Assembly (NCBI RefSeq): GCF_034008315.1
Contig: NZ_CP125377.1
Span: 4,710,501 to 4,774,500, forward strand
Origin: Pseudomonas sp. P8_241
GTDB lineage: Bacteria; Pseudomonadota; Gammaproteobacteria; Pseudomonadales; Pseudomonadaceae
Direction of reading: 5' to 3'
Length of the DNA: 64,000 bases
Both the position numbers and the translations under genes were made by a program. The notes under the pieces were generated by a model, which saw nothing but the letters and a program-made list of their open reading frames with translations, did no database searches and was not told where the DNA came from. Shown in pieces: positions 1 to 64,000 of this stretch. Each line of letters opens with the position of its first letter. Position 1 is the stretch's first letter.

Positions 1-1
1 T

Positions 2-805
2 GAAGTTGATAAAAACAACATTCATTTTGAAGACAGCACACTAGCATTACTTATAAAAGCAAACCGCCTGCAAAAAGATTTTGAGAAAGCAACTTTTTTA
101 TTAGATCGAGCGAAAGATATTAATCAGCCTGACATTCTCAAAGAACGAGCAGAGATAGCTTCGTATCTTGAACTTTGGCCAGAAGCATATGAGCTATGGA
201 AAACAACAGTAAACATTAACAATTTTCACGATGATCACTCATTGTTGCTTTTGGCCACTGCATGCCGAGAAAATAAGCTCTTTTCGGAAGCGGCAAAATA
301 TATTGCGAAAATGAAAAACGGCTCAAATTTACCTGACTTCTTTTCTGAGGTTGCTGAAACTGCGTTCTCTAATTCTCAATGGAAAAAAGCGGAAGAAGCC
401 TGGAACCACATATCAACTCATAGCAAACTCTCTCCGGATAGCTCGTTAAAACTGGCTAGAACAAGACGAAAAACTGGAAATCTTTCGGGCGCAATAAAAG
501 CTTTCTCCGAAGCGAATGGCGCGAAAGATGAAAGGACGTTCTTACAAGAAAAAGCTTTGCTTCTTAGTGAGTCAGGCAATCATTCGGAAGCAATTGAGGC
601 TTGGGTTAACTTCATTTCTAGAAAGGAGCTTAATCCAAATAGAGATGCATGGTTACATTTGGCCAACGTTCGATTCCAGTCCGGTGATGTAATTCAGGCG
701 AAGAAAGAGCTGGAGAAGTTTGAATCTTTATGTGAGAAAACTAAAAAAAGCTCTCAACTTAGAGATGCGATTGAAAAATCGCTAAATATCAACGCTCCGA
801 GTTAG
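2..805 (+). CDS. TPR-like repeat protein, 5' end outside window
   Basis: The reading frame is open from the first codon of the window to a TAG at 803-805, giving at least 267 residues, so the gene starts upstream and only its C-terminal part is seen. The product is almost all helical. Repeating pairs of short amphipathic helices (for example the segments around WKKAEEAWNHI and GNHSEAIEAWVNFI) have the A/G/Y spacing of tetratricopeptide-like repeats. No catalytic motif is visible. The DNA is AT-rich and Lys/Asn/Ser-rich, unlike the core genes further right, and fits the edge of an acquired polysaccharide locus. It could be a stand-alone TPR protein or the tail of a larger glycosyltransferase or assembly protein. 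The function is not known from this fragment. Confidence 0.7.
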   Translation, partial: EVDKNNIHFEDSTLALLIKANRLQKDFEKATFLLDRAKDINQPDILKERAEIASYLELWPEAYELWKTTVNINNFHDDHSLLLLATACRENKLFSEAAKYIAKMKNGSNLPDFFSEVAETAFSNSQWKKAEEAWNHISTHSKLSPDSSLKLARTRRKTGNLSGAIKAFSEANGAKDERTFLQEKALLLSESGNHSEAIEAWVNFISRKELNPNRDAWLHLANVRFQSGDVIQAKKELEKFESLCEKTKKSSQLRDAIEKSLNINAPS

Positions 806-815
806 ATCGCATTCA

Positions 816-841
816 GGCGTACGTACTAATCTACGTACGCC
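816..841. terminator. Perfect 10-bp stem-loop after the TPR gene
   Basis: Arms GGCGTACGTA (816-825) and TACGTACGCC (832-841) pair perfectly around a 6-nt loop, 11 bases after the stop codon. No T-run follows on the plus strand, so this is a hairpin that may protect or end the upstream transcript rather than a classical intrinsic terminator. Confidence 0.45.
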
Positions 842-916
842 CTCTCCCTCGAGCAAAGGCTGACAGAGCCCAACTGCTATATCTGAACCTTACCATCGGA
901 TAGGTACAATTAAATA

Positions 917-1933
917 ATGAATGTTTTAGTAACTGGCGGCGCGGGCTATATTGGCTCCCACACCGCATTAGCGCTTCTTGAAGCCGGCCATTCCGTTACT
1001 GTTTTAGACAATTTAACAAATAGCTCCACCGTTGCTTTACAACGCGTTGAAGCGCTCAGTGGCAGACCAGTTAACTTTGTAAACGGAGATATTTTAGACA
1101 GTACACTGCTAGATACCATTTTTTCGTCCCAATCAATTGACGCCGTCTTGCATTTTGCAGGTTTAAAAGCTGTAGGGGAAAGTGCCGCAGAACCCTTAAC
1201 CTACTTTATAAACAATGTAACTGGCAGCTTAACTTTATGTAACGCGATGAAGAAGGCTAATGTTTTTAATTTGGTGTTTAGCTCCTCTGCTACGGTATAC
1301 GGCGAACCAACGTCCATGCCTATCAGCGAGGATTTTGAAACGGGCGCACCCACAAACCCTTATGGCCGCTCAAAACTGATGGTCGAAGAATGCTTAAAAG
1401 ATATAGCAGCATCAGATTCGCGCTGGTGTATTGCATTGCTACGTTACTTTAACCCAGTGGGTGCACATAGTAGCGGAATGATAGGCGAGAACCCGAGCGG
1501 GCTCCCAAACAACCTTTTGCCTTTCATTAGCAAAGTCGCAGCAGGCAAGCTTAAAGAGCTTTGCGTATTCGGAGATGACTATCCAACTGTAGATGGTACA
1601 GGCATGCGCGATTACATACATGTGGTTGACTTAGCCGACGGTCACTTGAAGGCACTAAACCGAATAGTAAAAAGCCCCGGTGTTTCAGTATGGAATTTAG
1701 GTAGAGGCGAAGGTTATACGGTACTGCAAATGATATCAGCCTTTGAAAATGCAACTGGATGCAAAATCCCTTATCGAGTTGTGGCTCGCCGCTCAGGTGA
1801 CATCGCTGAATGCTGGGCTGATACGTATAAGGCACAAGTGGAGTTAGGCTGGACGGCACTACGAACAGTTGAAGATATGATGATTGATACGTGGCGTTGG
1901 ATTAGGAAAAATCCAGATGGTTATAAAAACTAA
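917..1933 (+). CDS. galE: UDP-glucose 4-epimerase
   Basis: This cytoplasmic NAD-dependent enzyme interconverts UDP-glucose and UDP-galactose (or the N-acetyl forms) and so supplies nucleotide sugars for surface polysaccharide. At 338 residues it has the normal GalE length. The Rossmann motif TGGAGYIGSH is at residues 6-15, a serine-rich catalytic stretch (SSSATVYG) lies near 122-129 and the catalytic YxxxK is in YGRSK near 149. The C-terminal sugar-binding part (NLGRGEGYTV) is present. The gene is AT-richer than Pseudomonas core genes, as are its neighbours, so it probably belongs to the polysaccharide locus rather than to a core galactose pathway. The ribosome-binding site is weak (an AGG about 12 bases upstream). 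It converges on galU. Confidence 0.95.
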   Translation: MNVLVTGGAGYIGSHTALALLEAGHSVTVLDNLTNSSTVALQRVEALSGRPVNFVNGDILDSTLLDTIFSSQSIDAVLHFAGLKAVGESAAEPLTYFINNVTGSLTLCNAMKKANVFNLVFSSSATVYGEPTSMPISEDFETGAPTNPYGRSKLMVEECLKDIAASDSRWCIALLRYFNPVGAHSSGMIGENPSGLPNNLLPFISKVAAGKLKELCVFGDDYPTVDGTGMRDYIHVVDLADGHLKALNRIVKSPGVSVWNLGRGEGYTVLQMISAFENATGCKIPYRVVARRSGDIAECWADTYKAQVELGWTALRTVEDMMIDTWRWIRKNPDGYKN

Positions 1934-2033
1934 ATATCATGACAACAAAAATAAATCTCTGACCATTAGGCATGTCCCCTCCCCTAAAACAAGCCATATT
2001 CCAACACACCTGTAAGCAGTACAAGACCAGCAA

Positions 2034-2072
2034 TAAAAAGCCAACGCACATTTAAAAAAGATGGCGTTGGCT
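2034..2072 (-). terminator. Intrinsic terminator after galU
   Basis: Arms AGCCAACGC (2039-2047) and GCGTTGGCT (2064-2072) form a 9-bp stem. Read on the minus strand the stem is followed directly by a T-run (complement of 2035-2039). It lies 66 bases beyond the galU stop and ends the leftward transcript in the galE-galU convergent gap. Confidence 0.75.
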
Positions 2073-2137
2073 GATAGCTTTACTTAGTCTTACTCGTCAA
2101 GCAAACAAAATTTCTTCTTGTAAAATCTGAATTACTA

Positions 2138-2977
2138 TTAATATGCTTTACCCGTCTTGTAGAAGTTCTCGAAGCAAAAGTTGGTCGCGTCGATGTAACC
2201 TTCAGCACCACCGCAGTCAAAACGCTTGCCCTTGAACTTGTAGGCCATCACGCAGCCGTTCTGAGCCTGTTTCATCAGGGCGTCGGTGATCTGGATTTCG
2301 CCGCCCTTGCCTGGCTCGGTCTGTTCGATCAGGTCGAAGATGTCCGGGGTCAGGATGTAGCGGCCGATGATGGCCAGGTTCGACGGTGCGTCTTCAGGCT
2401 TTGGCTTTTCAACCATGCTGTGGACACGGTAGATGTCGTCGCGGATCATCTCGCCGGCGATCACGCCGTACTTGTTGGTCTCTTGCGGGTCGACTTCCTG
2501 GATGGCCACGATCGAGCAGCGGAACTGCTTGTACAGCTTGACCATCTGGGTCAGCACGCCGTCACCGTCGAGGTTGACGCACAGGTCGTCCGCGAGCACC
2601 ACGGCGAACGGTTCGTCGCCAATCAGCGGACGGCCGGTCAGAATCGCATGGCCCAGGCCCTTCATTTCGGTCTGGCGGGTGTAGGAGAAAGAGCACTCAT
2701 CGAGCAGCTTGCGAATGCCGACCAGGTATTTTTCCTTGTCGGTGCCCTTGATCTGGTTTTCCAGTTCATAGCTGATGTCGAAATGGTCTTCCAGAGCACG
2801 CTTGCCGCGACCGGTGACGATGGAGATTTCGGTCAAGCCGGCTTCCAGGGCCTCTTCGACGCCGTACTGGATCAGTGGCTTGTTCACCACCGGCAGCATT
2901 TCTTTGGGCATGGCTTTAGTCGCTGGCAGGAAGCGAGTACCGTAACCGGCGGCTGGAAACAAACACTTCTTAATCAT
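2138..2977 (-). CDS. galU: UTP-glucose-1-phosphate uridylyltransferase
   Basis: This enzyme forms UDP-glucose from UTP and glucose-1-phosphate. UDP-glucose is the substrate of GalE and of many glycosyltransferases. The 279-residue product has the standard length. The nucleotide-binding signature GYGTRFLPATKAMPKEM is at residues 11-27, followed by the sugar-phosphate region with VEKPKPEDAP near 190 and the GGEIQITDAL segment near 225. The ATG start has an AAGGAA motif just upstream. The gene is clearly richer in GC than the genes on both sides, so it is probably a resident core gene that the AT-rich polysaccharide genes flank. It may be read from its own promoter in the 126-bp gap before it or as the last gene of the leftward unit beginning with the nuclease gene. 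Confidence 0.96.
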   Translation of the reverse strand: MIKKCLFPAAGYGTRFLPATKAMPKEMLPVVNKPLIQYGVEEALEAGLTEISIVTGRGKRALEDHFDISYELENQIKGTDKEKYLVGIRKLLDECSFSYTRQTEMKGLGHAILTGRPLIGDEPFAVVLADDLCVNLDGDGVLTQMVKLYKQFRCSIVAIQEVDPQETNKYGVIAGEMIRDDIYRVHSMVEKPKPEDAPSNLAIIGRYILTPDIFDLIEQTEPGKGGEIQITDALMKQAQNGCVMAYKFKGKRFDCGGAEGYIDATNFCFENFYKTGKAY

Positions 2978-3103
2978 AATATTCCTTGAACGAAAAATCC
3001 ATATAACCGAAATTGTATTTTAATCAACAAATCAATATCTTACAATACAAAAAAACAACTACTGCCATGGGCTATATACAACACAGAAGCTATCGCCAAA
3101 CCA

Positions 3104-4507
3104 TCAGGCATGAAGAGCATCTGAGATAAATTTTCTTCTTCTGTTTCCTGGGTCTGCGACCTTCTTCAAAAAATCCAGATCGCAAGACTCTGAAAAAGCC
3201 TTGAGGTGACCACCTTTCGGCGAGTTCAAATGTGCACTCAGCGCATCGAAAAAATCTTTATAGATCTTATATTTTGTAAATTTCAAAGTGCCGATCATTT
3301 GAAGGATATCTGAAGACGGCGCCTTCTCCAGAGTATCGATAAACAATGTAAATATATGCTCCTCGGCTTCCGGACAGTGCTCAACTAATAACTCAATGGA
3401 TTTTTTGGCACTTGGCCAGTCGGCCTTGACGAACGCTTGAGAGGTTCCCCCACCAACCAGTGACAATGCGAAATCCTCTGAAAAAGAGTCCCTCCACTTT
3501 GTCTTGACTATAAATACATGGGCAGCATGATTCATGGGCTTAGTATAAACAACGGTTTCTTTCTGCAAACTATTAGTTACTCGGATTTTCTCTCGCGAAT
3601 CCGAACAGAGACCGTGAACAACCCCAAAAATCCAGTCTTTACTTACCGCAACCAACTCAATTTTCGCACTACCAAACTTTGCTTGAGAAACGGACAGCTT
3701 CTCTTTAAGCTCACTCAAACAACGCTGCACAGCAGAAACCTGCATGTTCACACCAGAATGTTCATGCACTTGACTGTGAAACTTGTCAAACTCTGCTGTA
3801 TTTTTAAGTTCCTGCTTTGCACGATCCGCTTTTGGTAAGGCGCGCCTACGAACCCACTCCTCTCTGGATTTGGTGTAATAGTGATGCATGACCGCCCGAC
3901 CAAAAGAACACGACGTCAGTTTGATCGGCATCGACTGATTCCACGCAGCGACTGCCAAGGTATTATCGAGATACACACCGGACAACAAATCGCAAATATG
4001 CGTTCGCATGTTATAAGTGTTTTTAGGCGAAAACATTGTCTTCACTACGGGAGAGGGCTTTCTCTCACATTTTTTAAAACGCTCGATAACCAAATCGGCT
4101 GATGGTGTTTCATTTCCGCTGGAGCCAAAAACGAGCCAGGGAAACGCAATAGCGCCAACATTCCCATGCAGGCGCTCAGCGTCCAATAACAGATCCTTTA
4201 CCGTTGCATTTTTAACAACCAAAAACTCATCCAGATCACAAATCAACACATAATCAAAATCTGCTGAATAACTCTCGATAAAATGACCATAGGCGTCGCG
4301 CTGCGGCGGAATTCCTTCTCGGCGAGGCCAATGCACTCTTGTTATCTCGCCGATATTATCCAGCGCCGTGAGAAGCTCTGAGGTGCCATCATCACTAACA
4401 TTATCGTAGATGAAAACCGAATCGAATCCGGAAACTTTGTAATAAGCAACCCACTCTTCAACGTAGTCAACTTCATTTCTGCAAATCGCACACACCGCAA
4501 TTTTCAA
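3104..4507 (-). CDS. Glycosyltransferase, GT-A fold (Glyco_tranf_2_4 / GT92-like)
   Basis: The N-terminal 220 residues look like a glycosyltransferase that uses a nucleotide sugar and a divalent metal. The start KIAVCAICRNEVDYVEEWV is the typical opening of the Glyco_tranf_2_4 group, YDNVSDDGT follows near residue 35, and the metal-binding CDLDEFLV motif lies near 90. The C-terminal half (about 230-467) resembles nothing I recognise and may be an acceptor-binding or helical module. The start codon is TTG at 4507, supported by AAAGG about 10 bases upstream; no in-frame ATG gives the complete N-terminal strand. The gene is AT-rich, runs the same way as the Stealth and second glycosyltransferase genes, and likely adds one sugar of the same polymer. 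The sugar cannot be told from sequence. Confidence 0.8.
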   Translation of the reverse strand: MKIAVCAICRNEVDYVEEWVAYYKVSGFDSVFIYDNVSDDGTSELLTALDNIGEITRVHWPRREGIPPQRDAYGHFIESYSADFDYVLICDLDEFLVVKNATVKDLLLDAERLHGNVGAIAFPWLVFGSSGNETPSADLVIERFKKCERKPSPVVKTMFSPKNTYNMRTHICDLLSGVYLDNTLAVAAWNQSMPIKLTSCSFGRAVMHHYYTKSREEWVRRRALPKADRAKQELKNTAEFDKFHSQVHEHSGVNMQVSAVQRCLSELKEKLSVSQAKFGSAKIELVAVSKDWIFGVVHGLCSDSREKIRVTNSLQKETVVYTKPMNHAAHVFIVKTKWRDSFSEDFALSLVGGGTSQAFVKADWPSAKKSIELLVEHCPEAEEHIFTLFIDTLEKAPSSDILQMIGTLKFTKYKIYKDFFDALSAHLNSPKGGHLKAFSESCDLDFLKKVADPGNRRRKFISDALHA

Positions 4508-4612
4508 AATATGTACCTTTTCGACGGAACTCCAAAAGCACTTTCCAAACTTCCGGATCTAAAAATAATTAGAGCAACGTGAACCGATCAACCTTTCTGG
4601 AATTCGACAAAA

Positions 4613-6118
4613 TCATTGTTCCCAGGCAGCTGACTCACTCAATCGCCGAGTAAAAAATCTGGAGGTATGTTCTTTGTATCGCCCATTCGTCGCGCTGCCA
4701 TCGCCATCGTTAAAGCAGAGCATCTTGTACTTGTAGGTATCCTTTCCAAGAATCTTCTCTACGTTGCCAGGCCGGACAATCAAACTCGTCGCCTCACCTT
4801 TAACTGCCCGACCGCTGACAAATGCAAAATGGTGATATAAAAACGAAGTGACGTTCACATCACTTAACGATCGACGTTTAGCGTTTCGCGTTGACTCAAT
4901 AGTTTTCGCAAACGCCTCCTCGATCTCTTTCAGGACGGTCTTTTTCAGAGCGTAGGGCACATGGCGATGCAAGCATCGGGCCTCATAGTCGGAGAACAGG
5001 GTCTTCAACAACACTTTGGAGTTGTTGGCGGCTGCCAGATAATCCAGTGACGTATCTCTGCCCGCTTTTGAGTCAACCATTCCATAAGGCTCGAAATACG
5101 CTACGGAACGTCCGATTTCATCAAAGAAATCCTTTGGCAAACAAGGCTGATTCAGCACAAAGTCATCATTGAGATAAAGGAAGTTTTCCGAAAGCCCAGG
5201 TATACGGTGTAGACACGCCTCGATGGCATGGGAGTTAAACGTTGGCAGCATCGATTCTGCAGGAAAAATTTCTTCGTGCTTTACCCAAACAATTTTTGGA
5301 TGTTCTTTCATCCAGCCAGGCTGGCTGCAGTTTGAAACAACATAAATTCGATTTAGCCAAGGCGCATATTTGTTCAGTGAACGTAATGAATAGCGCAATT
5401 CATCGTTTGAGGTGTATCTGTCCGGGTCGAACTCGTCGGATGGGTATGTTGTCGTCCACAACGCTTGCCAGTCTGAATCGGCATGATTGACCCATGTATA
5501 GACGGCATCTATAGGGGTTGAGTACCCGCACCCGGCAGGTGTGCCATTGTAGATAGCGCCAAGCTCTCGTACTTGGAATTTCCTAATCAATGCAGAGGAA
5601 GAGCGGACATTGGCCAATCCATCATCGGCGATATCGTATTGATAGATGCGCAGTACATGTAAAACCCCAGCCTCATTGCCCATCTCTAATACGAAGTCTG
5701 GTCGAGTCCCCAACTCTCCCCCGACAACCCTGACATCGAGCCTGTCGTCGACACCGAACACAGAGTTGTAGTGCCCCCCCAAGGTATAGAGGGTGACGCT
5801 CATTGACAGTGACTCTTTCAGAAGACTCACAACATCAAGTAACCCATACAGATTGCCCGACCAGATCAGCAAGCTGTTTTTGTCACTGCCATCTTCCACC
5901 CCATACCCTGCGCCCATTGTTTCGCGCAAATACTCCTGCACCCCGATCTTTCTGACCCTGTCCAGATCGACAGCAGTAGACGGTAGTGAAATCTCCTTTT
6001 TTTCTCGAACGGTTTTTTCTGCCGCTTTGAATACACGTTTCTTGAACATGTCATAAAAGAACAGATCAGGGTCCTTGATGAATTTTCGGAGTTTCTTGAA
6101 CCGACGAACTTTACTCAT
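4613..6118 (-). CDS. Stealth-family sugar-phosphate transferase
   Basis: Stealth proteins transfer a hexose-1-phosphate (often GlcNAc-1-P) from a UDP-sugar and build phosphodiester-linked capsules; the animal relative is GlcNAc-1-phosphotransferase. The conserved regions are in order: CR1 with IDAVYTWVNHADSDW near residue 205, CR2 with NDELRYSLRSLNKYAPW and IYVVSN near 240-265 and the YLNDDFVL motif near 315, and CR3 with HVPYALKK near 385. The first 200 residues are a variable N-terminal part. The 501-residue length is plausible for the family. The ATG start overlaps the stop of the upstream glycosyltransferase by 8 bases, so the two are translationally coupled. The presence of this gene suggests that the polymer contains phosphodiester bonds. 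Confidence 0.9.
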   Translation of the reverse strand: MSKVRRFKKLRKFIKDPDLFFYDMFKKRVFKAAEKTVREKKEISLPSTAVDLDRVRKIGVQEYLRETMGAGYGVEDGSDKNSLLIWSGNLYGLLDVVSLLKESLSMSVTLYTLGGHYNSVFGVDDRLDVRVVGGELGTRPDFVLEMGNEAGVLHVLRIYQYDIADDGLANVRSSSALIRKFQVRELGAIYNGTPAGCGYSTPIDAVYTWVNHADSDWQALWTTTYPSDEFDPDRYTSNDELRYSLRSLNKYAPWLNRIYVVSNCSQPGWMKEHPKIVWVKHEEIFPAESMLPTFNSHAIEACLHRIPGLSENFLYLNDDFVLNQPCLPKDFFDEIGRSVAYFEPYGMVDSKAGRDTSLDYLAAANNSKVLLKTLFSDYEARCLHRHVPYALKKTVLKEIEEAFAKTIESTRNAKRRSLSDVNVTSFLYHHFAFVSGRAVKGEATSLIVRPGNVEKILGKDTYKYKMLCFNDGDGSATNGRYKEHTSRFFTRRLSESAAWEQ

Positions 6119-7124
6119 TGAACAAAAACCTTAGACGCCGCCGAAAAGTGTCAAATCTATCGATATGACCTGGCTTGTTATCAAAAAGAATTCCGTAGTC
6201 GCTTACATCGATATTTCTTTCTGAACACAGCGTGGTAAAACCCGAGATCAATGTCGGATCACCTGCAGCCGTACCGAGAACCTTATCCTTATGCAGCGAG
6301 GCAAACAGTTGGTAATTTTTCTTGCGAGCTTCCTGATATCCCTCAACGTCAGGTCGCTCATGAAAAATGTGAAACGCCAGGTCTTTTTCCAGCAGCGGCT
6401 CAAAGCAGCTTTTTCCGAGATAGCGTCTAAATCCACGGGCAAAGAGAGGAGACCTGGCGGTTTTGTCGATTAACATGTCAGGAGCTTTTTCCAGGTCGCC
6501 ATGTAGCTCTGCCAGACGCATCATGAAGTCAAAATCTTCATAACCATGTCCGGAGAAAGCTTCATTGAAGCCGCCCAGCAACGAGTAATCCTTGCTGCGC
6601 ATAACGATTACGGATGAGGGGCTGGCGAGGTGTAAAAACTCTTTCCTCGAGAAACCAAAAAAACGCTGTGTCAGTTTTTGCACATCAACCTTGGCGCGAG
6701 TCAGGTCGTTGGAGCCCTTCTTCGTCAGGTACAAGCACGGCAACATGTAAAAAGGACGCTCTTGTGCGTCGACTTTGGCTCGGTACTTTTCGATCAATGC
6801 AAAGTCGGGCCAGATATCAACGTCCAGCAACGTCAGAAAGTCATCCTCGACATGCTTGAACGCCTCGTTACGCAGTAATGCCGCGTTTACGTTGCCGATG
6901 TAGAAGGGTTTCGAAACAGCAAACGCACCTTCGCACCTGCCAATGACGAGCCTGAACAGCTTATCCACCCACAGGCCGCGATCATTGTGAGCAAAGATGA
7001 CTTTTACGTTTGAGCGATTTGCAGCCATGGCCATCTGTCGCGCCTTGGAAATGATGTCCAAGGGGCGGTGCATCAGATCCAGCGGCACGATGGCCGTGAT
7101 GTTGTGTTTGGTTGCGTCTGACAA
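6111..7124 (-). CDS. Glycosyltransferase of the galactosyltransferase / chondroitin-polymerase type
   Basis: A GT-A glycosyltransferase of 337 residues. The N-terminal strand NITAIVPLD and the metal site LLDVDIWPD near residue 100 form the nucleotide-sugar fold. The segment GGFNEAFSGHGYEDFDFMMRL near 190-210 is the signature of the Glyco_transf_7C group, seen in beta-1,4-galactosyltransferases and chondroitin-type polymerases, where ED is part of the active site. The start is TTG at 7124 with a weak ribosome-binding site; the next methionine (residue 18) would cut into the first strand. It lies between kpsF and the Stealth gene and overlaps the latter. I infer a role in chain elongation. It is cytoplasmic, with no signal peptide or membrane segment. 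Confidence 0.85.
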   Translation of the reverse strand: MSDATKHNITAIVPLDLMHRPLDIISKARQMAMAANRSNVKVIFAHNDRGLWVDKLFRLVIGRCEGAFAVSKPFYIGNVNAALLRNEAFKHVEDDFLTLLDVDIWPDFALIEKYRAKVDAQERPFYMLPCLYLTKKGSNDLTRAKVDVQKLTQRFFGFSRKEFLHLASPSSVIVMRSKDYSLLGGFNEAFSGHGYEDFDFMMRLAELHGDLEKAPDMLIDKTARSPLFARGFRRYLGKSCFEPLLEKDLAFHIFHERPDVEGYQEARKKNYQLFASLHKDKVLGTAAGDPTLISGFTTLCSERNIDVSDYGILFDNKPGHIDRFDTFRRRLRFLFNE

Positions 7125-7214
7125 TGTTCAGCACTCGATGGTCTTGCTTGACCGACTAAAATCCCACCCCCCGCGCCCTCATCATTGAGTTTGCGGAGTC
7201 AAATATTTTTCGGA

Positions 7215-8150
7215 TCAGTCAAATATCTCGACAACCCCAACCACTTCACCGCTTGTATCGTCCGTCACCGGTAATGCGCGGATTTTGTGCTCCAGCATGT
7301 ACGCCTCTGCCTGGGACAGTTGCGCAGAGGCTTTTACGGTGTGCGGGCTTGATGTCAGGAACGCGTCGACGTTTTCGTTGACGACACCTGGATTGCCTAA
7401 CAATGCGCGGCGAAGGTCGCCGTCCGTGACGATACCGACGAGTCTGTCGCTTTCCATGACCAGGGCAAGCCCGAGGCGGCTAGACGTCATGACTAACAGG
7501 CAATCATGGAATGAGGTATCACGGGTCACTTTCGGGATGTTGGTGTGCATCACGTCACTGACACGGGTCAGCAGTTTGCGACCGAGGCTGCCACCGGGGT
7601 GGTAGCGCGCGAAGTCCATCGGTTTGAAGTCGAGCGCTGCAATCAGCGCTACAGCAAGCGCGTCTCCCATGGCCATGGTCGCCAACGTTGAAGTCGTCGG
7701 TGCGAGGTTGTTGGGGCACACTTCACGATCCACGGAAATATCGAGCCAGATGTCGGCGTGCCTGGCCAGGGTCGATTGGCCGTTACCGGTCATGGCGATG
7801 ATTTTGTTGCCAAAGGACTTAAGGCTCGGGATCAACTTGACGACTTCTTCGGTTTCCCCGCTGTAGGAGATCAGGATTAGCACATCACTTGGCTTGAGCA
7901 TGCCGAGATCGCCATGGAAGGCTTCTGCCGGATGCAGGAAGAGGCTCGGCGTACCGGTTGAAGCAAATGTAGCGACCATCTTCTGACCGATCAGTCCGGA
8001 CTTGCCCATGCCGCAGACGGCCGCACGCCCCTTGCAACCCAGAATGAGCTCCACAGCACGCTGGAATTCACCGTCAAGACGCTCTGCGAGTTGGCTGATA
8101 GCTTGCGCCTGAGCGCTGAGTGCATCTTTAGCAATTGGGAGGTGGTTCAT
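7215..8150 (-). CDS. kpsF: Arabinose-5-phosphate isomerase of KpsF/KdsD/GutQ type
   Basis: It interconverts ribulose-5-phosphate and arabinose-5-phosphate, the first step towards Kdo. The SIS domain covers about residues 35-170 (GMGKSGLIGQKM near 48-59, SYSGETEEV near 95, and a VCPNNLAPTTST segment near 143-154), followed by two CBS domains (about 200-255 and 265-311; motif IVTDGDLRR). The family order and motifs are complete and the 311-residue length is only slightly short. A separate KdsD for LPS Kdo is normally encoded elsewhere in Pseudomonas, so this copy probably serves the capsule. That fits KpsC and KpsS, which use CMP-Kdo, encoded 2.5 kb away. The gene is 34 bases downstream of the nuclease gene, probably co-transcribed. 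Confidence 0.93.
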   Translation of the reverse strand: MNHLPIAKDALSAQAQAISQLAERLDGEFQRAVELILGCKGRAAVCGMGKSGLIGQKMVATFASTGTPSLFLHPAEAFHGDLGMLKPSDVLILISYSGETEEVVKLIPSLKSFGNKIIAMTGNGQSTLARHADIWLDISVDREVCPNNLAPTTSTLATMAMGDALAVALIAALDFKPMDFARYHPGGSLGRKLLTRVSDVMHTNIPKVTRDTSFHDCLLVMTSSRLGLALVMESDRLVGIVTDGDLRRALLGNPGVVNENVDAFLTSSPHTVKASAQLSQAEAYMLEHKIRALPVTDDTSGEVVGVVEIFD

Positions 8151-8184
8151 GGGAAAAACATGGGTCCTTGGTTAAGTGGCGCGC

Positions 8185-8982
8185 TTACAGGGAGGTAGGC
8201 GAAGCGTCCAACACCTGATTCAGTAAAGTGCCCAGCCGAAGTCCGGCATCGGTCAGTCTTGTCTTGACCACCGGGGATATGTCTTTCAAATAGGTTTTCG
8301 GCAACCTCATCATCGACTTTGAGTCAGCAAGTTGCAGGTTGTCGCTGTAGATATAGCGTCTGGCAATTTCATGACTTTCCATTGCCCATTGTTCGGGCGT
8401 GCCCTGAGAAACGTTCGGGCTTGCGGCCAGTAGAGCGGCTGCCAGTTCGGCAGGAGGCATCTTCAACGAACGGACGGAAATGGTGTCCCAGACCTTGTGC
8501 AGCGTGTACTCGCGTTTTCCGAACTGGACCTTCACACCGCCGGTTTGCTTGATGGCATGCAGCGGCTGGTGGATGTCGCCGACGTAGTGCACAACGAACT
8601 TCAGAGCCCGCAATCGATCAACGGCTGGCGCGTCCTTTTGACCAAGGGTGGCTTCAAATCGCTCTATCCCATAAACCACGCACTTGCCTTTGCGAGCGCA
8701 ATCACGATTTGGCTCATACGAGGCGGCATCAAAAGGAATACGAACAGCGTGGCTGATCAGCCCGGGCTCTGTGCCCTTTATCTGATCGGCCCAAGAGGCG
8801 ATGTCCGCCAGGCTGGTTGCGCCTTCCAACGCCAACAGCTGTCGAACCTCGGCTTTTGCCACCGGGTCCAGCCTGGATTCGGCGATCAAGGCAACTGTCT
8901 TGTGCCCTTCGTTCCCCCAAGCCAAAACGCTCGACGCATGCATGCTCAGGAGGCCGAAAACGATGTGCTTGATACTCAACAT
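8185..8982 (-). CDS. Exported S1/P1-type zinc nuclease
   Basis: A periplasmic or secreted nuclease/3'-nucleotidase that uses three zinc ions. Residues 1-21 form a signal peptide ending SSVLA; cleavage leaves Trp22 as the new N-terminus. In this family the mature N-terminal Trp is itself a zinc ligand, and it is followed here by the expected GNEGHKTVA. The motif HYVGDIHQPLHA near residue 130 supplies further ligands (two His and an Asp), and HKVWDT and the C-terminal helices are present. The length of 265 is normal. AAGGAAGG precedes the ATG. It is the first gene of a leftward unit leading into kpsF and the glycosyltransferases. A direct link to polysaccharide synthesis is not obvious; phosphate or nucleotide scavenging is the usual role. 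Confidence 0.93.
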   Translation of the reverse strand: MLSIKHIVFGLLSMHASSVLAWGNEGHKTVALIAESRLDPVAKAEVRQLLALEGATSLADIASWADQIKGTEPGLISHAVRIPFDAASYEPNRDCARKGKCVVYGIERFEATLGQKDAPAVDRLRALKFVVHYVGDIHQPLHAIKQTGGVKVQFGKREYTLHKVWDTISVRSLKMPPAELAAALLAASPNVSQGTPEQWAMESHEIARRYIYSDNLQLADSKSMMRLPKTYLKDISPVVKTRLTDAGLRLGTLLNQVLDASPTSL

Positions 8983-9311
8983 TGACCTTCCTTGACTCCT
9001 TCACATGATCGACAGGCAGTTGACCTGCCAGCGGGCCGATTCATAAAGGTAGCGATCGCTCCTTGATTCGAGTGGCGCGTATGTTAACGGTTGAGTCGCC
9101 AGCATGGAACTTTGATGTGTGAGCTTCCGATCAACGCATGGCACTGATTCTGACTTCTGTACCTTCACCGCCATGACAATGGCAATCAGTACACAGAGTC
9201 CGTAATATCGCGCCTCGTTTGATCGGCCGGTACACTTTTCGGGCACAGCTTGCTCCGGATACGACTGACTTTTTCCGATCAGAATTCGAGCGTTGTTCAC
9301 AGTTGGAGCCC
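8983..9311. other. Divergent intergenic region, no gene
   Basis: This gap lies between the leftward nuclease gene and the rightward kinase-like gene. It must hold both promoters. An open frame runs in from 9219, but its first 31 residues show no family similarity and the GGAG before the ATG at 9312 marks a later start. No convincing operator or repeat was seen. Confidence 0.5.
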
Positions 9312-10373
9312 ATGGATACCGAATCAGAGAAACAAGGGATATTGGCTCGCAACAATGTCTTCTGGTGGCGTCAGGCCACCTTGGAAAAACGCTTGAGCCA
9401 TGTGCTCGGTTTCGCGCTGGATGACTACAGCATCTCCACCTCGGACCTGGCCTCCAATGCCTCGTTCGTCAACCATGTACACCACCATCGCCTGACCCAT
9501 CGACAAACGGGCGCCTCGCTGGATGTCGTAGAAAAATCGATTCGCAAATTGTTTGGCATTTCCAGTCTTGAATCGCGCTTCCATCGCGAAGGCAATGTGC
9601 TGGCCAACAGTATCCACTTCCGACACCCTCAATGCCTGGGCGTTATCGAAACCCCTTGGGAAAGCCTGGTCTTCACGCGTTTTATTCGGGGAAAAGCGCC
9701 TCGCATGGGCAAGATCGCGACGCAGCTTGGCCTGGGCATCGCAGAAATAGAAGATCTGACCAACTTGCACCTGCAAACCGGCAGCTGGTTACAACGCTAC
9801 CGTTTTTGGGAAATGGATTTTTTCCGTCCGTGGTACTTGCTGCGTTGGCGTTTCAATTTTGTGCGCTACCTGCCCTCTCTTAATGAGCTACCTAGCGAAG
9901 ATGCACGCTTTCAGGGGCTTCATGAGCGGCTATCACGGTTGGAGCCCGCGTTAAAACTCGCAAAAAACCGTGCCAATAATAGCCAGCGCTGTTTTTGCCA
10001 TATGGATTATTTGGCCAAGAATTTCTTTTCTTCGCCTGAAGGCTTTCAGATGATCGATTGGAGTGAGGTGAAAGTAGGCCGAATCGGGTTTGATGGGGGC
10101 GCGTACCTGAGTGCGATTTTCCGCCAGGAAGACATGGCACGCTTCACAAGAATCCGCATGTACTTTTTACGGTCCTATCTTGCAGCGCTGGACGAGCGCT
10201 TCGATGAGCAGAGTGCATTGCACAACATGGATTACTTTTTCCTGCAAAACTCCCTCTGGCATTTCCTTCGTCCCAAAACCATTGCCGACTATCAGCAGCG
10301 CGGCAAACTGGATCTGTTGCATCAGAAATACGAGTACTTGTTGGCCCAGGGTGCTCTATTAGGTGCGACATGA
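9312..10373 (+). CDS. APH/choline-kinase-fold phosphotransferase
   Basis: A 353-residue protein with the aminoglycoside/choline kinase fold. The catalytic loop is FCHMDYLAKNFF (the HxDxxxxN pattern) near residue 230, and the metal-binding segment MIDWSEVKVGRIGFD follows about 15 residues later. An N-terminal lobe with a lysine strand (VVEKSIRKL) precedes them. The start chosen is the ATG at 9312 with GGAG (9305-9308) before it; the frame also continues upstream to 9219 without family-like sequence. Members of this fold phosphorylate small hydroxyl compounds, including sugars and lipid precursors. Lying between kpsF and kpsC, it may phosphorylate a precursor or the anchor of the polysaccharide. 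The substrate is unknown and antibiotic resistance is not implied. Confidence 0.75.
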   Translation: MDTESEKQGILARNNVFWWRQATLEKRLSHVLGFALDDYSISTSDLASNASFVNHVHHHRLTHRQTGASLDVVEKSIRKLFGISSLESRFHREGNVLANSIHFRHPQCLGVIETPWESLVFTRFIRGKAPRMGKIATQLGLGIAEIEDLTNLHLQTGSWLQRYRFWEMDFFRPWYLLRWRFNFVRYLPSLNELPSEDARFQGLHERLSRLEPALKLAKNRANNSQRCFCHMDYLAKNFFSSPEGFQMIDWSEVKVGRIGFDGGAYLSAIFRQEDMARFTRIRMYFLRSYLAALDERFDEQSALHNMDYFFLQNSLWHFLRPKTIADYQQRGKLDLLHQKYEYLLAQGALLGAT

Positions 10374-10383
10374 CATGAGGGTG

Positions 10384-10408
10384 TCTTCGCTGGCAAGCCA
10401 GCACCTAC
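10384..10408. repeat. Single REP-like element
   Basis: A half palindrome of the GTAGGAGCTGGCTTGCCAGCGA type, read on the minus strand and with one changed base in the tail. It directly follows the kinase-like gene. Other copies lie at 18301, 29230, 29383, 39471, 45981 and 57302. Confidence 0.7.
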
Positions 10409-10665
10409 GAAAAGCGAGAGGTTGTCAATCTGGCTGTTAGCCGCAGAGCGCACCGCTCATCGGAGTGTTTACGCCGGCAAGCGCGCTGGGACTATGCATT
10501 CACAAAGGAAGTGAAAAAACTGTAGGAAAACTCCTATTTTTATCAGTGGCTACCTGCCATTTGTATTATCATCTGCGCCAAATTCTACCGAGCATTTCCG
10601 TCAGGTTCGCATTGATCGCGCCTGGCTGGATACGTGCGCCTGTTTATGGATAACCGCTGTTTTTT
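10409..10665. other. Leader region of the kpsC operon
   Basis: There is no gene here. It must hold the promoter of the kpsC operon. A short inverted repeat TAGGA-AAAC-TCCTA followed by TTTTT lies near 10522-10541. No JUMPstart/ops element of the kind that precedes enterobacterial capsule operons was found on the plus strand. Confidence 0.4.
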
Positions 10666-12693
10666 ATGGACAATGTCGCTCCATCGCGTCGCTCTTTGTT
10701 GATTCTGTCCAAAGGTGCGCAACAGATCTCCACCCTTCCCGCGTTGCTGCCTGAGTATCGGCTGCTGTGTGGATCGGTGCGCGATATTGGCCAGGCCGAT
10801 GAAGTTCTTGCCTGGGGTCGCAAGCCTAGCGCCTTGCGTGCGGAGGCTGCCGGCGTTGAGGCCGGGTTGCCGTTGCTCACGGTGGAAGACGGTTTTTTGC
10901 GCTCAGTGGGCCTGGGAGCCGATGAGCCGCCGTTGTCGCTGGTCGTTGACCCCCTTGGCATTTATTACGATGCCAGCAGTCCTTCTCGCCTCGAACAGTT
11001 GATCCCGGTTCCGCTCACCGAGGCTCAGAACCTGCGTGCCCGTGCCCTGCAAGCCAGTTGGTGCGAGGAGCGGGTGTCCAAATACAACGGCGCCCGCATC
11101 AAGGCTTTCGACTTGCCGCAGCCCTGCGTGCTGGTGGCGGATCAGACACGCGGTGATGCATCGCTGCAGGGTGCCAGCGCTGCCGACTTTGAGCGCATGC
11201 TCGACGCGGCGCTCGCCCGCCACCCGCAAAGCACCGTGGTTGTGAAGGTTCATCCCGATGTGGTGGCAGGGCGCAAGCAAGGCCACTTCGACCTGGTGGC
11301 GCTGCGCAAACACCCTCGTGTGAGGGTGATTGCCGAGGATGTGCATCCGGCGGAGTTGTTGTCCGGCGTGCAGGCCGTGTACGTGATGACCTCGCAACTG
11401 GGTTTCGATGCGTTGTTGTGGGGCGTGACGGTCTACACCTTCGGCATGCCGTTCTATGCCGGCTGGGGCTTGACTGTCGATGCCCTGCCCGCCCCCGAAC
11501 GGCGCCAGCGCGTAAGCCTTGAACAATTGCTGCACGCGGCGCTGGTGGAATACCCGCGCTATGTCGACCCGGAGACAGGGGCGCCCTGTGAGCCCGAAAC
11601 CGTTCTGAAGTGGCTGGGCCTGCAACGACGGATGCGCAGCCGGCTGCCTCAGGACCTGCAAATGGTTGGCTTCAGCAAGTGGAAGCAACCGTTGGTGCTG
11701 GATTTTTTCAATGGTTCAACGATTCGTTTCCTCGGTCGTTTTTCCCGTCGCCGTATCGACCCGATCATCACTTGGGGTTGCCAGCACGACGTGCCATTGA
11801 CCAGGAAAATCGACAACCACCTCGGCCGCGTCGAAGACGGTTTTCTGCGTTCCGTCGGCCTGGGCGCGAAGAAAACCCGGCCGTTGTCCTGGGTCTTCGA
11901 TGACCTGGGCATCTATTACGACGCGACCCGGCCTTCGCGTCTGGAACACCTTTTGCAGAATGAACCGTGCCCGCCCGGTCTGTTGCAGCGGGCAGCGGCG
12001 TTGCGTGAGGCAATCTGCACGGCCGGCGTGACCAAGTACAACCTGCCGGGCTCGACGTGGAAACGTCCGGCCGGTGTCGAGCGGGTGATTCTGGTGCCGG
12101 GCCAGGTGGAATCGGACGCTTCGATCCGTTATGGGGCGCACCGGATCCGCCGCAACCTTGATTTGCTCAAGGCGGTGCGCGAGCGCCATCCGATGGCGTG
12201 GCTGTTGTACAAGCCGCACCCTGAAGTACTGGCCGGCACCCGCGAGGCCGGTGAACACGAAGAACGCACCAGCGATTGGTGCAACCAGGTGGTGGGCGAT
12301 GTGCCTTTCCACGAATTGCTGTCCGAGGTCGACGAGGTGCATGTACTGACCTCGCAATCGGGCTTCGAGGCTTTGTTGCGCGGGGTTCCGGTGACCACCT
12401 ACGGCCAGCCGTTCTATGCCGGCTGGGGGCTGACCCGGGATTGCGACTTGAGTGCCGATGTCCAGGCGCGCCGCAGTCGGCGCCTGAGCCTGGATGAACT
12501 GGTGGCCGGGACCCTGATTCGCTACCCGACCTACGTAAGCCGAATCACACGAAAATTCACCACCCCCGAACGCACGCTAATCGAGATTCAGAACTGGGAT
12601 GAAGTACCTACGCAAGGAAGAACGCCAACATGGCGAGAGATGATTCAGCGTTTGCTCCCTACCGCTTTGAGAACACTGCCAGGGAAGTCGTAG
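10666..12693 (+). CDS. kpsC: KpsC, two-domain beta-Kdo transferase
   Basis: In group 2 capsules KpsC extends the poly-beta-Kdo linker on the lipid (lyso-phosphatidylglycerol) from CMP-Kdo at the inner face of the cytoplasmic membrane. The 675 residues are two tandem copies of the same glycosyltransferase fold, about 1-325 and 330-675, as expected for KpsC. Each copy has the signature VEDGFLRSVGLG (residues 73-84 and 389-400), an IYYDA segment just after, an HP motif (KVHPD near 194-198; KPHPE in the second copy) and PFYAGWG (262-268 and its counterpart). The end overlaps the start of kpsS. The GC content is normal for Pseudomonas, unlike the sugar-transferase genes to the left, so the linker/anchor genes have a different history from the repeat-unit genes. 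Confidence 0.94.
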   Translation: MDNVAPSRRSLLILSKGAQQISTLPALLPEYRLLCGSVRDIGQADEVLAWGRKPSALRAEAAGVEAGLPLLTVEDGFLRSVGLGADEPPLSLVVDPLGIYYDASSPSRLEQLIPVPLTEAQNLRARALQASWCEERVSKYNGARIKAFDLPQPCVLVADQTRGDASLQGASAADFERMLDAALARHPQSTVVVKVHPDVVAGRKQGHFDLVALRKHPRVRVIAEDVHPAELLSGVQAVYVMTSQLGFDALLWGVTVYTFGMPFYAGWGLTVDALPAPERRQRVSLEQLLHAALVEYPRYVDPETGAPCEPETVLKWLGLQRRMRSRLPQDLQMVGFSKWKQPLVLDFFNGSTIRFLGRFSRRRIDPIITWGCQHDVPLTRKIDNHLGRVEDGFLRSVGLGAKKTRPLSWVFDDLGIYYDATRPSRLEHLLQNEPCPPGLLQRAAALREAICTAGVTKYNLPGSTWKRPAGVERVILVPGQVESDASIRYGAHRIRRNLDLLKAVRERHPMAWLLYKPHPEVLAGTREAGEHEERTSDWCNQVVGDVPFHELLSEVDEVHVLTSQSGFEALLRGVPVTTYGQPFYAGWGLTRDCDLSADVQARRSRRLSLDELVAGTLIRYPTYVSRITRKFTTPERTLIEIQNWDEVPTQGRTPTWREMIQRLLPTALRTLPGKS

Positions 12694-13952
12694 TGCCGGT
12701 AGAGCGTTCCAGGCGTGTGGTGTCGGTGAAACCACGCAACTCGTTCCTGTTCCTGCAGGGCGTCAGTTCGCCGTTTTTCTCGCGTCTGGTGCAAGCACTG
12801 CGGACCGAGGGGCAATTGGTCAAATCCGTCAATTTCAATATGGGCGACCTCCTGTACGGCAGCGGCGCGCGCGTGTTTTATTCGGCGCGGCCCGAGCAGT
12901 TGATGAACTTCTACAGCGATTGCTTCAAGTCTGACCACATCACCGACGTGGTGCTGTTCGGCGATTGCCGTCCGGTGCATCAACCGGCGGTGGAGCTGGC
13001 CAAGTCCCTGGGTATTCGCGTGCACGTGTTCGAGGAAGGCTACTTCCGCCCGTACTGGATCACCCTTGAGCGCAACGGGGTGAACAATCACTCGCTGCTG
13101 CCCCGGGATCCGGAGTGGTATCGGGAGGTCGGCAAGTACATTCCGCGTTACCACAACGGCAACTCGTTCCGCCTGTCCTTCGCTTCACGGGCCTTTCATG
13201 ACGTGATGTACCACGTCGGTGGCGCGTTGAACAAAGCCGTGTTTCCCCATTACAAGACTCACGCCCCGTTCAACGCGGCCGTGGAATATGCGGGTTACAT
13301 TCGCCAGGGGCTTCGCCTGGTCAGTGCCAAGGGCCGCGATTCCGAGGTGATCAGTGAGGTGGCGCGCAATCGCCACCGCACCTTCCTGTTGCCCCTGCAG
13401 CTGGACAGCGATGCGCAGATCCGCGATCACTCACCGTTCAAACACATGAAGGATGTGCTCAAGCATGTGATGGGCTCGTTCGCCCGGCATGCCGGCAGCG
13501 ACGCGCGACTGGTGGTCAAGAACCATCCGTTGACGCCGGGGATCATCAATTACCACCGCATCACGCGACGCATTGCCCACAAGCTCGGCATCGCCGACCG
13601 TGTGGACTTCCTGGAAAGCGGGCACATGCCGACGCTGTTGTCCCATGTGGCCGGCGTGGTCACGGTCAACAGCACCGTGGGCGGTTCGTCGCTGATGCAC
13701 AGCGTACCGACCATTGCTCTGAGCGATCCGATCTACAACCTCAAGGGGCTGACGCACCAGAGTGGCCTCGACGAGTTCTGGAACTCCCCGGAGCCACCCG
13801 ACTCCACGCTGTTCCAACGCTTTCGCAGCACAGTCATTCACACCACGCAAGTCAACGGCGGCTTCTATACCCGCTGTGGCATCGACATGGCGGTGAACAA
13901 CTCCCTGGAAGTGTTGATGGCCAAGACCTCGAAGATTGAACAATACCTATGA
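12630..13952 (+). CDS. kpsS: KpsS, Kdo transferase starting the capsule linker
   Basis: KpsS adds the first beta-Kdo to the capsule lipid, after which KpsC extends the linker. The product is 440 residues from the ATG at 12630, which overlaps kpsC by 64 bases. The family starts at FLFLQGVSSPFFSRL near residue 38. Other motifs are FEEGYFRPYW near 137, KNHPLTPGIINY near 297 and VNSTVGGSSLMHSVPTIALS near 350, the typical Capsule_synth C-terminal site. A GTG at 12693 directly behind the kpsC stop, with AGGGA 7 bases before it, is an attractive alternative start and would give 419 residues with tighter coupling. Both starts keep the whole domain. The stop overlaps the next start by 4 bases (ATGA). 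Confidence 0.92.
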   Translation: MARDDSAFAPYRFENTAREVVVPVERSRRVVSVKPRNSFLFLQGVSSPFFSRLVQALRTEGQLVKSVNFNMGDLLYGSGARVFYSARPEQLMNFYSDCFKSDHITDVVLFGDCRPVHQPAVELAKSLGIRVHVFEEGYFRPYWITLERNGVNNHSLLPRDPEWYREVGKYIPRYHNGNSFRLSFASRAFHDVMYHVGGALNKAVFPHYKTHAPFNAAVEYAGYIRQGLRLVSAKGRDSEVISEVARNRHRTFLLPLQLDSDAQIRDHSPFKHMKDVLKHVMGSFARHAGSDARLVVKNHPLTPGIINYHRITRRIAHKLGIADRVDFLESGHMPTLLSHVAGVVTVNSTVGGSSLMHSVPTIALSDPIYNLKGLTHQSGLDEFWNSPEPPDSTLFQRFRSTVIHTTQVNGGFYTRCGIDMAVNNSLEVLMAKTSKIEQYL

Positions 13953-14725
13953 CGCTGCAAAAGTCTCCACGCTGCATTCTCATCACCGGCGCCACGGGTG
14001 GAATTGGTGGCGCCCTGGCGCCCGCCTACGCGGCACCGGGGGTGACTCTGATCCTGCAGGGCCGACGTCTGGACCGCCTGGAAGAAATGGCCGCGCAATG
14101 CCGCGCCGCCGGCGCCCGGGTGTTGCTGAAAGCGCTGGATGTCCAGGACCTGGATGCCCTGCGCAGCTGGATCAGTGAGATCAGCGTCAGCGAGCAACCG
14201 GACCTGATCATCGTAGGTGCCGGGGTCAATACTTCGACCGGTGAAAATGGCGAAGGCGAAGTCTGGGAGCTGTCCCGGGCGCTGATCGAAATCAACGTAC
14301 TGGCAGCGCTCGCCACGGTGCAGGCTGCCCTGCCGGCCATGCGCGCACGCAAGTCGGGGCAGATCGCCCTGTTCAGTTCGCTGGCCGGGTGGCGCGGCTT
14401 GCCGGCCACCCCGAGCTACAGCGCCAGCAAGGCGGCGATCAAGGCTTATGGTGAGGCCATGCGCGACCTGGTGGCGGTGGATGGGGTAAAGATCAACGTG
14501 ATCATGCCCGGCTATGTCGAATCGAAAATGTGCTTTGAAATGCCCGGTCCGAAGCCTTTGCTCTGGACGCCGGACAAGGCTGCCCGACGAATCCGGCGCG
14601 GCCTGGCGGCGAACCAGGCGCGCATCAGTTTTCCCTTCCCGCTGAACCTTGGATGCTGGGCTCTGGGGGTCATTCCGCCACGGCTGTCTTCGATCATTTT
14701 GCGGTGGCTGGATTACGGTGCCTGA
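13949..14725 (+). CDS. Short-chain dehydrogenase/reductase, RkpH-like
   Basis: A classical NAD(P)-dependent SDR of 258 residues. The cofactor motif TGATGGIG is at 13-20, the catalytic serine in LFSSLAGWRG near 143-144, and Tyr157 and Lys161 in PSYSASKAAIKAYGEAM. The C-terminus has hydrophobic patches (near 215-255) that may dock on the membrane or bind a lipid chain. In the rhizobial rkp-1 region RkpH is an SDR next to the PKS-like RkpA and the oxoamine synthase RkpG. By analogy with 3-ketosphinganine reductase, I infer that this enzyme reduces the keto group left by the oxoamine synthase encoded at 18374. It is coupled to kpsS by an ATGA overlap and its stop lies inside the next gene. Confidence 0.85.
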   Translation: MTLQKSPRCILITGATGGIGGALAPAYAAPGVTLILQGRRLDRLEEMAAQCRAAGARVLLKALDVQDLDALRSWISEISVSEQPDLIIVGAGVNTSTGENGEGEVWELSRALIEINVLAALATVQAALPAMRARKSGQIALFSSLAGWRGLPATPSYSASKAAIKAYGEAMRDLVAVDGVKINVIMPGYVESKMCFEMPGPKPLLWTPDKAARRIRRGLAANQARISFPFPLNLGCWALGVIPPRLSSIILRWLDYGA

Positions 14726-16226
14726 TTTGTTGAGTAGTGCTTTTGTTCTGGTGGTTGTGCTTGGTTTTTGCCTTTCCTGCGCTTTCGAACTGTTGCTGAT
14801 ACCTCGTCCCGGATGGCGTCGCCCATTAGGCAGCTGGCTGCTTCATGCAGGCGCCTGGGTTTTCGCGGTGGGCTTGCTGTACCTGATCACCGGGCGCGCC
14901 TGGTTCAGTGCGGTGAACGTACTGGCCCTGTGGCTATTGATCGTGCTGGTCAGCAATGCCAAATACCATTCGCTGCGCGAGCCTTTCGTGTGCGCCGACT
15001 TCGAGTATTTCAGCGATGCCGTGCGCTTTCCGCGCCTGTATTTACCCTTCTTCGGCATCGGCAAGGCCATAGGCCTGGCGCTGCTGTTTGTCGTTTATCT
15101 GGCCTGCGGTTTGTATTTCGAACCTGTCGGCGCCGATGCCCGCGTCGTTGCGTCGAGCGCCTTGTTGTGTGGATTGGCCTTGCTGTGGCTCGGCAGCCGA
15201 AAGCCTTTGCAAGCGACCTTTGACGCCAGCCTTGACCTGGTTCGCTGGGGTCTGGCCGCGAGTTTGTGGACCTATTTTTTCGCCGCCCGGCGCCCTGTGT
15301 CGCTGGCGCAATTGAACTCGCCATTCGCAGAGGATCAGGCACGACCCATGATCGATGTCACCCTCGCGGATCTGGTGTCGGTCCAGAGCGAGTCGTTTTT
15401 CGATGCCCGCCGTTTGTGGCCCGGCATTCGGCCGCAGGTCCTGGGCCACTTCGACACCTTGCGCAGTGAAGCGCGGGCACAAGGCCGATTGCAGGTCGCG
15501 GCCTGGGGTGCAAACACTGTGCGCACTGAGTTCGCCTTTCTCACCGGCATCAAGGTGGACCAGCTCGGCGTCCACCGCTTCAACCCCTATCGCCATCTGG
15601 CGCGTAAAGGCGTCGCCAGCATCGCCCTGGCACTGAAACGCCAGGGTTATCGCACGGTGTGCGTGCATCCCTATGCAGGCAGTTTTTATGGGCGCGACAA
15701 GGTGTTGCCGGCGTTGGGTTTCGATGAGTTCATCGATGTGCGCAGCTTCACTGAACAACAGAAGGCCGGCCCGTTTATCGGCGACTGCGCCGTGGCCGAC
15801 AAGATCACCGAGCTGCTCGATGCCCCTGGCCGTACGCAGCCGCTGTTCATCCATGCCATCACCATGGAAAACCACGGCCCATTGCACCTTGAGACGGTCG
15901 AAGCGGCCGACCTCACGCAATGGTTCGACCGTCCCCTGCCGGACGGCCTGCGCGACCTCGCCCCTTACGTGCGCCACTTGAGCAACGCCGATCGCATGCT
16001 TGGCCAATTGCGCGGGCACTTTCTGGCGCGCGGTACGCCCACCGGGCTGTGTTTTTTTGGCGACCATGTGCCCATCCTGCCCGACGTTTATGGCGTCCTC
16101 GGCGCGCCGGATGGCGACACCGAGTACTTCATCTGGTCCAACACCGCGCCGACCGGCAGTCCGCCCGCAGACCTGGGGGTCGAGCAACTGGCCAAGGCGT
16201 TTGTCGATCAGTTGGCACCCGCGTAA
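14718..16226 (+). CDS. Membrane sulfatase-fold phosphoglycerol transferase (LtaS-like)
   Basis: The product has about five N-terminal membrane segments (roughly residues 1-190), then an extracytoplasmic alkaline-phosphatase/sulfatase domain as in lipoteichoic acid synthase and OpgB. The domain has the metal Glu in SVQSESFF near 225, the nucleophile Thr near 267 in GANTVRTEF, MENHGPL near 395 and FFGDHVPIL near 440. LtaS enzymes move phosphoglycerol from phosphatidylglycerol to an acceptor. The start is taken as GTG at 14718, overlapping the SDR gene by 8 bases; the open frame reaches back to 14649, but those residues are out-of-frame SDR sequence. The rkp-1 region of rhizobia also has a membrane protein (RkpI) at this place. 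I infer that it modifies the capsule lipid or polymer with a phospho-alcohol at the periplasmic face. Confidence 0.85.
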   Translation: MPDLLSSAFVLVVVLGFCLSCAFELLLIPRPGWRRPLGSWLLHAGAWVFAVGLLYLITGRAWFSAVNVLALWLLIVLVSNAKYHSLREPFVCADFEYFSDAVRFPRLYLPFFGIGKAIGLALLFVVYLACGLYFEPVGADARVVASSALLCGLALLWLGSRKPLQATFDASLDLVRWGLAASLWTYFFAARRPVSLAQLNSPFAEDQARPMIDVTLADLVSVQSESFFDARRLWPGIRPQVLGHFDTLRSEARAQGRLQVAAWGANTVRTEFAFLTGIKVDQLGVHRFNPYRHLARKGVASIALALKRQGYRTVCVHPYAGSFYGRDKVLPALGFDEFIDVRSFTEQQKAGPFIGDCAVADKITELLDAPGRTQPLFIHAITMENHGPLHLETVEAADLTQWFDRPLPDGLRDLAPYVRHLSNADRMLGQLRGHFLARGTPTGLCFFGDHVPILPDVYGVLGAPDGDTEYFIWSNTAPTGSPPADLGVEQLAKAFVDQLAPA

Positions 16227-16840
16227 TGACTCAGACCCGTAGTGAACCTTTGCAGATCGCCCTCGCCTCCAGCAACTCGGTGCGCGACCCGGCGATTGCA
16301 AAATGGATCACCTCAGGCCGCGGTTCACTGGCATTCATGCTCGGAGACGAGGATTGTCGCCATCGCCTGTTGGCGGACGGGATCAATTGGGACCGGGTGC
16401 TGGTTGCCTATCGAGGGGATGCCGCTATTGGCTATGCCGCCTTCAAGCACCTTCGGCGCGGACCGTTTTCCCCTGGCATGCAGCCATTCGTGCGTGAGTT
16501 CGGCCGGCTCGGTGGCGCACTGCGCTATGGCATGTTTGCTGTCAGCGAATGGCGCGAGTGGCACTTCGGATTTTATCTGTATGGCTTGCGCGTTCGCAAA
16601 ATCGCCCGCCGCCAGGGTGTTGCCAGTGCCTTGTTGCACGCCGTGCTTATTCAGGCGCGTGACACTGATCATGAAAAAATAGAGCTGGAAGTGCAGGCGA
16701 ACAATCTGCCGGCCCGAGCGTTTTACGCCCACCACGGCTTTTCGCCAAGACGCACCTTCGCCCTGCGCTGGCTCAAACATCTGATGCCGATCCCCGCCAT
16801 CATCAATCTGCGTCGTACGGTATCGCCAAGTCATGAGTAG
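16226..16840 (+). CDS. GNAT-family N-acyltransferase
   Basis: A cytoplasmic acetyl/acyl-CoA-dependent N-acyltransferase of 204 residues. The acyl-CoA-binding motif is near residues 126-140 (RKIARRQGVASALLHAV, where R-R-x-G-V-A is the A motif), and the C-terminal NNLPARAFYAHHGF segment near 160 is the usual B motif. The ATG overlaps the preceding stop by one base, and the last 8 bases overlap the next gene, so it is part of the operon. GNAT enzymes usually acylate an amine. In this context the amine could be the amino group of the amino-alcohol lipid predicted from the oxoamine synthase and SDR, or an amino sugar. That assignment is inference. Confidence 0.85.
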   Translation: MTQTRSEPLQIALASSNSVRDPAIAKWITSGRGSLAFMLGDEDCRHRLLADGINWDRVLVAYRGDAAIGYAAFKHLRRGPFSPGMQPFVREFGRLGGALRYGMFAVSEWREWHFGFYLYGLRVRKIARRQGVASALLHAVLIQARDTDHEKIELEVQANNLPARAFYAHHGFSPRRTFALRWLKHLMPIPAIINLRRTVSPSHE

Positions 16841-18275
16841 CCCCGAAATGAATCGATCCGTTGCCTTGGAGTCCCTGGTGGAAGGTCCCGGCTGGGTAGG
16901 CATCATGTCGCAGTGGGTGATGTGGAAGGTCTTCCACCTGAGTGAGTTCCTCGATCCCGAAGGACCGCCGCACTGGTTGTGGCGGCGCGGCCGACAGAAG
17001 CCCGCGGGATTGAAGGCCATCTCCGGGATCGGCTACAAGCGCTCCTCCGACCATGCGCGAGTGCTGTGCAAGCGCTGGGGGATTCCCTATGTAGCACTGG
17101 AGGACGGGTTTTTGCGCTCTTCGTCGCTGGGAGTTGAGGGTGATACACCGATGTCGATGGTGGTCGACCCCATCGGTATTCATTACCTCGCCGATCGGCC
17201 GTCGCTGCTGGAAAACATGCTGCAGACGCCGCATGACCTGACCGGTGCAGAACTGGCCACCGCAGCAGCGTTGATTGCCCTGATGCGCAGCAGCGGCATC
17301 GGCAAATACAACAACGCGCCGGACTTGAGCGATGACGACGCGCTGGGCCGCGAAAAGCCATTGGTCCTGGTGGTGGACCAGACCTATGGCGATTTTTCGA
17401 TTCCCGGTGGCGGACTGTGCGAAGCCGATTTCATCCGCATGCTCGATGCTGCGCTGGCGGAAAATCCCGAGGCGGATGTGCGGGTGCGGATTCACCCGGA
17501 CTGCGTCAACGGCCATAAAAAAAGCTGCCTGTTCGATGCCGCCGTTCAGCGCGGTATCCCGCTGGAAAGCCGCCATGTTTCGTGGGCGTCCCTCGCTCGC
17601 CGGGCGCAGCGTGTCTATGTCGGCACCAGTCAGGCCGGGCTTGAGGCACTGATTCAAGGTATCCCGGTGACCTGCTTCGGCTTGCCGTTCTATGCCGGCT
17701 GGGGTTTGACCGATGACCGTCTGCCCATCCCCCGCCGCCAGGCGCGCCCCACCCTGGAACAACTCGTGGCGGCCGCTTACATCCGTTATTGCCGTTACGT
17801 CGACCCGCTGACGGACCAGCGCTGCGACGTCATGACCGTGGCCCGCCAACTGGCGCGGCAAAAGCACCAGGACAGTCTGTTCGCCGGTAACGTGACCGTC
17901 GTCGGAGTGCCTCGACGTCAACGGGCGACGATCCGCGCTTTGCTCAACAGTCGCTGGGGGCGATTGACGTTCGCTGGCGACAGCACCGACTTGATCCAGG
18001 CCGCGACCCGTGAAACGGACAGGCTAGTGGTTTGGCACACCAGCGAAATCCACGACCTGCAACGCCGTGCCGAAGCCCTTGGTATACCGCTATGGCGTAT
18101 TCGTCCGGGCGTACTGCAAACCGCCGACGGCGAAGAACGGACCCTGTCCCAGATACGCGGCATGCCCTGCAGCCCGGAACAGGCACGACAACACATCGCC
18201 CGCCCGACCACCGCCCTGCTCGACCGATACACACGTGTTCGACAGGTAGGCCGCTACATCAAAGGGATGATCTAG
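16833..18275 (+). CDS. KpsC-like protein with one full and one truncated domain (RkpJ-like)
   Basis: Residues 1-340 form a complete KpsC-type glycosyltransferase domain: LEDGFLRSSSLGV near 89-101, an IHYLADRPS segment, RIHPDC near 220 and PFYAGWG near 285. The remaining 140 residues restart the same fold (NVTVVGVPRRQ, then VVWHTSEIHDLQRRAEALGIP) and reach a position equivalent to VEDGFLRS, where the sequence reads IRPGVLQTA, then end. The second domain is thus only its N-terminal half and lacks the catalytic part. This differs from the true two-domain KpsC encoded 4 kb upstream. The protein resembles the RkpJ/LipA type of the rhizobial rkp-1 region. It likely transfers Kdo or a related sugar, perhaps to the PKS-derived lipid. 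Start ATG overlaps the GNAT gene by 8 bases. Confidence 0.88.
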   Translation: MSSPEMNRSVALESLVEGPGWVGIMSQWVMWKVFHLSEFLDPEGPPHWLWRRGRQKPAGLKAISGIGYKRSSDHARVLCKRWGIPYVALEDGFLRSSSLGVEGDTPMSMVVDPIGIHYLADRPSLLENMLQTPHDLTGAELATAAALIALMRSSGIGKYNNAPDLSDDDALGREKPLVLVVDQTYGDFSIPGGGLCEADFIRMLDAALAENPEADVRVRIHPDCVNGHKKSCLFDAAVQRGIPLESRHVSWASLARRAQRVYVGTSQAGLEALIQGIPVTCFGLPFYAGWGLTDDRLPIPRRQARPTLEQLVAAAYIRYCRYVDPLTDQRCDVMTVARQLARQKHQDSLFAGNVTVVGVPRRQRATIRALLNSRWGRLTFAGDSTDLIQAATRETDRLVVWHTSEIHDLQRRAEALGIPLWRIRPGVLQTADGEERTLSQIRGMPCSPEQARQHIARPTTALLDRYTRVRQVGRYIKGMI

Positions 18276-18300
18276 AGGTCGATCTTTGGACCGCCTTCTC

Positions 18301-18329
18301 TGTAGGAGCCGGCTTGCCGGCGAAGGCGG
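18301..18329. repeat. Single REP-like element
   Basis: A GTAGGAGCCGGCTTGCCGGC palindrome between the converging ends of the KpsC-like and oxoamine synthase genes. It may serve as a 3' transcript boundary. Confidence 0.75.
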
Positions 18330-18373
18330 TCTTGAATACTGCACAGCCTCCAGGCTCACTGCGCTCGCCGCGC

Positions 18374-19723
18374 TTACAACCGCTCGAGCTCTTGCGCGAC
18401 GATGGCGACGGTGTCGTCGATTTGTTCCGAGGTGTGCAGGCACGACACAAAAAAGCGCACACGGGCGGCCTTTTCCGGTACTGCCGGATGCAGGATCGGC
18501 TGGGCGTTGATCCCCCGCTTCGCCAGGGCACCGGATAATCGCGTGGCCTTGAGCGAGCTGCCGGTGATCACCGGAATCACCGCAAGCCCCGTGCTGGTAC
18601 CGGTATCCAGCCCGGCCTCGCGGGCCAGGGCGAGAAACTGTTTGCCCCGCGCCTGCAAGGTCGCCACACGTTCGGCGTCATGGGCCATGCAACGCACGGC
18701 GGCCAGCGCCGCCGCCGCCACCGAAGCCGGCATGCCTACGCTGTAGAGAAACCCCGGCGCCATGAACTTCAGGTGTTCGACCAGTGCCGACTCGCCGGCA
18801 ATGTACCCTCCGCAGCTGGCCAGGGTCTTGCTCAGGGTACCCATCCAGATGTCCACGTCGGAGCCTTTCAGACCGAAATGTTCGCGAATGCCTTTGCCGT
18901 TGGCCCCCATGACGCCCAGCGAATGGGCTTCGTCGACCATCAGGAACACACGGTGCTTGTTCTTTAATTCGACGAAACGCGGCAGGTCCGGGTAATCGCC
19001 GTCCATGCTGTAGATGCCTTCGAGCACCACCAGAACCCGCTCGAAATGCTGACGCTGATCGCCGAGCAAGCGGTCGAGCGCTTCCCAGTCGTTGTGGGCA
19101 AAACTGAGGCGGCGCGCACCCGATAACTGGATGCCTTGCAGCACGCTGTTGTGGATCAATTCGTCGTGGATCACCAGATCCCGCGGGCCGAACAGGTAGC
19201 CAATGGTAGTGACGTTAGTGGCATGACCGCTGACAAAAGTAACCGCGTCATCCACCTCGTACAGCCTGGCCAGCTCAGCCTCCAGCTCACGATGGATCGG
19301 TCGATCGCCGGACACCAGGCGACTGGCCGACACCGAGGTGCCGTAGTGATCGATGGCTGCCTTGGCCGCCTCGGCGACTACCGGATGGCCGGAGTAGCCC
19401 AGATAGTTGTAGCTGGCGAAGTTGACGAAGCGCTGGCCCTGGATCGTCGTTTCGGCGCCAGCCAGACTTTCGTGCAGCTTGAAAAATGGATTGGCCAGGC
19501 CAAAGCGCGCCGCGCCGTCGTGCATGATTCGCAGTTGCTGGTAACCAGGATGCAGATCGAAGCGGTAAAACTGCTCCGGCACTGTGCGGGCGCTGCGGTT
19601 CACGTCCGCCAGCGAGACCGGCGGCGTGTCATCGCCGGTCTGCCGCTGGCGTCGCTCCAGGGCTTGCTGGATCAGCTTGTCTTTCATTGAAGCGCCAAGC
19701 CCTGGTGAACGATTAGAGGTCAT
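18374..19723 (-). CDS. PLP-dependent alpha-oxoamine synthase, RkpG-like
   Basis: Enzymes of this family (serine palmitoyltransferase, KBL, AONS, ALAS) condense an acyl thioester with an amino acid, releasing CO2, to give an alpha-amino ketone. The 449 residues show FASYNYLGY near 102-110, Asp264-Glu-Ala-His267 that bind the PLP ring, and the Schiff-base Lys299 in GTLSKTLASCGG. An N-terminal extension of about 80 residues precedes the fold, as in RkpG and in oxoamine synthases fused to or acting with PKS proteins. It starts 9 bases after the PKS stop, so the two are one transcript. The PKS lacks a thioesterase, which makes this enzyme the likely chain-release step. ATG 19723 is used; ATG 19687 is possible. 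The amino acid used is not evident. Confidence 0.9.
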   Translation of the reverse strand: MTSNRSPGLGASMKDKLIQQALERRQRQTGDDTPPVSLADVNRSARTVPEQFYRFDLHPGYQQLRIMHDGAARFGLANPFFKLHESLAGAETTIQGQRFVNFASYNYLGYSGHPVVAEAAKAAIDHYGTSVSASRLVSGDRPIHRELEAELARLYEVDDAVTFVSGHATNVTTIGYLFGPRDLVIHDELIHNSVLQGIQLSGARRLSFAHNDWEALDRLLGDQRQHFERVLVVLEGIYSMDGDYPDLPRFVELKNKHRVFLMVDEAHSLGVMGANGKGIREHFGLKGSDVDIWMGTLSKTLASCGGYIAGESALVEHLKFMAPGFLYSVGMPASVAAAALAAVRCMAHDAERVATLQARGKQFLALAREAGLDTGTSTGLAVIPVITGSSLKATRLSGALAKRGINAQPILHPAVPEKAARVRFFVSCLHTSEQIDDTVAIVAQELERL

Positions 19724-19732
19724 AGTCAGTGG

Positions 19733-22700
19733 TCAATTGATCAAACGGGAAAGTTGGGTATCGGGACTGCTCGCGCCAGAACCGACTTGCGTCAATTCTA
19801 CTTCGGACAGCTCGACGCCATGGCGCGCCAGAGAGTCAGCGGTCCGCGCCTGCAAACTGTCCTCGGCATCCTGGCTGCCACGCAGCAACTCAAGAATACG
19901 TATGGTCAGCTTGGCAATGCTCGAGGTTTCGCTCAGCTCCATGACCGGCAGGCGAATACCGAAACGTTCCTCGACCGCGACCACCAGCTCCACGCTCATC
20001 AGCGAATCGAGCCCCAGCTCCTGAAGCGGGCGACTGCTGTCGAGCTTGCTGGCAGGGATGCGCAGGATCTCGCTGATTTCCTGCTTGAGCATTTCAGCAA
20101 ACAGCTCGGTGAGCTCCTCGTCGTTCATTTCCAGAAGCAGGCGCTGGATATCATCGACATTGCTCTCCTCCTCCTGCTCACCACTGTGCAGGCGCGCCAG
20201 CTCAATGAACTTCGGCGATCCGGCTGCCGGCAGGAATCGCGACAGCGCTTTCCAGTCGAGCTCCAGCACACCGAGCCCGGAGCGTTTTTGCAGCAGCAGG
20301 TTTTCCAGGGTGTCGAGGGCCGCTTGCGACTGCAGGGCCGCACCGCCCATGCGACTTTGCAGGGCATCCTTGATGTCCTGGTTTCGAGCGAGGAAACCGG
20401 CATCGTCAATGGCGCCCCACAGCACCGCAGTGGCCGGCAAGCCTTGCAACAGGCGGTGACGGGCCAGCGCTTCGAGCCAGTGGTTGGCCGCTACATAGTT
20501 GGCCTGCCCCGGGTTGCCGAACAGAGTGGTCGCCGAAGAAAACAGCACGAACAAGTCCAGCGGCAGATGCGCGGTCAGTTCATGCAGCAATTGCGCGCCC
20601 TTGGCTTTGGGTTCGAGCACCCGTTGCAACTGGGCTTGCGTAAGGTTGCGAATCAAACCGTCATCGAACACCGTGGCCGCATGCACAACGCCCCGCAGCG
20701 GTGCCGTTGAAGCTTCAAGGCTCGACAGCACGCTGCGCAATTGCGCGATATCGGTAATGTCGCAAGCCAGCGCCTGAACCGCGATGCCCTGCTCACGCCA
20801 GGCCGCCAACGCCGGTTGCGCCTCCTCGGTCGCCGCGCCCCGACGACCCAGCAACGCCAGGTGACGAGCCCCCTTGTCCACCAGCCATTGCGCGGTACGC
20901 AGGCCAAAGCCACTGAGCCCGCCGGTGACCAGATAGGTGCCGTCGGCCGACAGTTGCAAGGTTTGCGCCTGCGCCACCGGAGCGCTGAACACCTGCTGGA
21001 TTGGCGTGCGGTAGGTCACGACGATCTTGCCGATCTGTCGCGCCTGCTGCATGTAGCGGAACGACTCGACGACATCGTTGGCGTCGAACTCACGATACGG
21101 CAGCGGGCTGAGGATGCCATCGCGGAACAACTGCATCATGTCGCCAAACAGGCGACGGGTCAGTGCCGGGCGCTCGCTCATCAACTGGTCGGCATCGATG
21201 CCGAAGTAGCTGATGTTGTTGCGGAACGGCCGCAGACCGATTTTGGTGTTCTGGTAGAAATCGCGCTTGCCCAGTTCAAGGAATCGCCCGAACGGCTTGA
21301 GCACTTGCAGGTTGCGGTTGATCGCCTCGCCTGCCAACGAATTGAGCACCACGTCGACGCCACGGCCAGCGGTAATGGCGAGGATCTCGTCGGCAAACGC
21401 CAGTGATCGCGAATCGAACACATGCTCGACGCCGAGCAAGCGCAGGAAATCGCGTTTTTCGTCGCTGCCGGCGGTGGCGTAGATCTCGGCCCCGCACCAT
21501 TTGGCGATCTGGATCGCGGCGATCCCGACGCCACCGGCAGCGCCGTGAATCAGGATTTTCTCGCCCGGTTCCAGGCGCGCCAGGTAATGCAGCGCGTAGT
21601 ACACGGTGAAGAAGGTGCTAGGGATGGTCGCGGCCGCTTCGAAGGACATGCCCTCAGGGATCCGCGCCACCGCGTTGGCATTGGTCACCAGGCGGTTGGC
21701 GAAGCTCGACGGGCCGAAGCCTACCACCCGGTCACCCGGCTGGAAGTCACCTTCTACCTGCAGGCCCTTGCCACGCACGACACCGGCAAACTCGAAGCCC
21801 AGGGTCGGGCCGGAAAAACCGTTTTCGATGGCTTCATCCGACAGCAAACCCAACGCATACATGACGTCGCGGAAGTTGAGGCCGGTGGCCTGGACTTCGA
21901 TGTCCAGCTCATCGCCCGCCGGCACCAACGCGTCGTGGGCTTCCCAACGCAGGTTGCGCAACTGGCCCGGCAGTTCGAAGCCAAGGCTGACCTGGGTCGG
22001 GGCCTGTTGACCGGCTGTGCGGTCCAGTTGATCCGGGCGCACCCGCAAACGGGCAACGTATCGATCACCCTCCGCGCTGATCGCCAGTTCGGTTTCTTCA
22101 TCGGCATTGAGCAGCGCCGGCAGCAACGCTTCGACACCCGCCCCTTCAGCCAGGTCCAACAGACGAACGCGGCAGCCCACGGCCTCGTTGGCCAGCGTGC
22201 GGCCAAACCCCCACAACGCCGCATCGGCCAGGGTCGACACATTACCGGGCACTTGCGACGACACAGGCAGCAGGTGCACCGCCGCCCCGCGCGTCAACAA
22301 CCAGCAGTCAGGGCTCACGCCCGCCTGTTCGCAAGCCTGGGTCAATCCTGCGGCGAGCATGCAACGCTCAGCCTGGCCATCCAGCCCTTGGGTGCCGAAT
22401 AAACCACTGAGCAGTAACAGGTGCCGCGGTGCTGGCCCGGCGCTCAATTGCAGGGCCATGTCCTGTGCCGAAGCCGGCGCCAGCCAGTCAACGCTTTGCC
22501 CCTGATCGCGCAGGGCCAGGGTCAGTTGTTGTGCGAAAGCGTTTTCCGCGCCTTGCTGATCAGCCACCAGCAACCAGTGTTGAACGGGCAATGGTTGCGG
22601 ATCGAATGCCACCACGCCTTCGGTCGTGCCCATCAGCACATAACTGCCGCTGGACATGGCTGGCATAAACTCCAGTACATCGTCGACGCTCAAGCCGTGA

Positions 22701-25700
22701 CGACGCAGTTCCTGCTGCCAGAATCCCGGACGCTGTTGCACCGACAGGCTCCGTTGCCCTTCGCCGGTCAGCCACCATGAAGGTTGCGCGCCGAACACGA
22801 AGTCCGCCCAGCGCGCCGGGTGCTGTGCCAGCAGCATCAACTGCCCACCGGCCGACATGCGCACAGCCGCGTGGCCCAGGCTCTTGCTGATCGATTCCAG
22901 CGGCGCCAGGTCCGCGGCGACCAAGACCAGGTCAAAGCCGCTGGCAGGCACGGTCGGCAGCTGTTCGGCATCCGCCAGGCTGAGCAATTGCAGGTCCGGG
23001 AACTCGCCTTGCAGCAGGCTTGCCGGGTCCAGGTCGTCAGCGCTGTATTGGTAATCGACACGGTCGAAGTCCAGCTGTGCGCACAGTTGCGCAGCGAAGG
23101 GTGCACCACCGAAACCGAGCTCGAGAATTCGCAAGCGTTGCCCCGCCGGCAGCACGGCCAGACGTTGCTCGATGTGCTGTCTGATGCCGTCCAGCAAGGC
23201 GTGATAACCGCTGGCACCCAGGACCTGACGGGACAATTGGGCTGGCGAGGTTTCGCGCGGCAGCAACGTTTCAATCTGCTGGGCACCGCTGAGCAGGTCC
23301 AACAGGTGGATACCGATTCGCCCCACCGAGTGAATAATCTGGAAATGCTCGGGATAGCTGCGGAACAGTTCCTGCCAGATGTCCTGGGCGCTCGGACGCT
23401 CACCCTGATCGGCCACCTGCCAGGTGCCACCGCTGGCCATCAGGCTACCGTCGTCCACTGCCTGTTCCAGCAGGTGATCCAGATACCCCGAGTACCCCTG
23501 CGCCTGGGTTTGCCATGTCGCCCGCTGGGCAAGGCTCAGCTGACCACCCAGGGACTCGATGGCTTCCAGCACAAAGCTGCCACACAGGCTGTCCAGCAGC
23601 GGTTCGACTTCCTGGCTGTAGCGCTGCTGTGTCGGCTCATCAGCCACCGATGCCAGGCTCTGAACCAAGGTGTGATGCAAGGCCGGGGGTTTGAACGGCA
23701 ACCCACGGGCGGCATTGGGATAAGGTTTGGCGATGCCGGCGAAATCCGCCAGCTTCAGGTCGCCACTGCGATCCTTGTGCAATTTGACCGCACGGAAACG
23801 CGCGTCCTTGATGCACACCACGGCGCGCCCTTGGGCGTCGTACAGGGTGAAGTCGGCCAACAGGGAATGTTCCGACCGGCGCACCAGGCGCACTTTCGCC
23901 AGGCAGGGTGGCAGGCTTGCGGCGGCAAAATTGATCCGACCCAGTTTTACCGGGATAAACGCCAGGCCATTACGCGCCTTGGGGTCTGCGCTCAGCAACT
24001 GCGTGATCAGCTGGAACGCACTGTCCAGCAACGCCGGATGCAGGTGCAAGGTTGCCAGTTCGGACGCAATTACCTGGGGAGCGCTGAGCTGCGCCAGCAC
24101 CTGGTCACCGTCGATCCAGCCGGCTTCGATGGCCTGATAGGCCGGGCCGTAGTTAAGGCCAACCGCACAGGTCAGTTGCAAATGTTGCGCTCGATTGAAA
24201 TCCGGGGCGCGAGTGGGCAGTGCCGGTGCCTGTTCGTTCAGCAGGACACCACGCGCCTCGCCCGGCAAACGGGCAACCACGTGTCGCGCCCACGGTTCTT
24301 CCTGGGCCGTGCTGCGCGACACAATGGAGACGGTGCCATCGCTGCTGTCGATCTGCACACGCACGCGCTTGCTCGACTCGGCATGCAGCACCAACGGATT
24401 GTGGATTTCCAGTTCTTCGATGTCGACGTACTGACCCGGCTGGTAGCACTGCGCCGCCGCCAGGACCAGTTCAGTGAAACCGGCCCCCGGGAACAGCACC
24501 GCATCGCCGACCTTGTGGTCATCCAGCGACGCAAACAGTTGTGTATCGAGACGGTTTTCCCAGGTCAGCTCATGCCCCGGAACGGCATGACCGAGCAGCG
24601 GATGCTGCCGCTCAAGGTAAAGCGCCCGGCTCGACTCCGGCGTGTCGCCATGCCAGTGCCGCTCGCGCTGCCATGCGTAGTTGGGCAAGCGCACGAACTG
24701 CCCGGTGCTCGGGAACAGGCACGACAGATCAGTCTCGACGCCACTGATCAGCACCTTGGCCACCGCACGGGTGACCCGCTGTGGGGCGTCGTCATTGCGC
24801 ATCAGTGTGGTAATCGCCACGCCCTCTTGACCCTGTGCGGCCAAGGCATCGCTGACATAGCTGCGCAGGACCGGATGCGGACCGACCTCGACAAAGACGT
24901 TGTAGCCCTGTTCGCACAGGGTTTCGCTGGCGGACTGGAACAACACCGGGAAACGGATGTTCTGCCACCAGTATTCGGCGTCCAGACGTTTTCCATCCAG
25001 CAAGCCACCGGTGACTGTGGAATACAAAGGGATCTGGCCGCTGCGTGGAGCGATGTCGCGCAACGCCTCGACCACCTGTTCGCCGATCATGTTCATCGCC
25101 GGCGAGTGGAAGGCGTAGTCCAGGGCAAGGCGACGAACAAATACCTGACGTTCGCTCAGCACCTGCTCAAGACGCTCCAGGCCACTGACAGAACCGGCCA
25201 CGGTCGCGCCCTTGAAGCTGTTTTCGCCAGCCAGGACCACATCGTCAAGGCCCAACTCCTGGAGCAGATTCGCGGTGTCGCTGCCCGACAAGCCAACGGC
25301 GGACATTTGTCCATAACCGGCCGTGAGCCCCTGCAAGCGACTGCGGTGGTAGATCACCCGGGTCGCGTCAACCAGGGTCAAGGCACCGCACGCCCAGGCG
25401 GCGGCGACTTCGCCAACGCTATGGCCCATCACGACCTGCGGCACCACTCCCTGGCTGGCCAGCATGCGGGTGACACCGACTTGCAGCGCGAACAGGGCCG
25501 GCTGGGCTATTTCGGTCAAATGATACCGGTCCTGCCCGTTTTCACCCGCCAGTTCGGCAATCAGCGAGTAGCCGGACAATGGCTGGAACACCGCATCGAT
25601 TTCAGCGACGGCGGCATGGAACACCGGGTCCGCGAGCAACCCTTTGCCCATCCCTTGCCATTGCGACCCATTGCCGGAGAAAACAAACACCGGCCCCTTG

Positions 25701-27286
25701 GCCTGATCCAGCGCCCGACCGCTTTCCACCACGGAGCTCAGGGCCGAGACGGCCGGGTCCAGGGCGAAATCCAGCAGCGCCTGGGCGCTGTGCTGGAGGT
25801 CGCTGTCGACCACCACCACACGTTGCGGATGCAGGTCACGACGCATCATCACCTGATACGCAACGTCATACAGGCTGGAAGCCGGGTTGTCGTTGAGGTG
25901 ATGCGCGATGCTTTGCGCCATCGCCGCCAGCCCACCGCCGTCTTTGGCCGTGACCATCAATGGCACCGCCGCATGCGTGGTCACGACCGCGCACGGCGCA
26001 GCGTCCGGTGTGTGGCTTTGCAGGATGACGTGGGCGTTGGCGCCGCCAAACCCGAACGAATTGACCCCGACCACCAGCGTGCCATTGGGCTTGAGCGCAT
26101 GGTTGCGGGTGGCCACATTGAGGTTCAGGTCGGCGAAAGGAATGCGCGGATTGAGGTTCTTGATACCGATAGTGGCCGGCACCTGGCGTTCGGTAACGCA
26201 GTACAGCGCTTTCATCAAGCCGGCCACCCCGGAGGCAGCCTCCAGGTGACCGATGTTGCTTTTGACCGAGCCGATCAGCAACGGCTTGTCAGCCCCGCGA
26301 ACCTGGCCCAACGCCAGGCCGATGGCCCGGCTTTCAATGGGATCGCCCACCGGCGTGCCTGTGCCGTGGGCTTCCAGGTAATCGATGTCGGCCGGCGAAA
26401 TGCCAGCACTGGCGTAGGCCTGAGTCATCAACGCAGCCTGGGCATCGGCACTTGGCACGGTAAGCCCGGACTTGCGTCCATCGGTATTGACCGCGCTGCC
26501 CGCCACGACCGCCAGGATCTGGTTGCCGTCCGCTACCGCCTTGTCGTAATCCTTGAGATAGAACAGCCCGGCGCCTTCGGATCGCACATAACCGTCACCG
26601 GCTTCGTCGAAGACGTTACAGCGCCCTTTGCGCGACAGCATCGATGCCTTCGAGAAGATCAGAAAGCCGAACGGGTGCAGGTGCAGGCTGATACCGCCGG
26701 CCAGTGCCTGGTCGATATCTCCGCTTTGTATGGCCTGGCAAGCCTGGTGGAACGCGACCAATGACGATGAACAGGCGGTATCGACCGCCATGCTCGGACC
26801 GTGCAGGTCATAAAAGTACGACAGACGATTGGCCGCGATGCTGAACGTGTTACCCGTGGCTGTCGAGGCATCGACCAGTGACAGGTCATGGGCCAGGCGA
26901 TAGGCATAGTCGGTGCTGGCAATGCCCAGGTACACGCCGCAATTGCTGCCGCGCACACTCGATGGCTTGACCCCGGCGTTCTCGAACACTTCCCAGCCCA
27001 GCTCCAGTAACAGACGCTGTTGGGGGTCCATGATCGCCGCTTCACGGGGGGAAATACTGAAGAAGCCTGCATCGAAGGTGGAAATATCACCCAACGTGCC
27101 AGCCGCCAGCGTGTAGGTCGTACCGGGGTTGGCCTTGTCGGGATGAAAAAACGCTTCATGGGACCAGCGGGACGGGTCGACCTGGGTGATGAAATCATGC
27201 CCTTCCAGCAGGTTCTGCCAGAAAGTTGCGGAAGTGGAGCCAGGAAAACGGAACGAAGCCCCAATAATTGCAACTTTCTTACGCAT
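19733..27286 (-). CDS. Single-module highly reducing type I polyketide synthase, RkpA-like
   Basis: A 2517-residue multidomain synthase. The KS spans 1-430 (Cys172, His307, His347). The AT spans about 530-850, with Ser623 in GHSVG; the YAFHS motif at 724-728 favours malonyl-CoA. The DH spans about 895-1170 (His924, Asp1088). A methyltransferase-like region spans about 1300-1550, with a damaged SAM motif (ELGFGGA at 1389-1395). The ER spans about 1770-2090 (NADPH loop HGAAGGVG at 1914-1921), and the KR about 2110-2300 (Ser2251, Tyr2264). The ACP spans about 2395-2470, with phosphopantetheine Ser2428. There is no thioesterase. The domain set suits iterative synthesis of a fully saturated acyl chain, as in rhizobial RkpA and in glycolipid-type PKSs. 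The ribosome-binding site GGTGGAG precedes the ATG. Release is likely by the oxoamine synthase encoded next. Confidence 0.95.
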   Translation of the reverse strand: MRKKVAIIGASFRFPGSTSATFWQNLLEGHDFITQVDPSRWSHEAFFHPDKANPGTTYTLAAGTLGDISTFDAGFFSISPREAAIMDPQQRLLLELGWEVFENAGVKPSSVRGSNCGVYLGIASTDYAYRLAHDLSLVDASTATGNTFSIAANRLSYFYDLHGPSMAVDTACSSSLVAFHQACQAIQSGDIDQALAGGISLHLHPFGFLIFSKASMLSRKGRCNVFDEAGDGYVRSEGAGLFYLKDYDKAVADGNQILAVVAGSAVNTDGRKSGLTVPSADAQAALMTQAYASAGISPADIDYLEAHGTGTPVGDPIESRAIGLALGQVRGADKPLLIGSVKSNIGHLEAASGVAGLMKALYCVTERQVPATIGIKNLNPRIPFADLNLNVATRNHALKPNGTLVVGVNSFGFGGANAHVILQSHTPDAAPCAVVTTHAAVPLMVTAKDGGGLAAMAQSIAHHLNDNPASSLYDVAYQVMMRRDLHPQRVVVVDSDLQHSAQALLDFALDPAVSALSSVVESGRALDQAKGPVFVFSGNGSQWQGMGKGLLADPVFHAAVAEIDAVFQPLSGYSLIAELAGENGQDRYHLTEIAQPALFALQVGVTRMLASQGVVPQVVMGHSVGEVAAAWACGALTLVDATRVIYHRSRLQGLTAGYGQMSAVGLSGSDTANLLQELGLDDVVLAGENSFKGATVAGSVSGLERLEQVLSERQVFVRRLALDYAFHSPAMNMIGEQVVEALRDIAPRSGQIPLYSTVTGGLLDGKRLDAEYWWQNIRFPVLFQSASETLCEQGYNVFVEVGPHPVLRSYVSDALAAQGQEGVAITTLMRNDDAPQRVTRAVAKVLISGVETDLSCLFPSTGQFVRLPNYAWQRERHWHGDTPESSRALYLERQHPLLGHAVPGHELTWENRLDTQLFASLDDHKVGDAVLFPGAGFTELVLAAAQCYQPGQYVDIEELEIHNPLVLHAESSKRVRVQIDSSDGTVSIVSRSTAQEEPWARHVVARLPGEARGVLLNEQAPALPTRAPDFNRAQHLQLTCAVGLNYGPAYQAIEAGWIDGDQVLAQLSAPQVIASELATLHLHPALLDSAFQLITQLLSADPKARNGLAFIPVKLGRINFAAASLPPCLAKVRLVRRSEHSLLADFTLYDAQGRAVVCIKDARFRAVKLHKDRSGDLKLADFAGIAKPYPNAARGLPFKPPALHHTLVQSLASVADEPTQQRYSQEVEPLLDSLCGSFVLEAIESLGGQLSLAQRATWQTQAQGYSGYLDHLLEQAVDDGSLMASGGTWQVADQGERPSAQDIWQELFRSYPEHFQIIHSVGRIGIHLLDLLSGAQQIETLLPRETSPAQLSRQVLGASGYHALLDGIRQHIEQRLAVLPAGQRLRILELGFGGAPFAAQLCAQLDFDRVDYQYSADDLDPASLLQGEFPDLQLLSLADAEQLPTVPASGFDLVLVAADLAPLESISKSLGHAAVRMSAGGQLMLLAQHPARWADFVFGAQPSWWLTGEGQRSLSVQQRPGFWQQELRRHGLSVDDVLEFMPAMSSGSYVLMGTTEGVVAFDPQPLPVQHWLLVADQQGAENAFAQQLTLALRDQGQSVDWLAPASAQDMALQLSAGPAPRHLLLLSGLFGTQGLDGQAERCMLAAGLTQACEQAGVSPDCWLLTRGAAVHLLPVSSQVPGNVSTLADAALWGFGRTLANEAVGCRVRLLDLAEGAGVEALLPALLNADEETELAISAEGDRYVARLRVRPDQLDRTAGQQAPTQVSLGFELPGQLRNLRWEAHDALVPAGDELDIEVQATGLNFRDVMYALGLLSDEAIENGFSGPTLGFEFAGVVRGKGLQVEGDFQPGDRVVGFGPSSFANRLVTNANAVARIPEGMSFEAAATIPSTFFTVYYALHYLARLEPGEKILIHGAAGGVGIAAIQIAKWCGAEIYATAGSDEKRDFLRLLGVEHVFDSRSLAFADEILAITAGRGVDVVLNSLAGEAINRNLQVLKPFGRFLELGKRDFYQNTKIGLRPFRNNISYFGIDADQLMSERPALTRRLFGDMMQLFRDGILSPLPYREFDANDVVESFRYMQQARQIGKIVVTYRTPIQQVFSAPVAQAQTLQLSADGTYLVTGGLSGFGLRTAQWLVDKGARHLALLGRRGAATEEAQPALAAWREQGIAVQALACDITDIAQLRSVLSSLEASTAPLRGVVHAATVFDDGLIRNLTQAQLQRVLEPKAKGAQLLHELTAHLPLDLFVLFSSATTLFGNPGQANYVAANHWLEALARHRLLQGLPATAVLWGAIDDAGFLARNQDIKDALQSRMGGAALQSQAALDTLENLLLQKRSGLGVLELDWKALSRFLPAAGSPKFIELARLHSGEQEEESNVDDIQRLLLEMNDEELTELFAEMLKQEISEILRIPASKLDSSRPLQELGLDSLMSVELVVAVEERFGIRLPVMELSETSSIAKLTIRILELLRGSQDAEDSLQARTADSLARHGVELSEVELTQVGSGASSPDTQLSRLIN

Positions 27287-27650
27287 GACATCTCCACCTT
27301 TTTATATTCTCAGCGCAACCGCCATCACCTCGTGCGATAGCTGCGTCGAGCGCTTTCGTGCGCTCAACAAAACGTTGAGAGGCTTGCTGAATTCTGTTGG
27401 GTAGTAACTCTGTATTTATTGTTAGGAGCACTTTTTACCCGGCATCGGCCTAATCGTTTCAGGCCCGGCGCGGGGCGCAAAATCATACGCTGAGCGCCCC
27501 GTTAGGGAAACCCTTACAAAGCGTTACATTGCGACCCGTCGTCGTAATGTTGAACATTGTTTCCCGACGGCCGTCCGACGAAAAAAAATAAATTCAACAA
27601 ACGGGCACCGCGGCCGACAACCCGTCAAAGCCTTGCGGATTGAACAAGTC
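27287..27650. other. Divergent PKS/aer control region
   Basis: There is no gene in these 364 bases. The region must hold promoters for the PKS operon (left) and aer (right). It contains a hairpin with arms CGGGGCGC/GCGCCCCG at 27471-27478 and 27494-27501, a 13-bp palindrome at 27546-27558 and a GACGGCCGTC palindrome near 27566-27575. No 14-bp Anr box was found here. Confidence 0.55.
27546..27558. promoter_or_regulatory. 13-bp palindrome, possible operator
   Basis: AATGTTGAACATT is a perfect palindrome apart from its central base. It lies 93 bases before the aer start and 260 bases before the PKS start, inside the shared control region. The binding protein is unknown. Confidence 0.35.
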
Positions 27651-29216
27651 ATGCGTAACAACCAGCCCATTACACAACGTGAACGGACCTTCCCGGCTCA
27701 GCAACGGTTGATTTCCACCACCGATGCCAAGGGCGTGATTACTTACTGCAACGACGATTTCGTCGAAATCAGCGGGTTTTCCCGGGAAGAACTCATCCGT
27801 GCGCCGCATAACCTGGTGCGTCACCCCGACGTTCCGGCTGCGGTCTTCGCGCATATGTGGGCGACACTGAAGCAAGGCTTGCCATGGATGGGCATTGTCA
27901 AGAACCGCTGCAAGACCGGTGACCACTATTGGGTCAATGCCTATGTCACGCCGGTCTTCGATGGCAATCAGGTGATCGGTTACGAGTCGGTGCGGGTCAA
28001 GCCCACCGCCGAACAGATCCGCCGTGCCGAGGCGCTATACCAACGCATCAACCAGGGCAAGTCGGCCATTCCCTCCTCGGATAAATGGCTGCCGGTTCTC
28101 CAGGACTGGCTGCCGTTCATTCTGGTCAGCCAACTGAGCTTCATGATCGGCGCGACACTGAACTCCCAATGGGGCTTCGCTCTGGCTGCCGGCCTCTCGG
28201 TGCCGCTGGGCCTGATGGGGCTGAGCTGGCAACAGCGCGGCCTCAAGCGTTTGTTGCGCCTGGCCGAGCAGACCACCTCCGACCCGCTGATCGCGCAGAT
28301 GTATACCGACAGTCGCGGCGCCCAGGCGCGCCTGGAGATGTCGATCCTCAGCCAGGAAGCACGCCTGAAAACCTGCCTGACCCGCCTGCAGGACACCGCT
28401 GAGCACCTGAACGATCAGGCCAAACAATCCGACGCCCTGGCCCACAAGAGCTCCAGCGGCCTGGAACGCCAACGCGTCGAAACCGAGCAGGTGGCGACCG
28501 CCGTCAACCAGATGGCCGCCACCACCCAGGAAGTCGCCAGCCATGTGCAGCGCACCGCCGATGCCACTCAGGAAGCCAATCGCCTGACCAGTCGTGGTCG
28601 TGACATCGCCGGTGAAACCCGCGAAGCCATCCAGCGCCTGTCGGTGGTGGTGGGTGAAACCGGTCAGACCGTGACTCAACTGGCCAAGGACAGCAACGAA
28701 ATCGGTGGCGTGGTCGATGTGATCAAAGGCATCGCCGACCAGACCAACCTGCTGGCACTGAACGCGGCCATCGAAGCGGCCCGTGCCGGCGAGATGGGGC
28801 GCGGTTTTGCGGTAGTGGCCGACGAAGTCCGCCAACTGGCGCAACGCACCAGCGAATCCACCGGGCAGATTCATGCGCTGATCGCCAAGCTGCAACAAAC
28901 CGCCGGCACCGCCGTGCAAACCATGGAAGCCGGGCATCGTCAGGCCGAAGAAGGTGTGGCACGGGTGCTGGAAGCGGATCAGGCGCTGGTGGGGATCAGC
29001 GAAGCGGTGGCCAACATCACCGACATGACCACCCAGATCGCGGCTGCGACCGAAGAGCAGAGCGCCGTGGCAGAGGAGATCAGCCGCAACATCAGCAATA
29101 TTTCGGAACTGGCGGACCAGACCTCGGAACAGGCGCAGAATTCGGCGCTGTTGAGCGAGGAACTGACGAAGACGGCCAATACCCAATATTCGCTGGTGGA
29201 GCGGTTTAACCGCTAG
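27651..29216 (+). CDS. aer: Aerotaxis receptor Aer
   Basis: A methyl-accepting chemotaxis protein that senses oxygen or redox state through FAD in its PAS domain and signals to CheA/CheW. From the ATG at 27651 it has 521 residues; an open frame continues back to a TTG at 27633, but the MRNNQP start fits Pseudomonas Aer. The PAS domain is about 10-120 ([19 protein letters not shown]). Two hydrophobic segments near 150-190 anchor it. The C-terminal signalling domain has the conserved hairpin [22 protein letters not shown] near 360-382. It stands next to the cbb3 oxidase genes, which fits a role in finding microoxic zones. It is transcribed away from the PKS gene. Confidence 0.95.
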
Positions 29217-29229
29217 GCCTTGATACCGC

Positions 29230-29294
29230 CATCGCTGGCAAGCCAGCTCCTACAGAGACCGCAATCCCTTGTAGGAGCTGGCTTGCCAGCGATG
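29230..29294. repeat. REP pair in inverted orientation
   Basis: Left copy 29230-29254 and right copy 29270-29294 are perfect reverse complements of 25 bases around a 15-base spacer, based on CTGGCAAGCCAGCTCCTAC. They lie just after aer. Confidence 0.85.
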
Positions 29295-29382
29295 AGGCCC
29301 TCACTGCTGGCGAAAACTTTACTGAATAAACACCGCGACTTCCCCCGCCACTGACCAAAACACGATACTGCCTGGAAGGCCG

Positions 29383-29410
29383 CCTTCACTGGCAAGCCAG
29401 CTCCTACAGA
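29383..29410. repeat. Single REP-like element
   Basis: A third copy of the same family, with CACTGGCAAGCCAGCTCCTA, overlapping the end of the hydrolase gene by a few bases. Confidence 0.7.
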
Positions 29411-30078
29411 AACGCTGCAACCTTCTGCGCCGCAGCCGCCAAATGCTGCACATGACTAAACCCGGAAACCTTCAACGGTTTCAAATCATGATCCCCCGCC
29501 ACCAGCCAGAACACCTCAATACTCGGCGATAACGCATAACCCTCGACCGCCTCGCGATTACCCAGTGCATCCCTTTCACCCTGCACGATCAACGTGCGGG
29601 TTTTCAAAGAAGCCAAATGCTCCACCCGCGGCTTCTCCGGCTTGCCCACGGCATAAAACGGATAACCCAGGCACACCAGCGCATCCGCCCCCAATTCATC
29701 CGCCAGCAAACTGGCCATCCGCCCGCCCATGGACTTGCCACCAATGGCCAGCGGCCCAGTGACATGGCGTCGCACCACGGCATACACCTCACGCCAGCAC
29801 TCCAGCAGTTTCGGAGCCGGGTTCGGCGGGCGTTTACTGCCGTCGATACGTCGCTGCACCATGTAGGGAAACTCGAAGCGCAATACGTTCACGCCTTGCG
29901 CGGCGAGGCGTGCAGCCATGTCGGTCATCCAGTCGCTGTCCATCGGTGCGCCGGCGCCATGGGCAAGAACCAGCGTTGCCGAAGCCTTGCCGGCAGCGGC
30001 ATTCCACAGCCATCCATGATCCCGCACGCACTGCGCCCATTGATCCCCGTCAATACTGGCCTTGTGCTCTTTGTCCAT
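29404..30078 (-). CDS. Alpha/beta hydrolase of the Tex30/KANL3 (dienelactone-hydrolase-like) type
   Basis: A cytoplasmic hydrolase of 224 residues with a complete triad: the nucleophile Ser in GGKSMGGRM near 114, an Asp in GERDALGN near 170 and His in AGDHDLKP near 199. The oxyanion HGAGAP motif is near residue 40. The start is ATG 30078, with GAGG about 9 bases upstream; the open frame extends to 30138 but the extra 20 residues look non-coding. It lies divergent from ccoN1 with only 86 bases between the start codons, a position I recall near the cbb3 genes in other Pseudomonas. The natural substrate is unknown. Confidence 0.85.
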   Translation of the reverse strand: MDKEHKASIDGDQWAQCVRDHGWLWNAAAGKASATLVLAHGAGAPMDSDWMTDMAARLAAQGVNVLRFEFPYMVQRRIDGSKRPPNPAPKLLECWREVYAVVRRHVTGPLAIGGKSMGGRMASLLADELGADALVCLGYPFYAVGKPEKPRVEHLASLKTRTLIVQGERDALGNREAVEGYALSPSIEVFWLVAGDHDLKPLKVSGFSHVQHLAAAAQKVAAFL

Positions 30079-30164
30079 GCTTGCCTCGCTTTTAGTCTGC
30101 CTATAACTCCAGGCGAAGGACGCGCCGCTTGCGCTCACTTCGGCTGAACCGTGGATGGGGAACC

Positions 30165-31589
30165 ATGAACACTTCTATCAGTACCGCCTACAACTACAAG
30201 GTGGTCCGCCAATTCGCCATTATGACGGTGGTGTGGGGCATCGTCGGCATGGGGCTCGGGGTTTTTCTCGCGGCCCAGTTGGTCTGGCCCGAACTCAACT
30301 TCAATTTGCCATGGACCAGCTTTGGCCGCTTGCGCCCGCTGCACACCAACGCGGTGATCTTCGCCTTTGGCGGCTGCGCGTTGTTCGCCAGCTCGTTCTA
30401 TTCGGTACAACGCACCTGCCAGACACAATTGTTCGCGCCGAAAATCGCCGCGTTCTGCTTCTGGGGCTGGCAACTGGTGATTCTGCTGGCGGCCATCAGC
30501 CTGCCGCTGGGTTACACCAGCTCCAAGGAATACGCCGAACTGGAATGGCCGATCGACATCCTGATCACCATCGTCTGGGTCGCCTACGCCATCGTGTTCT
30601 TCGGCACGATCATGCAGCGCAAGACCAAGCACATTTATGTGGGTAACTGGTTCTTCGGCGCGTTCATCGTCACCGTGGCGATCCTGCACATCGTCAACAA
30701 CATGGAACTGCCCGTCAGCTTCACCAAGTCCTACTCGCTCTACTCCGGCGCCACCGACGCGATGGTGCAGTGGTGGTACGGGCACAACGCCGTGGGCTTT
30801 TTCCTCACCGCCGGTTTCCTCGGGATGATGTACTACTTCGTGCCGAAACAGGCCGAGCGTCCGGTGTATTCCTATCGCCTGTCGATTGTGCACTTCTGGG
30901 CCTTGATCACCCTGTACATCTGGGCAGGCCCCCATCACTTGCACTACACCGCACTGCCGGACTGGGCACAGTCGCTGGGCATGGTGATGTCGCTGGTTCT
31001 GCTGGCACCGAGCTGGGGCGGCATGATCAACGGCATGATGACCCTGTCGGGCGCGTGGCATAAGTTGCGCAGCGACCCGATCCTGCGTTTCCTCGTGGTG
31101 TCGCTGGCGTTCTACGGCATGTCGACCTTCGAAGGGCCGATGATGGCGATCAAGACGGTCAACGCCCTCTCCCACTACACCGACTGGACCATCGGCCACG
31201 TACACGCCGGCGCGCTCGGCTGGGTGGCGATGATTTCCATCGGCGCGCTGTACCACATGATCCCGAAAGTCTTCGGCCGCGAGCAGATGCACAGCATCGG
31301 CCTGATCAACGCGCACTTCTGGCTCGCCACCATCGGCACCGTTCTGTACATCGCCTCGATGTGGGTCAACGGCATCGCCCAGGGCCTGATGTGGCGTGCA
31401 GTGAACGAGGACGGCACGCTGACCTACTCCTTCGTCGAGACATTGGTGGCCAGCCACCCTGGCTTCGTCGTGCGGTTGGTGGGCGGCGCGATCTTCCTCA
31501 GCGGCATGTTCCTGATGGCCTACAACACCTGGCGCACCGTGCGGGCCTCGCAGCCTGCCGACGTCGCCGCTGCCGCGCAGATGGCCTGA
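30165..31589 (+). CDS. ccoN1: cbb3 cytochrome c oxidase catalytic subunit CcoN, copy 1
   Basis: The membrane core of the high-affinity cbb3 oxidase, with 12 helices and heme b, heme b3 and CuB. The 474 residues carry the known ligands at the same numbers as in P. stutzeri: His60 (low-spin heme), His207, His257 and His258 (CuB; motifs [10 protein letters not shown] and AGPHHLHY), and the GHVHAG motif near 347-349 for both hemes. The ATG at 30165 has a purine-rich site upstream; an in-frame ATG at 30129 is too early. It heads ccoN1O1Q1P1. No Anr box was found in the 86-bp upstream gap, in line with the constitutive cco-1 operon of P. aeruginosa. Confidence 0.97.
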
Positions 31590-31599
31590 GGAGTCCGCC

Positions 31600-32208
31600 A
31601 TGAAACACGAAACTATCGAAAAAAACGTCGGCCTGTTACTGCTGCTGATGATCCTGGCCGTGAGCATTGGCGGCCTGACACAGATCGTCCCGCTGTTCTT
31701 TCAGGACGTCACCAATAAGCCGGTGGAAGGCATGAAGCCCTACACCGCATTGCAACTGGAAGGCCGCGACATCTATATCCGCGAAGGCTGCGTTGGTTGT
31801 CACTCGCAGATGATCCGGCCGTTTCGCGCCGAGACCGAGCGCTACGGCCACTACTCGGTAGCCGGCGAAAGCGTCTGGGATCACCCGTTCCTGTGGGGCT
31901 CGAAACGTACCGGCCCGGACCTGGCCCGCGTTGGCGCGCGTTACTCCGACGACTGGCACCGCGCCCACTTGTACAACCCGCGCAACGTCGTGCCCGAGTC
32001 GAAGATGCCAGCCTACCCGTGGCTGGTGTCAAACCCGGTCGACAGCAGTCACACCGAAACCAAGATCAAGGCCATGCGTACTTTGGGCGTGCCGTACACC
32101 GACGAAGACATCGCCGGCGCCACCGCGTCGCTCAAGGGCAAGAGCGAAATGGACGCACTGGTCGCCTATCTGCAAGTGCTCGGCACTGCCATCAAGAGCA
32201 AGAGGTGA
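31600..32208 (+). CDS. ccoO1: cbb3 oxidase subunit CcoO, copy 1
   Basis: A membrane-anchored monoheme cytochrome c of 202 residues that passes electrons from CcoP to CcoN. There is one N-terminal membrane helix (about residues 10-30), and the heme-binding CVGCHSQM is near residue 66. The axial Met is probably in ESKMPAYPW near 140. A good GAGG site precedes the ATG, and it sits 10 bases after ccoN1. Confidence 0.97.
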
Positions 32209-32211
32209 GCC

Positions 32212-32409
32212 ATGGTCGTTGAATTGAGCACTGGAATGATTCGCGGCCTCGGCACTGTCGTGGTGTTCGTGGCCTTCATCGGCCTGACCCTGTGGGTGTT
32301 CAACGGCAAGCGCGCCCCGGATTTCGCCGAAGCGCGCCTGCTGCCCTTCGCCGATGAGCCGCAAGCCGACATCAATGAAGAATCTGCAACAAGGAGTACT
32401 CGGTCATGA
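32212..32409 (+). CDS. ccoQ1: cbb3 oxidase small subunit CcoQ, copy 1
   Basis: A 65-residue single-span protein (hydrophobic about 12-32, then [17 protein letters not shown]). CcoQ/FixQ stabilises the oxidase complex and helps CcoP associate. Its last four bases overlap the ccoP1 start. The C-terminal tail differs from the second copy, which has about the same length. Confidence 0.92.
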
Positions 32410-33359
32410 CCACCTTCTGGAGTACGTGGATCTGCGTACTGACCATCGGCAGCCTGATCGGCCTGACCTGGCTGCTGCTCAGCACCCGCAAGGGCGAAAC
32501 CAAGGGCAGTGTCGACCAGACCATGGGCCATAGCTTCGACGGCATCGAGGAGTACGACAACCCGTTGCCGCAATGGTGGTTCATGTTGTTCGTGGGCACG
32601 CTGGTGTTTGCCGTCGGTTATCTGATCCTTTATCCGGGCCTGGGCAACTGGAAAGGCATCCTGCCCGGCTATGAAAATGGCTGGACCGGCGTGCACGAGT
32701 GGGAAAAGGAAATGGACAAGGCTGACGCCAAGTTCGGGCCGATCTTCGCCAAATTTTCTGCGATGCCCCTGGAAGAAGTCGCGAAAGACCCGCAAGCGTT
32801 GAAAATGGGTGGACGCCTGTTCGCCTCCAACTGTTCGGTGTGCCACGGCTCGGATGCCAAAGGTGCGTTCGGCTTCCCCAACCTGACTGACAACGACTGG
32901 CGCTGGGGCGGTCATCCGGAAACCATCAAGGCCACCATTCTGGGCGGGCGGATGGCCGCCATGCCGGCCTGGGGTGAGATCCTCGGTGAAGGTGGCGTGA
33001 AGAACGTTGCAGCCTACGTTCGCCATGACCTGGCCGGCCTGCCGCTGCCCGCCGGCAGTACGGCCGACCTGCAAGCAGGCCAGCAAGCGTTCAACACTAC
33101 GTGCGTGGCGTGTCATGGAGCCAAGGGCCAGGGTACGGAAGCGATGGGCGCGCCGAACCTGACGCACCCGGCCGGTTTCATCTACGGCACCAGCCTGACG
33201 CAGCTTGAGCAAACGATTCGCCATGGCCGCCAAGGCCATATGCCGGCGCAGAATGAAATGCTCGGCAACGACAAAGTGCAGTTGCTGGCTGCGTATGTGT
33301 ACAGCTTGTCTCACGCTCCGCGTTCCGAGCATTTGCTGGCCGAGGACACAGGCGAGTAA
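32406..33359 (+). CDS. ccoP1: cbb3 oxidase diheme subunit CcoP, copy 1
   Basis: A diheme cytochrome c of 317 residues that receives electrons from soluble c-type cytochromes. Two N-terminal hydrophobic segments (about 5-25 and 58-80) anchor it, as usual in gamma-proteobacteria. The heme motifs are CSVCHG near 143 and CVACHG near 237. The conserved [14 protein letters not shown] segment near 40 is the CcoP signature. It is the last gene of operon 1. Confidence 0.97.
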
Positions 33360-33374
33360 ATCCGGACCGCTCTA

Positions 33375-33400
33375 CTGCCGCATTCATCCGGATGCGGCAG
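33375..33400 (+). terminator. Hairpin after ccoP1
   Basis: CTGCCGCAT (33375-33383) pairs with ATGCGGCAG (33392-33400), 15 bases after the ccoP1 stop. A pyrimidine tract (CCTCCCCTCCCTTT) follows instead of a clean T-run. It is a probable transcript end between the two cco operons. Confidence 0.55.
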
Positions 33401-33840
33401 CCTCCCCTCCCTTTGCGACGCATTGTCGCACCCTCATTGCTTCTTCCTTTCGGTTCACCGGATTCGGGTCTAAGCTTGCTCCGATGCGGACCGGCAAGCA
33501 CCGGTTCCAGGTCGACCTTAACCGATGTGTTCGCCGTTTCTGCCCGATGACAGGCTGCAAAGGCCGGGAATACCGGCTGTCGCGCCAATTGCCTTCGGTC
33601 ACCCGGTCGTTGCGTTTGAACACACCCCGTTACATGTGACCTGAACCCCTCGCCTTTTTCCTCCGCGAAGACATTTTGCCCGTGGGCAATTTTGTCCTTA
33701 CGCGGTGCATGGAAAGGCCGCAGAATCAGCATTTGAAAGCATTGACCCACGTCATGGCGCGTTGCAATGACCCCCTGCTTTCTCCATACTTGCGGCCGAT
33801 TTTTAATCCTAATAAAACACCCAAACCGTGGAACCTTAGA
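33401..33840. other. Control region of the second cbb3 operon
   Basis: There is no gene in the 440 bases between the ccoP1 hairpin and ccoN2. An in-frame extension of ccoN2 to 33676 has no CcoN similarity. The region includes the inverted repeat TTGCCC-GT-GGGCAA at 33676-33689 and the candidate Anr box at 33742-33755. A CATACT that could be a -10 box is at 33785-33790. Confidence 0.6.
33742..33755. promoter_or_regulatory. Candidate Anr/FNR box before ccoN2
   Basis: TTGAC-CCAC-GTCAT matches the Anr consensus TTGAY-N4-RTCAA at 9 of 10 positions. It is centred 92 bases before the ccoN2 start codon. A CATACT (33785-33790) lies downstream at a distance close to that of a class II activated promoter. 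The cco-2 operon of P. aeruginosa is known to be induced by ANR under low oxygen. Confidence 0.65.
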
Positions 33841-35283
33841 ATGAGCACAGCAATCAGTCCGACTGCTTATAACTATAAGGTAGTCCGCCAGTTCGCCATC
33901 ATGACGGTGGTCTGGGGGATCCTTGGCATGGGGCTCGGTGTCTTCATCGCCTCGCAACTGGTCTGGCCGGAGTTGAATTTCGGTCTGCCGTGGACGAGCT
34001 TTGGACGCCTGCGCCCGTTGCACACCAACCTGGTGATTTTCGCCTTCGGTGGATGTGCACTGTTTGCCACTTCTTATTACGTCGTGCAGCGAACCTGCCA
34101 AACGCGACTGATTTCCGACAGCCTCGCGGCCTTCACCTTCTGGGGATGGCAAGCGGTGATCGTCGGTGCTGGTATCTCCTTGCCGCTGGGTTACACCACC
34201 AGCAAGGAATACGCCGAACTGGAATGGCCCCTGGCTATCCTGCTGGCCATTGTCTGGGTTACCTACGCTTTGGTGTTCTTCGGCACCATCGTCAAGCGCA
34301 AGACCAAGCACATCTATGTCGGTAACTGGTTCTACGGTGCCTTCATCCTCGTGACTGCGATGCTGCACATCGTCAACCACATGTCGCTGCCGGTCAGCCT
34401 GTTCAAGTCCTACTCGGCCTACGCCGGTGCGACTGACGCGATGATCCAGTGGTGGTACGGCCACAACGCCGTAGGTTTCTTCCTGACCACGGGCTTCCTG
34501 GGGATGATGTACTACTTCGTGCCGAAACAGGCCGAGCGTCCAATCTATTCCTATCGCCTGTCGATCGTGCACTTCTGGGCGCTGATCACCCTGTACATCT
34601 GGGCCGGTCCGCACCACCTGCACTACACCGCCTTGCCGGACTGGGCACAATCGCTGGGCATGGCGATGTCGATCATCCTGCTGGCTCCGAGCTGGGGCGG
34701 CATGATCAACGGCATGATGACCCTGTCGGGCGCCTGGCATAAGCTGCGCACCGACCCGATCCTGCGCTTCCTGGTGGTTTCCCTGGCGTTCTACGGCATG
34801 TCGACCTTCGAAGGTCCGATGATGGCGATCAAGACCGTGAACTCCCTGTCGCACTACACCGACTGGACCATCGGCCACGTACACGCCGGCGCCTTGGGCT
34901 GGGTGGCGATGATTTCCATCGGTGCGGTCTACCACATGATCCCGAAACTGTTCGGTCGCGCGCAAATGCACAGCACCGGCCTGATCAACACTCACTTCTG
35001 GCTCGCGACCATCGGTACCGTGCTCTACATCGCTTCGATGTGGGTCAACGGCATTACCCAGGGCCTGATGTGGCGTGCAATCAACGATGACGGCACCCTC
35101 ACCTACTCGTTCGTAGAAGCGCTGCAAGCCAGCCACCCGGGCTTCATCGTCCGCGCCTTGGGCGGTGCATTCTTCGCCACCGGCATGCTGTTCATGGCCT
35201 ACAACGTATTCCGTACCGTACGCGCCTCGAACCCGGCTGAAGCCAAAGCCGCCGAACAGATTGCCGTAGTTGGAGCTCACTGA
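33841..35283 (+). CDS. ccoN2: cbb3 cytochrome c oxidase catalytic subunit CcoN, copy 2
   Basis: Second catalytic subunit, 480 residues and highly similar to copy 1 along its whole length. The start differs by one extra residue ([12 protein letters not shown]), so the ligand histidines are shifted by one position; all of them ([24 protein letters not shown]) are kept. The C-terminus is longer (EQIAVVGAH). The ATG at 33841 is used because the open frame upstream is not CcoN-like. Codon use is slightly different from copy 1, with more T at third positions. It heads ccoN2O2Q2P2, and a candidate Anr box lies upstream. The stop overlaps the ccoO2 start by one base. Confidence 0.97.
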
Positions 35284-35891
35284 TGAAGCATGAAGCAGTC
35301 GAGAAGAATATTGGCCTGCTGGCCTTCTTCATGGTCATCGCCGTCAGCATCGGCGGCCTGACCCAGATCGTTCCGCTGTTTTTCCAGGATGTCACCAACA
35401 AGCCGGTCGAAGGCATGAAGCCTCGCACCGCCCTTGAACTGGAAGGCCGGGACGTTTACATCGCCAACGGTTGTGTCGGCTGCCACTCGCAGATGATCCG
35501 TCCGTTCCGTGCTGAAACCGAACGCTACGGTCACTACTCGGTCGCCGGTGAAAGCGTCTGGGACCACCCGTTCCTGTGGGGTTCCAAGCGTACCGGTCCG
35601 GACCTGGCCCGTGTCGGCGGTCGTTACTCCGATGACTGGCAGCGTGCGCACTTGTACAACCCGCGCAACGTAGTGCCTGAGTCGAAAATGCCGGCCTACC
35701 CGTTCCTCGTGGAAAACAAGCTCGACGGCAAAGACACCGCCAAGAAAATGGAAGTCTTGCGCACGCTCGGCGTTCCTTACACCGACGAAGACATCGCCGG
35801 TGCCAAGGATGCTGTGAAGGGCAAAACCGAAATGGACGCGCTGGTGGCCTATCTGCAAGGCCTGGGCACCATCATCAAAAGCAAACGGTGA
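35283..35891 (+). CDS. ccoO2: cbb3 oxidase subunit CcoO, copy 2
   Basis: A 202-residue monoheme c subunit, the same length as copy 1, with CVGCHSQM near residue 66 and the ESKMPAYPF segment near 140. The start ATG shares one base with the ccoN2 stop. Differences from copy 1 cluster in the last 60 residues. Confidence 0.97.
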
Positions 35892-35896
35892 TCTAA

Positions 35897-36082
35897 ATGG
35901 ATATCGGGATGATTCGTGGCCTGGGCACCGTCGTTGTGATGGTCGCCTTCATCGGTCTGGCGTTGTGGGTATTCAGCCCCAAGCGCAAGTCGGAGTTCGA
36001 AGACGCGACCTTGCTGCCTTTCGCGGATGATCCCGAAGCCATCAAGCACGTCGAGCAAGCTTCTAGGAGTAACAAAGAATGA
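35897..36082 (+). CDS. ccoQ2: cbb3 oxidase small subunit CcoQ, copy 2
   Basis: A 61-residue single-span protein (hydrophobic about 8-28, then [17 protein letters not shown]). The N-terminal [14 protein letters not shown] is very close to copy 1, while the C-terminal tail has diverged. It overlaps ccoP2 by four bases. Confidence 0.92.
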
Positions 36083-37062
36083 CTAAATTCTGGAGTCTGT
36101 ACGTCACAGTCCTCAGTCTCGGTACGATCTTTTCCCTGACCTGGCTGCTGCTGTCGACCCGCAAGGGCCAGCGCACCGAGCAGACGGATCAGACGGTTGG
36201 GCACTCCTTCGACGGGATCGAGGAGTACGACAACCCGCTGCCGAAATGGTGGTTCATGCTGTTCGTGGGCACCATCATCTTCGCTTTGGGCTACCTGGCG
36301 CTGTATCCGGGCTTGGGCAACTGGAAGGGCCTGCTTCCGGGTTACAACTACCTGGATAACGAAAAGCAGACTGCGTTCGCCAACGGCCAGACCGGCTGGA
36401 CTGGCGTTCATGAGTGGGAAAAGGAAATGGCCAAATCGGACGCCAAGTTCGGTCCGATCTTCGCCAAATTCGCTGCCATGCCAATCGAAGAAGTGGCCAA
36501 GGATCCGCAAGCCTTGAAGATGGGTGGCCGTCTGTTCGCCTCCAACTGCTCGGTCTGCCACGGTTCCGACGCCAAGGGCGCCTATGGCTTCCCTAACCTG
36601 ACCGACGCCGACTGGCGTTGGGGCGGCGAGCCGGAAACCATCAAGACCACCATCATGGGTGGCCGTCACGCGGTCATGCCGGCATGGGCTGAAGTGATCG
36701 GCGAGCAAGGCGTTGCCGACGTGGCCGCGTTTGTCCTGACCAACCTCGACGGCCGCAAGCTGCCGGAAGGCGCCAAGGCCGATCCGGTTGCCGGCCAGAA
36801 GCTGTTCGCCGCCAACTGCGTGGCATGTCACGGCCCGCAAGGCAAAGGCACTCCGGCCATGGGCGCACCTGACCTGACTCACCCGGGCGCGTTCATCTAC
36901 GGTTCGAGCTTCGCTCAACTGCAGCAGACCATCCGTTACGGCCGTCAGGGCCAGATGCCTGCGCAAGAAGCCATGCAGGGTAACGACAAGGTTCACCTGT
37001 TGGCCGCTTACGTCTACAGCCTGTCTCACGGCGAGAAGGCTCCGGCGGAAGATGCCCAGTAA
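36079..37062 (+). CDS. ccoP2: cbb3 oxidase diheme subunit CcoP, copy 2
   Basis: A 327-residue diheme cytochrome c with membrane segments near 5-25 and 58-80, CSVCHG near 153 and CVACHG near 247. It has about ten residues more than copy 1, located in the linker after the second helix ([17 protein letters not shown]). That is the main structural difference between the two oxidases. A strong terminator follows. Confidence 0.97.
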
Positions 37063-37086
37063 GGCAAACGCTTGAGGCAACACAAG

Positions 37087-37122
37087 ACGGCCCTGCCAAT
37101 GTGAATTGGCGGGGCCGTTTTT
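37087..37122 (+). terminator. Intrinsic terminator of the second cbb3 operon
   Basis: A 14-bp stem (37087-37100 with 37105-37118, one G-T pair) closes a GTGA loop and is followed by TTTTT. It begins 25 bases after the ccoP2 stop. Confidence 0.92.
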
Positions 37123-37140
37123 GTTTCACACGAGTCGCCC

Positions 37141-37250
37141 CCTGTAGGAGCTGCCGAAGGCTGCGATCTTTTGATTTTTTAAACAAGAATTGCCGCGAGA
37201 TTTTCAGCTAACAAGAACGAAAGATCGCAGCCTTCGGCAGCTCCTACAGG
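37141..37250. repeat. Long perfect inverted repeat, 31-bp arms
   Basis: Arms 37141-37171 and 37220-37250 are exact reverse complements. They contain GTAGGAGCTGCCGAAGGCTG and a GCGATCTTT end, around a 48-base AT-rich spacer. The same family, with a different inner part, occurs at 59834-59926, and a short relative at 47292-47318. It is distinct from the GGCTTGCC type of REP. Confidence 0.85.
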
Positions 37251-37322
37251 GAAACCAGAGTTACGCAATGAAACAGGATTGAACCTGACACATCGAAAAC
37301 TCGTCCATAATTCCCAAGTCAA

Positions 37323-37336
37323 TTGATTCAAGTCAT
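37323..37336. promoter_or_regulatory. Candidate Anr/FNR box before ccoG
   Basis: TTGAT-TCAA-GTCAT matches the Anr consensus at 9 of 10 positions, 160 bases before the ccoG start codon. It would couple oxidase assembly genes to low oxygen. Confidence 0.5.
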
Positions 37337-37489
37337 TACACCATCAGTTGATTTTGCCAAACGTGACCAAAGGTCGCACCCGCGAGCTAGAGCGACAGGC
37401 GTATCATTGCGCCATTGCGACACCCCTTTTTGACCGCGGTTGGCACGTACTGGCCGGGGCAATTTTTCCACTGCCGTGGGATGCAACTG

Positions 37490-38905
37490 ATGAGCAACCA
37501 GATTCCGGTACACGACGTCACTCCACCCGCCAAGAACGCGAACAACAGCGTCGACCTCTACGCCTCACGGGAAAAAATCTACACCCGCGCCTTCACCGGC
37601 CTGTTCCGCAACCTGCGGATGACCGGCGGTGCCGTGCTGTTCCTGCTGTATTTCGGTACCGTCTGGTTGAACTGGGGTGGTCATCAAGCCGTCTGGTGGA
37701 ACCTGCCGGAGCGCAAGTTCTTCATCTTCGGAGCGACCTTCTGGCCCCAGGACTTCATCCTGCTGTCCGGGATGCTGATCATCGCCGCCTTCGGCCTGTT
37801 CTTCATCACCGTATACGCCGGGCGCGTCTGGTGCGGCTATACCTGCCCGCAAAGCGTGTGGACCTGGATTTTCATGTGGTGCGAAAAAGTCACCGAAGGC
37901 GACCGCAACCAGCGCATCAAGCTCGACAAGGCGCCCATGAGCGCCAACAAGTTGCTGCGCAAGTTCAGCAAACACACGATGTGGCTGTTGATTGGCTTCG
38001 TGACCGGCATGACCTTCGTCGGCTATTTCTCGCCGATACGCGAACTGGTCATCGATTTCTTCACCGGCCAGGCCGATGGCTGGTCCTATTTCTGGGTCGG
38101 TTTTTTCACCCTCGCCACCTACGGCAACGCCGGCTGGCTGCGCGAGCAGGTGTGCATTTACATGTGTCCGTACGCACGCTTCCAGAGCGTGATGTTCGAC
38201 AAGGACACCCTGATCGTTTCCTACGACCCGCGCCGTGGCGAAAGCCGTGGCCCGCGCAAGAAAGGTATCGACTACAAGGCTCAGGGACTGGGTGATTGCA
38301 TCGACTGCACCATGTGCGTACAGGTCTGCCCGACCGGTATCGATATCCGCGACGGGCTGCAAATCGAGTGCATCGGTTGCGCCGCCTGCATCGATGCCTG
38401 CGACGCGATCATGGACAAGATGGAGTACCCGCGCGGCCTCATCAGCTACACCACCGAACACAACCTGTCCGGGCAGAAAACCCATAAGCTGCGTCCACGC
38501 CTGATCGGCTACGCCGTGGTGTTGCTGGCGATGATCAGTTTGCTGGTGACCGCCTTCTTCATGCGTTCGCTGGTAGGTTTCGACGTCAGCAAGGACCGCG
38601 TGCTGTACCGCGAGAACGCCGAAGGCCGGATCGAAAACGTCTACAGCCTGAAGATCATGAACAAGGACCAGCGTGACCACACCTACATCCTCGAAGCCTC
38701 TGGCCTGCCGGATCTCAAGATGCAGGGTCGACGCGAGATCAAGGTCGCGGCCGGCGATATCGTCAGCCAGCCTGCCGAACTGTCCGTCGCACCGGAAAAA
38801 CTGCCGTCGAGCACCAACGAGGTGAAATTCATCCTCAAGGATGCCGATGACGACAGCGTCCATATTGAAGCCAAGAGCCGATTCATCGGCCCACAAAATC
38901 GTTAA
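37490..38905 (+). CDS. ccoG: Cytochrome oxidase assembly protein CcoG (FixG/RdxA)
   Basis: A polytopic membrane ferredoxin of 471 residues that acts as a cupric reductase in the copper supply for cbb3 oxidase. There are membrane helices near 40-60, 85-105, 160-180 and 195-215, then two [4Fe-4S] motifs (CIDCTMCVQVCPTG and CIGCAACIDACD near 265-305), a further membrane helix near 340 and a C-terminal immunoglobulin-like domain. The start ATG 37490 has GGGA 8 bases upstream; in-frame starts at 37415 and 37481 lack a spaced site. It begins the ccoGHIS assembly cluster. Confidence 0.95.
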   Translation: MSNQIPVHDVTPPAKNANNSVDLYASREKIYTRAFTGLFRNLRMTGGAVLFLLYFGTVWLNWGGHQAVWWNLPERKFFIFGATFWPQDFILLSGMLIIAAFGLFFITVYAGRVWCGYTCPQSVWTWIFMWCEKVTEGDRNQRIKLDKAPMSANKLLRKFSKHTMWLLIGFVTGMTFVGYFSPIRELVIDFFTGQADGWSYFWVGFFTLATYGNAGWLREQVCIYMCPYARFQSVMFDKDTLIVSYDPRRGESRGPRKKGIDYKAQGLGDCIDCTMCVQVCPTGIDIRDGLQIECIGCAACIDACDAIMDKMEYPRGLISYTTEHNLSGQKTHKLRPRLIGYAVVLLAMISLLVTAFFMRSLVGFDVSKDRVLYRENAEGRIENVYSLKIMNKDQRDHTYILEASGLPDLKMQGRREIKVAAGDIVSQPAELSVAPEKLPSSTNEVKFILKDADDDSVHIEAKSRFIGPQNR

Positions 38906-38916
38906 GAGAACTGATC

Positions 38917-39456
38917 ATGCCCGCAGCAAACGCCGCAAGTCCCTGGTACAAGCACCTCTGGCCGTGGATCATCATCGGGATCCTGGCCTGCTCGGTGACC
39001 CTGACCTTGTCCATGGTGACCATTGCAGTGAAGAACCCGGACAACCTGGTCAACGACAACTATTACGAAGCCGGCAAAGGCATCAACCGCTCCCTGGACC
39101 GCGAACTGCTGGCCCAGACGCTGCTCATGCGTGCCAGCGTCCACCTGGATGACGTGACCGGCGAAGTCGACCTGCGCCTGAGCGGCAACAGCCAGCCCAA
39201 GACCCTGGAGCTCAACCTGATCTCGCCGACGCAACCGGAAAAGGATCGCAAGATCACCCTGACCCGCAGCGAAACCGAACAGGGTCGCTACATCGGTCAG
39301 TTGAGCGACAAGATCGAAGGCCGTCGCTTTGTCGAATTGCTCGGCACTCAGGACGACCATATCTGGCGCATGTTCGAAGAAGAACTCGTCAGCCATGACA
39401 AGGACTTGCTGCTCGGTGACGAGCCGCTGCAAGGTGCCGAAGACCTGAAGAAGTAA
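38917..39456 (+). CDS. ccoH: cbb3 assembly protein CcoH (FixH family)
   Basis: A 179-residue protein with one N-terminal membrane helix (about 15-37) and a periplasmic beta-domain of the FixH type (NYYEAGKGINRSLDRE near 48-63). CcoH is needed for stable cbb3 assembly and stays associated with the complex. It is 11 bases after ccoG and co-transcribed. Confidence 0.92.
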   Translation: MPAANAASPWYKHLWPWIIIGILACSVTLTLSMVTIAVKNPDNLVNDNYYEAGKGINRSLDRELLAQTLLMRASVHLDDVTGEVDLRLSGNSQPKTLELNLISPTQPEKDRKITLTRSETEQGRYIGQLSDKIEGRRFVELLGTQDDHIWRMFEEELVSHDKDLLLGDEPLQGAEDLKK

Positions 39457-39470
39457 AGCCGCGCTTCGCG

Positions 39471-39535
39471 CATCGCCGGCAAGCCGGCTCCTACAGAATC
39501 ACGCGAACTCTGTAGGAGCCGGCTTGCCGGCGATG
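39471..39535. repeat. REP pair in inverted orientation
   Basis: Copies 39471-39495 and 39511-39535 are 25-base perfect reverse complements (core GCCGGCAAGCCGGCTCCTAC) between ccoH and ccoI. This splits the ccoGHIS cluster and may lower downstream expression. Confidence 0.85.
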
Positions 39536-39566
39536 AGGCCCTCCTGAACGATGTAGACTCCACTTC

Positions 39567-42017
39567 ATGACCTCCCCACTCCCCTGCTACCACTGCGCCC
39601 TGCCCGTCCCGGCCGGCAGCCGCTTCACCGCCGTCGTGTTCGGGCAGGCCCGCGAATTCTGCTGCCCGGGATGCCAGGCCGTGGCCGAAGCCATTGTCGC
39701 CGGCGGCCTGGAAAGCTATTACCAGCACCGCAGTGAAGCCTCGGCCAACCCCGAGGCCTTGCCGGTGCAACTGGTGGACGAACTGGCGCTGTACGACCGT
39801 GCCGACGTGCAACAGCCCTTTGTCCGCCATGAAGGCGAACTGGCTGAAACCACATTGCTGATGGAAGGCATCAGTTGCGCCGCCTGCGGCTGGCTGATCG
39901 AGAAGCACTTGCGCACCTTGCCGGCTGTCGCCGAAGCACGCTTGAACCTGTCCAACCATCGTCTGCATGTACGCTGGACCGACGCGCAACTGCCCCTGAG
40001 CCAGATCCTCAGCGAGCTGCGTCACATCGGTTACGCCGCCCACCCCTATCAAGCCGACCGCGCCAGTGAACAACTGGCCAGCGAAAACCGCCTGGCCCTG
40101 CGCCAACTCGGGGTGGCCGGGCTGTTGTGGTTCCAGGCGATGATGGCGACCATGGCCACCTGGCCGGAATTCAACATCGACCTCAGCCCCGAACTGCACA
40201 CGATCCTGCGCTGGGTGGCGCTGTTCCTCACCACGCCGATCGTGTTCTACAGCTGCGCGCCGTTCTTCAAGGGCGCCATGCGGGACTTGCGCACCCGTCA
40301 CCTGACCATGGACGTTTCGGTGTCGCTGGCCATCGGCAGCGCGTACATCGCCGGGATCTGGACCTCGATCACCGGTGTCGGTGAACTGTACTTCGACGCC
40401 GTGGGCATGTTTGCGCTGTTCCTGCTGGCCGGGCGTTATCTGGAACGACGCGCCCGCGAACGCACTGCCGCTGCTACGGCTCAGCTGGTGAATTTGCTGC
40501 CCGCCTCGTGCCTGAGGTTAAGCACCGACGGCCAGAGCGAGCGCATTCTGCTCAGCGAACTGCGCGTGGGTGATCAGGTGCTGGTGCATCCGGGCGCCAT
40601 TCTCCCGGCCGACGGCAAAATCATCGACGGCCAATCCAGCGTCGACGAGTCACTGCTGACCGGCGAGTATCTCCCGCAACCTCGTACCCTGGGCGATACG
40701 GTCACCGCCGGCACCCTGAACGTCGAAGGCGCACTGACGGTCGAGGTCCAGGCGCTCGGCCAGGACACTCGGCTCTCGGCTATCGTCCGCTTGCTGGATC
40801 GCGCCCAGGCGGAAAAACCGCGACTGGCGGAAATCGCCGATCGCGCCGCGCAATGGTTCCTGTTGTTATCGCTGATTGCCGCCGCGGCCATTGGTCTGCT
40901 GTGGTGGGAGCTGGATGCTTCGCGGGCGTTCTGGATCGTGCTGGCCATGCTGGTGGCGACATGCCCCTGTGCGCTGTCGCTGGCCACGCCGACCGCCCTC
41001 ACCGCAGCGACCGGAACCCTGCACAAACTCGGTTTGTTGCTGACTCGCGGCCATGTGCTCGAAGGCTTGAACCAGATCGACACGGTAATATTCGACAAGA
41101 CCGGCACCCTCACCGAAGGACGCCTGGCATTGCGCGCCATCCGGCCGCTCGGCGCACTCGACAGCGATCAATGCCTGAGCCTCGCAGCCGCGCTGGAGAA
41201 CCGCTCTGAACACCCGATTGCCCGAGCGTTTGGTCGCGCACCGCTGGCCGCCGAAGAAGTCCACAGCACGCCGGGGCTCGGCCTCGAAGGTCTGGTTGGC
41301 GGTCAACGCCTGCGCATTGGTCATCCGGGCTTCGTCTGCGCACTCAGCAGCGCTGAACAACCCTTGATGCCGGACGAAGCCGGCCAATGGCTGCTGCTCG
41401 GCGACAACCACGGACCGCTGGCCTGGTTCGTACTCGATGACCGCTTGCGCGCCGACGCCCCTGCCCTGCTGGCGGCCTGCAAAGCACGAGGCTGGCGCAC
41501 ACTGTTGCTGTCTGGCGACAGCTCGCCAATGGTCGCCAGTGTCGCGGCAGAGCTCGGCATCGACGAAGCCCGGGGCGGACTGCGCCCGGACGACAAGCTG
41601 CAAGTCCTGCAACAGCTGCACAAGGAAGGCCGCAAGGTGCTGATGCTCGGCGACGGGGTCAACGATGTACCGGTGTTGGCCGCCGCCGACATCAGCGTCG
41701 CCATGGGTTCGGCGACCGACCTTGCAAAAACCAGTGCCGACGCCGTGTTGCTGTCCAACCGCCTCGATGCATTGGTACAAGCCTTCAGCCTGGCGCGTCG
41801 CACCCGTCGGGTCATCATCGAGAACCTTCTTTGGGCCGCGTTGTACAATGGCCTCATGTTGCCGTTCGCGGCCCTCGGCTGGATCACGCCAGTGTGGGCG
41901 GCGATCGGCATGTCCATCAGTTCGTTGACCGTGGTATTGAACGCCCTGCGCCTGACTCGCCTGCCGAGTGTGCCGGTTATCCATGCCACGCCAGAAACCC
42001 GCCCGTTGCCGGCCTGA
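39567..42017 (+). CDS. ccoI: Copper-exporting P1B-type ATPase CcoI (FixI)
   Basis: An 816-residue heavy-metal ATPase that moves copper for CuB insertion into cbb3 oxidase. The N-terminus has extra cysteines (CYHCALP and CCPGC near 7-36), then an HMA domain with GISCAACG near 105. The ion channel motif CPC is in VATCPCALSLATPTAL near 470, the phosphorylation site DKTGTLTEG near 508 and the hinge GDGVNDVPVL near 695. Eight membrane helices are predicted. The ribosome-binding site is weak. Confidence 0.95.
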   Translation: MTSPLPCYHCALPVPAGSRFTAVVFGQAREFCCPGCQAVAEAIVAGGLESYYQHRSEASANPEALPVQLVDELALYDRADVQQPFVRHEGELAETTLLMEGISCAACGWLIEKHLRTLPAVAEARLNLSNHRLHVRWTDAQLPLSQILSELRHIGYAAHPYQADRASEQLASENRLALRQLGVAGLLWFQAMMATMATWPEFNIDLSPELHTILRWVALFLTTPIVFYSCAPFFKGAMRDLRTRHLTMDVSVSLAIGSAYIAGIWTSITGVGELYFDAVGMFALFLLAGRYLERRARERTAAATAQLVNLLPASCLRLSTDGQSERILLSELRVGDQVLVHPGAILPADGKIIDGQSSVDESLLTGEYLPQPRTLGDTVTAGTLNVEGALTVEVQALGQDTRLSAIVRLLDRAQAEKPRLAEIADRAAQWFLLLSLIAAAAIGLLWWELDASRAFWIVLAMLVATCPCALSLATPTALTAATGTLHKLGLLLTRGHVLEGLNQIDTVIFDKTGTLTEGRLALRAIRPLGALDSDQCLSLAAALENRSEHPIARAFGRAPLAAEEVHSTPGLGLEGLVGGQRLRIGHPGFVCALSSAEQPLMPDEAGQWLLLGDNHGPLAWFVLDDRLRADAPALLAACKARGWRTLLLSGDSSPMVASVAAELGIDEARGGLRPDDKLQVLQQLHKEGRKVLMLGDGVNDVPVLAAADISVAMGSATDLAKTSADAVLLSNRLDALVQAFSLARRTRRVIIENLLWAALYNGLMLPFAALGWITPVWAAIGMSISSLTVVLNALRLTRLPSVPVIHATPETRPLPA

Positions 42018-42039
42018 GCCGCACGGGCATGGAGTCAAG

Positions 42040-42258
42040 ATGCCAGCTCTCTACGTGATGATCCCGGCCGCGCTGCTGATCGTGGCCATCGCCGTCTACA
42101 TCTTCTTCTGGGCGGTCGACAGCGGCCAGTACGACGACCTCGACGGCCCGGCACACAGCATTCTGTTCGACGATCAGGACCCGAAGCACACCGCTGCCGT
42201 CGATGAAGCCAGCGGCCATACGACCAAACCGGACGACAAGGCACCGCCCCATGCTTGA
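42040..42258 (+). CDS. ccoS: cbb3 maturation protein CcoS
   Basis: A 72-residue protein with one membrane helix (about 6-26) and the family motif AVDSGQYDDLDGPAHSIL. CcoS is required for insertion of cofactors (heme b/b3 and CuB) into CcoN. Start ATG 42040 with GGAG five bases upstream; the longer open frame from 41968 is ccoI sequence in another frame. It overlaps the next gene by 8 bases. Confidence 0.92.
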   Translation: MPALYVMIPAALLIVAIAVYIFFWAVDSGQYDDLDGPAHSILFDDQDPKHTAAVDEASGHTTKPDDKAPPHA

Positions 42259-42934
42259 ACTGGCGCCACTGCTGGTGTCGGCGGTGATCCTCGGATTGCT
42301 CGGCGGCGGGCATTGCCTGGGGATGTGCGGCGGACTGATGGGCGCCCTGACCCTGGCGATTCCCAAAGAACAGCGCAGTCGGCGCTTTCGCCTGCTGCTG
42401 GCCTACAACCTGGGACGAATTCTGAGCTACGCCACTGCCGGACTGTTGATCGGCCTCGCAGGCTGGGCGGTGGCGAACAGTCCGGCGGCGATGTTCATGC
42501 GCGTTCTGGCCGGCCTGCTGTTGATCGCCATGGGCCTGTATCTGGCCGGATGGTGGAGCGGGCTGACCCGTATCGAAAGCCTTGGTCGCGGGCTTTGGCG
42601 GCACATTCAACCCGTGGCCAACAAGTTGCTGCCAGTCTCAAGCATTCCCCGCGCACTGTTGCTGGGTGCACTCTGGGGCTGGCTGCCGTGCGGCCTGGTT
42701 TACAGCACCCTGCTGTGGTCGGCCAGCCAGGGCAACGCACTGGACAGCGCATTGTTGATGCTCGCGTTCGGGCTCGGTACGTGGCCGGTGCTGTTGGCCA
42801 CCGGGCTGGCTGCCGAGCGGGTGACGGCGCTGTTGCGCAAACGCAGCGTGCGCATGGCCGGTGGGTTGCTGGTGATGCTATTCGGCATCTGGACATTGCC
42901 GGGGCCGCATCAGCACTGGTTGATGGGGCATTAG
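42251..42934 (+). CDS. SafE/TauE-type membrane protein (COG2836), cbb3 cluster
   Basis: A polytopic membrane protein of 227 residues with about six helices. The opening GGGHCLGMCGGLMGAL near 16-31, with two Cys and a His, is typical of the UreH-like branch of the sulfite exporter family that regularly follows ccoS. A metal (copper or nickel) role has been suggested for relatives. A second conserved loop is LWGWLPCGLVYSTLLW near 145. The start ATG 42251 lies inside ccoS; the open frame to 42203 is not used. Confidence 0.88.
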   Translation: MLELAPLLVSAVILGLLGGGHCLGMCGGLMGALTLAIPKEQRSRRFRLLLAYNLGRILSYATAGLLIGLAGWAVANSPAAMFMRVLAGLLLIAMGLYLAGWWSGLTRIESLGRGLWRHIQPVANKLLPVSSIPRALLLGALWGWLPCGLVYSTLLWSASQGNALDSALLMLAFGLGTWPVLLATGLAAERVTALLRKRSVRMAGGLLVMLFGIWTLPGPHQHWLMGH

Positions 42935-42950
42935 ATCGGTGGCGCGCCTT

Positions 42951-43015
42951 TCGCGAGCAGGCTCGCGCCCACAATTGAAATGCATTCCCCTGTGAGCGCG
43001 AGCCTGCTCGCGATG
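42951..43015. repeat. Inverted repeat of the GAGCCTGCTCGCGAT type
   Basis: Copies at 42951-42973 and 42991-43015 are imperfect reverse complements (core GCGAGCAGGCTCGC) just upstream of the hemN promoter. A second pair of this family is at 49119-49188. Confidence 0.8.
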
Positions 43016-43045
43016 AGGCCGCATAGCTCCCGCCACTCTTGACCC

Positions 43046-43059
43046 TTGATGCAAATCAA
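43046..43059. promoter_or_regulatory. Perfect Anr/FNR box before hemN
   Basis: TTGAT-GCAA-ATCAA matches all ten consensus positions of the FNR/Anr site. Its centre is 71 bases before the hemN start codon; a CATAAA near 43080-43085 is a plausible -10 box for a class II activated promoter. In P. aeruginosa hemN is under ANR control. Confidence 0.9.
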
Positions 43060-43123
43060 GATACCCCCACCCGCCCTCGCATAAAGTGCCCGACACTGCC
43101 AGCCTATCCGGGGGAATGCCCGC

Positions 43124-44509
43124 ATGATGCTCGACGCCATTCGTTGGGACACCGATCTGATCCGCCGTTATGACCTGGCGGGACCGCGCTATACCTCTTA
43201 TCCGACAGCCGTTCAATTCCACAGCCAGGTCGGCACGTTCGACCTGTTCCATGCCTTGCGCGACAGCCGCAAGGCCCTGCGTCCATTGTCGTTGTATGTG
43301 CATGTGCCGTTTTGCGCGAACATTTGCTACTACTGCGGCTGCAACAAGGTCATCACCAAGGACCGCGGGCGAGCACTGCCTTATTTGCAACGGCTGGAAC
43401 ATGAAATCCAGCTGATCGCCTGCCACCTCGACCCCACGCAAAAAGTCGAGCAACTGCATTTCGGTGGCGGCACGCCGACCTTTCTCAGCCACGACGAACT
43501 GCGCCAGTTGATGGCGCACCTGCGCAAACACTTCAACCTGCTGGACGATGACTCCGGCGACTATGGCATCGAAATCGACCCACGCGAGGCCGACTGGTCG
43601 ACCATGGGCCTGTTGCGCGAACTGGGTTTCAATCGAGTCAGCATCGGCGTGCAAGACCTTGATCCGGCCGTGCAACGTGCGGTCAATCGCCTGCAAAGCC
43701 TGGAAGAAACCCGTGCGGTGATCGACGCTGCCCGCACTTTGCAGTTTCGTTCGATCAACATTGACTTGATCTACGGCCTGCCGAGACAGACGCCGGACAA
43801 CTTTGCCCGCACCGTCGAGGAAGTCATCAGCCTGCAACCGGACCGCTTGTCGGTGTTCAACTATGCGCACCTGCCGGAACGCTTCATGCCGCAACGGCGG
43901 ATCAACAGCAACGAGCTGCCGACACCGAGTCAGAAACTGGAAATGCTGCAACGCACCATCGATCAACTGACCGCCGCCGGATACCGCTACATCGGCATGG
44001 ACCACTTTGCCCTGCCCGACGATGAACTGGCGATTGCTCAGGAAGACTCGACCCTGCAACGCAATTTCCAGGGCTATACCACCCACGGGCATTGCGACCT
44101 GATCGGCCTCGGGGTATCGGCGATCAGCCAGATCGGCGACCTGTACTGCCAGAACAGCAGTGACTTGAACCAATATCAGAACGCCCTTGCATCTTCGCAA
44201 CTGGCCACCACTCGCGGCCTGCTGTGCAATGCCGACGACCGCTTGCGGCGCGCAGTGATTCAGCAACTGATCTGCCACTTCAGCCTGGAATTTTCCGACA
44301 TCGAGCAGGCATTCAACATCGATTTCCAGGGTTACTTCGGCGAACTCTGGCCCCAGCTACAGGACATGGCCAAGGACGGGCTGATCGAGTTGGATCGCGA
44401 CAGGATCACCATCCTGCCCGCCGGCCGGCTGCTGGCGCGATCGGTGTGCATGGTGTTCGACGCGTACCTGGAACAACACAGCCGCCAGCGCTTTTCTCGC
44501 GTGATCTAA
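43124..44509 (+). CDS. hemN: Oxygen-independent coproporphyrinogen III dehydrogenase
   Basis: A cytoplasmic radical-SAM enzyme that converts coproporphyrinogen III to protoporphyrinogen IX without oxygen, so heme for cbb3 oxidase can be made under anoxia. It has 461 residues. The iron-sulfur motif is Cys64-x3-Cys68-x2-Cys71 followed by Cys73 (CANICYYCGC), as in E. coli HemN; FGGGTPTFL near 112 binds SAM. The GGGGGAA ribosome-binding site is strong. A perfect Anr box lies upstream and anr follows. Confidence 0.97.
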   Translation: MMLDAIRWDTDLIRRYDLAGPRYTSYPTAVQFHSQVGTFDLFHALRDSRKALRPLSLYVHVPFCANICYYCGCNKVITKDRGRALPYLQRLEHEIQLIACHLDPTQKVEQLHFGGGTPTFLSHDELRQLMAHLRKHFNLLDDDSGDYGIEIDPREADWSTMGLLRELGFNRVSIGVQDLDPAVQRAVNRLQSLEETRAVIDAARTLQFRSINIDLIYGLPRQTPDNFARTVEEVISLQPDRLSVFNYAHLPERFMPQRRINSNELPTPSQKLEMLQRTIDQLTAAGYRYIGMDHFALPDDELAIAQEDSTLQRNFQGYTTHGHCDLIGLGVSAISQIGDLYCQNSSDLNQYQNALASSQLATTRGLLCNADDRLRRAVIQQLICHFSLEFSDIEQAFNIDFQGYFGELWPQLQDMAKDGLIELDRDRITILPAGRLLARSVCMVFDAYLEQHSRQRFSRVI

Positions 44510-44599
44510 TTGTGCGAGCAAGCGCCACAGGCTGGCCTGAATATCCTATGGTGGGTTACCCTTACGTCTTATGTGTGATTTCCCACAAGGATTGAAGAA

Positions 44600-45334
44600 A
44601 TGTCCGAGCCAGTAAAACTGCGCGCTCACAATCAGGCTCACTGCAAGGATTGCAGCCTGGCCCCTCTTTGCCTGCCACTTTCGTTGAATCTGGAAGACAT
44701 GGATGCGCTGGACGAAATCGTCAAACGTGGCCGACCACTGAAGAAAGGCGAGTTTCTGTTTCGCCAGGGCGATGCCTTCGATTCTGTCTACGCCGTCCGT
44801 TCCGGTGCGCTCAAGACCTTCAGCCTGAGCGACACCGGCGAAGAACAAATGACGGGGTTTCACCTGCCCAGCGAACTGGTCGGACTGTCGGGCATGGACA
44901 CCGAAAAACATCCGGTATCGGCGCAGGCGCTGGAAACCACCTCGGTGTGTGAAATCCCGTTCGAGCGCCTCGACGAACTGGCCCTGCAACTGCCGCAGTT
45001 ACGTCGCCAGTTGATGCGCGTGATGAGCCGCGAAATCCGCGATGATCAGCAGATGATGTTGCTGCTGTCGAAAAAAACCGCCGACGAGCGCATTGCCACG
45101 TTCCTGGTCAATCTTTCGGCCCGCTTCCGCGCCCGGGGTTTTTCCGCCAATCAGTTCCGCCTGAGCATGTCGCGCAACGAAATCGGCAACTACCTGGGCC
45201 TGGCCGTGGAGACAGTGTCCCGCGTCTTCACCCGCTTCCAGCAGAACGAACTGATCGCGGCCGAAGGCAAGGAAATCCGTATCCTTGACCCGATCCAGCT
45301 GTGCGCGCTGGCCGGTGGTTCGCTGGAAAGCTGA
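44600..45334 (+). CDS. anr: Anr, FNR-family oxygen-sensing regulator
   Basis: A transcription factor active as a dimer when its [4Fe-4S] cluster is intact under low oxygen. The 244 residues contain the cluster ligands Cys15, Cys18, Cys24 and Cys117, a cyclic-nucleotide-binding-like domain (about 30-150), a long dimer helix and a C-terminal helix-turn-helix with [18 protein letters not shown] near 193-210, whose E and R residues read the TTGAT half-site. A strong AAGGA precedes the ATG. Candidate target sites in this window lie before ccoN2, ccoG and hemN. Confidence 0.97.
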
Positions 45335-45345
45335 TACAAACCATC

Positions 45346-45380
45346 GCGGCTGAGCGAAACGGTTCAGCCGCCGTTATACT
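45346..45380 (+). promoter_or_regulatory. Hairpin and -10 box in the anr-apt gap
   Basis: GCGGCTGA (45346-45353) pairs with TCAGCCGC (45364-45371), a hairpin 12 bases after the anr stop. TATACT at 45375-45380, a good -10 box, follows 34 bases before apt. No clear -35 was seen. Confidence 0.45.
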
Positions 45381-45413
45381 GCGTCGTTTGCAGCCTGCCA
45401 GGACACCCCGACG

Positions 45414-45962
45414 ATGGTCTTCGACTCCTTCGACATCAAATCCCTCATCCGCCCTGTCATCGACTTCCCGAAACCGGGCGTGATCTTTCGCGACATCACG
45501 CCGCTTTTCCAGTCGCCGACGGCCCTGCGCCTGGTGATGGACAGCTTCGCCCATCGCTACGTCGAGGCCGACTTCACCCACATCGGCGCCATGGATGCCC
45601 GTGGCTTCCTGATCGGTTCGGTATTGGCCTATCAGTTGAACAAGCCGCTGGTGCTGTTCCGCAAACAAGGCAAGCTACCTGCCGACGTGTTGGCTGAGGG
45701 CTACGCGACCGAGTACGGCGAAGCCTTCCTTGAAGTGCACGCCGACAGCCTGTGCGAGGGCGATTCGGTGGTGATGTTCGATGACCTGATCGCCACCGGC
45801 GGCACGCTGATTGCCGCGGCGAACCTGATCCGCCGCATGGGCGCGCGGGTGCATGAAGCGGCGGCGATCATCGATCTGCCGGAACTGGGTGGTTCGCAGC
45901 GTCTGGAAGACATGGGCATTCCGACGTTCTGCCTGACGCAGTTTGCCCTTACCGACAAGTAA
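45414..45962 (+). CDS. apt: Adenine phosphoribosyltransferase
   Basis: A purine salvage enzyme that forms AMP from adenine and PRPP. It has 182 residues, the usual length. The PRPP-binding motif [14 protein letters not shown] is near 119-132, and the adenine-binding region with DARGFLIGS near 61. It is a cytoplasmic core gene, placed after anr as in P. aeruginosa. Confidence 0.97.
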
Positions 45963-45980
45963 GCGGCGCCTGTACTGACG

Positions 45981-46043
45981 CCTCGCCGGCAAGCCGGCTC
46001 CTACAGTCGAGCGCGTCCTGTAGGAGCTGGCTTGCCAGCGATG
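45981..46043. repeat. REP pair in inverted orientation
   Basis: Copies at 45981-46005 and 46019-46043, near-perfect reverse complements of the GGCTTGCC type, lie in the convergent gap between apt and the acyl-CoA dehydrogenase gene. Confidence 0.85.
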
Positions 46044-46068
46044 GCGTCGGTCGCCGCACTGCAAAAAC

Positions 46069-47217
46069 TCAAAGCCCCATCTGCTTGCTGATGATCTCGT
46101 TCATCACTTCCCGCGTCCCGCCCCCGATGGACAGAATCCGGTTATCGCGATACAGCCGCTCCACCAGGCTTTCACGCATGTAACCCAAACCGCCCAGAAT
46201 CTGCACCGCATCGTTGACGATCCGGTCCGCCGTGTCCGTCGCGAAATTCTTGGCCATGGAAATTTCCTTGATCACACTCTGGCCTGCCGCCATTTTCGCC
46301 GCCTGCCGGTAGGTGAACTCCCGGGACACCTCCAGCGCCGTGGCCATTTCAGCAAGGCGATGTTTGATCACTTGAAACTTGCCGATTGGCTTGCCGAAGG
46401 CTTCCCGCTCTCTGGCCCATGTCAGGCTCTGTTCCAGGGCGAGTTGCGCGGTCATGTTGGCCATCAGCGCCAAGGCCAGCCTTTCACTCTGGAAGTTGCC
46501 CATAATGCAGGCAAATCCCATGTTCTCGGCACCGATCAGGTTTGCTGCGGGGACTCGGCAATCGTCGAAAAACAGTTCGGCCGTGTCCGACGCCCACCAG
46601 CCCATTTTCTTCAACGACCGCCCCACGGCGAAACGGGGCGTGCCCTTCTCGATCATTAACAGGCTGATGCCGGAAAAGCCCGGCTCACCGGTTCGCACCG
46701 CGACGGTATAGAAATCCGCACGGACGCCGCTGGTAATAAAGGTTTTACTGCCACTGACCCGATAGAAATCGCCGTCACGCACGGCACGGGTTTGCAAGTT
46801 GGCGACATCGGAACCGCCACCGGGCTCGGTGATGGCCAGGGCGCTGATTTTCTCGCCAGCCAGCACCTGTGGTACCACACGCTCACGAACGTCAGGCCTG
46901 GCCCATTTGAGAATCGGCGGCAAACCGATATCGAGCGAACCGAGCCCGGCCACCAGGCCTCCAGAGCCACATCGCATCAACTCTTCGCTGGCGGCGATTT
47001 TGGCGAACAGGTCCCCTTCGTGACTGCCACCCAACGTTTCCGGGTAGCCCATGCCGAGAATCCCTGCTGCGCCAGCCTTGAGGTAAAGTTCCCGGGGAAA
47101 GCCTTCAGCCTCTTCCCACTGATCAATATCCGGAAGAATCTCGCGTTCGACGAAACGCCTGACGCTGTCGCGGACCCGTTGGTGGCTGGGATCGAAGTAT
47201 TCCTGAAAGGCAGGCAT
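46069..47217 (-). CDS. Acyl-CoA dehydrogenase, LCAD/IVD-like
   Basis: An FAD enzyme of 382 residues that forms the 2,3-double bond of an acyl-CoA. The FAD/substrate motifs ITEPGGGSDVA near 128 and the C-terminal QILGGLGYMRE near 340 are present. At the position where medium-chain enzymes have the catalytic Glu (YEGT), this protein has GGGT. A Glu in FQSERLALAL near 244 matches the helix-G base of long-chain and isovaleryl-CoA dehydrogenases. Branched or long acyl-CoA is thus a likely substrate. A homologue occupies the same place after recR in P. aeruginosa. Confidence 0.93.
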   Translation of the reverse strand: MPAFQEYFDPSHQRVRDSVRRFVEREILPDIDQWEEAEGFPRELYLKAGAAGILGMGYPETLGGSHEGDLFAKIAASEELMRCGSGGLVAGLGSLDIGLPPILKWARPDVRERVVPQVLAGEKISALAITEPGGGSDVANLQTRAVRDGDFYRVSGSKTFITSGVRADFYTVAVRTGEPGFSGISLLMIEKGTPRFAVGRSLKKMGWWASDTAELFFDDCRVPAANLIGAENMGFACIMGNFQSERLALALMANMTAQLALEQSLTWAREREAFGKPIGKFQVIKHRLAEMATALEVSREFTYRQAAKMAAGQSVIKEISMAKNFATDTADRIVNDAVQILGGLGYMRESLVERLYRDNRILSIGGGTREVMNEIISKQMGL

Positions 47218-47291
47218 CGGCGAACTCCACTGAAGGCTTCAGCAAAGTTAACCGAGCGCTTGCTTGGTTTTCAAGCAATGAATCCGAGAAT

Positions 47292-47318
47292 CAAAAGATC
47301 GCAGGCTGCGATCTTTTG
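47292..47318 (-). terminator. Terminator after recR
   Basis: CAAAAGATCGCA and TGCGATCTTTTG pair perfectly (12 bp) around GGC. Read on the minus strand, the stem ends in TTTTG seven bases after the recR stop. It also resembles the core of the repeat at 37141, so a repeat seems to act as terminator here. Confidence 0.7.
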
Positions 47319-47324
47319 CTTTAG

Positions 47325-47927
47325 TCAGAGAGTAATCGGCTTACGCCCTGCAAACGAATGCGCCAACGTCCCACCATCTACCAGCTCCAGCTCGCCACCC
47401 AGCGGCACGCCATGGGCGATGCGCGAAGCGATCAGACCTTTGCTGCTGAGCAATTGGGCGATGTAGTGCGCTGTGGCTTCACCTTCTACGGTCGGGTTGG
47501 TGGCGAGAATGACTTCAGCAAAGGTGCCAGCCTCTTCAATCCGCGTCATCAACTGCGGAATACCGATAGCCTCCGGCCCCAGCCCATCGAGCGGCGACAA
47601 ATGCCCCTTGAGCACGAAATAACGACCACGGAAACCGGTCTGCTCGACCGCATAGACATCCATCGGCCCTTCCACCACGCAGAGCAAGGTATCGTCTCGC
47701 CGGGTGTCGGCGCATTGCGGGCATAGGTCATCTTCGGTCAACGTGCGGCACAAACGGCAATGACCCACCCCTTCCATGGCCTGCTTCAAAGCCAGTGCCA
47801 GTCGCGAGCCACCGCTGCGATCACGTTCAAGCAACTGCAACGCCATGCGCTGGGCAGTTTTCTGACCCACACCTGGCAGGATTCGCAGGGCGTCGATCAG
47901 TTGGCGAATCAAAGGGCTGAAGCTCAT
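47325..47927 (-). CDS. recR: Recombination mediator RecR
   Basis: With RecF/RecO it loads RecA on gapped DNA. It has 200 residues from ATG 47927 (MSFSPLIRQ), which fits Pseudomonas RecR; an ATG at 47945 adds six residues. The helix-hairpin-helix [14 protein letters not shown] lies near 15-28, the zinc finger CRLCRT...CPQC near 57-72, the Toprim domain [12 protein letters not shown] near 82-93 and the C-terminal Walker-B-like part follows. In P. aeruginosa recR follows ybaB directly; here an oxidoreductase gene lies between. Confidence 0.96.
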
Positions 47928-47990
47928 GGTGGAAAAGTCCGACATAACAACGAGACGCGGTTTATACCCGCGCCTCGAATACGCGTCAAA

Positions 47991-49025
47991 TCAGTCTTGA
48001 GCGACGCGCACCACCAGCTTGCCAAAGTTGCGCCCCTCCAGCAGGCCGATAAATGCACCGGGAGCGTTCTCCAGGCCATCGACCACATCTTCGCGGAACT
48101 TCACCTTGCCTTCACGCACCCAAGGCGCCATCGCGCTGATGAACTCGGGCTGACGGTCACCGTAATCGTCAAACACGATAAAGCCCTGGATTCGCACTCG
48201 TTTGGTCAACAGCGTGCGCTGCAACAGTGGCAGGCGATCCGGTCCGCTCGGCGCCTCATGAGCATTGTAGGAAGCGATCAATCCACACAGCGGAATTCGC
48301 GCCTTGGGGTTGAGCAACGGAACGACGGCATCGAATACCTTACCGCCGACGTTTTCGTAGTAGACATCGATGCCCTCGGGGCACGCCCGGGCCAGCTCAT
48401 CGACGAAGTCCGGGCTCTTGTGGTCGATGCAGGCATCGAAGCCCAACGCCTCAACCACATAGCGGCACTTGTCCACACCACCCGCCACGCCGACGACCCG
48501 CAAGCCCTTGATCTTCGCTACCTGGCCGACCACAGAACCCACGGCACCGGAAGCTGCCGCGACCACCAGCGTCTCACCGGACTTGGGCTGCCCGATGTCC
48601 ATCAGGCCCATGTAGGCGGTCATGCCCGGCATGCCCAGCACACCCAGGGCCAATGACGGGCTCGGCAATCCGTTCGGAACGGGAATGATGCTGCGACCGT
48701 CATTGATGCTATGGCTCTGCCAACCTGTGGCGCCCACCACCCAATCGCCTTCCTGAAACTTGGGATTGAGTGAGCGCTCGACCCGGCTCACAGCACCACC
48801 GGTCATCACCCCGCCGATTTCCACCGGTGCGGCGTAAGACGGGGCATCACTCATGCGACCACGCATGTAAGGATCCAGCGACAGATAAACCGTCTTGAGC
48901 AATACCTCGCCATCGGCCAGATCCGGCAGCGCCACCCGCTCCAGACGAAAATTCTCCGGCGTCGGCGCGCCTACCGGACGCGAGGCGAGGACAATGCGTT
49001 GGTTGAGGGTCATGGGGTCGGACAT
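47991..49025 (-). CDS. NADP-dependent MDR oxidoreductase (curcumin/prostaglandin reductase-like)
   Basis: A zinc-free medium-chain reductase of 344 residues that reduces enones or enals with NADPH. YLSLDPYMRGRM near 46-57 is the family signature, and the NADPH loop VAAASGAVGSVVGQVAK is near 155. The start ATG 49025 has AAGGAG well placed; the open frame to 49121 lies in a repeat region. It has its own upstream terminator and so its own promoter. It sits between ybaB and recR, splitting a common bacterial gene pair. Confidence 0.93.
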   Translation of the reverse strand: MSDPMTLNQRIVLASRPVGAPTPENFRLERVALPDLADGEVLLKTVYLSLDPYMRGRMSDAPSYAAPVEIGGVMTGGAVSRVERSLNPKFQEGDWVVGATGWQSHSINDGRSIIPVPNGLPSPSLALGVLGMPGMTAYMGLMDIGQPKSGETLVVAAASGAVGSVVGQVAKIKGLRVVGVAGGVDKCRYVVEALGFDACIDHKSPDFVDELARACPEGIDVYYENVGGKVFDAVVPLLNPKARIPLCGLIASYNAHEAPSGPDRLPLLQRTLLTKRVRIQGFIVFDDYGDRQPEFISAMAPWVREGKVKFREDVVDGLENAPGAFIGLLEGRNFGKLVVRVAQD

Positions 49026-49118
49026 AGTGGCGTCTCCTTTGATCGATGAGTGACTACAGGGGAGCAGACCTTTGTGGCGGTATGGCGTTCGATGTTTCTT
49101 CTGGGACCGAGTCGACTC

Positions 49119-49188
49119 CATCGCGAGCAGGCTCGCTCCTACAAGGGATCTGCACCAAATTCTCTGTGAGAGCGAGCCTGCTCGCGAT
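49119..49188. repeat. Inverted repeat of the GAGCCTGCTCGCGAT type
   Basis: Copies at 49119-49143 and 49165-49188 (core GCGAGCAGGCTCGC), upstream of the oxidoreductase gene. Same family as 42951-43015. Confidence 0.8.
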
Positions 49189-49224
49189 AGTTATCTCACA
49201 GACACCGCAAACCAAACGCCAGAA

Positions 49225-49260
49225 ACAAAAATGCCAGGCGCAATGCCTGGCATTTTTTTG
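49225..49260. terminator. Bidirectional terminator after ybaB
   Basis: ATGCCAGGC (49231-49239) and GCCTGGCAT (49245-49253) are flanked by AAAA on the left and TTTTTTT on the right, so the hairpin works on both strands. It ends the dnaX-ybaB transcript before the oxidoreductase gene. Confidence 0.9.
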
Positions 49261-49286
49261 TAGCCCATCCGACGCGCTTTAGCGAA

Positions 49287-49625
49287 TCAGAACGGCAGTT
49301 TCATGCCCGGTGGCAGTTGCATGCCGGCGGTCATGCTGCCCATTTTGTCCTGGCTGTTGGCTTCGATCTTGCGCACGGCGTCGTTGACGGCGGAGGCGAT
49401 GACCGCTTCCAGCATTTCCTTGTCGTCTTCGCTCATGCCTTCAACCAGGCTCGGGTCGATGGTCACGCTCTTGACGTCGTGACGACCGGTCATGACCACC
49501 GTGACCATATCGCCACCGGCCTTACCGATGACTTCGGCGTTGGCCAGTTCTTCCTGCATCTTGGCCATTTTTTCCTGCATCTGCTGCGCCTGCTTCATCA
49601 GGCCGGCCATGCCACCTTTCATCAT
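49287..49625 (-). CDS. Nucleoid-associated protein, YbaB/EbfC family
   Basis: A small DNA-binding dimer of 112 residues from ATG 49625 ([12 protein letters not shown]). AGGTGA lies eight bases upstream; a GTG at 49634 is possible but too close to that site. The first 35 residues form the typical long helix rich in Gln, Met and Lys, and the C-terminus ends LPPGMKLPF. It lies 68 bases after dnaX, normally in one operon. Confidence 0.94.
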
Positions 49626-49692
49626 GGGAATCACCTCAAAAGTACTTGGATCAAAACAGCGCTCGGCCTGTGCGGCCGAACGCCTTCAGTTA

Positions 49693-51744
49693 TTAGCCCT
49701 GAGTGACCAGGACGTCGACAGGTTCAATAGTATCGTTTCGGACCACTGCACCGAACTGCTGCATCATCTGCTGGATGAACGGATCACCGTGGATCGATTC
49801 CTCCGCCTCGCGCTGACGATCGGCGCGACGGCGCGAGGCCGCTTGTGCCGGGGTTTCCTGCTCAGGCTTGATCAGCTCGATGCTCAGGGTCAGCGTGCGC
49901 TGATGATACTGGTTCAATGCATCGTTAAGGCGACGCAGCTGAGTGGCGTTGAACAAAGCACTGTGGGCCGGATCCAGGTGCATCAGCCAGTTGTCGCCAT
50001 CGACCGCGATCAACGTGCAGTTGGCGGCGATACTGCCGGTCATGCCGGAGATCGGCAGTTTCGGGAACAGTTCGAGCCATTGCAGGGCCAGGCCCGTGGC
50101 CGGCATTGCCGCGGGCTCCGGCTCGGGCTCCGGCGCTGGATCGGCCGCATGCTCACTGGCCAGATCGTCGAGGTAACTGTAGGCCGAATCCATGTCCGGC
50201 TCGATGTAATCTTCGTCCAGCGGCGGCTCGTCGTCCGCGTCCATACCCGGTGTCGCGGCATCGACCTCGGCCACCGACGGTTCGGGAATCGGCGCGGCCG
50301 CCCATTCCGGGGCATCCGGTACCACGCTGTCTGGGGTTGGCAGTGGCATCGGCGGGAGTTCGGGTTGCTCGCTGGCGGTTTCCAGCACCGGCTCGATGGC
50401 GGGTTGCTGAACGGGCGCGGTTTCTACCGGGTCATTCCACGGCAGGTCAATGACTTCTTCGACCGCGACGGGCTCGGGCTCAGCGACAATCACCGGCGCA
50501 ACGGGCTCAGGGACCGGTGCAGGCGCAACCACAGGAGTTGGAGACGGAGCAACCGCCACCGCCGCCACAACCGGCGAGGCAGCCACTGGTTTGGCAGAAT
50601 CAACCGTGGCCTGGCTGATCCCCACTGGCTTTAGCGGCTGTCTCGGGGCGTCGACTGTCTCAGCTGGCCGGAATGCAAGCATCCGCAGCAGCACCATCTC
50701 GAAACCACCGCGCGGGTCCGGCGCCAGCGGCAAATCACGGCGTCCGATCAGACCCATCTGGTAGTAGAACTGCACGTCTTCGGCCGGCAAGGCCTGGGCC
50801 AGTGCCAGCACCCGGTCGCGGTCGCCGTGGCCGTTGTCGACGCCTTCCGGCAAGGCCTGGGCGATAGCGACGCGGTGCAGCACGTTGAGAATTTCCGAGA
50901 GCACGCCGTTCCAGTCCGGGCCTTGTTCGGCCAAATGACGGACGGCCTCGAGCAATGCCTTGGCGTCACCTTCGATCAACGCATGCAAAACGTCGTAAAC
51001 CTGACCGTGATCGAGGGTACCGAGCATCGCCCGCACATCGGCGGCCATGACTTTGCCTTCACCGAAGGCGATGGCCTGGTCGGTCAGGCTCATGGCATCG
51101 CGCATCGAACCGTCGGCGGCACGACCCAGCAGCCACAGTGCGTCGTCCTCGAACGGTACGTTCTCGACCCCCAACACATGGGTCAAATGCTCGACCACCC
51201 GCTCCGGCGTCATGTTCTTCAAGGAGAACTGCAGGCATCGCGAGAGAATCGTTGCAGGAAGTTTCTGCGGATCAGTGGTAGCCAGGATGAACTTGACGTA
51301 GGGTGGCGGCTCTTCAAGGGTTTTGAGCAGCGCATTGAAAGAATGGCTCGAGAGCATGTGCACTTCGTCGATCAGATAGACCTTGAAGCGCCCACGGCTA
51401 GGCGCGTACTGCACGTTGTCGAGCAACTCGCGGGTGTCTTCGACCTTGGTGCGGCTCGCGGCGTCGATCTCGATCAGGTCGACGAAGCGGCCCTCGTCGA
51501 TCTCGCGGCAAACCGAACATTCGCCACACGGCGTGGAAGTGATGCCTGTTTCACAGTTCAGGCATTTGGCGATGATCCGCGCGATGGTGGTCTTGCCGAC
51601 CCCACGGGTACCGGTAAACAGGTAGGCGTGGTGCAGCCGCTGGCTGTCCAAGGCATTGATCAGAGCCTTGAGCACATGGGTCTGGCCGACCATTTCGCGG
51701 AACGAGCGCGGACGCCATTTACGTGCAAGAACCTGATAACTCAT
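49693..51744 (-). CDS. dnaX: DNA polymerase III tau subunit
   Basis: The clamp-loader ATPase that opens the sliding clamp and links the polymerase cores. It has 683 residues. The Walker A motif GTRGVGKTT is near 45-53, the zinc site spans C64 to C79 (CETGITSTPCGECSVC), Walker B IDEVHMLSSHS near 126 and the sensor LATTDPQKLP near 155. A Pro/Ala/Val/Glu-rich linker (about 380-560) separates the ATPase part from the C-terminal polymerase-binding domain. No A-rich slippery site of the E. coli type was seen for a short gamma form. Confidence 0.97.
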   Translation of the reverse strand: MSYQVLARKWRPRSFREMVGQTHVLKALINALDSQRLHHAYLFTGTRGVGKTTIARIIAKCLNCETGITSTPCGECSVCREIDEGRFVDLIEIDAASRTKVEDTRELLDNVQYAPSRGRFKVYLIDEVHMLSSHSFNALLKTLEEPPPYVKFILATTDPQKLPATILSRCLQFSLKNMTPERVVEHLTHVLGVENVPFEDDALWLLGRAADGSMRDAMSLTDQAIAFGEGKVMAADVRAMLGTLDHGQVYDVLHALIEGDAKALLEAVRHLAEQGPDWNGVLSEILNVLHRVAIAQALPEGVDNGHGDRDRVLALAQALPAEDVQFYYQMGLIGRRDLPLAPDPRGGFEMVLLRMLAFRPAETVDAPRQPLKPVGISQATVDSAKPVAASPVVAAVAVAPSPTPVVAPAPVPEPVAPVIVAEPEPVAVEEVIDLPWNDPVETAPVQQPAIEPVLETASEQPELPPMPLPTPDSVVPDAPEWAAAPIPEPSVAEVDAATPGMDADDEPPLDEDYIEPDMDSAYSYLDDLASEHAADPAPEPEPEPAAMPATGLALQWLELFPKLPISGMTGSIAANCTLIAVDGDNWLMHLDPAHSALFNATQLRRLNDALNQYHQRTLTLSIELIKPEQETPAQAASRRRADRQREAEESIHGDPFIQQMMQQFGAVVRNDTIEPVDVLVTQG

Positions 51745-51861
51745 CGAAAACCGTCGCAGCGAAGGAAGCAGAAGCGGCTAATGCTAGCGGAGCAAGGCGC
51801 AAATTGCATCCGGCGCGCTCGTGTATTCTGGCGAGGCTGCGTTTTGCAGGCCTTTAATGGA

Positions 51862-52605
51862 GTGTTTAAGCGGCTGGCCTTGGGGGCAGTGCTATTGACC
51901 AGCCTGGATAGCACAGCCGCCGAGCCCCCGCTACGCTTCGTCGTGCCCGACAGCTGGGCAATGCCGATGGTCCAACTTGAACATGGCCGGCCGACCCAGG
52001 GCATCCTGTATGACGTGATGCTCAGCCTTGCCACACAGGTCGGCGTTGCGGCGGAGTTTCACGTGCTACCCCGAGCCCGTGTCCAGAGTGCCATGGAACA
52101 CGGTGAGGTCGACGTGCGCTGCTACGCCGCCCAGTCGTGGCTGCCCAATCAATCTGGCGATTACATCTGGAGCATTCTGCTCTGGAGCCAACCCGACCTG
52201 CTGATCCGCCGTCCTGCCGCTGCACCTGCGATTATCCCGGCGAACTTGCCGCACCAATCCATCGGCACCGTCCTCGGCTATAGCTATCCGACCCTGCAAC
52301 CGCTGTTCGATGCCCGGCAACTGCGTCGCGACGATGCGCGCAACCAGGAACAGGTGCTGGAAAAACTCCACGCCGGGCGCAATCAGTATGCGGTCAGCAA
52401 TCAATGGACGCTGGACTGGTTCAACCAGCGCCTGCTGCCAAAGCAGCAGCTGCAAAGCGTGGCGATACTGCAGGAGCAAAAGGTCGGTTGCTACGTGCGC
52501 AACGACCCGCAAGTGCCTGTGCAACGCATTCTGCGCACCCTGCTACAGATGAAAATGTCCGGCGAGATCGATGACATCATTCGGCTGTACATCGGCCAGC
52601 CCTAG
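51862..52605 (+). CDS. Periplasmic solute-binding protein, SBP family 3-like
   Basis: An exported binding protein of 247 residues. The chosen start is GTG 51862 because it yields a clean signal peptide (VFKRLALGAVLLTSL, then cleavage after STAA). The open frame runs much further upstream, but that part is antisense to dnaX. The mature part has the two-lobed binding fold with LRFVVPDSWAMPM, the hinge region VDVRCYAAQSW near 80 and a C-terminal helix ending IIRLYIGQP. No permease genes are adjacent, so it is an orphan; the ligand is unknown. A TTG at 51844 is a less likely start. Confidence 0.8.
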   Translation: MFKRLALGAVLLTSLDSTAAEPPLRFVVPDSWAMPMVQLEHGRPTQGILYDVMLSLATQVGVAAEFHVLPRARVQSAMEHGEVDVRCYAAQSWLPNQSGDYIWSILLWSQPDLLIRRPAAAPAIIPANLPHQSIGTVLGYSYPTLQPLFDARQLRRDDARNQEQVLEKLHAGRNQYAVSNQWTLDWFNQRLLPKQQLQSVAILQEQKVGCYVRNDPQVPVQRILRTLLQMKMSGEIDDIIRLYIGQP

Positions 52606-52684
52606 CGTCGCACACAAAAAACGCGCACAGCAAAATGCCGCCCCGGACAAGATCCATGGCAGAAAAAGAGAAAGTATGAGTTGG

Positions 52685-52706
52685 AAAAAAACGCTCACAG
52701 AGCGTT
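52685..52706 (-). terminator. Terminator of the 4.5S RNA gene
   Basis: AACGCT/AGCGTT (52690-52695 with 52701-52706) form a 6-bp stem. On the minus strand it is followed by seven T, three bases after the RNA 3' end. Confidence 0.88.
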
Positions 52707-52708
52707 AA

Positions 52709-52821
52709 GGTGGTAACCCCACCAGCCACACCCCGGCACACAATGTTCCCGCTGTGGCTGCTGCCTTCCGGCTCTGACCAGGTTCACGGGTAATCGTTGC
52801 GGGGGGACCGATGGGGTCACC
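52709..52821 (-). ncRNA. ffs: 4.5S signal recognition particle RNA
   Basis: On the minus strand the apical SRP domain is evident: GGTCAGAGCCGGAAGGCAGC, with the GGAA tetraloop and the asymmetric loop that bind Ffh. The 5' arm (GGTGACCCC) pairs with the 3' arm (GGGGTTACC), closing a long hairpin of about 113 nt, near the length of the E. coli RNA (114 nt). The CCCGCAACG segment is shared with E. coli. Its position near dnaX matches other Pseudomonas. Ends are estimated from the stem. Confidence 0.95.
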
Positions 52822-52853
52822 ATAACGACGCTCACCTGTCGGCGAGCCGCGCC

Positions 52854-52881
52854 ATTGTACCTATCTGAAGCAAAGTTACAA
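52854..52881 (-). promoter_or_regulatory. Sigma70 promoter of the 4.5S RNA gene
   Basis: On the minus strand a -10 box TACAAT (complement of 52854-52859) and a -35 box TTGTAA (52876-52881) are separated by 16 bases, upstream of the RNA. A short 5' leader would be removed by processing. Confidence 0.6.
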
Positions 52882-53222
52882 CCGTTCGGACAGATAAAAA
52901 ATATGAGCATGGTCAAGGACATGCGATGGCCTTGAAAAGGGTGGCGCCTGCGGCAGGCTATACCACCACGATTCTCCTTTTCCTTCCATGGCCGGCGCTA
53001 ACTCAAAGGGATGCTTAATTGACGTCAGGATTTCAGCTGCAACCCTGAGAATCACGCTAACCATTAAAACAATGCCACCGGCGTCGCAGTCTTGCGAGAC
53101 AACACCCGCAACTCATGAGCCGCTTTTCGGTGTTGCTGGGACATGACCGCGTACCTGATGTATTTTCCAGGTTTCCTCGAACAACCAGCGGCGCAAATTT
53201 TGTCAATCTCGCCCGATGAATA
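52882..53222. other. No gene seen between the 4.5S RNA promoter and the Rhs gene
   Basis: About 340 bases lie downstream of the Rhs gene. A minus-strand open frame at 52876-53064 has no recognisable features, and another short frame near 53068-53170 ends RKTATPVALF without a clear start. No candidate immunity gene for the Rhs toxin tip was recognised. Confidence 0.5.
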
Positions 53223-55940
53223 CTAAAACTTAATAGGCATAAACATTAATTTCCCATTCAACGTCGCTGATATATCAATATTCATCAACGCCTCAATTAT
53301 ATTACTCACACTCTCATCAGGCATCACATCTTCCGAGAGGGCATCACCTATTTCATCCTCACTCAGTGAGCCATTCAACTTCAACTGTACAATATTTTTT
53401 ATTCGAACCATTTCTCCCGGCTCACTAGCACCCGTCAAATAACCCTCCTCATAGTCAGACGACAACTCTTTCAGCACTTCCTCCAGAACGCTATCAAATG
53501 CCTTCTCAAATCCTAATGCATCATAAAAATCAACGTTAGCTACTGAATCACCGATAGACAAATGAGTTCGAAAATCCGAACCCCCGAACAGTTCGCTCTT
53601 GCTGAACCCCTCGTTAACGACCACGTCGGCGTCTAGATACAATCCGCCATACTGATAAAGAGACAACAGTTCAGCCAAATCCGAAAGGGATTTTTCTTTA
53701 CCTGCGTTATCAGCCCCCTCAATTTCCGAGTAAATAGCTTCGATGTTTTTAAATGATATTTCATCATTTTTTGGCTTTATATATTTCAGCTCACCTGCAT
53801 CCTTGATTTCAAAGTTTGAAAAATCACCTGAGACATCTGGGAATGCCTCTCTCGCTCGACCATCAAACCAAAGATACACCTTACTCTGTGAGCTTTTTTG
53901 AATTGTATTGACTATATTTGACGATACGTCGGCAGGTACTGCCCCATGGTAAAAAATATGAATTGTTAGCTTATCTTCATCAGGTGCCAACCCATCGAGA
54001 TCTCTCAGTGTCACTGGATTATTCACAACCATGCAGTACAAGTTCAACCCAGCCACATCCCCCGCCGGATCAGCATTGATCCAACGCTGCAACCACGGCG
54101 CATAATACCTATAGCCATAGTAGTACAGCCCCGTCGCATCGCGCTCCTTCCCCGAATATCGCACGATCTTGTACTTCGCTTCGACTGAACTCTTCGCCGC
54201 CCACCACGCCGTGCCGCCATAGGGGTAGTAATATTCTTGACTGAGCAACTCGGCGTAATGATCTAATTCAAGCGTACTGCTGCTCAGGTGATCATTCAGG
54301 CAATAACGTATCTGATCGTTACTAATGCCTTTGCGCAACCCGCTTTCCCAATGCAATAAACGCACGCCATTACGACCGGCTTGCGCAACGACCACTTGCA
54401 AGTGTTCGCCTGATGTCCGCGTCCGAATTTCCAGTCCTGGCAAATAACGCACTTCACTTATGTGTTCGCCACCACGGGATTTGACTCGGCGCACTTTACG
54501 CACCCGCAAGCCACCACCGTCATAAACATAGATTTCGACATCGTCGTCCTGGCCATCCTCCTCGTCGCGCAACACTTGCGTCACTTGTTGCAATTGGTTG
54601 CGGGCATTCCACTGCATGACCTGACCCGCACTCAATTCCAGTTGATTACCGTTGGCATCAAATCCCTTGGTCCAATCAATGGGTGAGTCGCCTTTGAACA
54701 GGCTGCGGTTACTGCGCTCGTCTACCACCATTTCACGGACATAAGTGTTGCCGGCCCCGGCATCGTGCTTGAGCCTGGTTAGATTTGCGCCAGGATCGTA
54801 GGTGTAGGTTTGGGTATAATTGCGCCACCGACTGTCGTCTTTCGTACCAAAAATCTCCAACTCCGGCAACTCCGGGCGAATAGTCTGGCTGGCGTTTTCA
54901 CGACCGCTAGCGCTCGTTAGTTGGTACAGGGTGTCATATGTATAAGTACTCACGGCCTGAATACGCTGCTGTGCGAACCATTGCACCGGCTGAGAGCGGT
55001 CTTCAATGCACTCGATATTGCCTACAGGGTCGTATTGGTAATACAAATCCTGCAAAACTTTGCCACTCAACCTGCTGGCTTTCAGGTGGCATAACCTGCC
55101 GTCCTCCGCAGAGTAATGAGCAGTAGTAACTACGTCATTGCCGGCCTGCTCAACCTCGACCTGACCAAACGCGGTGTAGGTCGAACTTTTGAGTAATGCG
55201 ACATCGTCCAGATATAGAGCAAATGGCTGGCCCGCGACATTCGCTTCGAACCTTTGCCGGTGACCTAAAGCGTCGACTTGTTCCACCACGCCGCCCAACG
55301 CATCGTGACGCCAATGGGTGGTAAAGGCGCGCGTCTCCAGATCGGCTTCGGACGCCGGCCAGCTGGGAACACTCAGTGAGGCGCAAAACTGACGCGCTTC
55401 AACCAAAGGCTGGCCAGACAACCCATACGACTCATGCCACAAACTACCCGCCGAATCATCATGGCGAATCAGTCGGCCGCAGCGGTTGACGAGAGCTTCC
55501 TCCTCATTCGCGACTGCATAGGCAAAACGCTCCACACAGTGGGTGGTTTGCTCAAGCACCTCCGAAAGTCGCATCAGCTCGTCGTAGTGATAGCTTCGAT
55601 GCGTTTTCCGACCGTCCCAGGTATCGCTCAACTGTCCCGTGGCGTCATTGCAGGCAAGCCACCAGCCGGCATCGACGCTATCTGCTTGCAGCTCCTTTCC
55701 ACTAAGGCTATAGAGCGTGGTTCGATTGGGTCGAACGCCGCCCTCTACCTCGCTTAGCGCAAGCAGACGCGGATCCCATTGCTGGTGAACACGCCCACTG
55801 GCATCCAGAACATGTCGATGAGTCCTGACAACCTGATCCTCCTCAACATCCTGGCGATGGTATGTAATCATGCGGACAGACAAGCCACGTGAATCCGATA
55901 CCACTAATGACGGGGTGTGCTGATGCAGGCAAGCTGGCAT
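53223..55940 (-). CDS. Orphan TccC-like Rhs protein with C-terminal glycosyltransferase toxin domain
   Basis: A 905-residue protein. The start (HTPSLVVSDSRGLSVRMITYHR) matches the opening of the C subunit of insecticidal Tc toxins. YD/RHS repeats follow to about 570, then the RHS core (YYPYGGTAWW at 571-580, SGKERDATGLYYYGYRYYAPW, NPVTLRDLDG ending at 650), where such proteins cut themselves. Residues 651-905 are the variable toxin part. LTIHIFYHG, SLSDLAELLSLYQYGGLYLD and Asp770-Ala-Asp772 are the conserved core of OCH1/TcdA-TcdB-like glycosyltransferases that modify host proteins. DNA coding for the tip (53223-53990) is AT-rich compared with the core, a sign of tip exchange. TcA and TcB genes are not near. 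It has no signal peptide. Confidence 0.88.
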   Translation of the reverse strand: MPACLHQHTPSLVVSDSRGLSVRMITYHRQDVEEDQVVRTHRHVLDASGRVHQQWDPRLLALSEVEGGVRPNRTTLYSLSGKELQADSVDAGWWLACNDATGQLSDTWDGRKTHRSYHYDELMRLSEVLEQTTHCVERFAYAVANEEEALVNRCGRLIRHDDSAGSLWHESYGLSGQPLVEARQFCASLSVPSWPASEADLETRAFTTHWRHDALGGVVEQVDALGHRQRFEANVAGQPFALYLDDVALLKSSTYTAFGQVEVEQAGNDVVTTAHYSAEDGRLCHLKASRLSGKVLQDLYYQYDPVGNIECIEDRSQPVQWFAQQRIQAVSTYTYDTLYQLTSASGRENASQTIRPELPELEIFGTKDDSRWRNYTQTYTYDPGANLTRLKHDAGAGNTYVREMVVDERSNRSLFKGDSPIDWTKGFDANGNQLELSAGQVMQWNARNQLQQVTQVLRDEEDGQDDDVEIYVYDGGGLRVRKVRRVKSRGGEHISEVRYLPGLEIRTRTSGEHLQVVVAQAGRNGVRLLHWESGLRKGISNDQIRYCLNDHLSSSTLELDHYAELLSQEYYYPYGGTAWWAAKSSVEAKYKIVRYSGKERDATGLYYYGYRYYAPWLQRWINADPAGDVAGLNLYCMVVNNPVTLRDLDGLAPDEDKLTIHIFYHGAVPADVSSNIVNTIQKSSQSKVYLWFDGRAREAFPDVSGDFSNFEIKDAGELKYIKPKNDEISFKNIEAIYSEIEGADNAGKEKSLSDLAELLSLYQYGGLYLDADVVVNEGFSKSELFGGSDFRTHLSIGDSVANVDFYDALGFEKAFDSVLEEVLKELSSDYEEGYLTGASEPGEMVRIKNIVQLKLNGSLSEDEIGDALSEDVMPDESVSNIIEALMNIDISATLNGKLMFMPIKF

Positions 55941-56070
55941 GAATAGACCTCCATTTCAGGATACGCGTCCTAAATTGCAGCATTGGCAATTGGAGACTAG
56001 CAGAGGCAGCAAAAAACGCCGTATGAAGCGATTCCCCTGTACGGACACTCGCTTCATTGCGTCGTTTTAT

Positions 56071-57237
56071 CTACAGGTCCTGCAACACCACATCAGCCCT
56101 CCCACCCTCTTGCTGGATCACCAGGTGGATAAAGTGCAGCCTGGCGATCACCGCCGGTGGCAGAACGAACGGATAGAAATCCGGCTGGCCCATGCTGCGT
56201 GACAACTCGTTGAGCATCCCGGCCAGTTCGATCCATGCATTGACGAACGACAGGAATGCCGCGCCGCCGGGATGCTGCGGATCGTAGAGGGTGTCGAGCG
56301 CAAACGGCTGGTAGTCGAAGTCCATTTCCCGGGCACTCATGCCGAACCCCAGCGCAGTGTCGACTGCATCCATCATGTGCAGGTAATGCGCCCAGGTTTC
56401 CGCCCAGTCTTCCCATGGATGCATGGTGGCGTAGGCGCTGACGAAGCGCGCTTGCCAGTCCAGCGGTGCGCCTTGCTGGTAATGCCGTTCGAGCGCGTCA
56501 GCGTAGCTGGCACGCTCATCACCGAACAGGCTCCGAAACGGCTCCAGCCAATGGCTGTTGGCGATCAGCCGATCCCAGTAGTAGTGACCGACCTCATGAC
56601 GAAAATGCCCCAGCAACGTGCGATAGGGCTCGTGCATCTGCACCCGCACCTGTTCGCGGTGAGCATCGTCGGCCTCTTTGATATCGAGGGTGATCAAGCC
56701 ATTGGCATGACCTGTGGTTGGCGGTGTTCCGTCAAGGTCCACGCCGATGAAATCAAATGCCAGGCCGGTTTCTTCGTGGGCGGTTTTAGCAATGACCGGC
56801 AGACCCAGCGTGATCAATTGCGCGACCATCCGGCGTTTGGCGGTTTCGACCTTGCACCAGCGTTCGTGATTCTCAGGCATCGACAGGTCGGGAATGGTGC
56901 GATTCAGACGACAGGCGATGCACAGCGTTTCGTACTCGTCGACGGGAAGCAGCCAGTTGCATGCGGCGGGTGAATCGAGGTTGGCACAACGACGATACGC
57001 ACCCGCTGCCGGGTCGGCGTCGAGCACCCAGGTTTGCGCTAGCTCACCCGGTTGCAGCGAGGACAAACGGCTCTGCTCAGGCTGATAACCCAATGCCGCT
57101 GAACAGGCCAGGCACTGGCTGTTGCGAAAGAACAGCGATTGCCCGCAACGACAGGGCCAGACCTTGCTGTTACGGGAGTTTTCGCCCATGAAGGGTGCGG
57201 CGATGCGCGAGCTGAGCTGCTCGAAGAAACGGAACAT
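56071..57237 (-). CDS. Zinc-ribbon putative metallopeptidase
   Basis: A 388-residue cytoplasmic protein. An N-terminal zinc ribbon (CRCG near 29-32 and CLACSAALGY near 43) precedes a peptidase domain whose metal site is in FRHEVGHYYWDRL near 213-225, a variant of HExxH where HEVGH carries both His and the Glu. A later SAYATMHPWEDWAETWAHYLH near 270 may give the third ligand. This arrangement is found in a conserved family of unknown substrate common in proteobacteria. The ATG at 57237 is used. No operon partner; it is flanked by repeats on one side. Confidence 0.87.
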   Translation of the reverse strand: MFRFFEQLSSRIAAPFMGENSRNSKVWPCRCGQSLFFRNSQCLACSAALGYQPEQSRLSSLQPGELAQTWVLDADPAAGAYRRCANLDSPAACNWLLPVDEYETLCIACRLNRTIPDLSMPENHERWCKVETAKRRMVAQLITLGLPVIAKTAHEETGLAFDFIGVDLDGTPPTTGHANGLITLDIKEADDAHREQVRVQMHEPYRTLLGHFRHEVGHYYWDRLIANSHWLEPFRSLFGDERASYADALERHYQQGAPLDWQARFVSAYATMHPWEDWAETWAHYLHMMDAVDTALGFGMSAREMDFDYQPFALDTLYDPQHPGGAAFLSFVNAWIELAGMLNELSRSMGQPDFYPFVLPPAVIARLHFIHLVIQQEGGRADVVLQDL

Positions 57238-57301
57238 GGCGATCTCTCCCTGGGGCTTGCAGAGACTAGATCATTCCCGCTTCAAGAACGTTCCCCTTTT
57301 T

Positions 57302-57384
57302 TGTAGGAGCCGGCTTGCCGGCGAAGGCGGTCTTGAGCCTTGCACCAATCTTTCGGGCCTCTTCGCTGGCAAGCCAGCTCCTAG
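57302..57384. repeat. REP pair, wide spacing
   Basis: Copies of the GGCTTGCC type at 57302-57327 and 57361-57384 in opposite orientation, between ligA and the metallopeptidase gene. The second copy has a CTCCTAGA end instead of CTCCTACA. Confidence 0.8.
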
Positions 57385-57409
57385 AAGGGTTGCGTAGACC
57401 TGTATGGCA

Positions 57410-59818
<2,409 letters not shown>

Positions 59819-59833
59819 TCATCGCGCTTAACA

Positions 59834-59926
59834 GATCGCAGCCTCGTTTCACTCGACAGCTCCTACACAGCTCCTACGGCAATCCGCAATCCTGTAGGAG
59901 CTGTCGAGTGAAACGAGGCTGCGATC
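59834..59926. repeat. Long perfect inverted repeat, 34-bp arms
   Basis: Arms 59834-59867 and 59893-59926 are exact reverse complements, running from GATCGCAGCC to CAGCTCCTACA, with a 25-base spacer. It fills most of the zipA-ligA gap. Related to 37141-37250. Confidence 0.85.
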
Positions 59927-59934
59927 GTTTGATC

Positions 59935-60792
59935 TTAGCGCTTCTGGGTCAAGGCACGGCGCTCAAACTCGACGATGCGCTGACGATAATGCTCGATCGT
60001 CTGGGCAGTCAGTACGCTGCGCTGGTCGTCCTTCAGTTCGCCGTTCAGCTCCTGGGACAATTTGCGCGCCGCCGCGACCATCACGTCGAAGGCCTGTTTC
60101 GGATGACGCGGGCCTGGCAGACCGAGGAAAAAGCTCACGGCCGGGGTGCTGAAATGATCGATGTCGTCCAGGTCGAACACCCCTGGCTTGACTGCGTTGG
60201 CCATGGAAAACAGCACTTCGCCGTTGCCCGCCATGCTTTCGTGCCGATGGAAAATGTCCATCTCGCCGAAACGCAAACCGCTCTCCAGAATGTTCTGCAG
60301 CAATGCCGGGCCCTTGAAGCCGGCCGCATCACGGCAGATCACGCTGATCACCAGCACCTCTTCAGCCTGCGGCTGTTCTCTTTCGCTGACCGATGGCGCG
60401 GGTTTGCTGTCATCGGGAAAATCGTCGTCGCGACTGCTGAAGCTCGGACCGCCGTCCAGATCCAGGCTGAGGTTCATGTCGCCCTGTGACGGTTCGCCAT
60501 GGCTACGCTTGCCACGCTTGGAGCCTGATTCGCGAGACTCACGGGCCGGCATGCTCACCGACGGCAGATCGTGCTCGTCCAGTTGCGGTTCTTTATGCGT
60601 ATCCAGCACGCGCGGCGGGCCCAGCACCTCGGCGCTGACGGTATCGTCGTCCGACTGACTGGACAGGTTTCGATCAAGGCGGAATTTCAGTTTTCCCTTG
60701 CCGCCGCGCATACGGCGCCAGCCATCAAAAAGAATACCGGCAATGACAATAATGCCGATGACGATCAGCCACTCGCGCAGACCGATTTCCAT
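59935..60792 (-). CDS. zipA: Cell division protein ZipA
   Basis: Anchors FtsZ to the membrane and stabilises the Z ring. It has 285 residues: one N-terminal membrane helix (about 7-25), a charged Arg/Lys patch ([10 protein letters not shown]), a Pro/Ser/Asp-rich linker to about 145 and a C-terminal FtsZ-binding domain ([19 protein letters not shown] near 149). It follows smc and precedes ligA, the usual Pseudomonas order. Confidence 0.95.
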
Positions 60793-61049
60793 GTAATCCC
60801 GTGCCTCTATAAAAAATGCTGAAAAATAAGGGGTTTACAACCTGCAAACCGCTTTAAAACGTGGCGCCAACTCTATGTTCTGACAGGCGTTTTGCCCACG
60901 TATACGAAAAATTGACATTAAACTAGCACGACCAAAGGCAACTTTACACCGTCTACATCCCCGGCTTTAACGAATATGTCGATTAGCCAGCAAGTTGATA
61001 CTCGCAATCAAGTCCTACAGAGCACAACCAATCATCCTGCAGCCTCGAC

Positions 61050-64000
61050 TCAGGCATCCACCATCGCCATTGCCTCCTCCACATCTACAGCTACCAGACG
61101 CGAACAGCCGGGCTCATGCATCGTCACACCCATCAGTTGATCAGCCATTTCCATGGCTATCTTGTTGTGGGTGATGTAGATGAATTGCACCGTTTGCGAC
61201 ATCTCCTTCACCAGCCGTGCGTAGCGTCCAACGTTAGCGTCATCCAGTGGCGCGTCAACTTCATCGAGCATGCAGAACGGCGCCGGATTCAACTTGAAGA
61301 TTGCAAAAACCAGCGCCAATGCGGTGAGGGCTTTTTCGCCACCAGAGAGCAAATGGATGGTGCTGTTCTTCTTTCCGGGCGGCTGCGCCATGATTGTTAC
61401 CCCTGTATCGAGTAGATCTTCGCCCGTCAGTTCCAAATACGCGCGTCCACCACCGAAAACTTTTGGGAAAAGCGCCTGTAAACCGCCATTGATCTGATCA
61501 AAGGTATCTTTGAAACGGTTGCGGGTTTCCTTGTCGATCTTGCGAATCACGTTCTCAAGCGTTTCAAGAGCCTCCACCAGATCGTCGTTCTGTGCATCCA
61601 GATAACGTTTACGCTCCGATTGTTGCTGGTACTCGTCGATGGCCGCGAGGTTGATCGCACCAAGGCGCGCAATGCGCGCGGCAATGCGCTCGAGCTCTTC
61701 TTCAGCGTCTTTCTCGTTGGCCTCGGCGGGCAGCGTAGTGAGCACGCCGTGCAGGTCGTAGCCGTCCTCCTGCAACTGGTCCTGCAGGGTCTTGCGGCGC
61801 ACCGTCAGGGCCTGCCATTCCATGCGCTGGGTTTCGAGCTGGCCGCGAATCAGTTGGGACTGTTGCTCAGCCTGGTTGCGGCGCTTCTCGGCATCACGCA
61901 GTTCGCGGTCGGCGTCTTCCAGGGCGATCTGCGCGGTCTTGAGCTCTTCGTCGACGGTCATGCGCTTGTCGAGCAGCTCCTCGAGTTTCAGGCGCAATTC
62001 TTCCAGCGGTGCTTCGCCTTCTTCCAGATTGAGGCTTAATTGCTCACGTTTTTCGGTCAGGCGTTCGGACTGCATTTCCAGACGCTCCAGCGCCTGACGC
62101 GTCGAATCGTGCTGGGCCTTGAGCGAGCCCAGGCGCACCGCCAATTGATGTGCGTGATCCTTGTGTTGACGCGCTTCCTGACGCACCCGGTCCAGACGTT
62201 CGCGCAAGCTGTCGCGCTGGGCCAGCAGCAATTCGCGCTGCTCGGTGTCCAGCGCCATGCTGTCGAGGGCCTCCTGCAATTGCAGGCGCGCTTCGCCGAT
62301 GTTTTCGTGTTCCAGCGCGCGCTGTTCGTCCAGCTCGACGAGCTCGTCATCGAGACGTGTGCGACGCAAGGTCAACTGTTCCGCCTTGGCTTTACCGGCA
62401 GACAATTGCGCTTTGAGTTCACCTTGCTGACGCGCTTCGTCTTGCAGCAGACGACGCAGATGTTCGCGACCGTTTTCCTGCTGACGCTGCTGCGCCCTGA
62501 GATTCTGAAGCTGGGTTTCCAGGGTTTCGACGGTGGCTTCGCGCTCGTCGCGCTCAAGCCCCAACTGCTGGATTTCCTGACCCCGGGCAAGCACGCCGCT
62601 TTCGGCTTCACTGGCTCGACGCACCCGCAGGAAATGTCGAGCGACCCAATAACCATCGCGACTGATCAGGCTCTGGCCGGCGGTCAATTGAGCGCGCAAG
62701 GCCAGGGCCTGCTCGAGGCTGTCGACCGGTTTGACCTGCCCCAGCCACGGCGACAGATCGATCTGAGCCTCGACCTTGTCGAGCAAGCTGCCCGCCACCC
62801 GCACGCCATCGCCAGCCGGGCTGAGCAAACGCAGGTCGCCCTGGGCAAACCCGGCCAGATCAAAACCATTGAAATCATCCACCAGCACCGCTTGCAGATC
62901 GGCGCCAAGCACGGTTTCCACCGCCAGCTCCCAGCCTGCTTCAACCTTCAGGCCTTCAGCCAGGCGTGGGCGATTCGCAAGATTCTGTTCGCGCAGCCAT
63001 TCGGCGGTGCCCGTACCCGGATCGAGCGCGGCTTGCTGCAAGGCCTCCAGCGAGGCCAGTCGACCATTGAGTCGCTGCAAATCACCCTGGGCCTGCTGCT
63101 GCGCCGACAGCGCTTGCTGCAGTTCCTGACGCAATTGCTCAAGCTTCTCGACCTGCGCTTCTTCGCTGGTCTGCAAATCCTCGAGCGTCGCTTCGGATTC
63201 AGCGAGCTGCTCGCTGAGTTCCATGATCGCCGCGTCTTCCGGATCCGCCGAAAGCAAGGCACGCTCTTCAGTCAGGCGCTTCTGACGATCAGCCAGGCGC
63301 TCCATGCTGGTTTCCAGCTGCTGAATCCGCGACTGCTGAACTTCTGCCTGACGTCGAGGCTCGGCGGCGGTGAGGTTGAACGTATCCCACTGCTCCTGCC
63401 AGCCGTGCATGGTGGTTTCGGAGTCTTCCAGCGCGGCGGCAGCTTCTTCAGCCGCGGCGCTGGTGACTTCCTGCTCCGGCGTGAGCATGTCCAGTTCTTC
63501 ACCGAGGGTCAGCAACAGCGTACGGTCGTGCCCCAGGTGAGATTCGGTTTCCAGGCGCGCGCGCTCGGCTTCTTTCAGATCGTCCTGCAGCTGACGCAAA
63601 CGTTGCTGACCGTGCTGGATGCTCTGTTCGACCCGGGCGATATCGCCGCCGACCGAATAAAAACGCCCCTGCACCAGATTGAAGCGTTCAGAGAGATCAT
63701 GATGACCATCGCGCAAGCGCTCGATGCTCGCATCGGCATTGCGTTGCTCGGCCACCAACGCTTCGAAAGAGACTTCCTGCGTACCGATGATCGCTTCGCG
63801 CTGGCCGACCTGATCGTTCAGGTCCTGCCAGCGCAATGCCGACAACTGCGCCTTGAGCTGACGCTCCTCACCCTTGTATTCCTGATATTTCTTGGCAGCC
63901 TCGGCCTGGCGATGCAAACGCTCGAGCTGACGCGTCAGCTCTTCGCGAAGGTCGGTCAGGCGCTCAAGGTTTTCGTGGGTGCGGCGAATGCGGTTTTCCG
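61050..64000 (-). CDS. smc: Chromosome segregation protein SMC, 5' end outside window
   Basis: An ATPase that compacts and separates chromosomes as a dimer. The frame remains open to the window edge (reading ENRIRRTHENLERL), so about 983 C-terminal residues are seen and the N-terminal Walker A head lies outside. The long coiled coils, a hinge near the middle (GLKVEAGWELAVETVLGA and GDLRLLSPAGDG), and the C-terminal head with LLSGGEKALTALALVFAI and LDEVDAPLDDANV (signature and Walker B) are present. An internal TTG at 63917 is not the start. Confidence 0.97.
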   Translation of the reverse strand, partial: ENRIRRTHENLERLTDLREELTRQLERLHRQAEAAKKYQEYKGEERQLKAQLSALRWQDLNDQVGQREAIIGTQEVSFEALVAEQRNADASIERLRDGHHDLSERFNLVQGRFYSVGGDIARVEQSIQHGQQRLRQLQDDLKEAERARLETESHLGHDRTLLLTLGEELDMLTPEQEVTSAAAEEAAAALEDSETTMHGWQEQWDTFNLTAAEPRRQAEVQQSRIQQLETSMERLADRQKRLTEERALLSADPEDAAIMELSEQLAESEATLEDLQTSEEAQVEKLEQLRQELQQALSAQQQAQGDLQRLNGRLASLEALQQAALDPGTGTAEWLREQNLANRPRLAEGLKVEAGWELAVETVLGADLQAVLVDDFNGFDLAGFAQGDLRLLSPAGDGVRVAGSLLDKVEAQIDLSPWLGQVKPVDSLEQALALRAQLTAGQSLISRDGYWVARHFLRVRRASEAESGVLARGQEIQQLGLERDEREATVETLETQLQNLRAQQRQQENGREHLRRLLQDEARQQGELKAQLSAGKAKAEQLTLRRTRLDDELVELDEQRALEHENIGEARLQLQEALDSMALDTEQRELLLAQRDSLRERLDRVRQEARQHKDHAHQLAVRLGSLKAQHDSTRQALERLEMQSERLTEKREQLSLNLEEGEAPLEELRLKLEELLDKRMTVDEELKTAQIALEDADRELRDAEKRRNQAEQQSQLIRGQLETQRMEWQALTVRRKTLQDQLQEDGYDLHGVLTTLPAEANEKDAEEELERIAARIARLGAINLAAIDEYQQQSERKRYLDAQNDDLVEALETLENVIRKIDKETRNRFKDTFDQINGGLQALFPKVFGGGRAYLELTGEDLLDTGVTIMAQPPGKKNSTIHLLSGGEKALTALALVFAIFKLNPAPFCMLDEVDAPLDDANVGRYARLVKEMSQTVQFIYITHNKIAMEMADQLMGVTMHEPGCSRLVAVDVEEAMAMVDA

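Follow-up and report, generated by a model that had tools for sequence, protein, structure and literature searches.

The capsule locus of Pseudomonas sp. P8_241

The window is a stretch of 64,000 nucleotides from Pseudomonas sp. P8_241 (NZ_CP125377.1, positions 4,710,501 to 4,774,500), and the genes under study occupy positions 9,312 to 27,286 of it. The relevant features are the following.

2138..2977, minus strand: GalU-like nucleotidyltransferase, sugar precursor (PF00483)
4613..6118, minus strand: Stealth-family protein, capsule polymer (Stealth_CR1-3)
6111..7124, minus strand: family 2-like glycosyltransferase, capsule polymer (PF10111)
7215..8150, minus strand: KpsF-type sugar-phosphate isomerase (SIS + CBS)
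9312..10373, plus strand: APH-fold kinase (PF01636)
10666..12693, plus strand: KpsC, two Kdo-transferase domains (PF05159, matches to solved KpsC domains)
12630..13952, plus strand: KpsS, first Kdo transferase, start codon uncertain (family profiles, RkpJ match, tree)
13949..14725, plus strand: SDR, RkpH/SgaC-like, proposed 3-ketosphinganine reductase (family profile, RkpH comparison)
14718..16226, plus strand: LtaS/GacH-like membrane enzyme, RkpI match, proposed sphingoid-lipid phosphoglycerol transferase (PF00884, motifs, fold matches)
16226..16840, plus strand: GNAT acyltransferase (family profile, fold matches)
16833..18275, plus strand: KpsC2, second KpsC-like gene, N-terminal transferase domain only (domain comparison)
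18374..19723, minus strand: alpha-oxoamine synthase, RkpG/SgaB type, proposed serine-specific 3-ketosphinganine synthase (profile, trees)
19733..27286, minus strand: single-module iterative type I PKS, RkpA/SgaA type (KS-AT-DH-ER-KR-ACP)

A check of the whole stretch finds every gene named in an earlier, sequence-only reading in its place, with the start of the LtaS-like gene corrected to GTG 14718 and that of the GNAT gene to ATG 16226. As described there, the genes kpsC-kpsS-SDR-LtaS-like-GNAT-kpsC2 form a plus-strand operon in which the end of each overlaps the start of the next, and the PKS and oxoamine synthase genes face it on the minus strand, the synthase starting 9 bases past the PKS stop codon. 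The part under study opens with the kinase gene (ATG 9312), which had no place in that reasoning; such a kinase also lies 5' of kpsC in loci L043, L184, L189 and L199. The genes kpsM, kpsT, kpsE and OPX lie directly upstream of the window. From its family, the Stealth protein is presumably a sugar-phosphate transferase.

The polyketide synthase, oxoamine synthase and SDR

The PKS is a single open reading frame of 2517 amino acids with KS, AT, DH, ER, KR and ACP domains whose motifs are all intact; as already noted from the sequence, it comprises one module, and no thioesterase appears among its Pfam matches at E 0.001. It is collinear with RkpA of Sinorhizobium meliloti (34.3% identity over 2560 columns, residues 5-2466 of 2517, blastp E 0), and in a tree of the KS-AT region the two belong to one clade of 36 rows with support 100. 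The oxoamine synthase is 49.7% identical to RkpG over 447 amino acids (blastp E 4e-150) and shares a clade with it (support 93/99 in one tree, 99 in another), the serine palmitoyltransferase (SPT) rows forming a separate clade. The trees thus place PKS and synthase alike with their rkp-1 counterparts, and the unrelatedness that would have refuted the sequence-only reading was not found. The SDR and RkpH share 28.5% identity over 263 amino acids, a pairwise value in a family rich in paralogues.

What would these enzymes make? In Pseudomonas fluorescens MYb115, the PKS/synthase pair SgaAB makes C24-C28 sphinganines from serine, which SgaB takes almost exclusively, and deletion of sgaA or sgaB abolishes them (PMC12134224, 2025). 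Lipids with 154 Da of additional mass are probably phosphoglycerol sphingolipids; these and the free sphinganines occur in the cells and affect a nematode host, and induction of sgaAB raises the free sphinganines but not the phosphoglycerol lipids (PMC12134224). The genes are framed as a secondary-metabolite cluster, and the paper's main text contains none of the strings capsul, kps, rkp and polysaccharide (PMC12134224).

The PKS and synthase of the window are orthologous to SgaA and SgaB, judged by L190, which together with L191 serves as a proxy for MYb115 and is close to it by primer and end residues. Identities to L190 are 67% for the PKS, 77% for the synthase, 78.5% for the SDR, 65% for the LtaS-like protein and 68% for KpsS, and PKS, synthase and SDR stand in the same order. 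The sgaA primer matches exactly at the PKS starts of L047, L188, L190 and L191, and the order in the latter three is kpsC-kpsS-SDR-LtaS-GNAT-kpsC2-PhyH-synthase-PKS. In MYb115 the SDR, synthase and PKS carry the tags RS19775, RS19800 and RS19805 (PMC12134224); four tags at steps of five fit between the first two, and LtaS-GNAT-kpsC2-PhyH are likewise four genes. The Sga-type loci L188 and L190-L193 have a PhyH gene and a second kpsC2 half; both are missing from the window. The occurrence of an Sga-type module inside capsule loci is new relative to the main text of PMC12134224.

Sphinganine formation, published for SgaAB, would apply here by homology, and because SgaAB is a close homologue it supports the route from PKS through oxoamine synthase and SDR to a sphingoid base that had been proposed from the sequence. 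The amino acid, left unspecified in that proposal, is very probably serine. As for the suggested modifications, phosphoglycerol is probably present on the published lipid, whose mass leaves no space for an N-acyl chain.

Comparison with rkp-1 and the group 2 capsule genes

The rkp-1 products have matches in the window: RkpA in the PKS, RkpG in the synthase, RkpI in the LtaS-like protein, RkpJ in KpsS and, less clearly, RkpH in the SDR, the rkp names being those we take from gene order in the S. meliloti stretch. By blastp, the matches of PKS, synthase, KpsS and LtaS-like protein are far above chance, and the KpsF-type isomerase is 38% identical to the KpsF adjoining rkpJ. The likeness to rkp-1 is therefore borne out by blastp and trees, with some revision of the parts. 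RkpJ, previously called KpsC-like, matches KpsS (35.2% over 409 amino acids, E 2e-81), and neither KpsC nor KpsC2 gives a blastp match to it; RkpI, cited simply as a membrane protein, does have a counterpart, the LtaS-like gene to which it had not been linked. Gene order and strands differ, as the rkp order A-G-H-I-J on one strand is replaced by a PKS-synthase pair facing the operon. The S. meliloti stretch contains no blastp match for kpsC, the GNAT gene or the kinase.

KpsS, a two-domain KpsC, the ABC transporter, KpsE and OPX proteins are all detected, as in the Escherichia coli group 2 capsule. Unlike that system, which has a lyso-phosphatidylglycerol anchor, the window adds its own PKS-sphingoid module, and the KpsS score of 288.7 falls short of the 600 required by the NCBIfam KpsS equivalog, with KpsM below its NCBIfam equivalog cut-off and KpsE below that of the KpsE family. 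KpsC residues 36-353 and 367-644 each match solved KpsC domains; KpsC2 retains the first transferase domain only. In the KpsS tree, one branch splits 29 module-linked KpsS from 12 others, with support of 96/91 after thinning of rows and 77 before. The KpsS substrate is given as (lyso-)phosphatidylglycerol in part of one article (PMC7694667), and both there and in a second article the classical KpsS/KpsC glycolipid stays attached and anchors the capsule (PMC12220298, PMC7694667).

The LtaS-like protein (alkaline-phosphatase-type fold) is 27.5% identical to RkpI over 437 amino acids (blastp E 7e-34). The QSES, G..T..EF, NHGP and GDH motifs, which we take to be those of metal and nucleophile, are all kept in RkpI and invariant across 8 aligned LtaS-like rows. 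Among the fold matches, the phosphoglycerol transferase GacH ranks first, followed by LtaP and LtaS, whereas the full-length structural matches of the model are MCR-1 and EptA, enzymes with periplasmic active sites. The superfamily also includes hydrolases (sulfatases). From these comparisons, we propose that the protein is a phosphoglycerol transferase for the sphingoid lipid. Its loop charge counts are mixed and compatible with either membrane topology. For the GNAT protein, the fold matches listed, the best 50 of 1246, are GNAT acetyltransferases.

Distribution

Among 298 Pseudomonas genomes, the synthase is present in 15, the LtaS-like gene in 16 and KpsS in 15, with all three together in 14; the Fisher values for this co-occurrence are uncorrected for linkage and kinship, and linked genes co-occur regardless. 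Synthase and KpsS are found apart once in each direction, both times in decayed loci, and one genome (G400) retains both halves of the system about 2 Mb apart. Elsewhere, the LtaS-like gene accompanies the module in loci of different phyla and classes with different polymer genes. A profile search finds it absent genome-wide in 13 of 28 genomes, drawn from the 47 named loci without a flanking LtaS-like gene, which weighs against the anchor scheme set out below. Two genomes presumably included in the sample (G012, G169) have a synthase (49-53% identity) and no PF05159 match among those listed.

A sphingolipid anchor for the capsule?

The best explanation of the locus, with a probability of about 0.64, is an ABC-transporter, group 2-like capsule locus with its own lipid-anchor pathway, whose long-chain sphingolipid probably replaces the usual phospholipid in tying the capsule to the cell. 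The PKS would elongate and fully reduce a very long acyl chain bound to its internal carrier domain and, since it has no thioesterase, the oxoamine synthase would free the chain by condensation with serine, giving 3-ketosphinganine for reduction to sphinganine by the SDR. The LtaS-like enzyme (RkpI) may then move glycerol phosphate from phosphatidylglycerol onto sphinganine. The product would be a one-chain phosphoglycerol lipid, similar in shape to lyso-phosphatidylglycerol, to which KpsS would add the first Kdo; KpsC and the one-domain KpsC2 would lengthen the Kdo linker, the polymer would follow, and KpsM/KpsT/KpsE/OPX would export the finished capsule. The identity of the headgroup enzyme and the role of the lipid as acceptor and anchor are what we infer here. 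The literature searched contains no capsule reducing-end analysis from a module-bearing organism and no demonstration of a sphingolipid in place of lyso-phosphatidylglycerol.

Could the sphingolipids instead be free membrane or secreted lipids, in gene sets that merely travel with those of a capsule on ordinary lyso-phosphatidylglycerol? Linkage makes genes co-occur whether or not they share a function, the MYb115 lipids and their nematode effect suit such a role (PMC12134224), and so do the two genomes with a synthase and no listed PF05159 match. This is nevertheless unlikely: the near-complete pairing of synthase and KpsS in Pseudomonas, the retention of both halves at a distance in G400, the division of the KpsS tree by module presence and a review statement that capsule secretion involves a lipid carrier made by the rkp-1 gene products (PMC4881576) all connect the two. 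The same wording would suit a sphingoid lipid that serves as a carrier or export tag, starting the capsule and being removed or exchanged before the surface, and the superfamily of the LtaS-like enzyme does hold hydrolases; with no removing enzyme evident within the locus and the classical glycolipid kept as anchor, we consider this the least probable account.

Alternatively, the sphingoid base may be the anchor and the LtaS-like enzyme may have the polymer, once exported, or some other periplasmic molecule as its acceptor, KpsS using sphinganine or a form phosphorylated by the APH-fold kinase. LtaS, GacH and EptA work outside the cytoplasm, GacH decorating a polysaccharide, and the kinase gene precedes kpsC. 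Since KpsS is at the cytoplasmic face, the preferred scheme needs a flip or a different order of steps. The phosphoglycerol lipids left unraised by SgaAB induction also favor this account over the preferred scheme, but the published lipids carry a phosphoglycerol-equivalent mass (PMC12134224), the LtaS-like gene follows the module despite differing polymer genes, RkpI belongs to the same LtaS-like group, and nothing in the S. meliloti stretch matches the kinase. We regard this as improbable, about as much so as free lipids.

Relation to other systems and significance

Burkholderia wcb-type clusters (Burkholderia, Paraburkholderia, Ralstonia and Cupriavidus loci, with wcb gene names as we assume them) contain the LtaS-like gene, PKS and synthase, often with SDR and GNAT, and differ by an LpxC-family gene between PKS and synthase. 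The wcbR gene of B. pseudomallei presumably encodes an RkpA-type PKS. A review describes wcbR as a fatty-acid-synthesis component of CPS-I and reports a capsule reduced, not abolished, by wcb deletion (PMC7858667), the incomplete loss weighing against the anchor scheme. The Salmonella Typhi Vi antigen (VexE, diacyl-HexNAc anchor) is an ABC-exported capsule with a non-phosphatidylglycerol lipid (PMC12220298), different from that of the window and made without KpsS/KpsC. The bacterial SPT pathway (SPT, bCerS, CerR) also yields a serine-based sphingoid base, although its synthase forms a separate clade and the acyl chain in the window comes from a dedicated PKS.

The phosphatidylglycerol-poly-Kdo anchor is called highly conserved among all species in a passage of a 2024 capsule paper (PMC11666461); the anchor predicted for the window differs from the (lyso-)phosphatidylglycerol of group 2 capsules. 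With slightly less confidence than for the locus itself, we lean towards a whole KpsS/KpsC branch (Pseudomonas, rhizobia, Burkholderia, Bordetella, Achromobacter, Halomonas, Nitrosomonas and others) anchored by PKS-made very-long-chain sphinganine-phosphoglycerol, in which the Sga lipids would be capsule anchors, RkpI the missing headgroup enzyme and the rkp-1 carrier a sphingolipid. The proposal is testable in laboratory strains, some mutants being already published. If true, the lipid product of rkp-1, and with it the unsolved lipid step of rhizobial capsules, would be identified; the bacterial sphingolipids reported in 2025 would acquire a function and a candidate enzyme for their phosphoglycerol headgroup; and many soil, plant-associated and host-associated bacteria would anchor their capsule by a sphingolipid instead.

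Gene content and layout of the locus

The window corresponds to positions 4710501-4774500 of a one-contig Pseudomonas genome, and its closest named proteins are from Pseudomonas. The capsule region is laid out as follows (window coordinates, except for the second line):

Upstream, mostly beyond the window: genes for an ABC-2 permease (KpsM), an ATPase (KpsT), KpsE and OPX
15985-19806 of the fetched stretch L009, ending near window position 805: 1273-aa protein with GT2, TagF-like glycerophosphotransferase and TPR parts
Between the upstream export genes and 9312-27286: GalU, Stealth, glycosyltransferase and KpsF genes
4613-6118: Stealth protein
8185-8982, minus strand: S1/P1-type nuclease, within the capsule region between kpsF and the kinase gene
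9312-27286, plus strand: APH-fold kinase (9312-10373), kpsC, kpsS, SDR, LtaS-like enzyme, GNAT and a second kpsC-like gene (kpsC2, 16833-18275), with overlapping ends
Minus strand: PKS, then the oxoamine synthase 9 bases past the PKS stop

KpsM and KpsE score under their NCBIfam cut-offs. The gene for the 1273-aa protein has a low GC3 (0.38), and this TagF-like protein together with the Stealth protein suggests a teichoic-acid-like, phosphate-containing capsule polymer. No homologue of the nuclease turned up in L043 or among the stretches fetched as L183-L200, several of which end short of its position. The kinase gene also precedes kpsC in L043, L184, L189 and L199, and the PDB sequence search returned no convincing solved relative of its product.

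The PKS and the oxoamine synthase

The PKS contains KS, AT, DH, ER, KR and ACP domains, with no thioesterase among the Pfam hits. Its motifs are intact and mostly conserved across 65 aligned rows (the window PKS, RkpA and 63 related ORFs). Judging from the family, a single fully reducing module of this kind must act iteratively to give a long saturated chain; the AT motif, YAFH, leaves the extender unsettled. In a KS-AT tree of 58 hand-picked rows, on which the label "synthase-linked" takes four changes, the window PKS falls within a clade of 36 rows that includes RkpA (support 100). All 36 are synthase-linked, and four further synthase-linked PKSs (L044, L045, L155, L157) lie outside.

The synthases of capsule loci, RkpG and the window's enzyme likewise form one clade, comprising 24 of the 46 hand-picked rows of the careful tree (93/99, just short of the starred grade; 93% of bootstrap trees; long branches L035, L034, L028 and L027) and 37 of the 71 hand-picked rows of the quick tree (support 99; L034 and L036, both long branches, come together). 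The clade excludes SPT, BioF and other relatives. Assignment of the window enzyme to BioF is rejected: it scores under the cut-off of each NCBIfam model listed, its tree position is away from BioF, and the genome has its own BioF, over the cut-off, at C1:6070852. Membership of the bacterial SPT family proper is rejected as well, the clades being separate in both synthase trees. The kinship with RkpA and RkpG, on which the sequence-only reading had staked its comparison with rkp-1, is borne out by these trees, which group the PKS with the former and the synthase with the latter.

Synthases fused to a PKS, from cyanobacteria, planctomycetes and a desulfobulbacean, lie near the capsule clade. In five loci (L044, L045, L109, L115, L125; from a cyanobacterium, Streptomyces, planctomycetes and a desulfobulbacean) the synthase is fused into one long PKS-type ORF, and the only capsule gene recognised in the vicinity is a KpsT-type hit in L109. 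These fused ORFs likely serve other PKS-made amino-lipids.

Correspondence with rkp-1

The rkp region was found in the S. meliloti record CP090106.1 (labelled pSymB, 3.7 Mb), where we take the gene names from their order; rkpI is an open frame absent from the record's gene table. By blastp, the PKS matches RkpA (34.3% over 2560 columns), the synthase RkpG (49.7% over 447), KpsS RkpJ (35.2% over 409), the LtaS-like enzyme RkpI (27.5% over 437), the SDR RkpH (28.5% over 263), KpsF KpsF3 (38.1% over 310) and OPX RkpU (24.0% over 362). None of the seven S. meliloti proteins is matched by KpsC, KpsC2, the GNAT or the kinase. RkpJ is thus the counterpart of KpsS, and RkpI that of the LtaS-like enzyme, so the earlier description of RkpJ as KpsC-like has to be dropped.

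The wcbR gene presumably encodes this type of PKS. It is described as a fatty-acid-synthesis component of B. pseudomallei CPS-I, and deleting a region that includes it lowers the capsule without abolishing it (PMC7858667). The rkp-1 products contribute to making a lipid carrier for secretion of the capsule, and secretion of poly-Kdo by S. meliloti 1021 requires rkp-1 (PMC4881576).

Sphinganine synthesis in close relatives

In P. fluorescens MYb115, SgaA and SgaB make C24, C26 and C28 sphinganines, SgaB using serine almost exclusively over alanine and glycine; the SDR SgaC (KW062_RS19775) is the proposed ketoreductase, and lipids heavier by 154 Da are most likely phosphoglycerol sphingolipids (PMC12134224). 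By our own arithmetic this mass equals glycerol phosphate minus water, leaving none for an N-acyl chain. The sections of that paper covered here name no headgroup enzyme, and the words capsul, kps, rkp and polysaccharide are absent from its main text (PMC12134224).

How close are these genes to the capsule loci? The sgaA start primer has an exact, single match in each of four fetched loci (L047, L188, L190, L191), at the PKS starts. In L190 and L191 the C-terminal residues of PKS and synthase are those encoded by the reverse primers, which have no exact DNA match among 196 loci; the two are therefore close relatives and not MYb115 itself. Their gene order is kpsC-kpsS-SDR-LtaS-GNAT-kpsC2-PhyH-synthase-PKS, the L190 stretch starting inside kpsC. 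In MYb115 the SDR is tagged RS19775, the synthase RS19800 and the PKS RS19805. With tags rising by five there is room for four genes between the first two, which would equal the number between them in the L190/L191 order.

In contrast to L190 and L191, the window has no PhyH gene and only the first half of kpsC2. Its KpsC2 retains the N-domain only, and in L183-L187 too the second kpsC-like gene lacks the C-terminal transferase domain and a neighbouring PhyH dioxygenase gene. Both are present in L188-L193, L195 and L199, a pattern suggesting that the window's lineage underwent a deletion. The second kpsC appears as two ORFs in L047. Kdo is transferred to (lyso-)phosphatidylglycerol by KpsS and KpsC; within KpsC, the N-domain and the C-domain form different linkages (PMC7694667). 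A role of the GNAT as a long-chain N-acyltransferase is not supported by its fold matches (best 50 of 1246).

Distribution

The synthase occurs in 15 of 298 Pseudomonas genomes, the window's included, and all 15 have KpsC plus a second KpsC-like match. The LtaS-like enzyme is found in 16 of the 298 and KpsS in 15; 14 have both together with the synthase. The genome G547 carries a decayed capsule locus: KpsS and the LtaS-like enzyme are present, the best synthase hit reaches only 34%, and beside the kps genes (L198, C16:33000-52900) lies a first half of the PKS, 62.8% identical to residues 1-1234 and ending next to kpsC2. In G586 the PKS and synthase are accompanied by a partial KpsC and an LtaS-like fragment, with no KpsS match. 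In G400 the PKS-synthase pair, with adjoining KpsM- and KpsT-type hits, is separated by about 2 Mb from the other genes (kpsC-kpsS-SDR-LtaS-GNAT-kpsC2-PhyH), and the genome retains both sets.

Across Pseudomonadota, a synthase hit with an E value no higher than 1e-60 occurs in 36 of 398 genomes; in 17 of these the identity is at least 49%. Eleven of the 17 have a PF05159 match in a sample of 299 genomes, from which the status of four (G308, G315, G324, G395) cannot be told; G012 and G169 have no match, though they are probably in that sample. Among 80 named loci (the best 80 of 523), a PKS hit is present in 69 and a capsule or LtaS-like gene in 57, within flanks that reach 10 kb from the synthase or stop at the edge of the contig, so that absences there mean little; pairwise assignments of KpsE, KpsM and KpsT used seeds chosen from L009, L041 and L046. 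The flank holds no LtaS-like gene in 47 loci; when the genomes of 28 of these were searched with the profile, 15 encoded the enzyme elsewhere and 13 gave no hit.

Several arrangements differ in detail. An LpxC-family deacetylase gene (PF03331) lies between PKS and synthase in Burkholderiales (L041, 13033-13959; L042, 13049-13963) and is found in 11 of the same best 80 loci. Two kpsS-type genes accompany PKS and synthase in each of three Stappiaceae loci (L110, L119, L124), whose genomes gave no LtaS-like hit in the profile search. The whole module, with kpsC, kpsS, kpsF, kdsA and kdsB, is also carried by the 99.7-kb plasmid pL21564-1 (L043, NZ_CP016850.1) of Pseudomonas sp. TMW 2.1634 from poultry meat, which is typed as mobilizable (MOBP).

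A candidate capsule anchor

In the proposed mechanism the PKS and synthase would make sphinganine from serine, as shown for the homologous SgaAB, followed by SDR reduction and addition of a phosphoglycerol headgroup as proposed for MYb115 (PMC12134224). We infer that the LtaS-like protein may add the headgroup and that the one-chain phosphoglycerol lipid could stand in for lyso-phosphatidylglycerol as KpsS acceptor and capsule anchor.

The LtaS-like protein belongs to PF00884, and among solved sequences GacH is nearest to it, followed by LtaP and LtaS. Its model (pLDDT 84) has five long helices ahead of the catalytic domain. In fold it is closest to GacH with sn-glycerol-1-phosphate, LtaP and LtaS, and over its full length to MCR-1 and EptA. 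These relatives act on the periplasmic side, which is a problem for feeding KpsS in the cytoplasm. The loop charges are mixed (1 against 7 in the window protein, varying in other rows).

In the careful KpsS tree, 29 proteins whose genomes or loci bear the module are set apart from the other 12 by one branch (96/91, recovered in 97% of bootstrap trees). Its 41 rows are hand-picked, include the long rows L210 and L215, and omit L198, L216, L221, L222, L225, L226, L228 and L229 as well as the five rows of L055, L110 and L119; "no synthase" here means none at 49% identity or more, G032 and G067 having distant ones (37% and 40%). The same split has a support of 77 with all 54 rows and the quick method. 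Such a split would result from a KpsS adapted to another acceptor, and also from common descent of whole loci.

The sphinganine route (2025) and the capsule role of rkp-1 are already known separately. Our search found no paper joining them, a weak negative as most subscription papers and preprints lay outside it, and the part of PMC5507470 covered holds nothing on the lipid. If true, the joined reading, with a PKS-made sphinganine-phosphoglycerol as anchor, would contradict the universality claimed for the phosphatidylglycerol anchor (PMC11666461).
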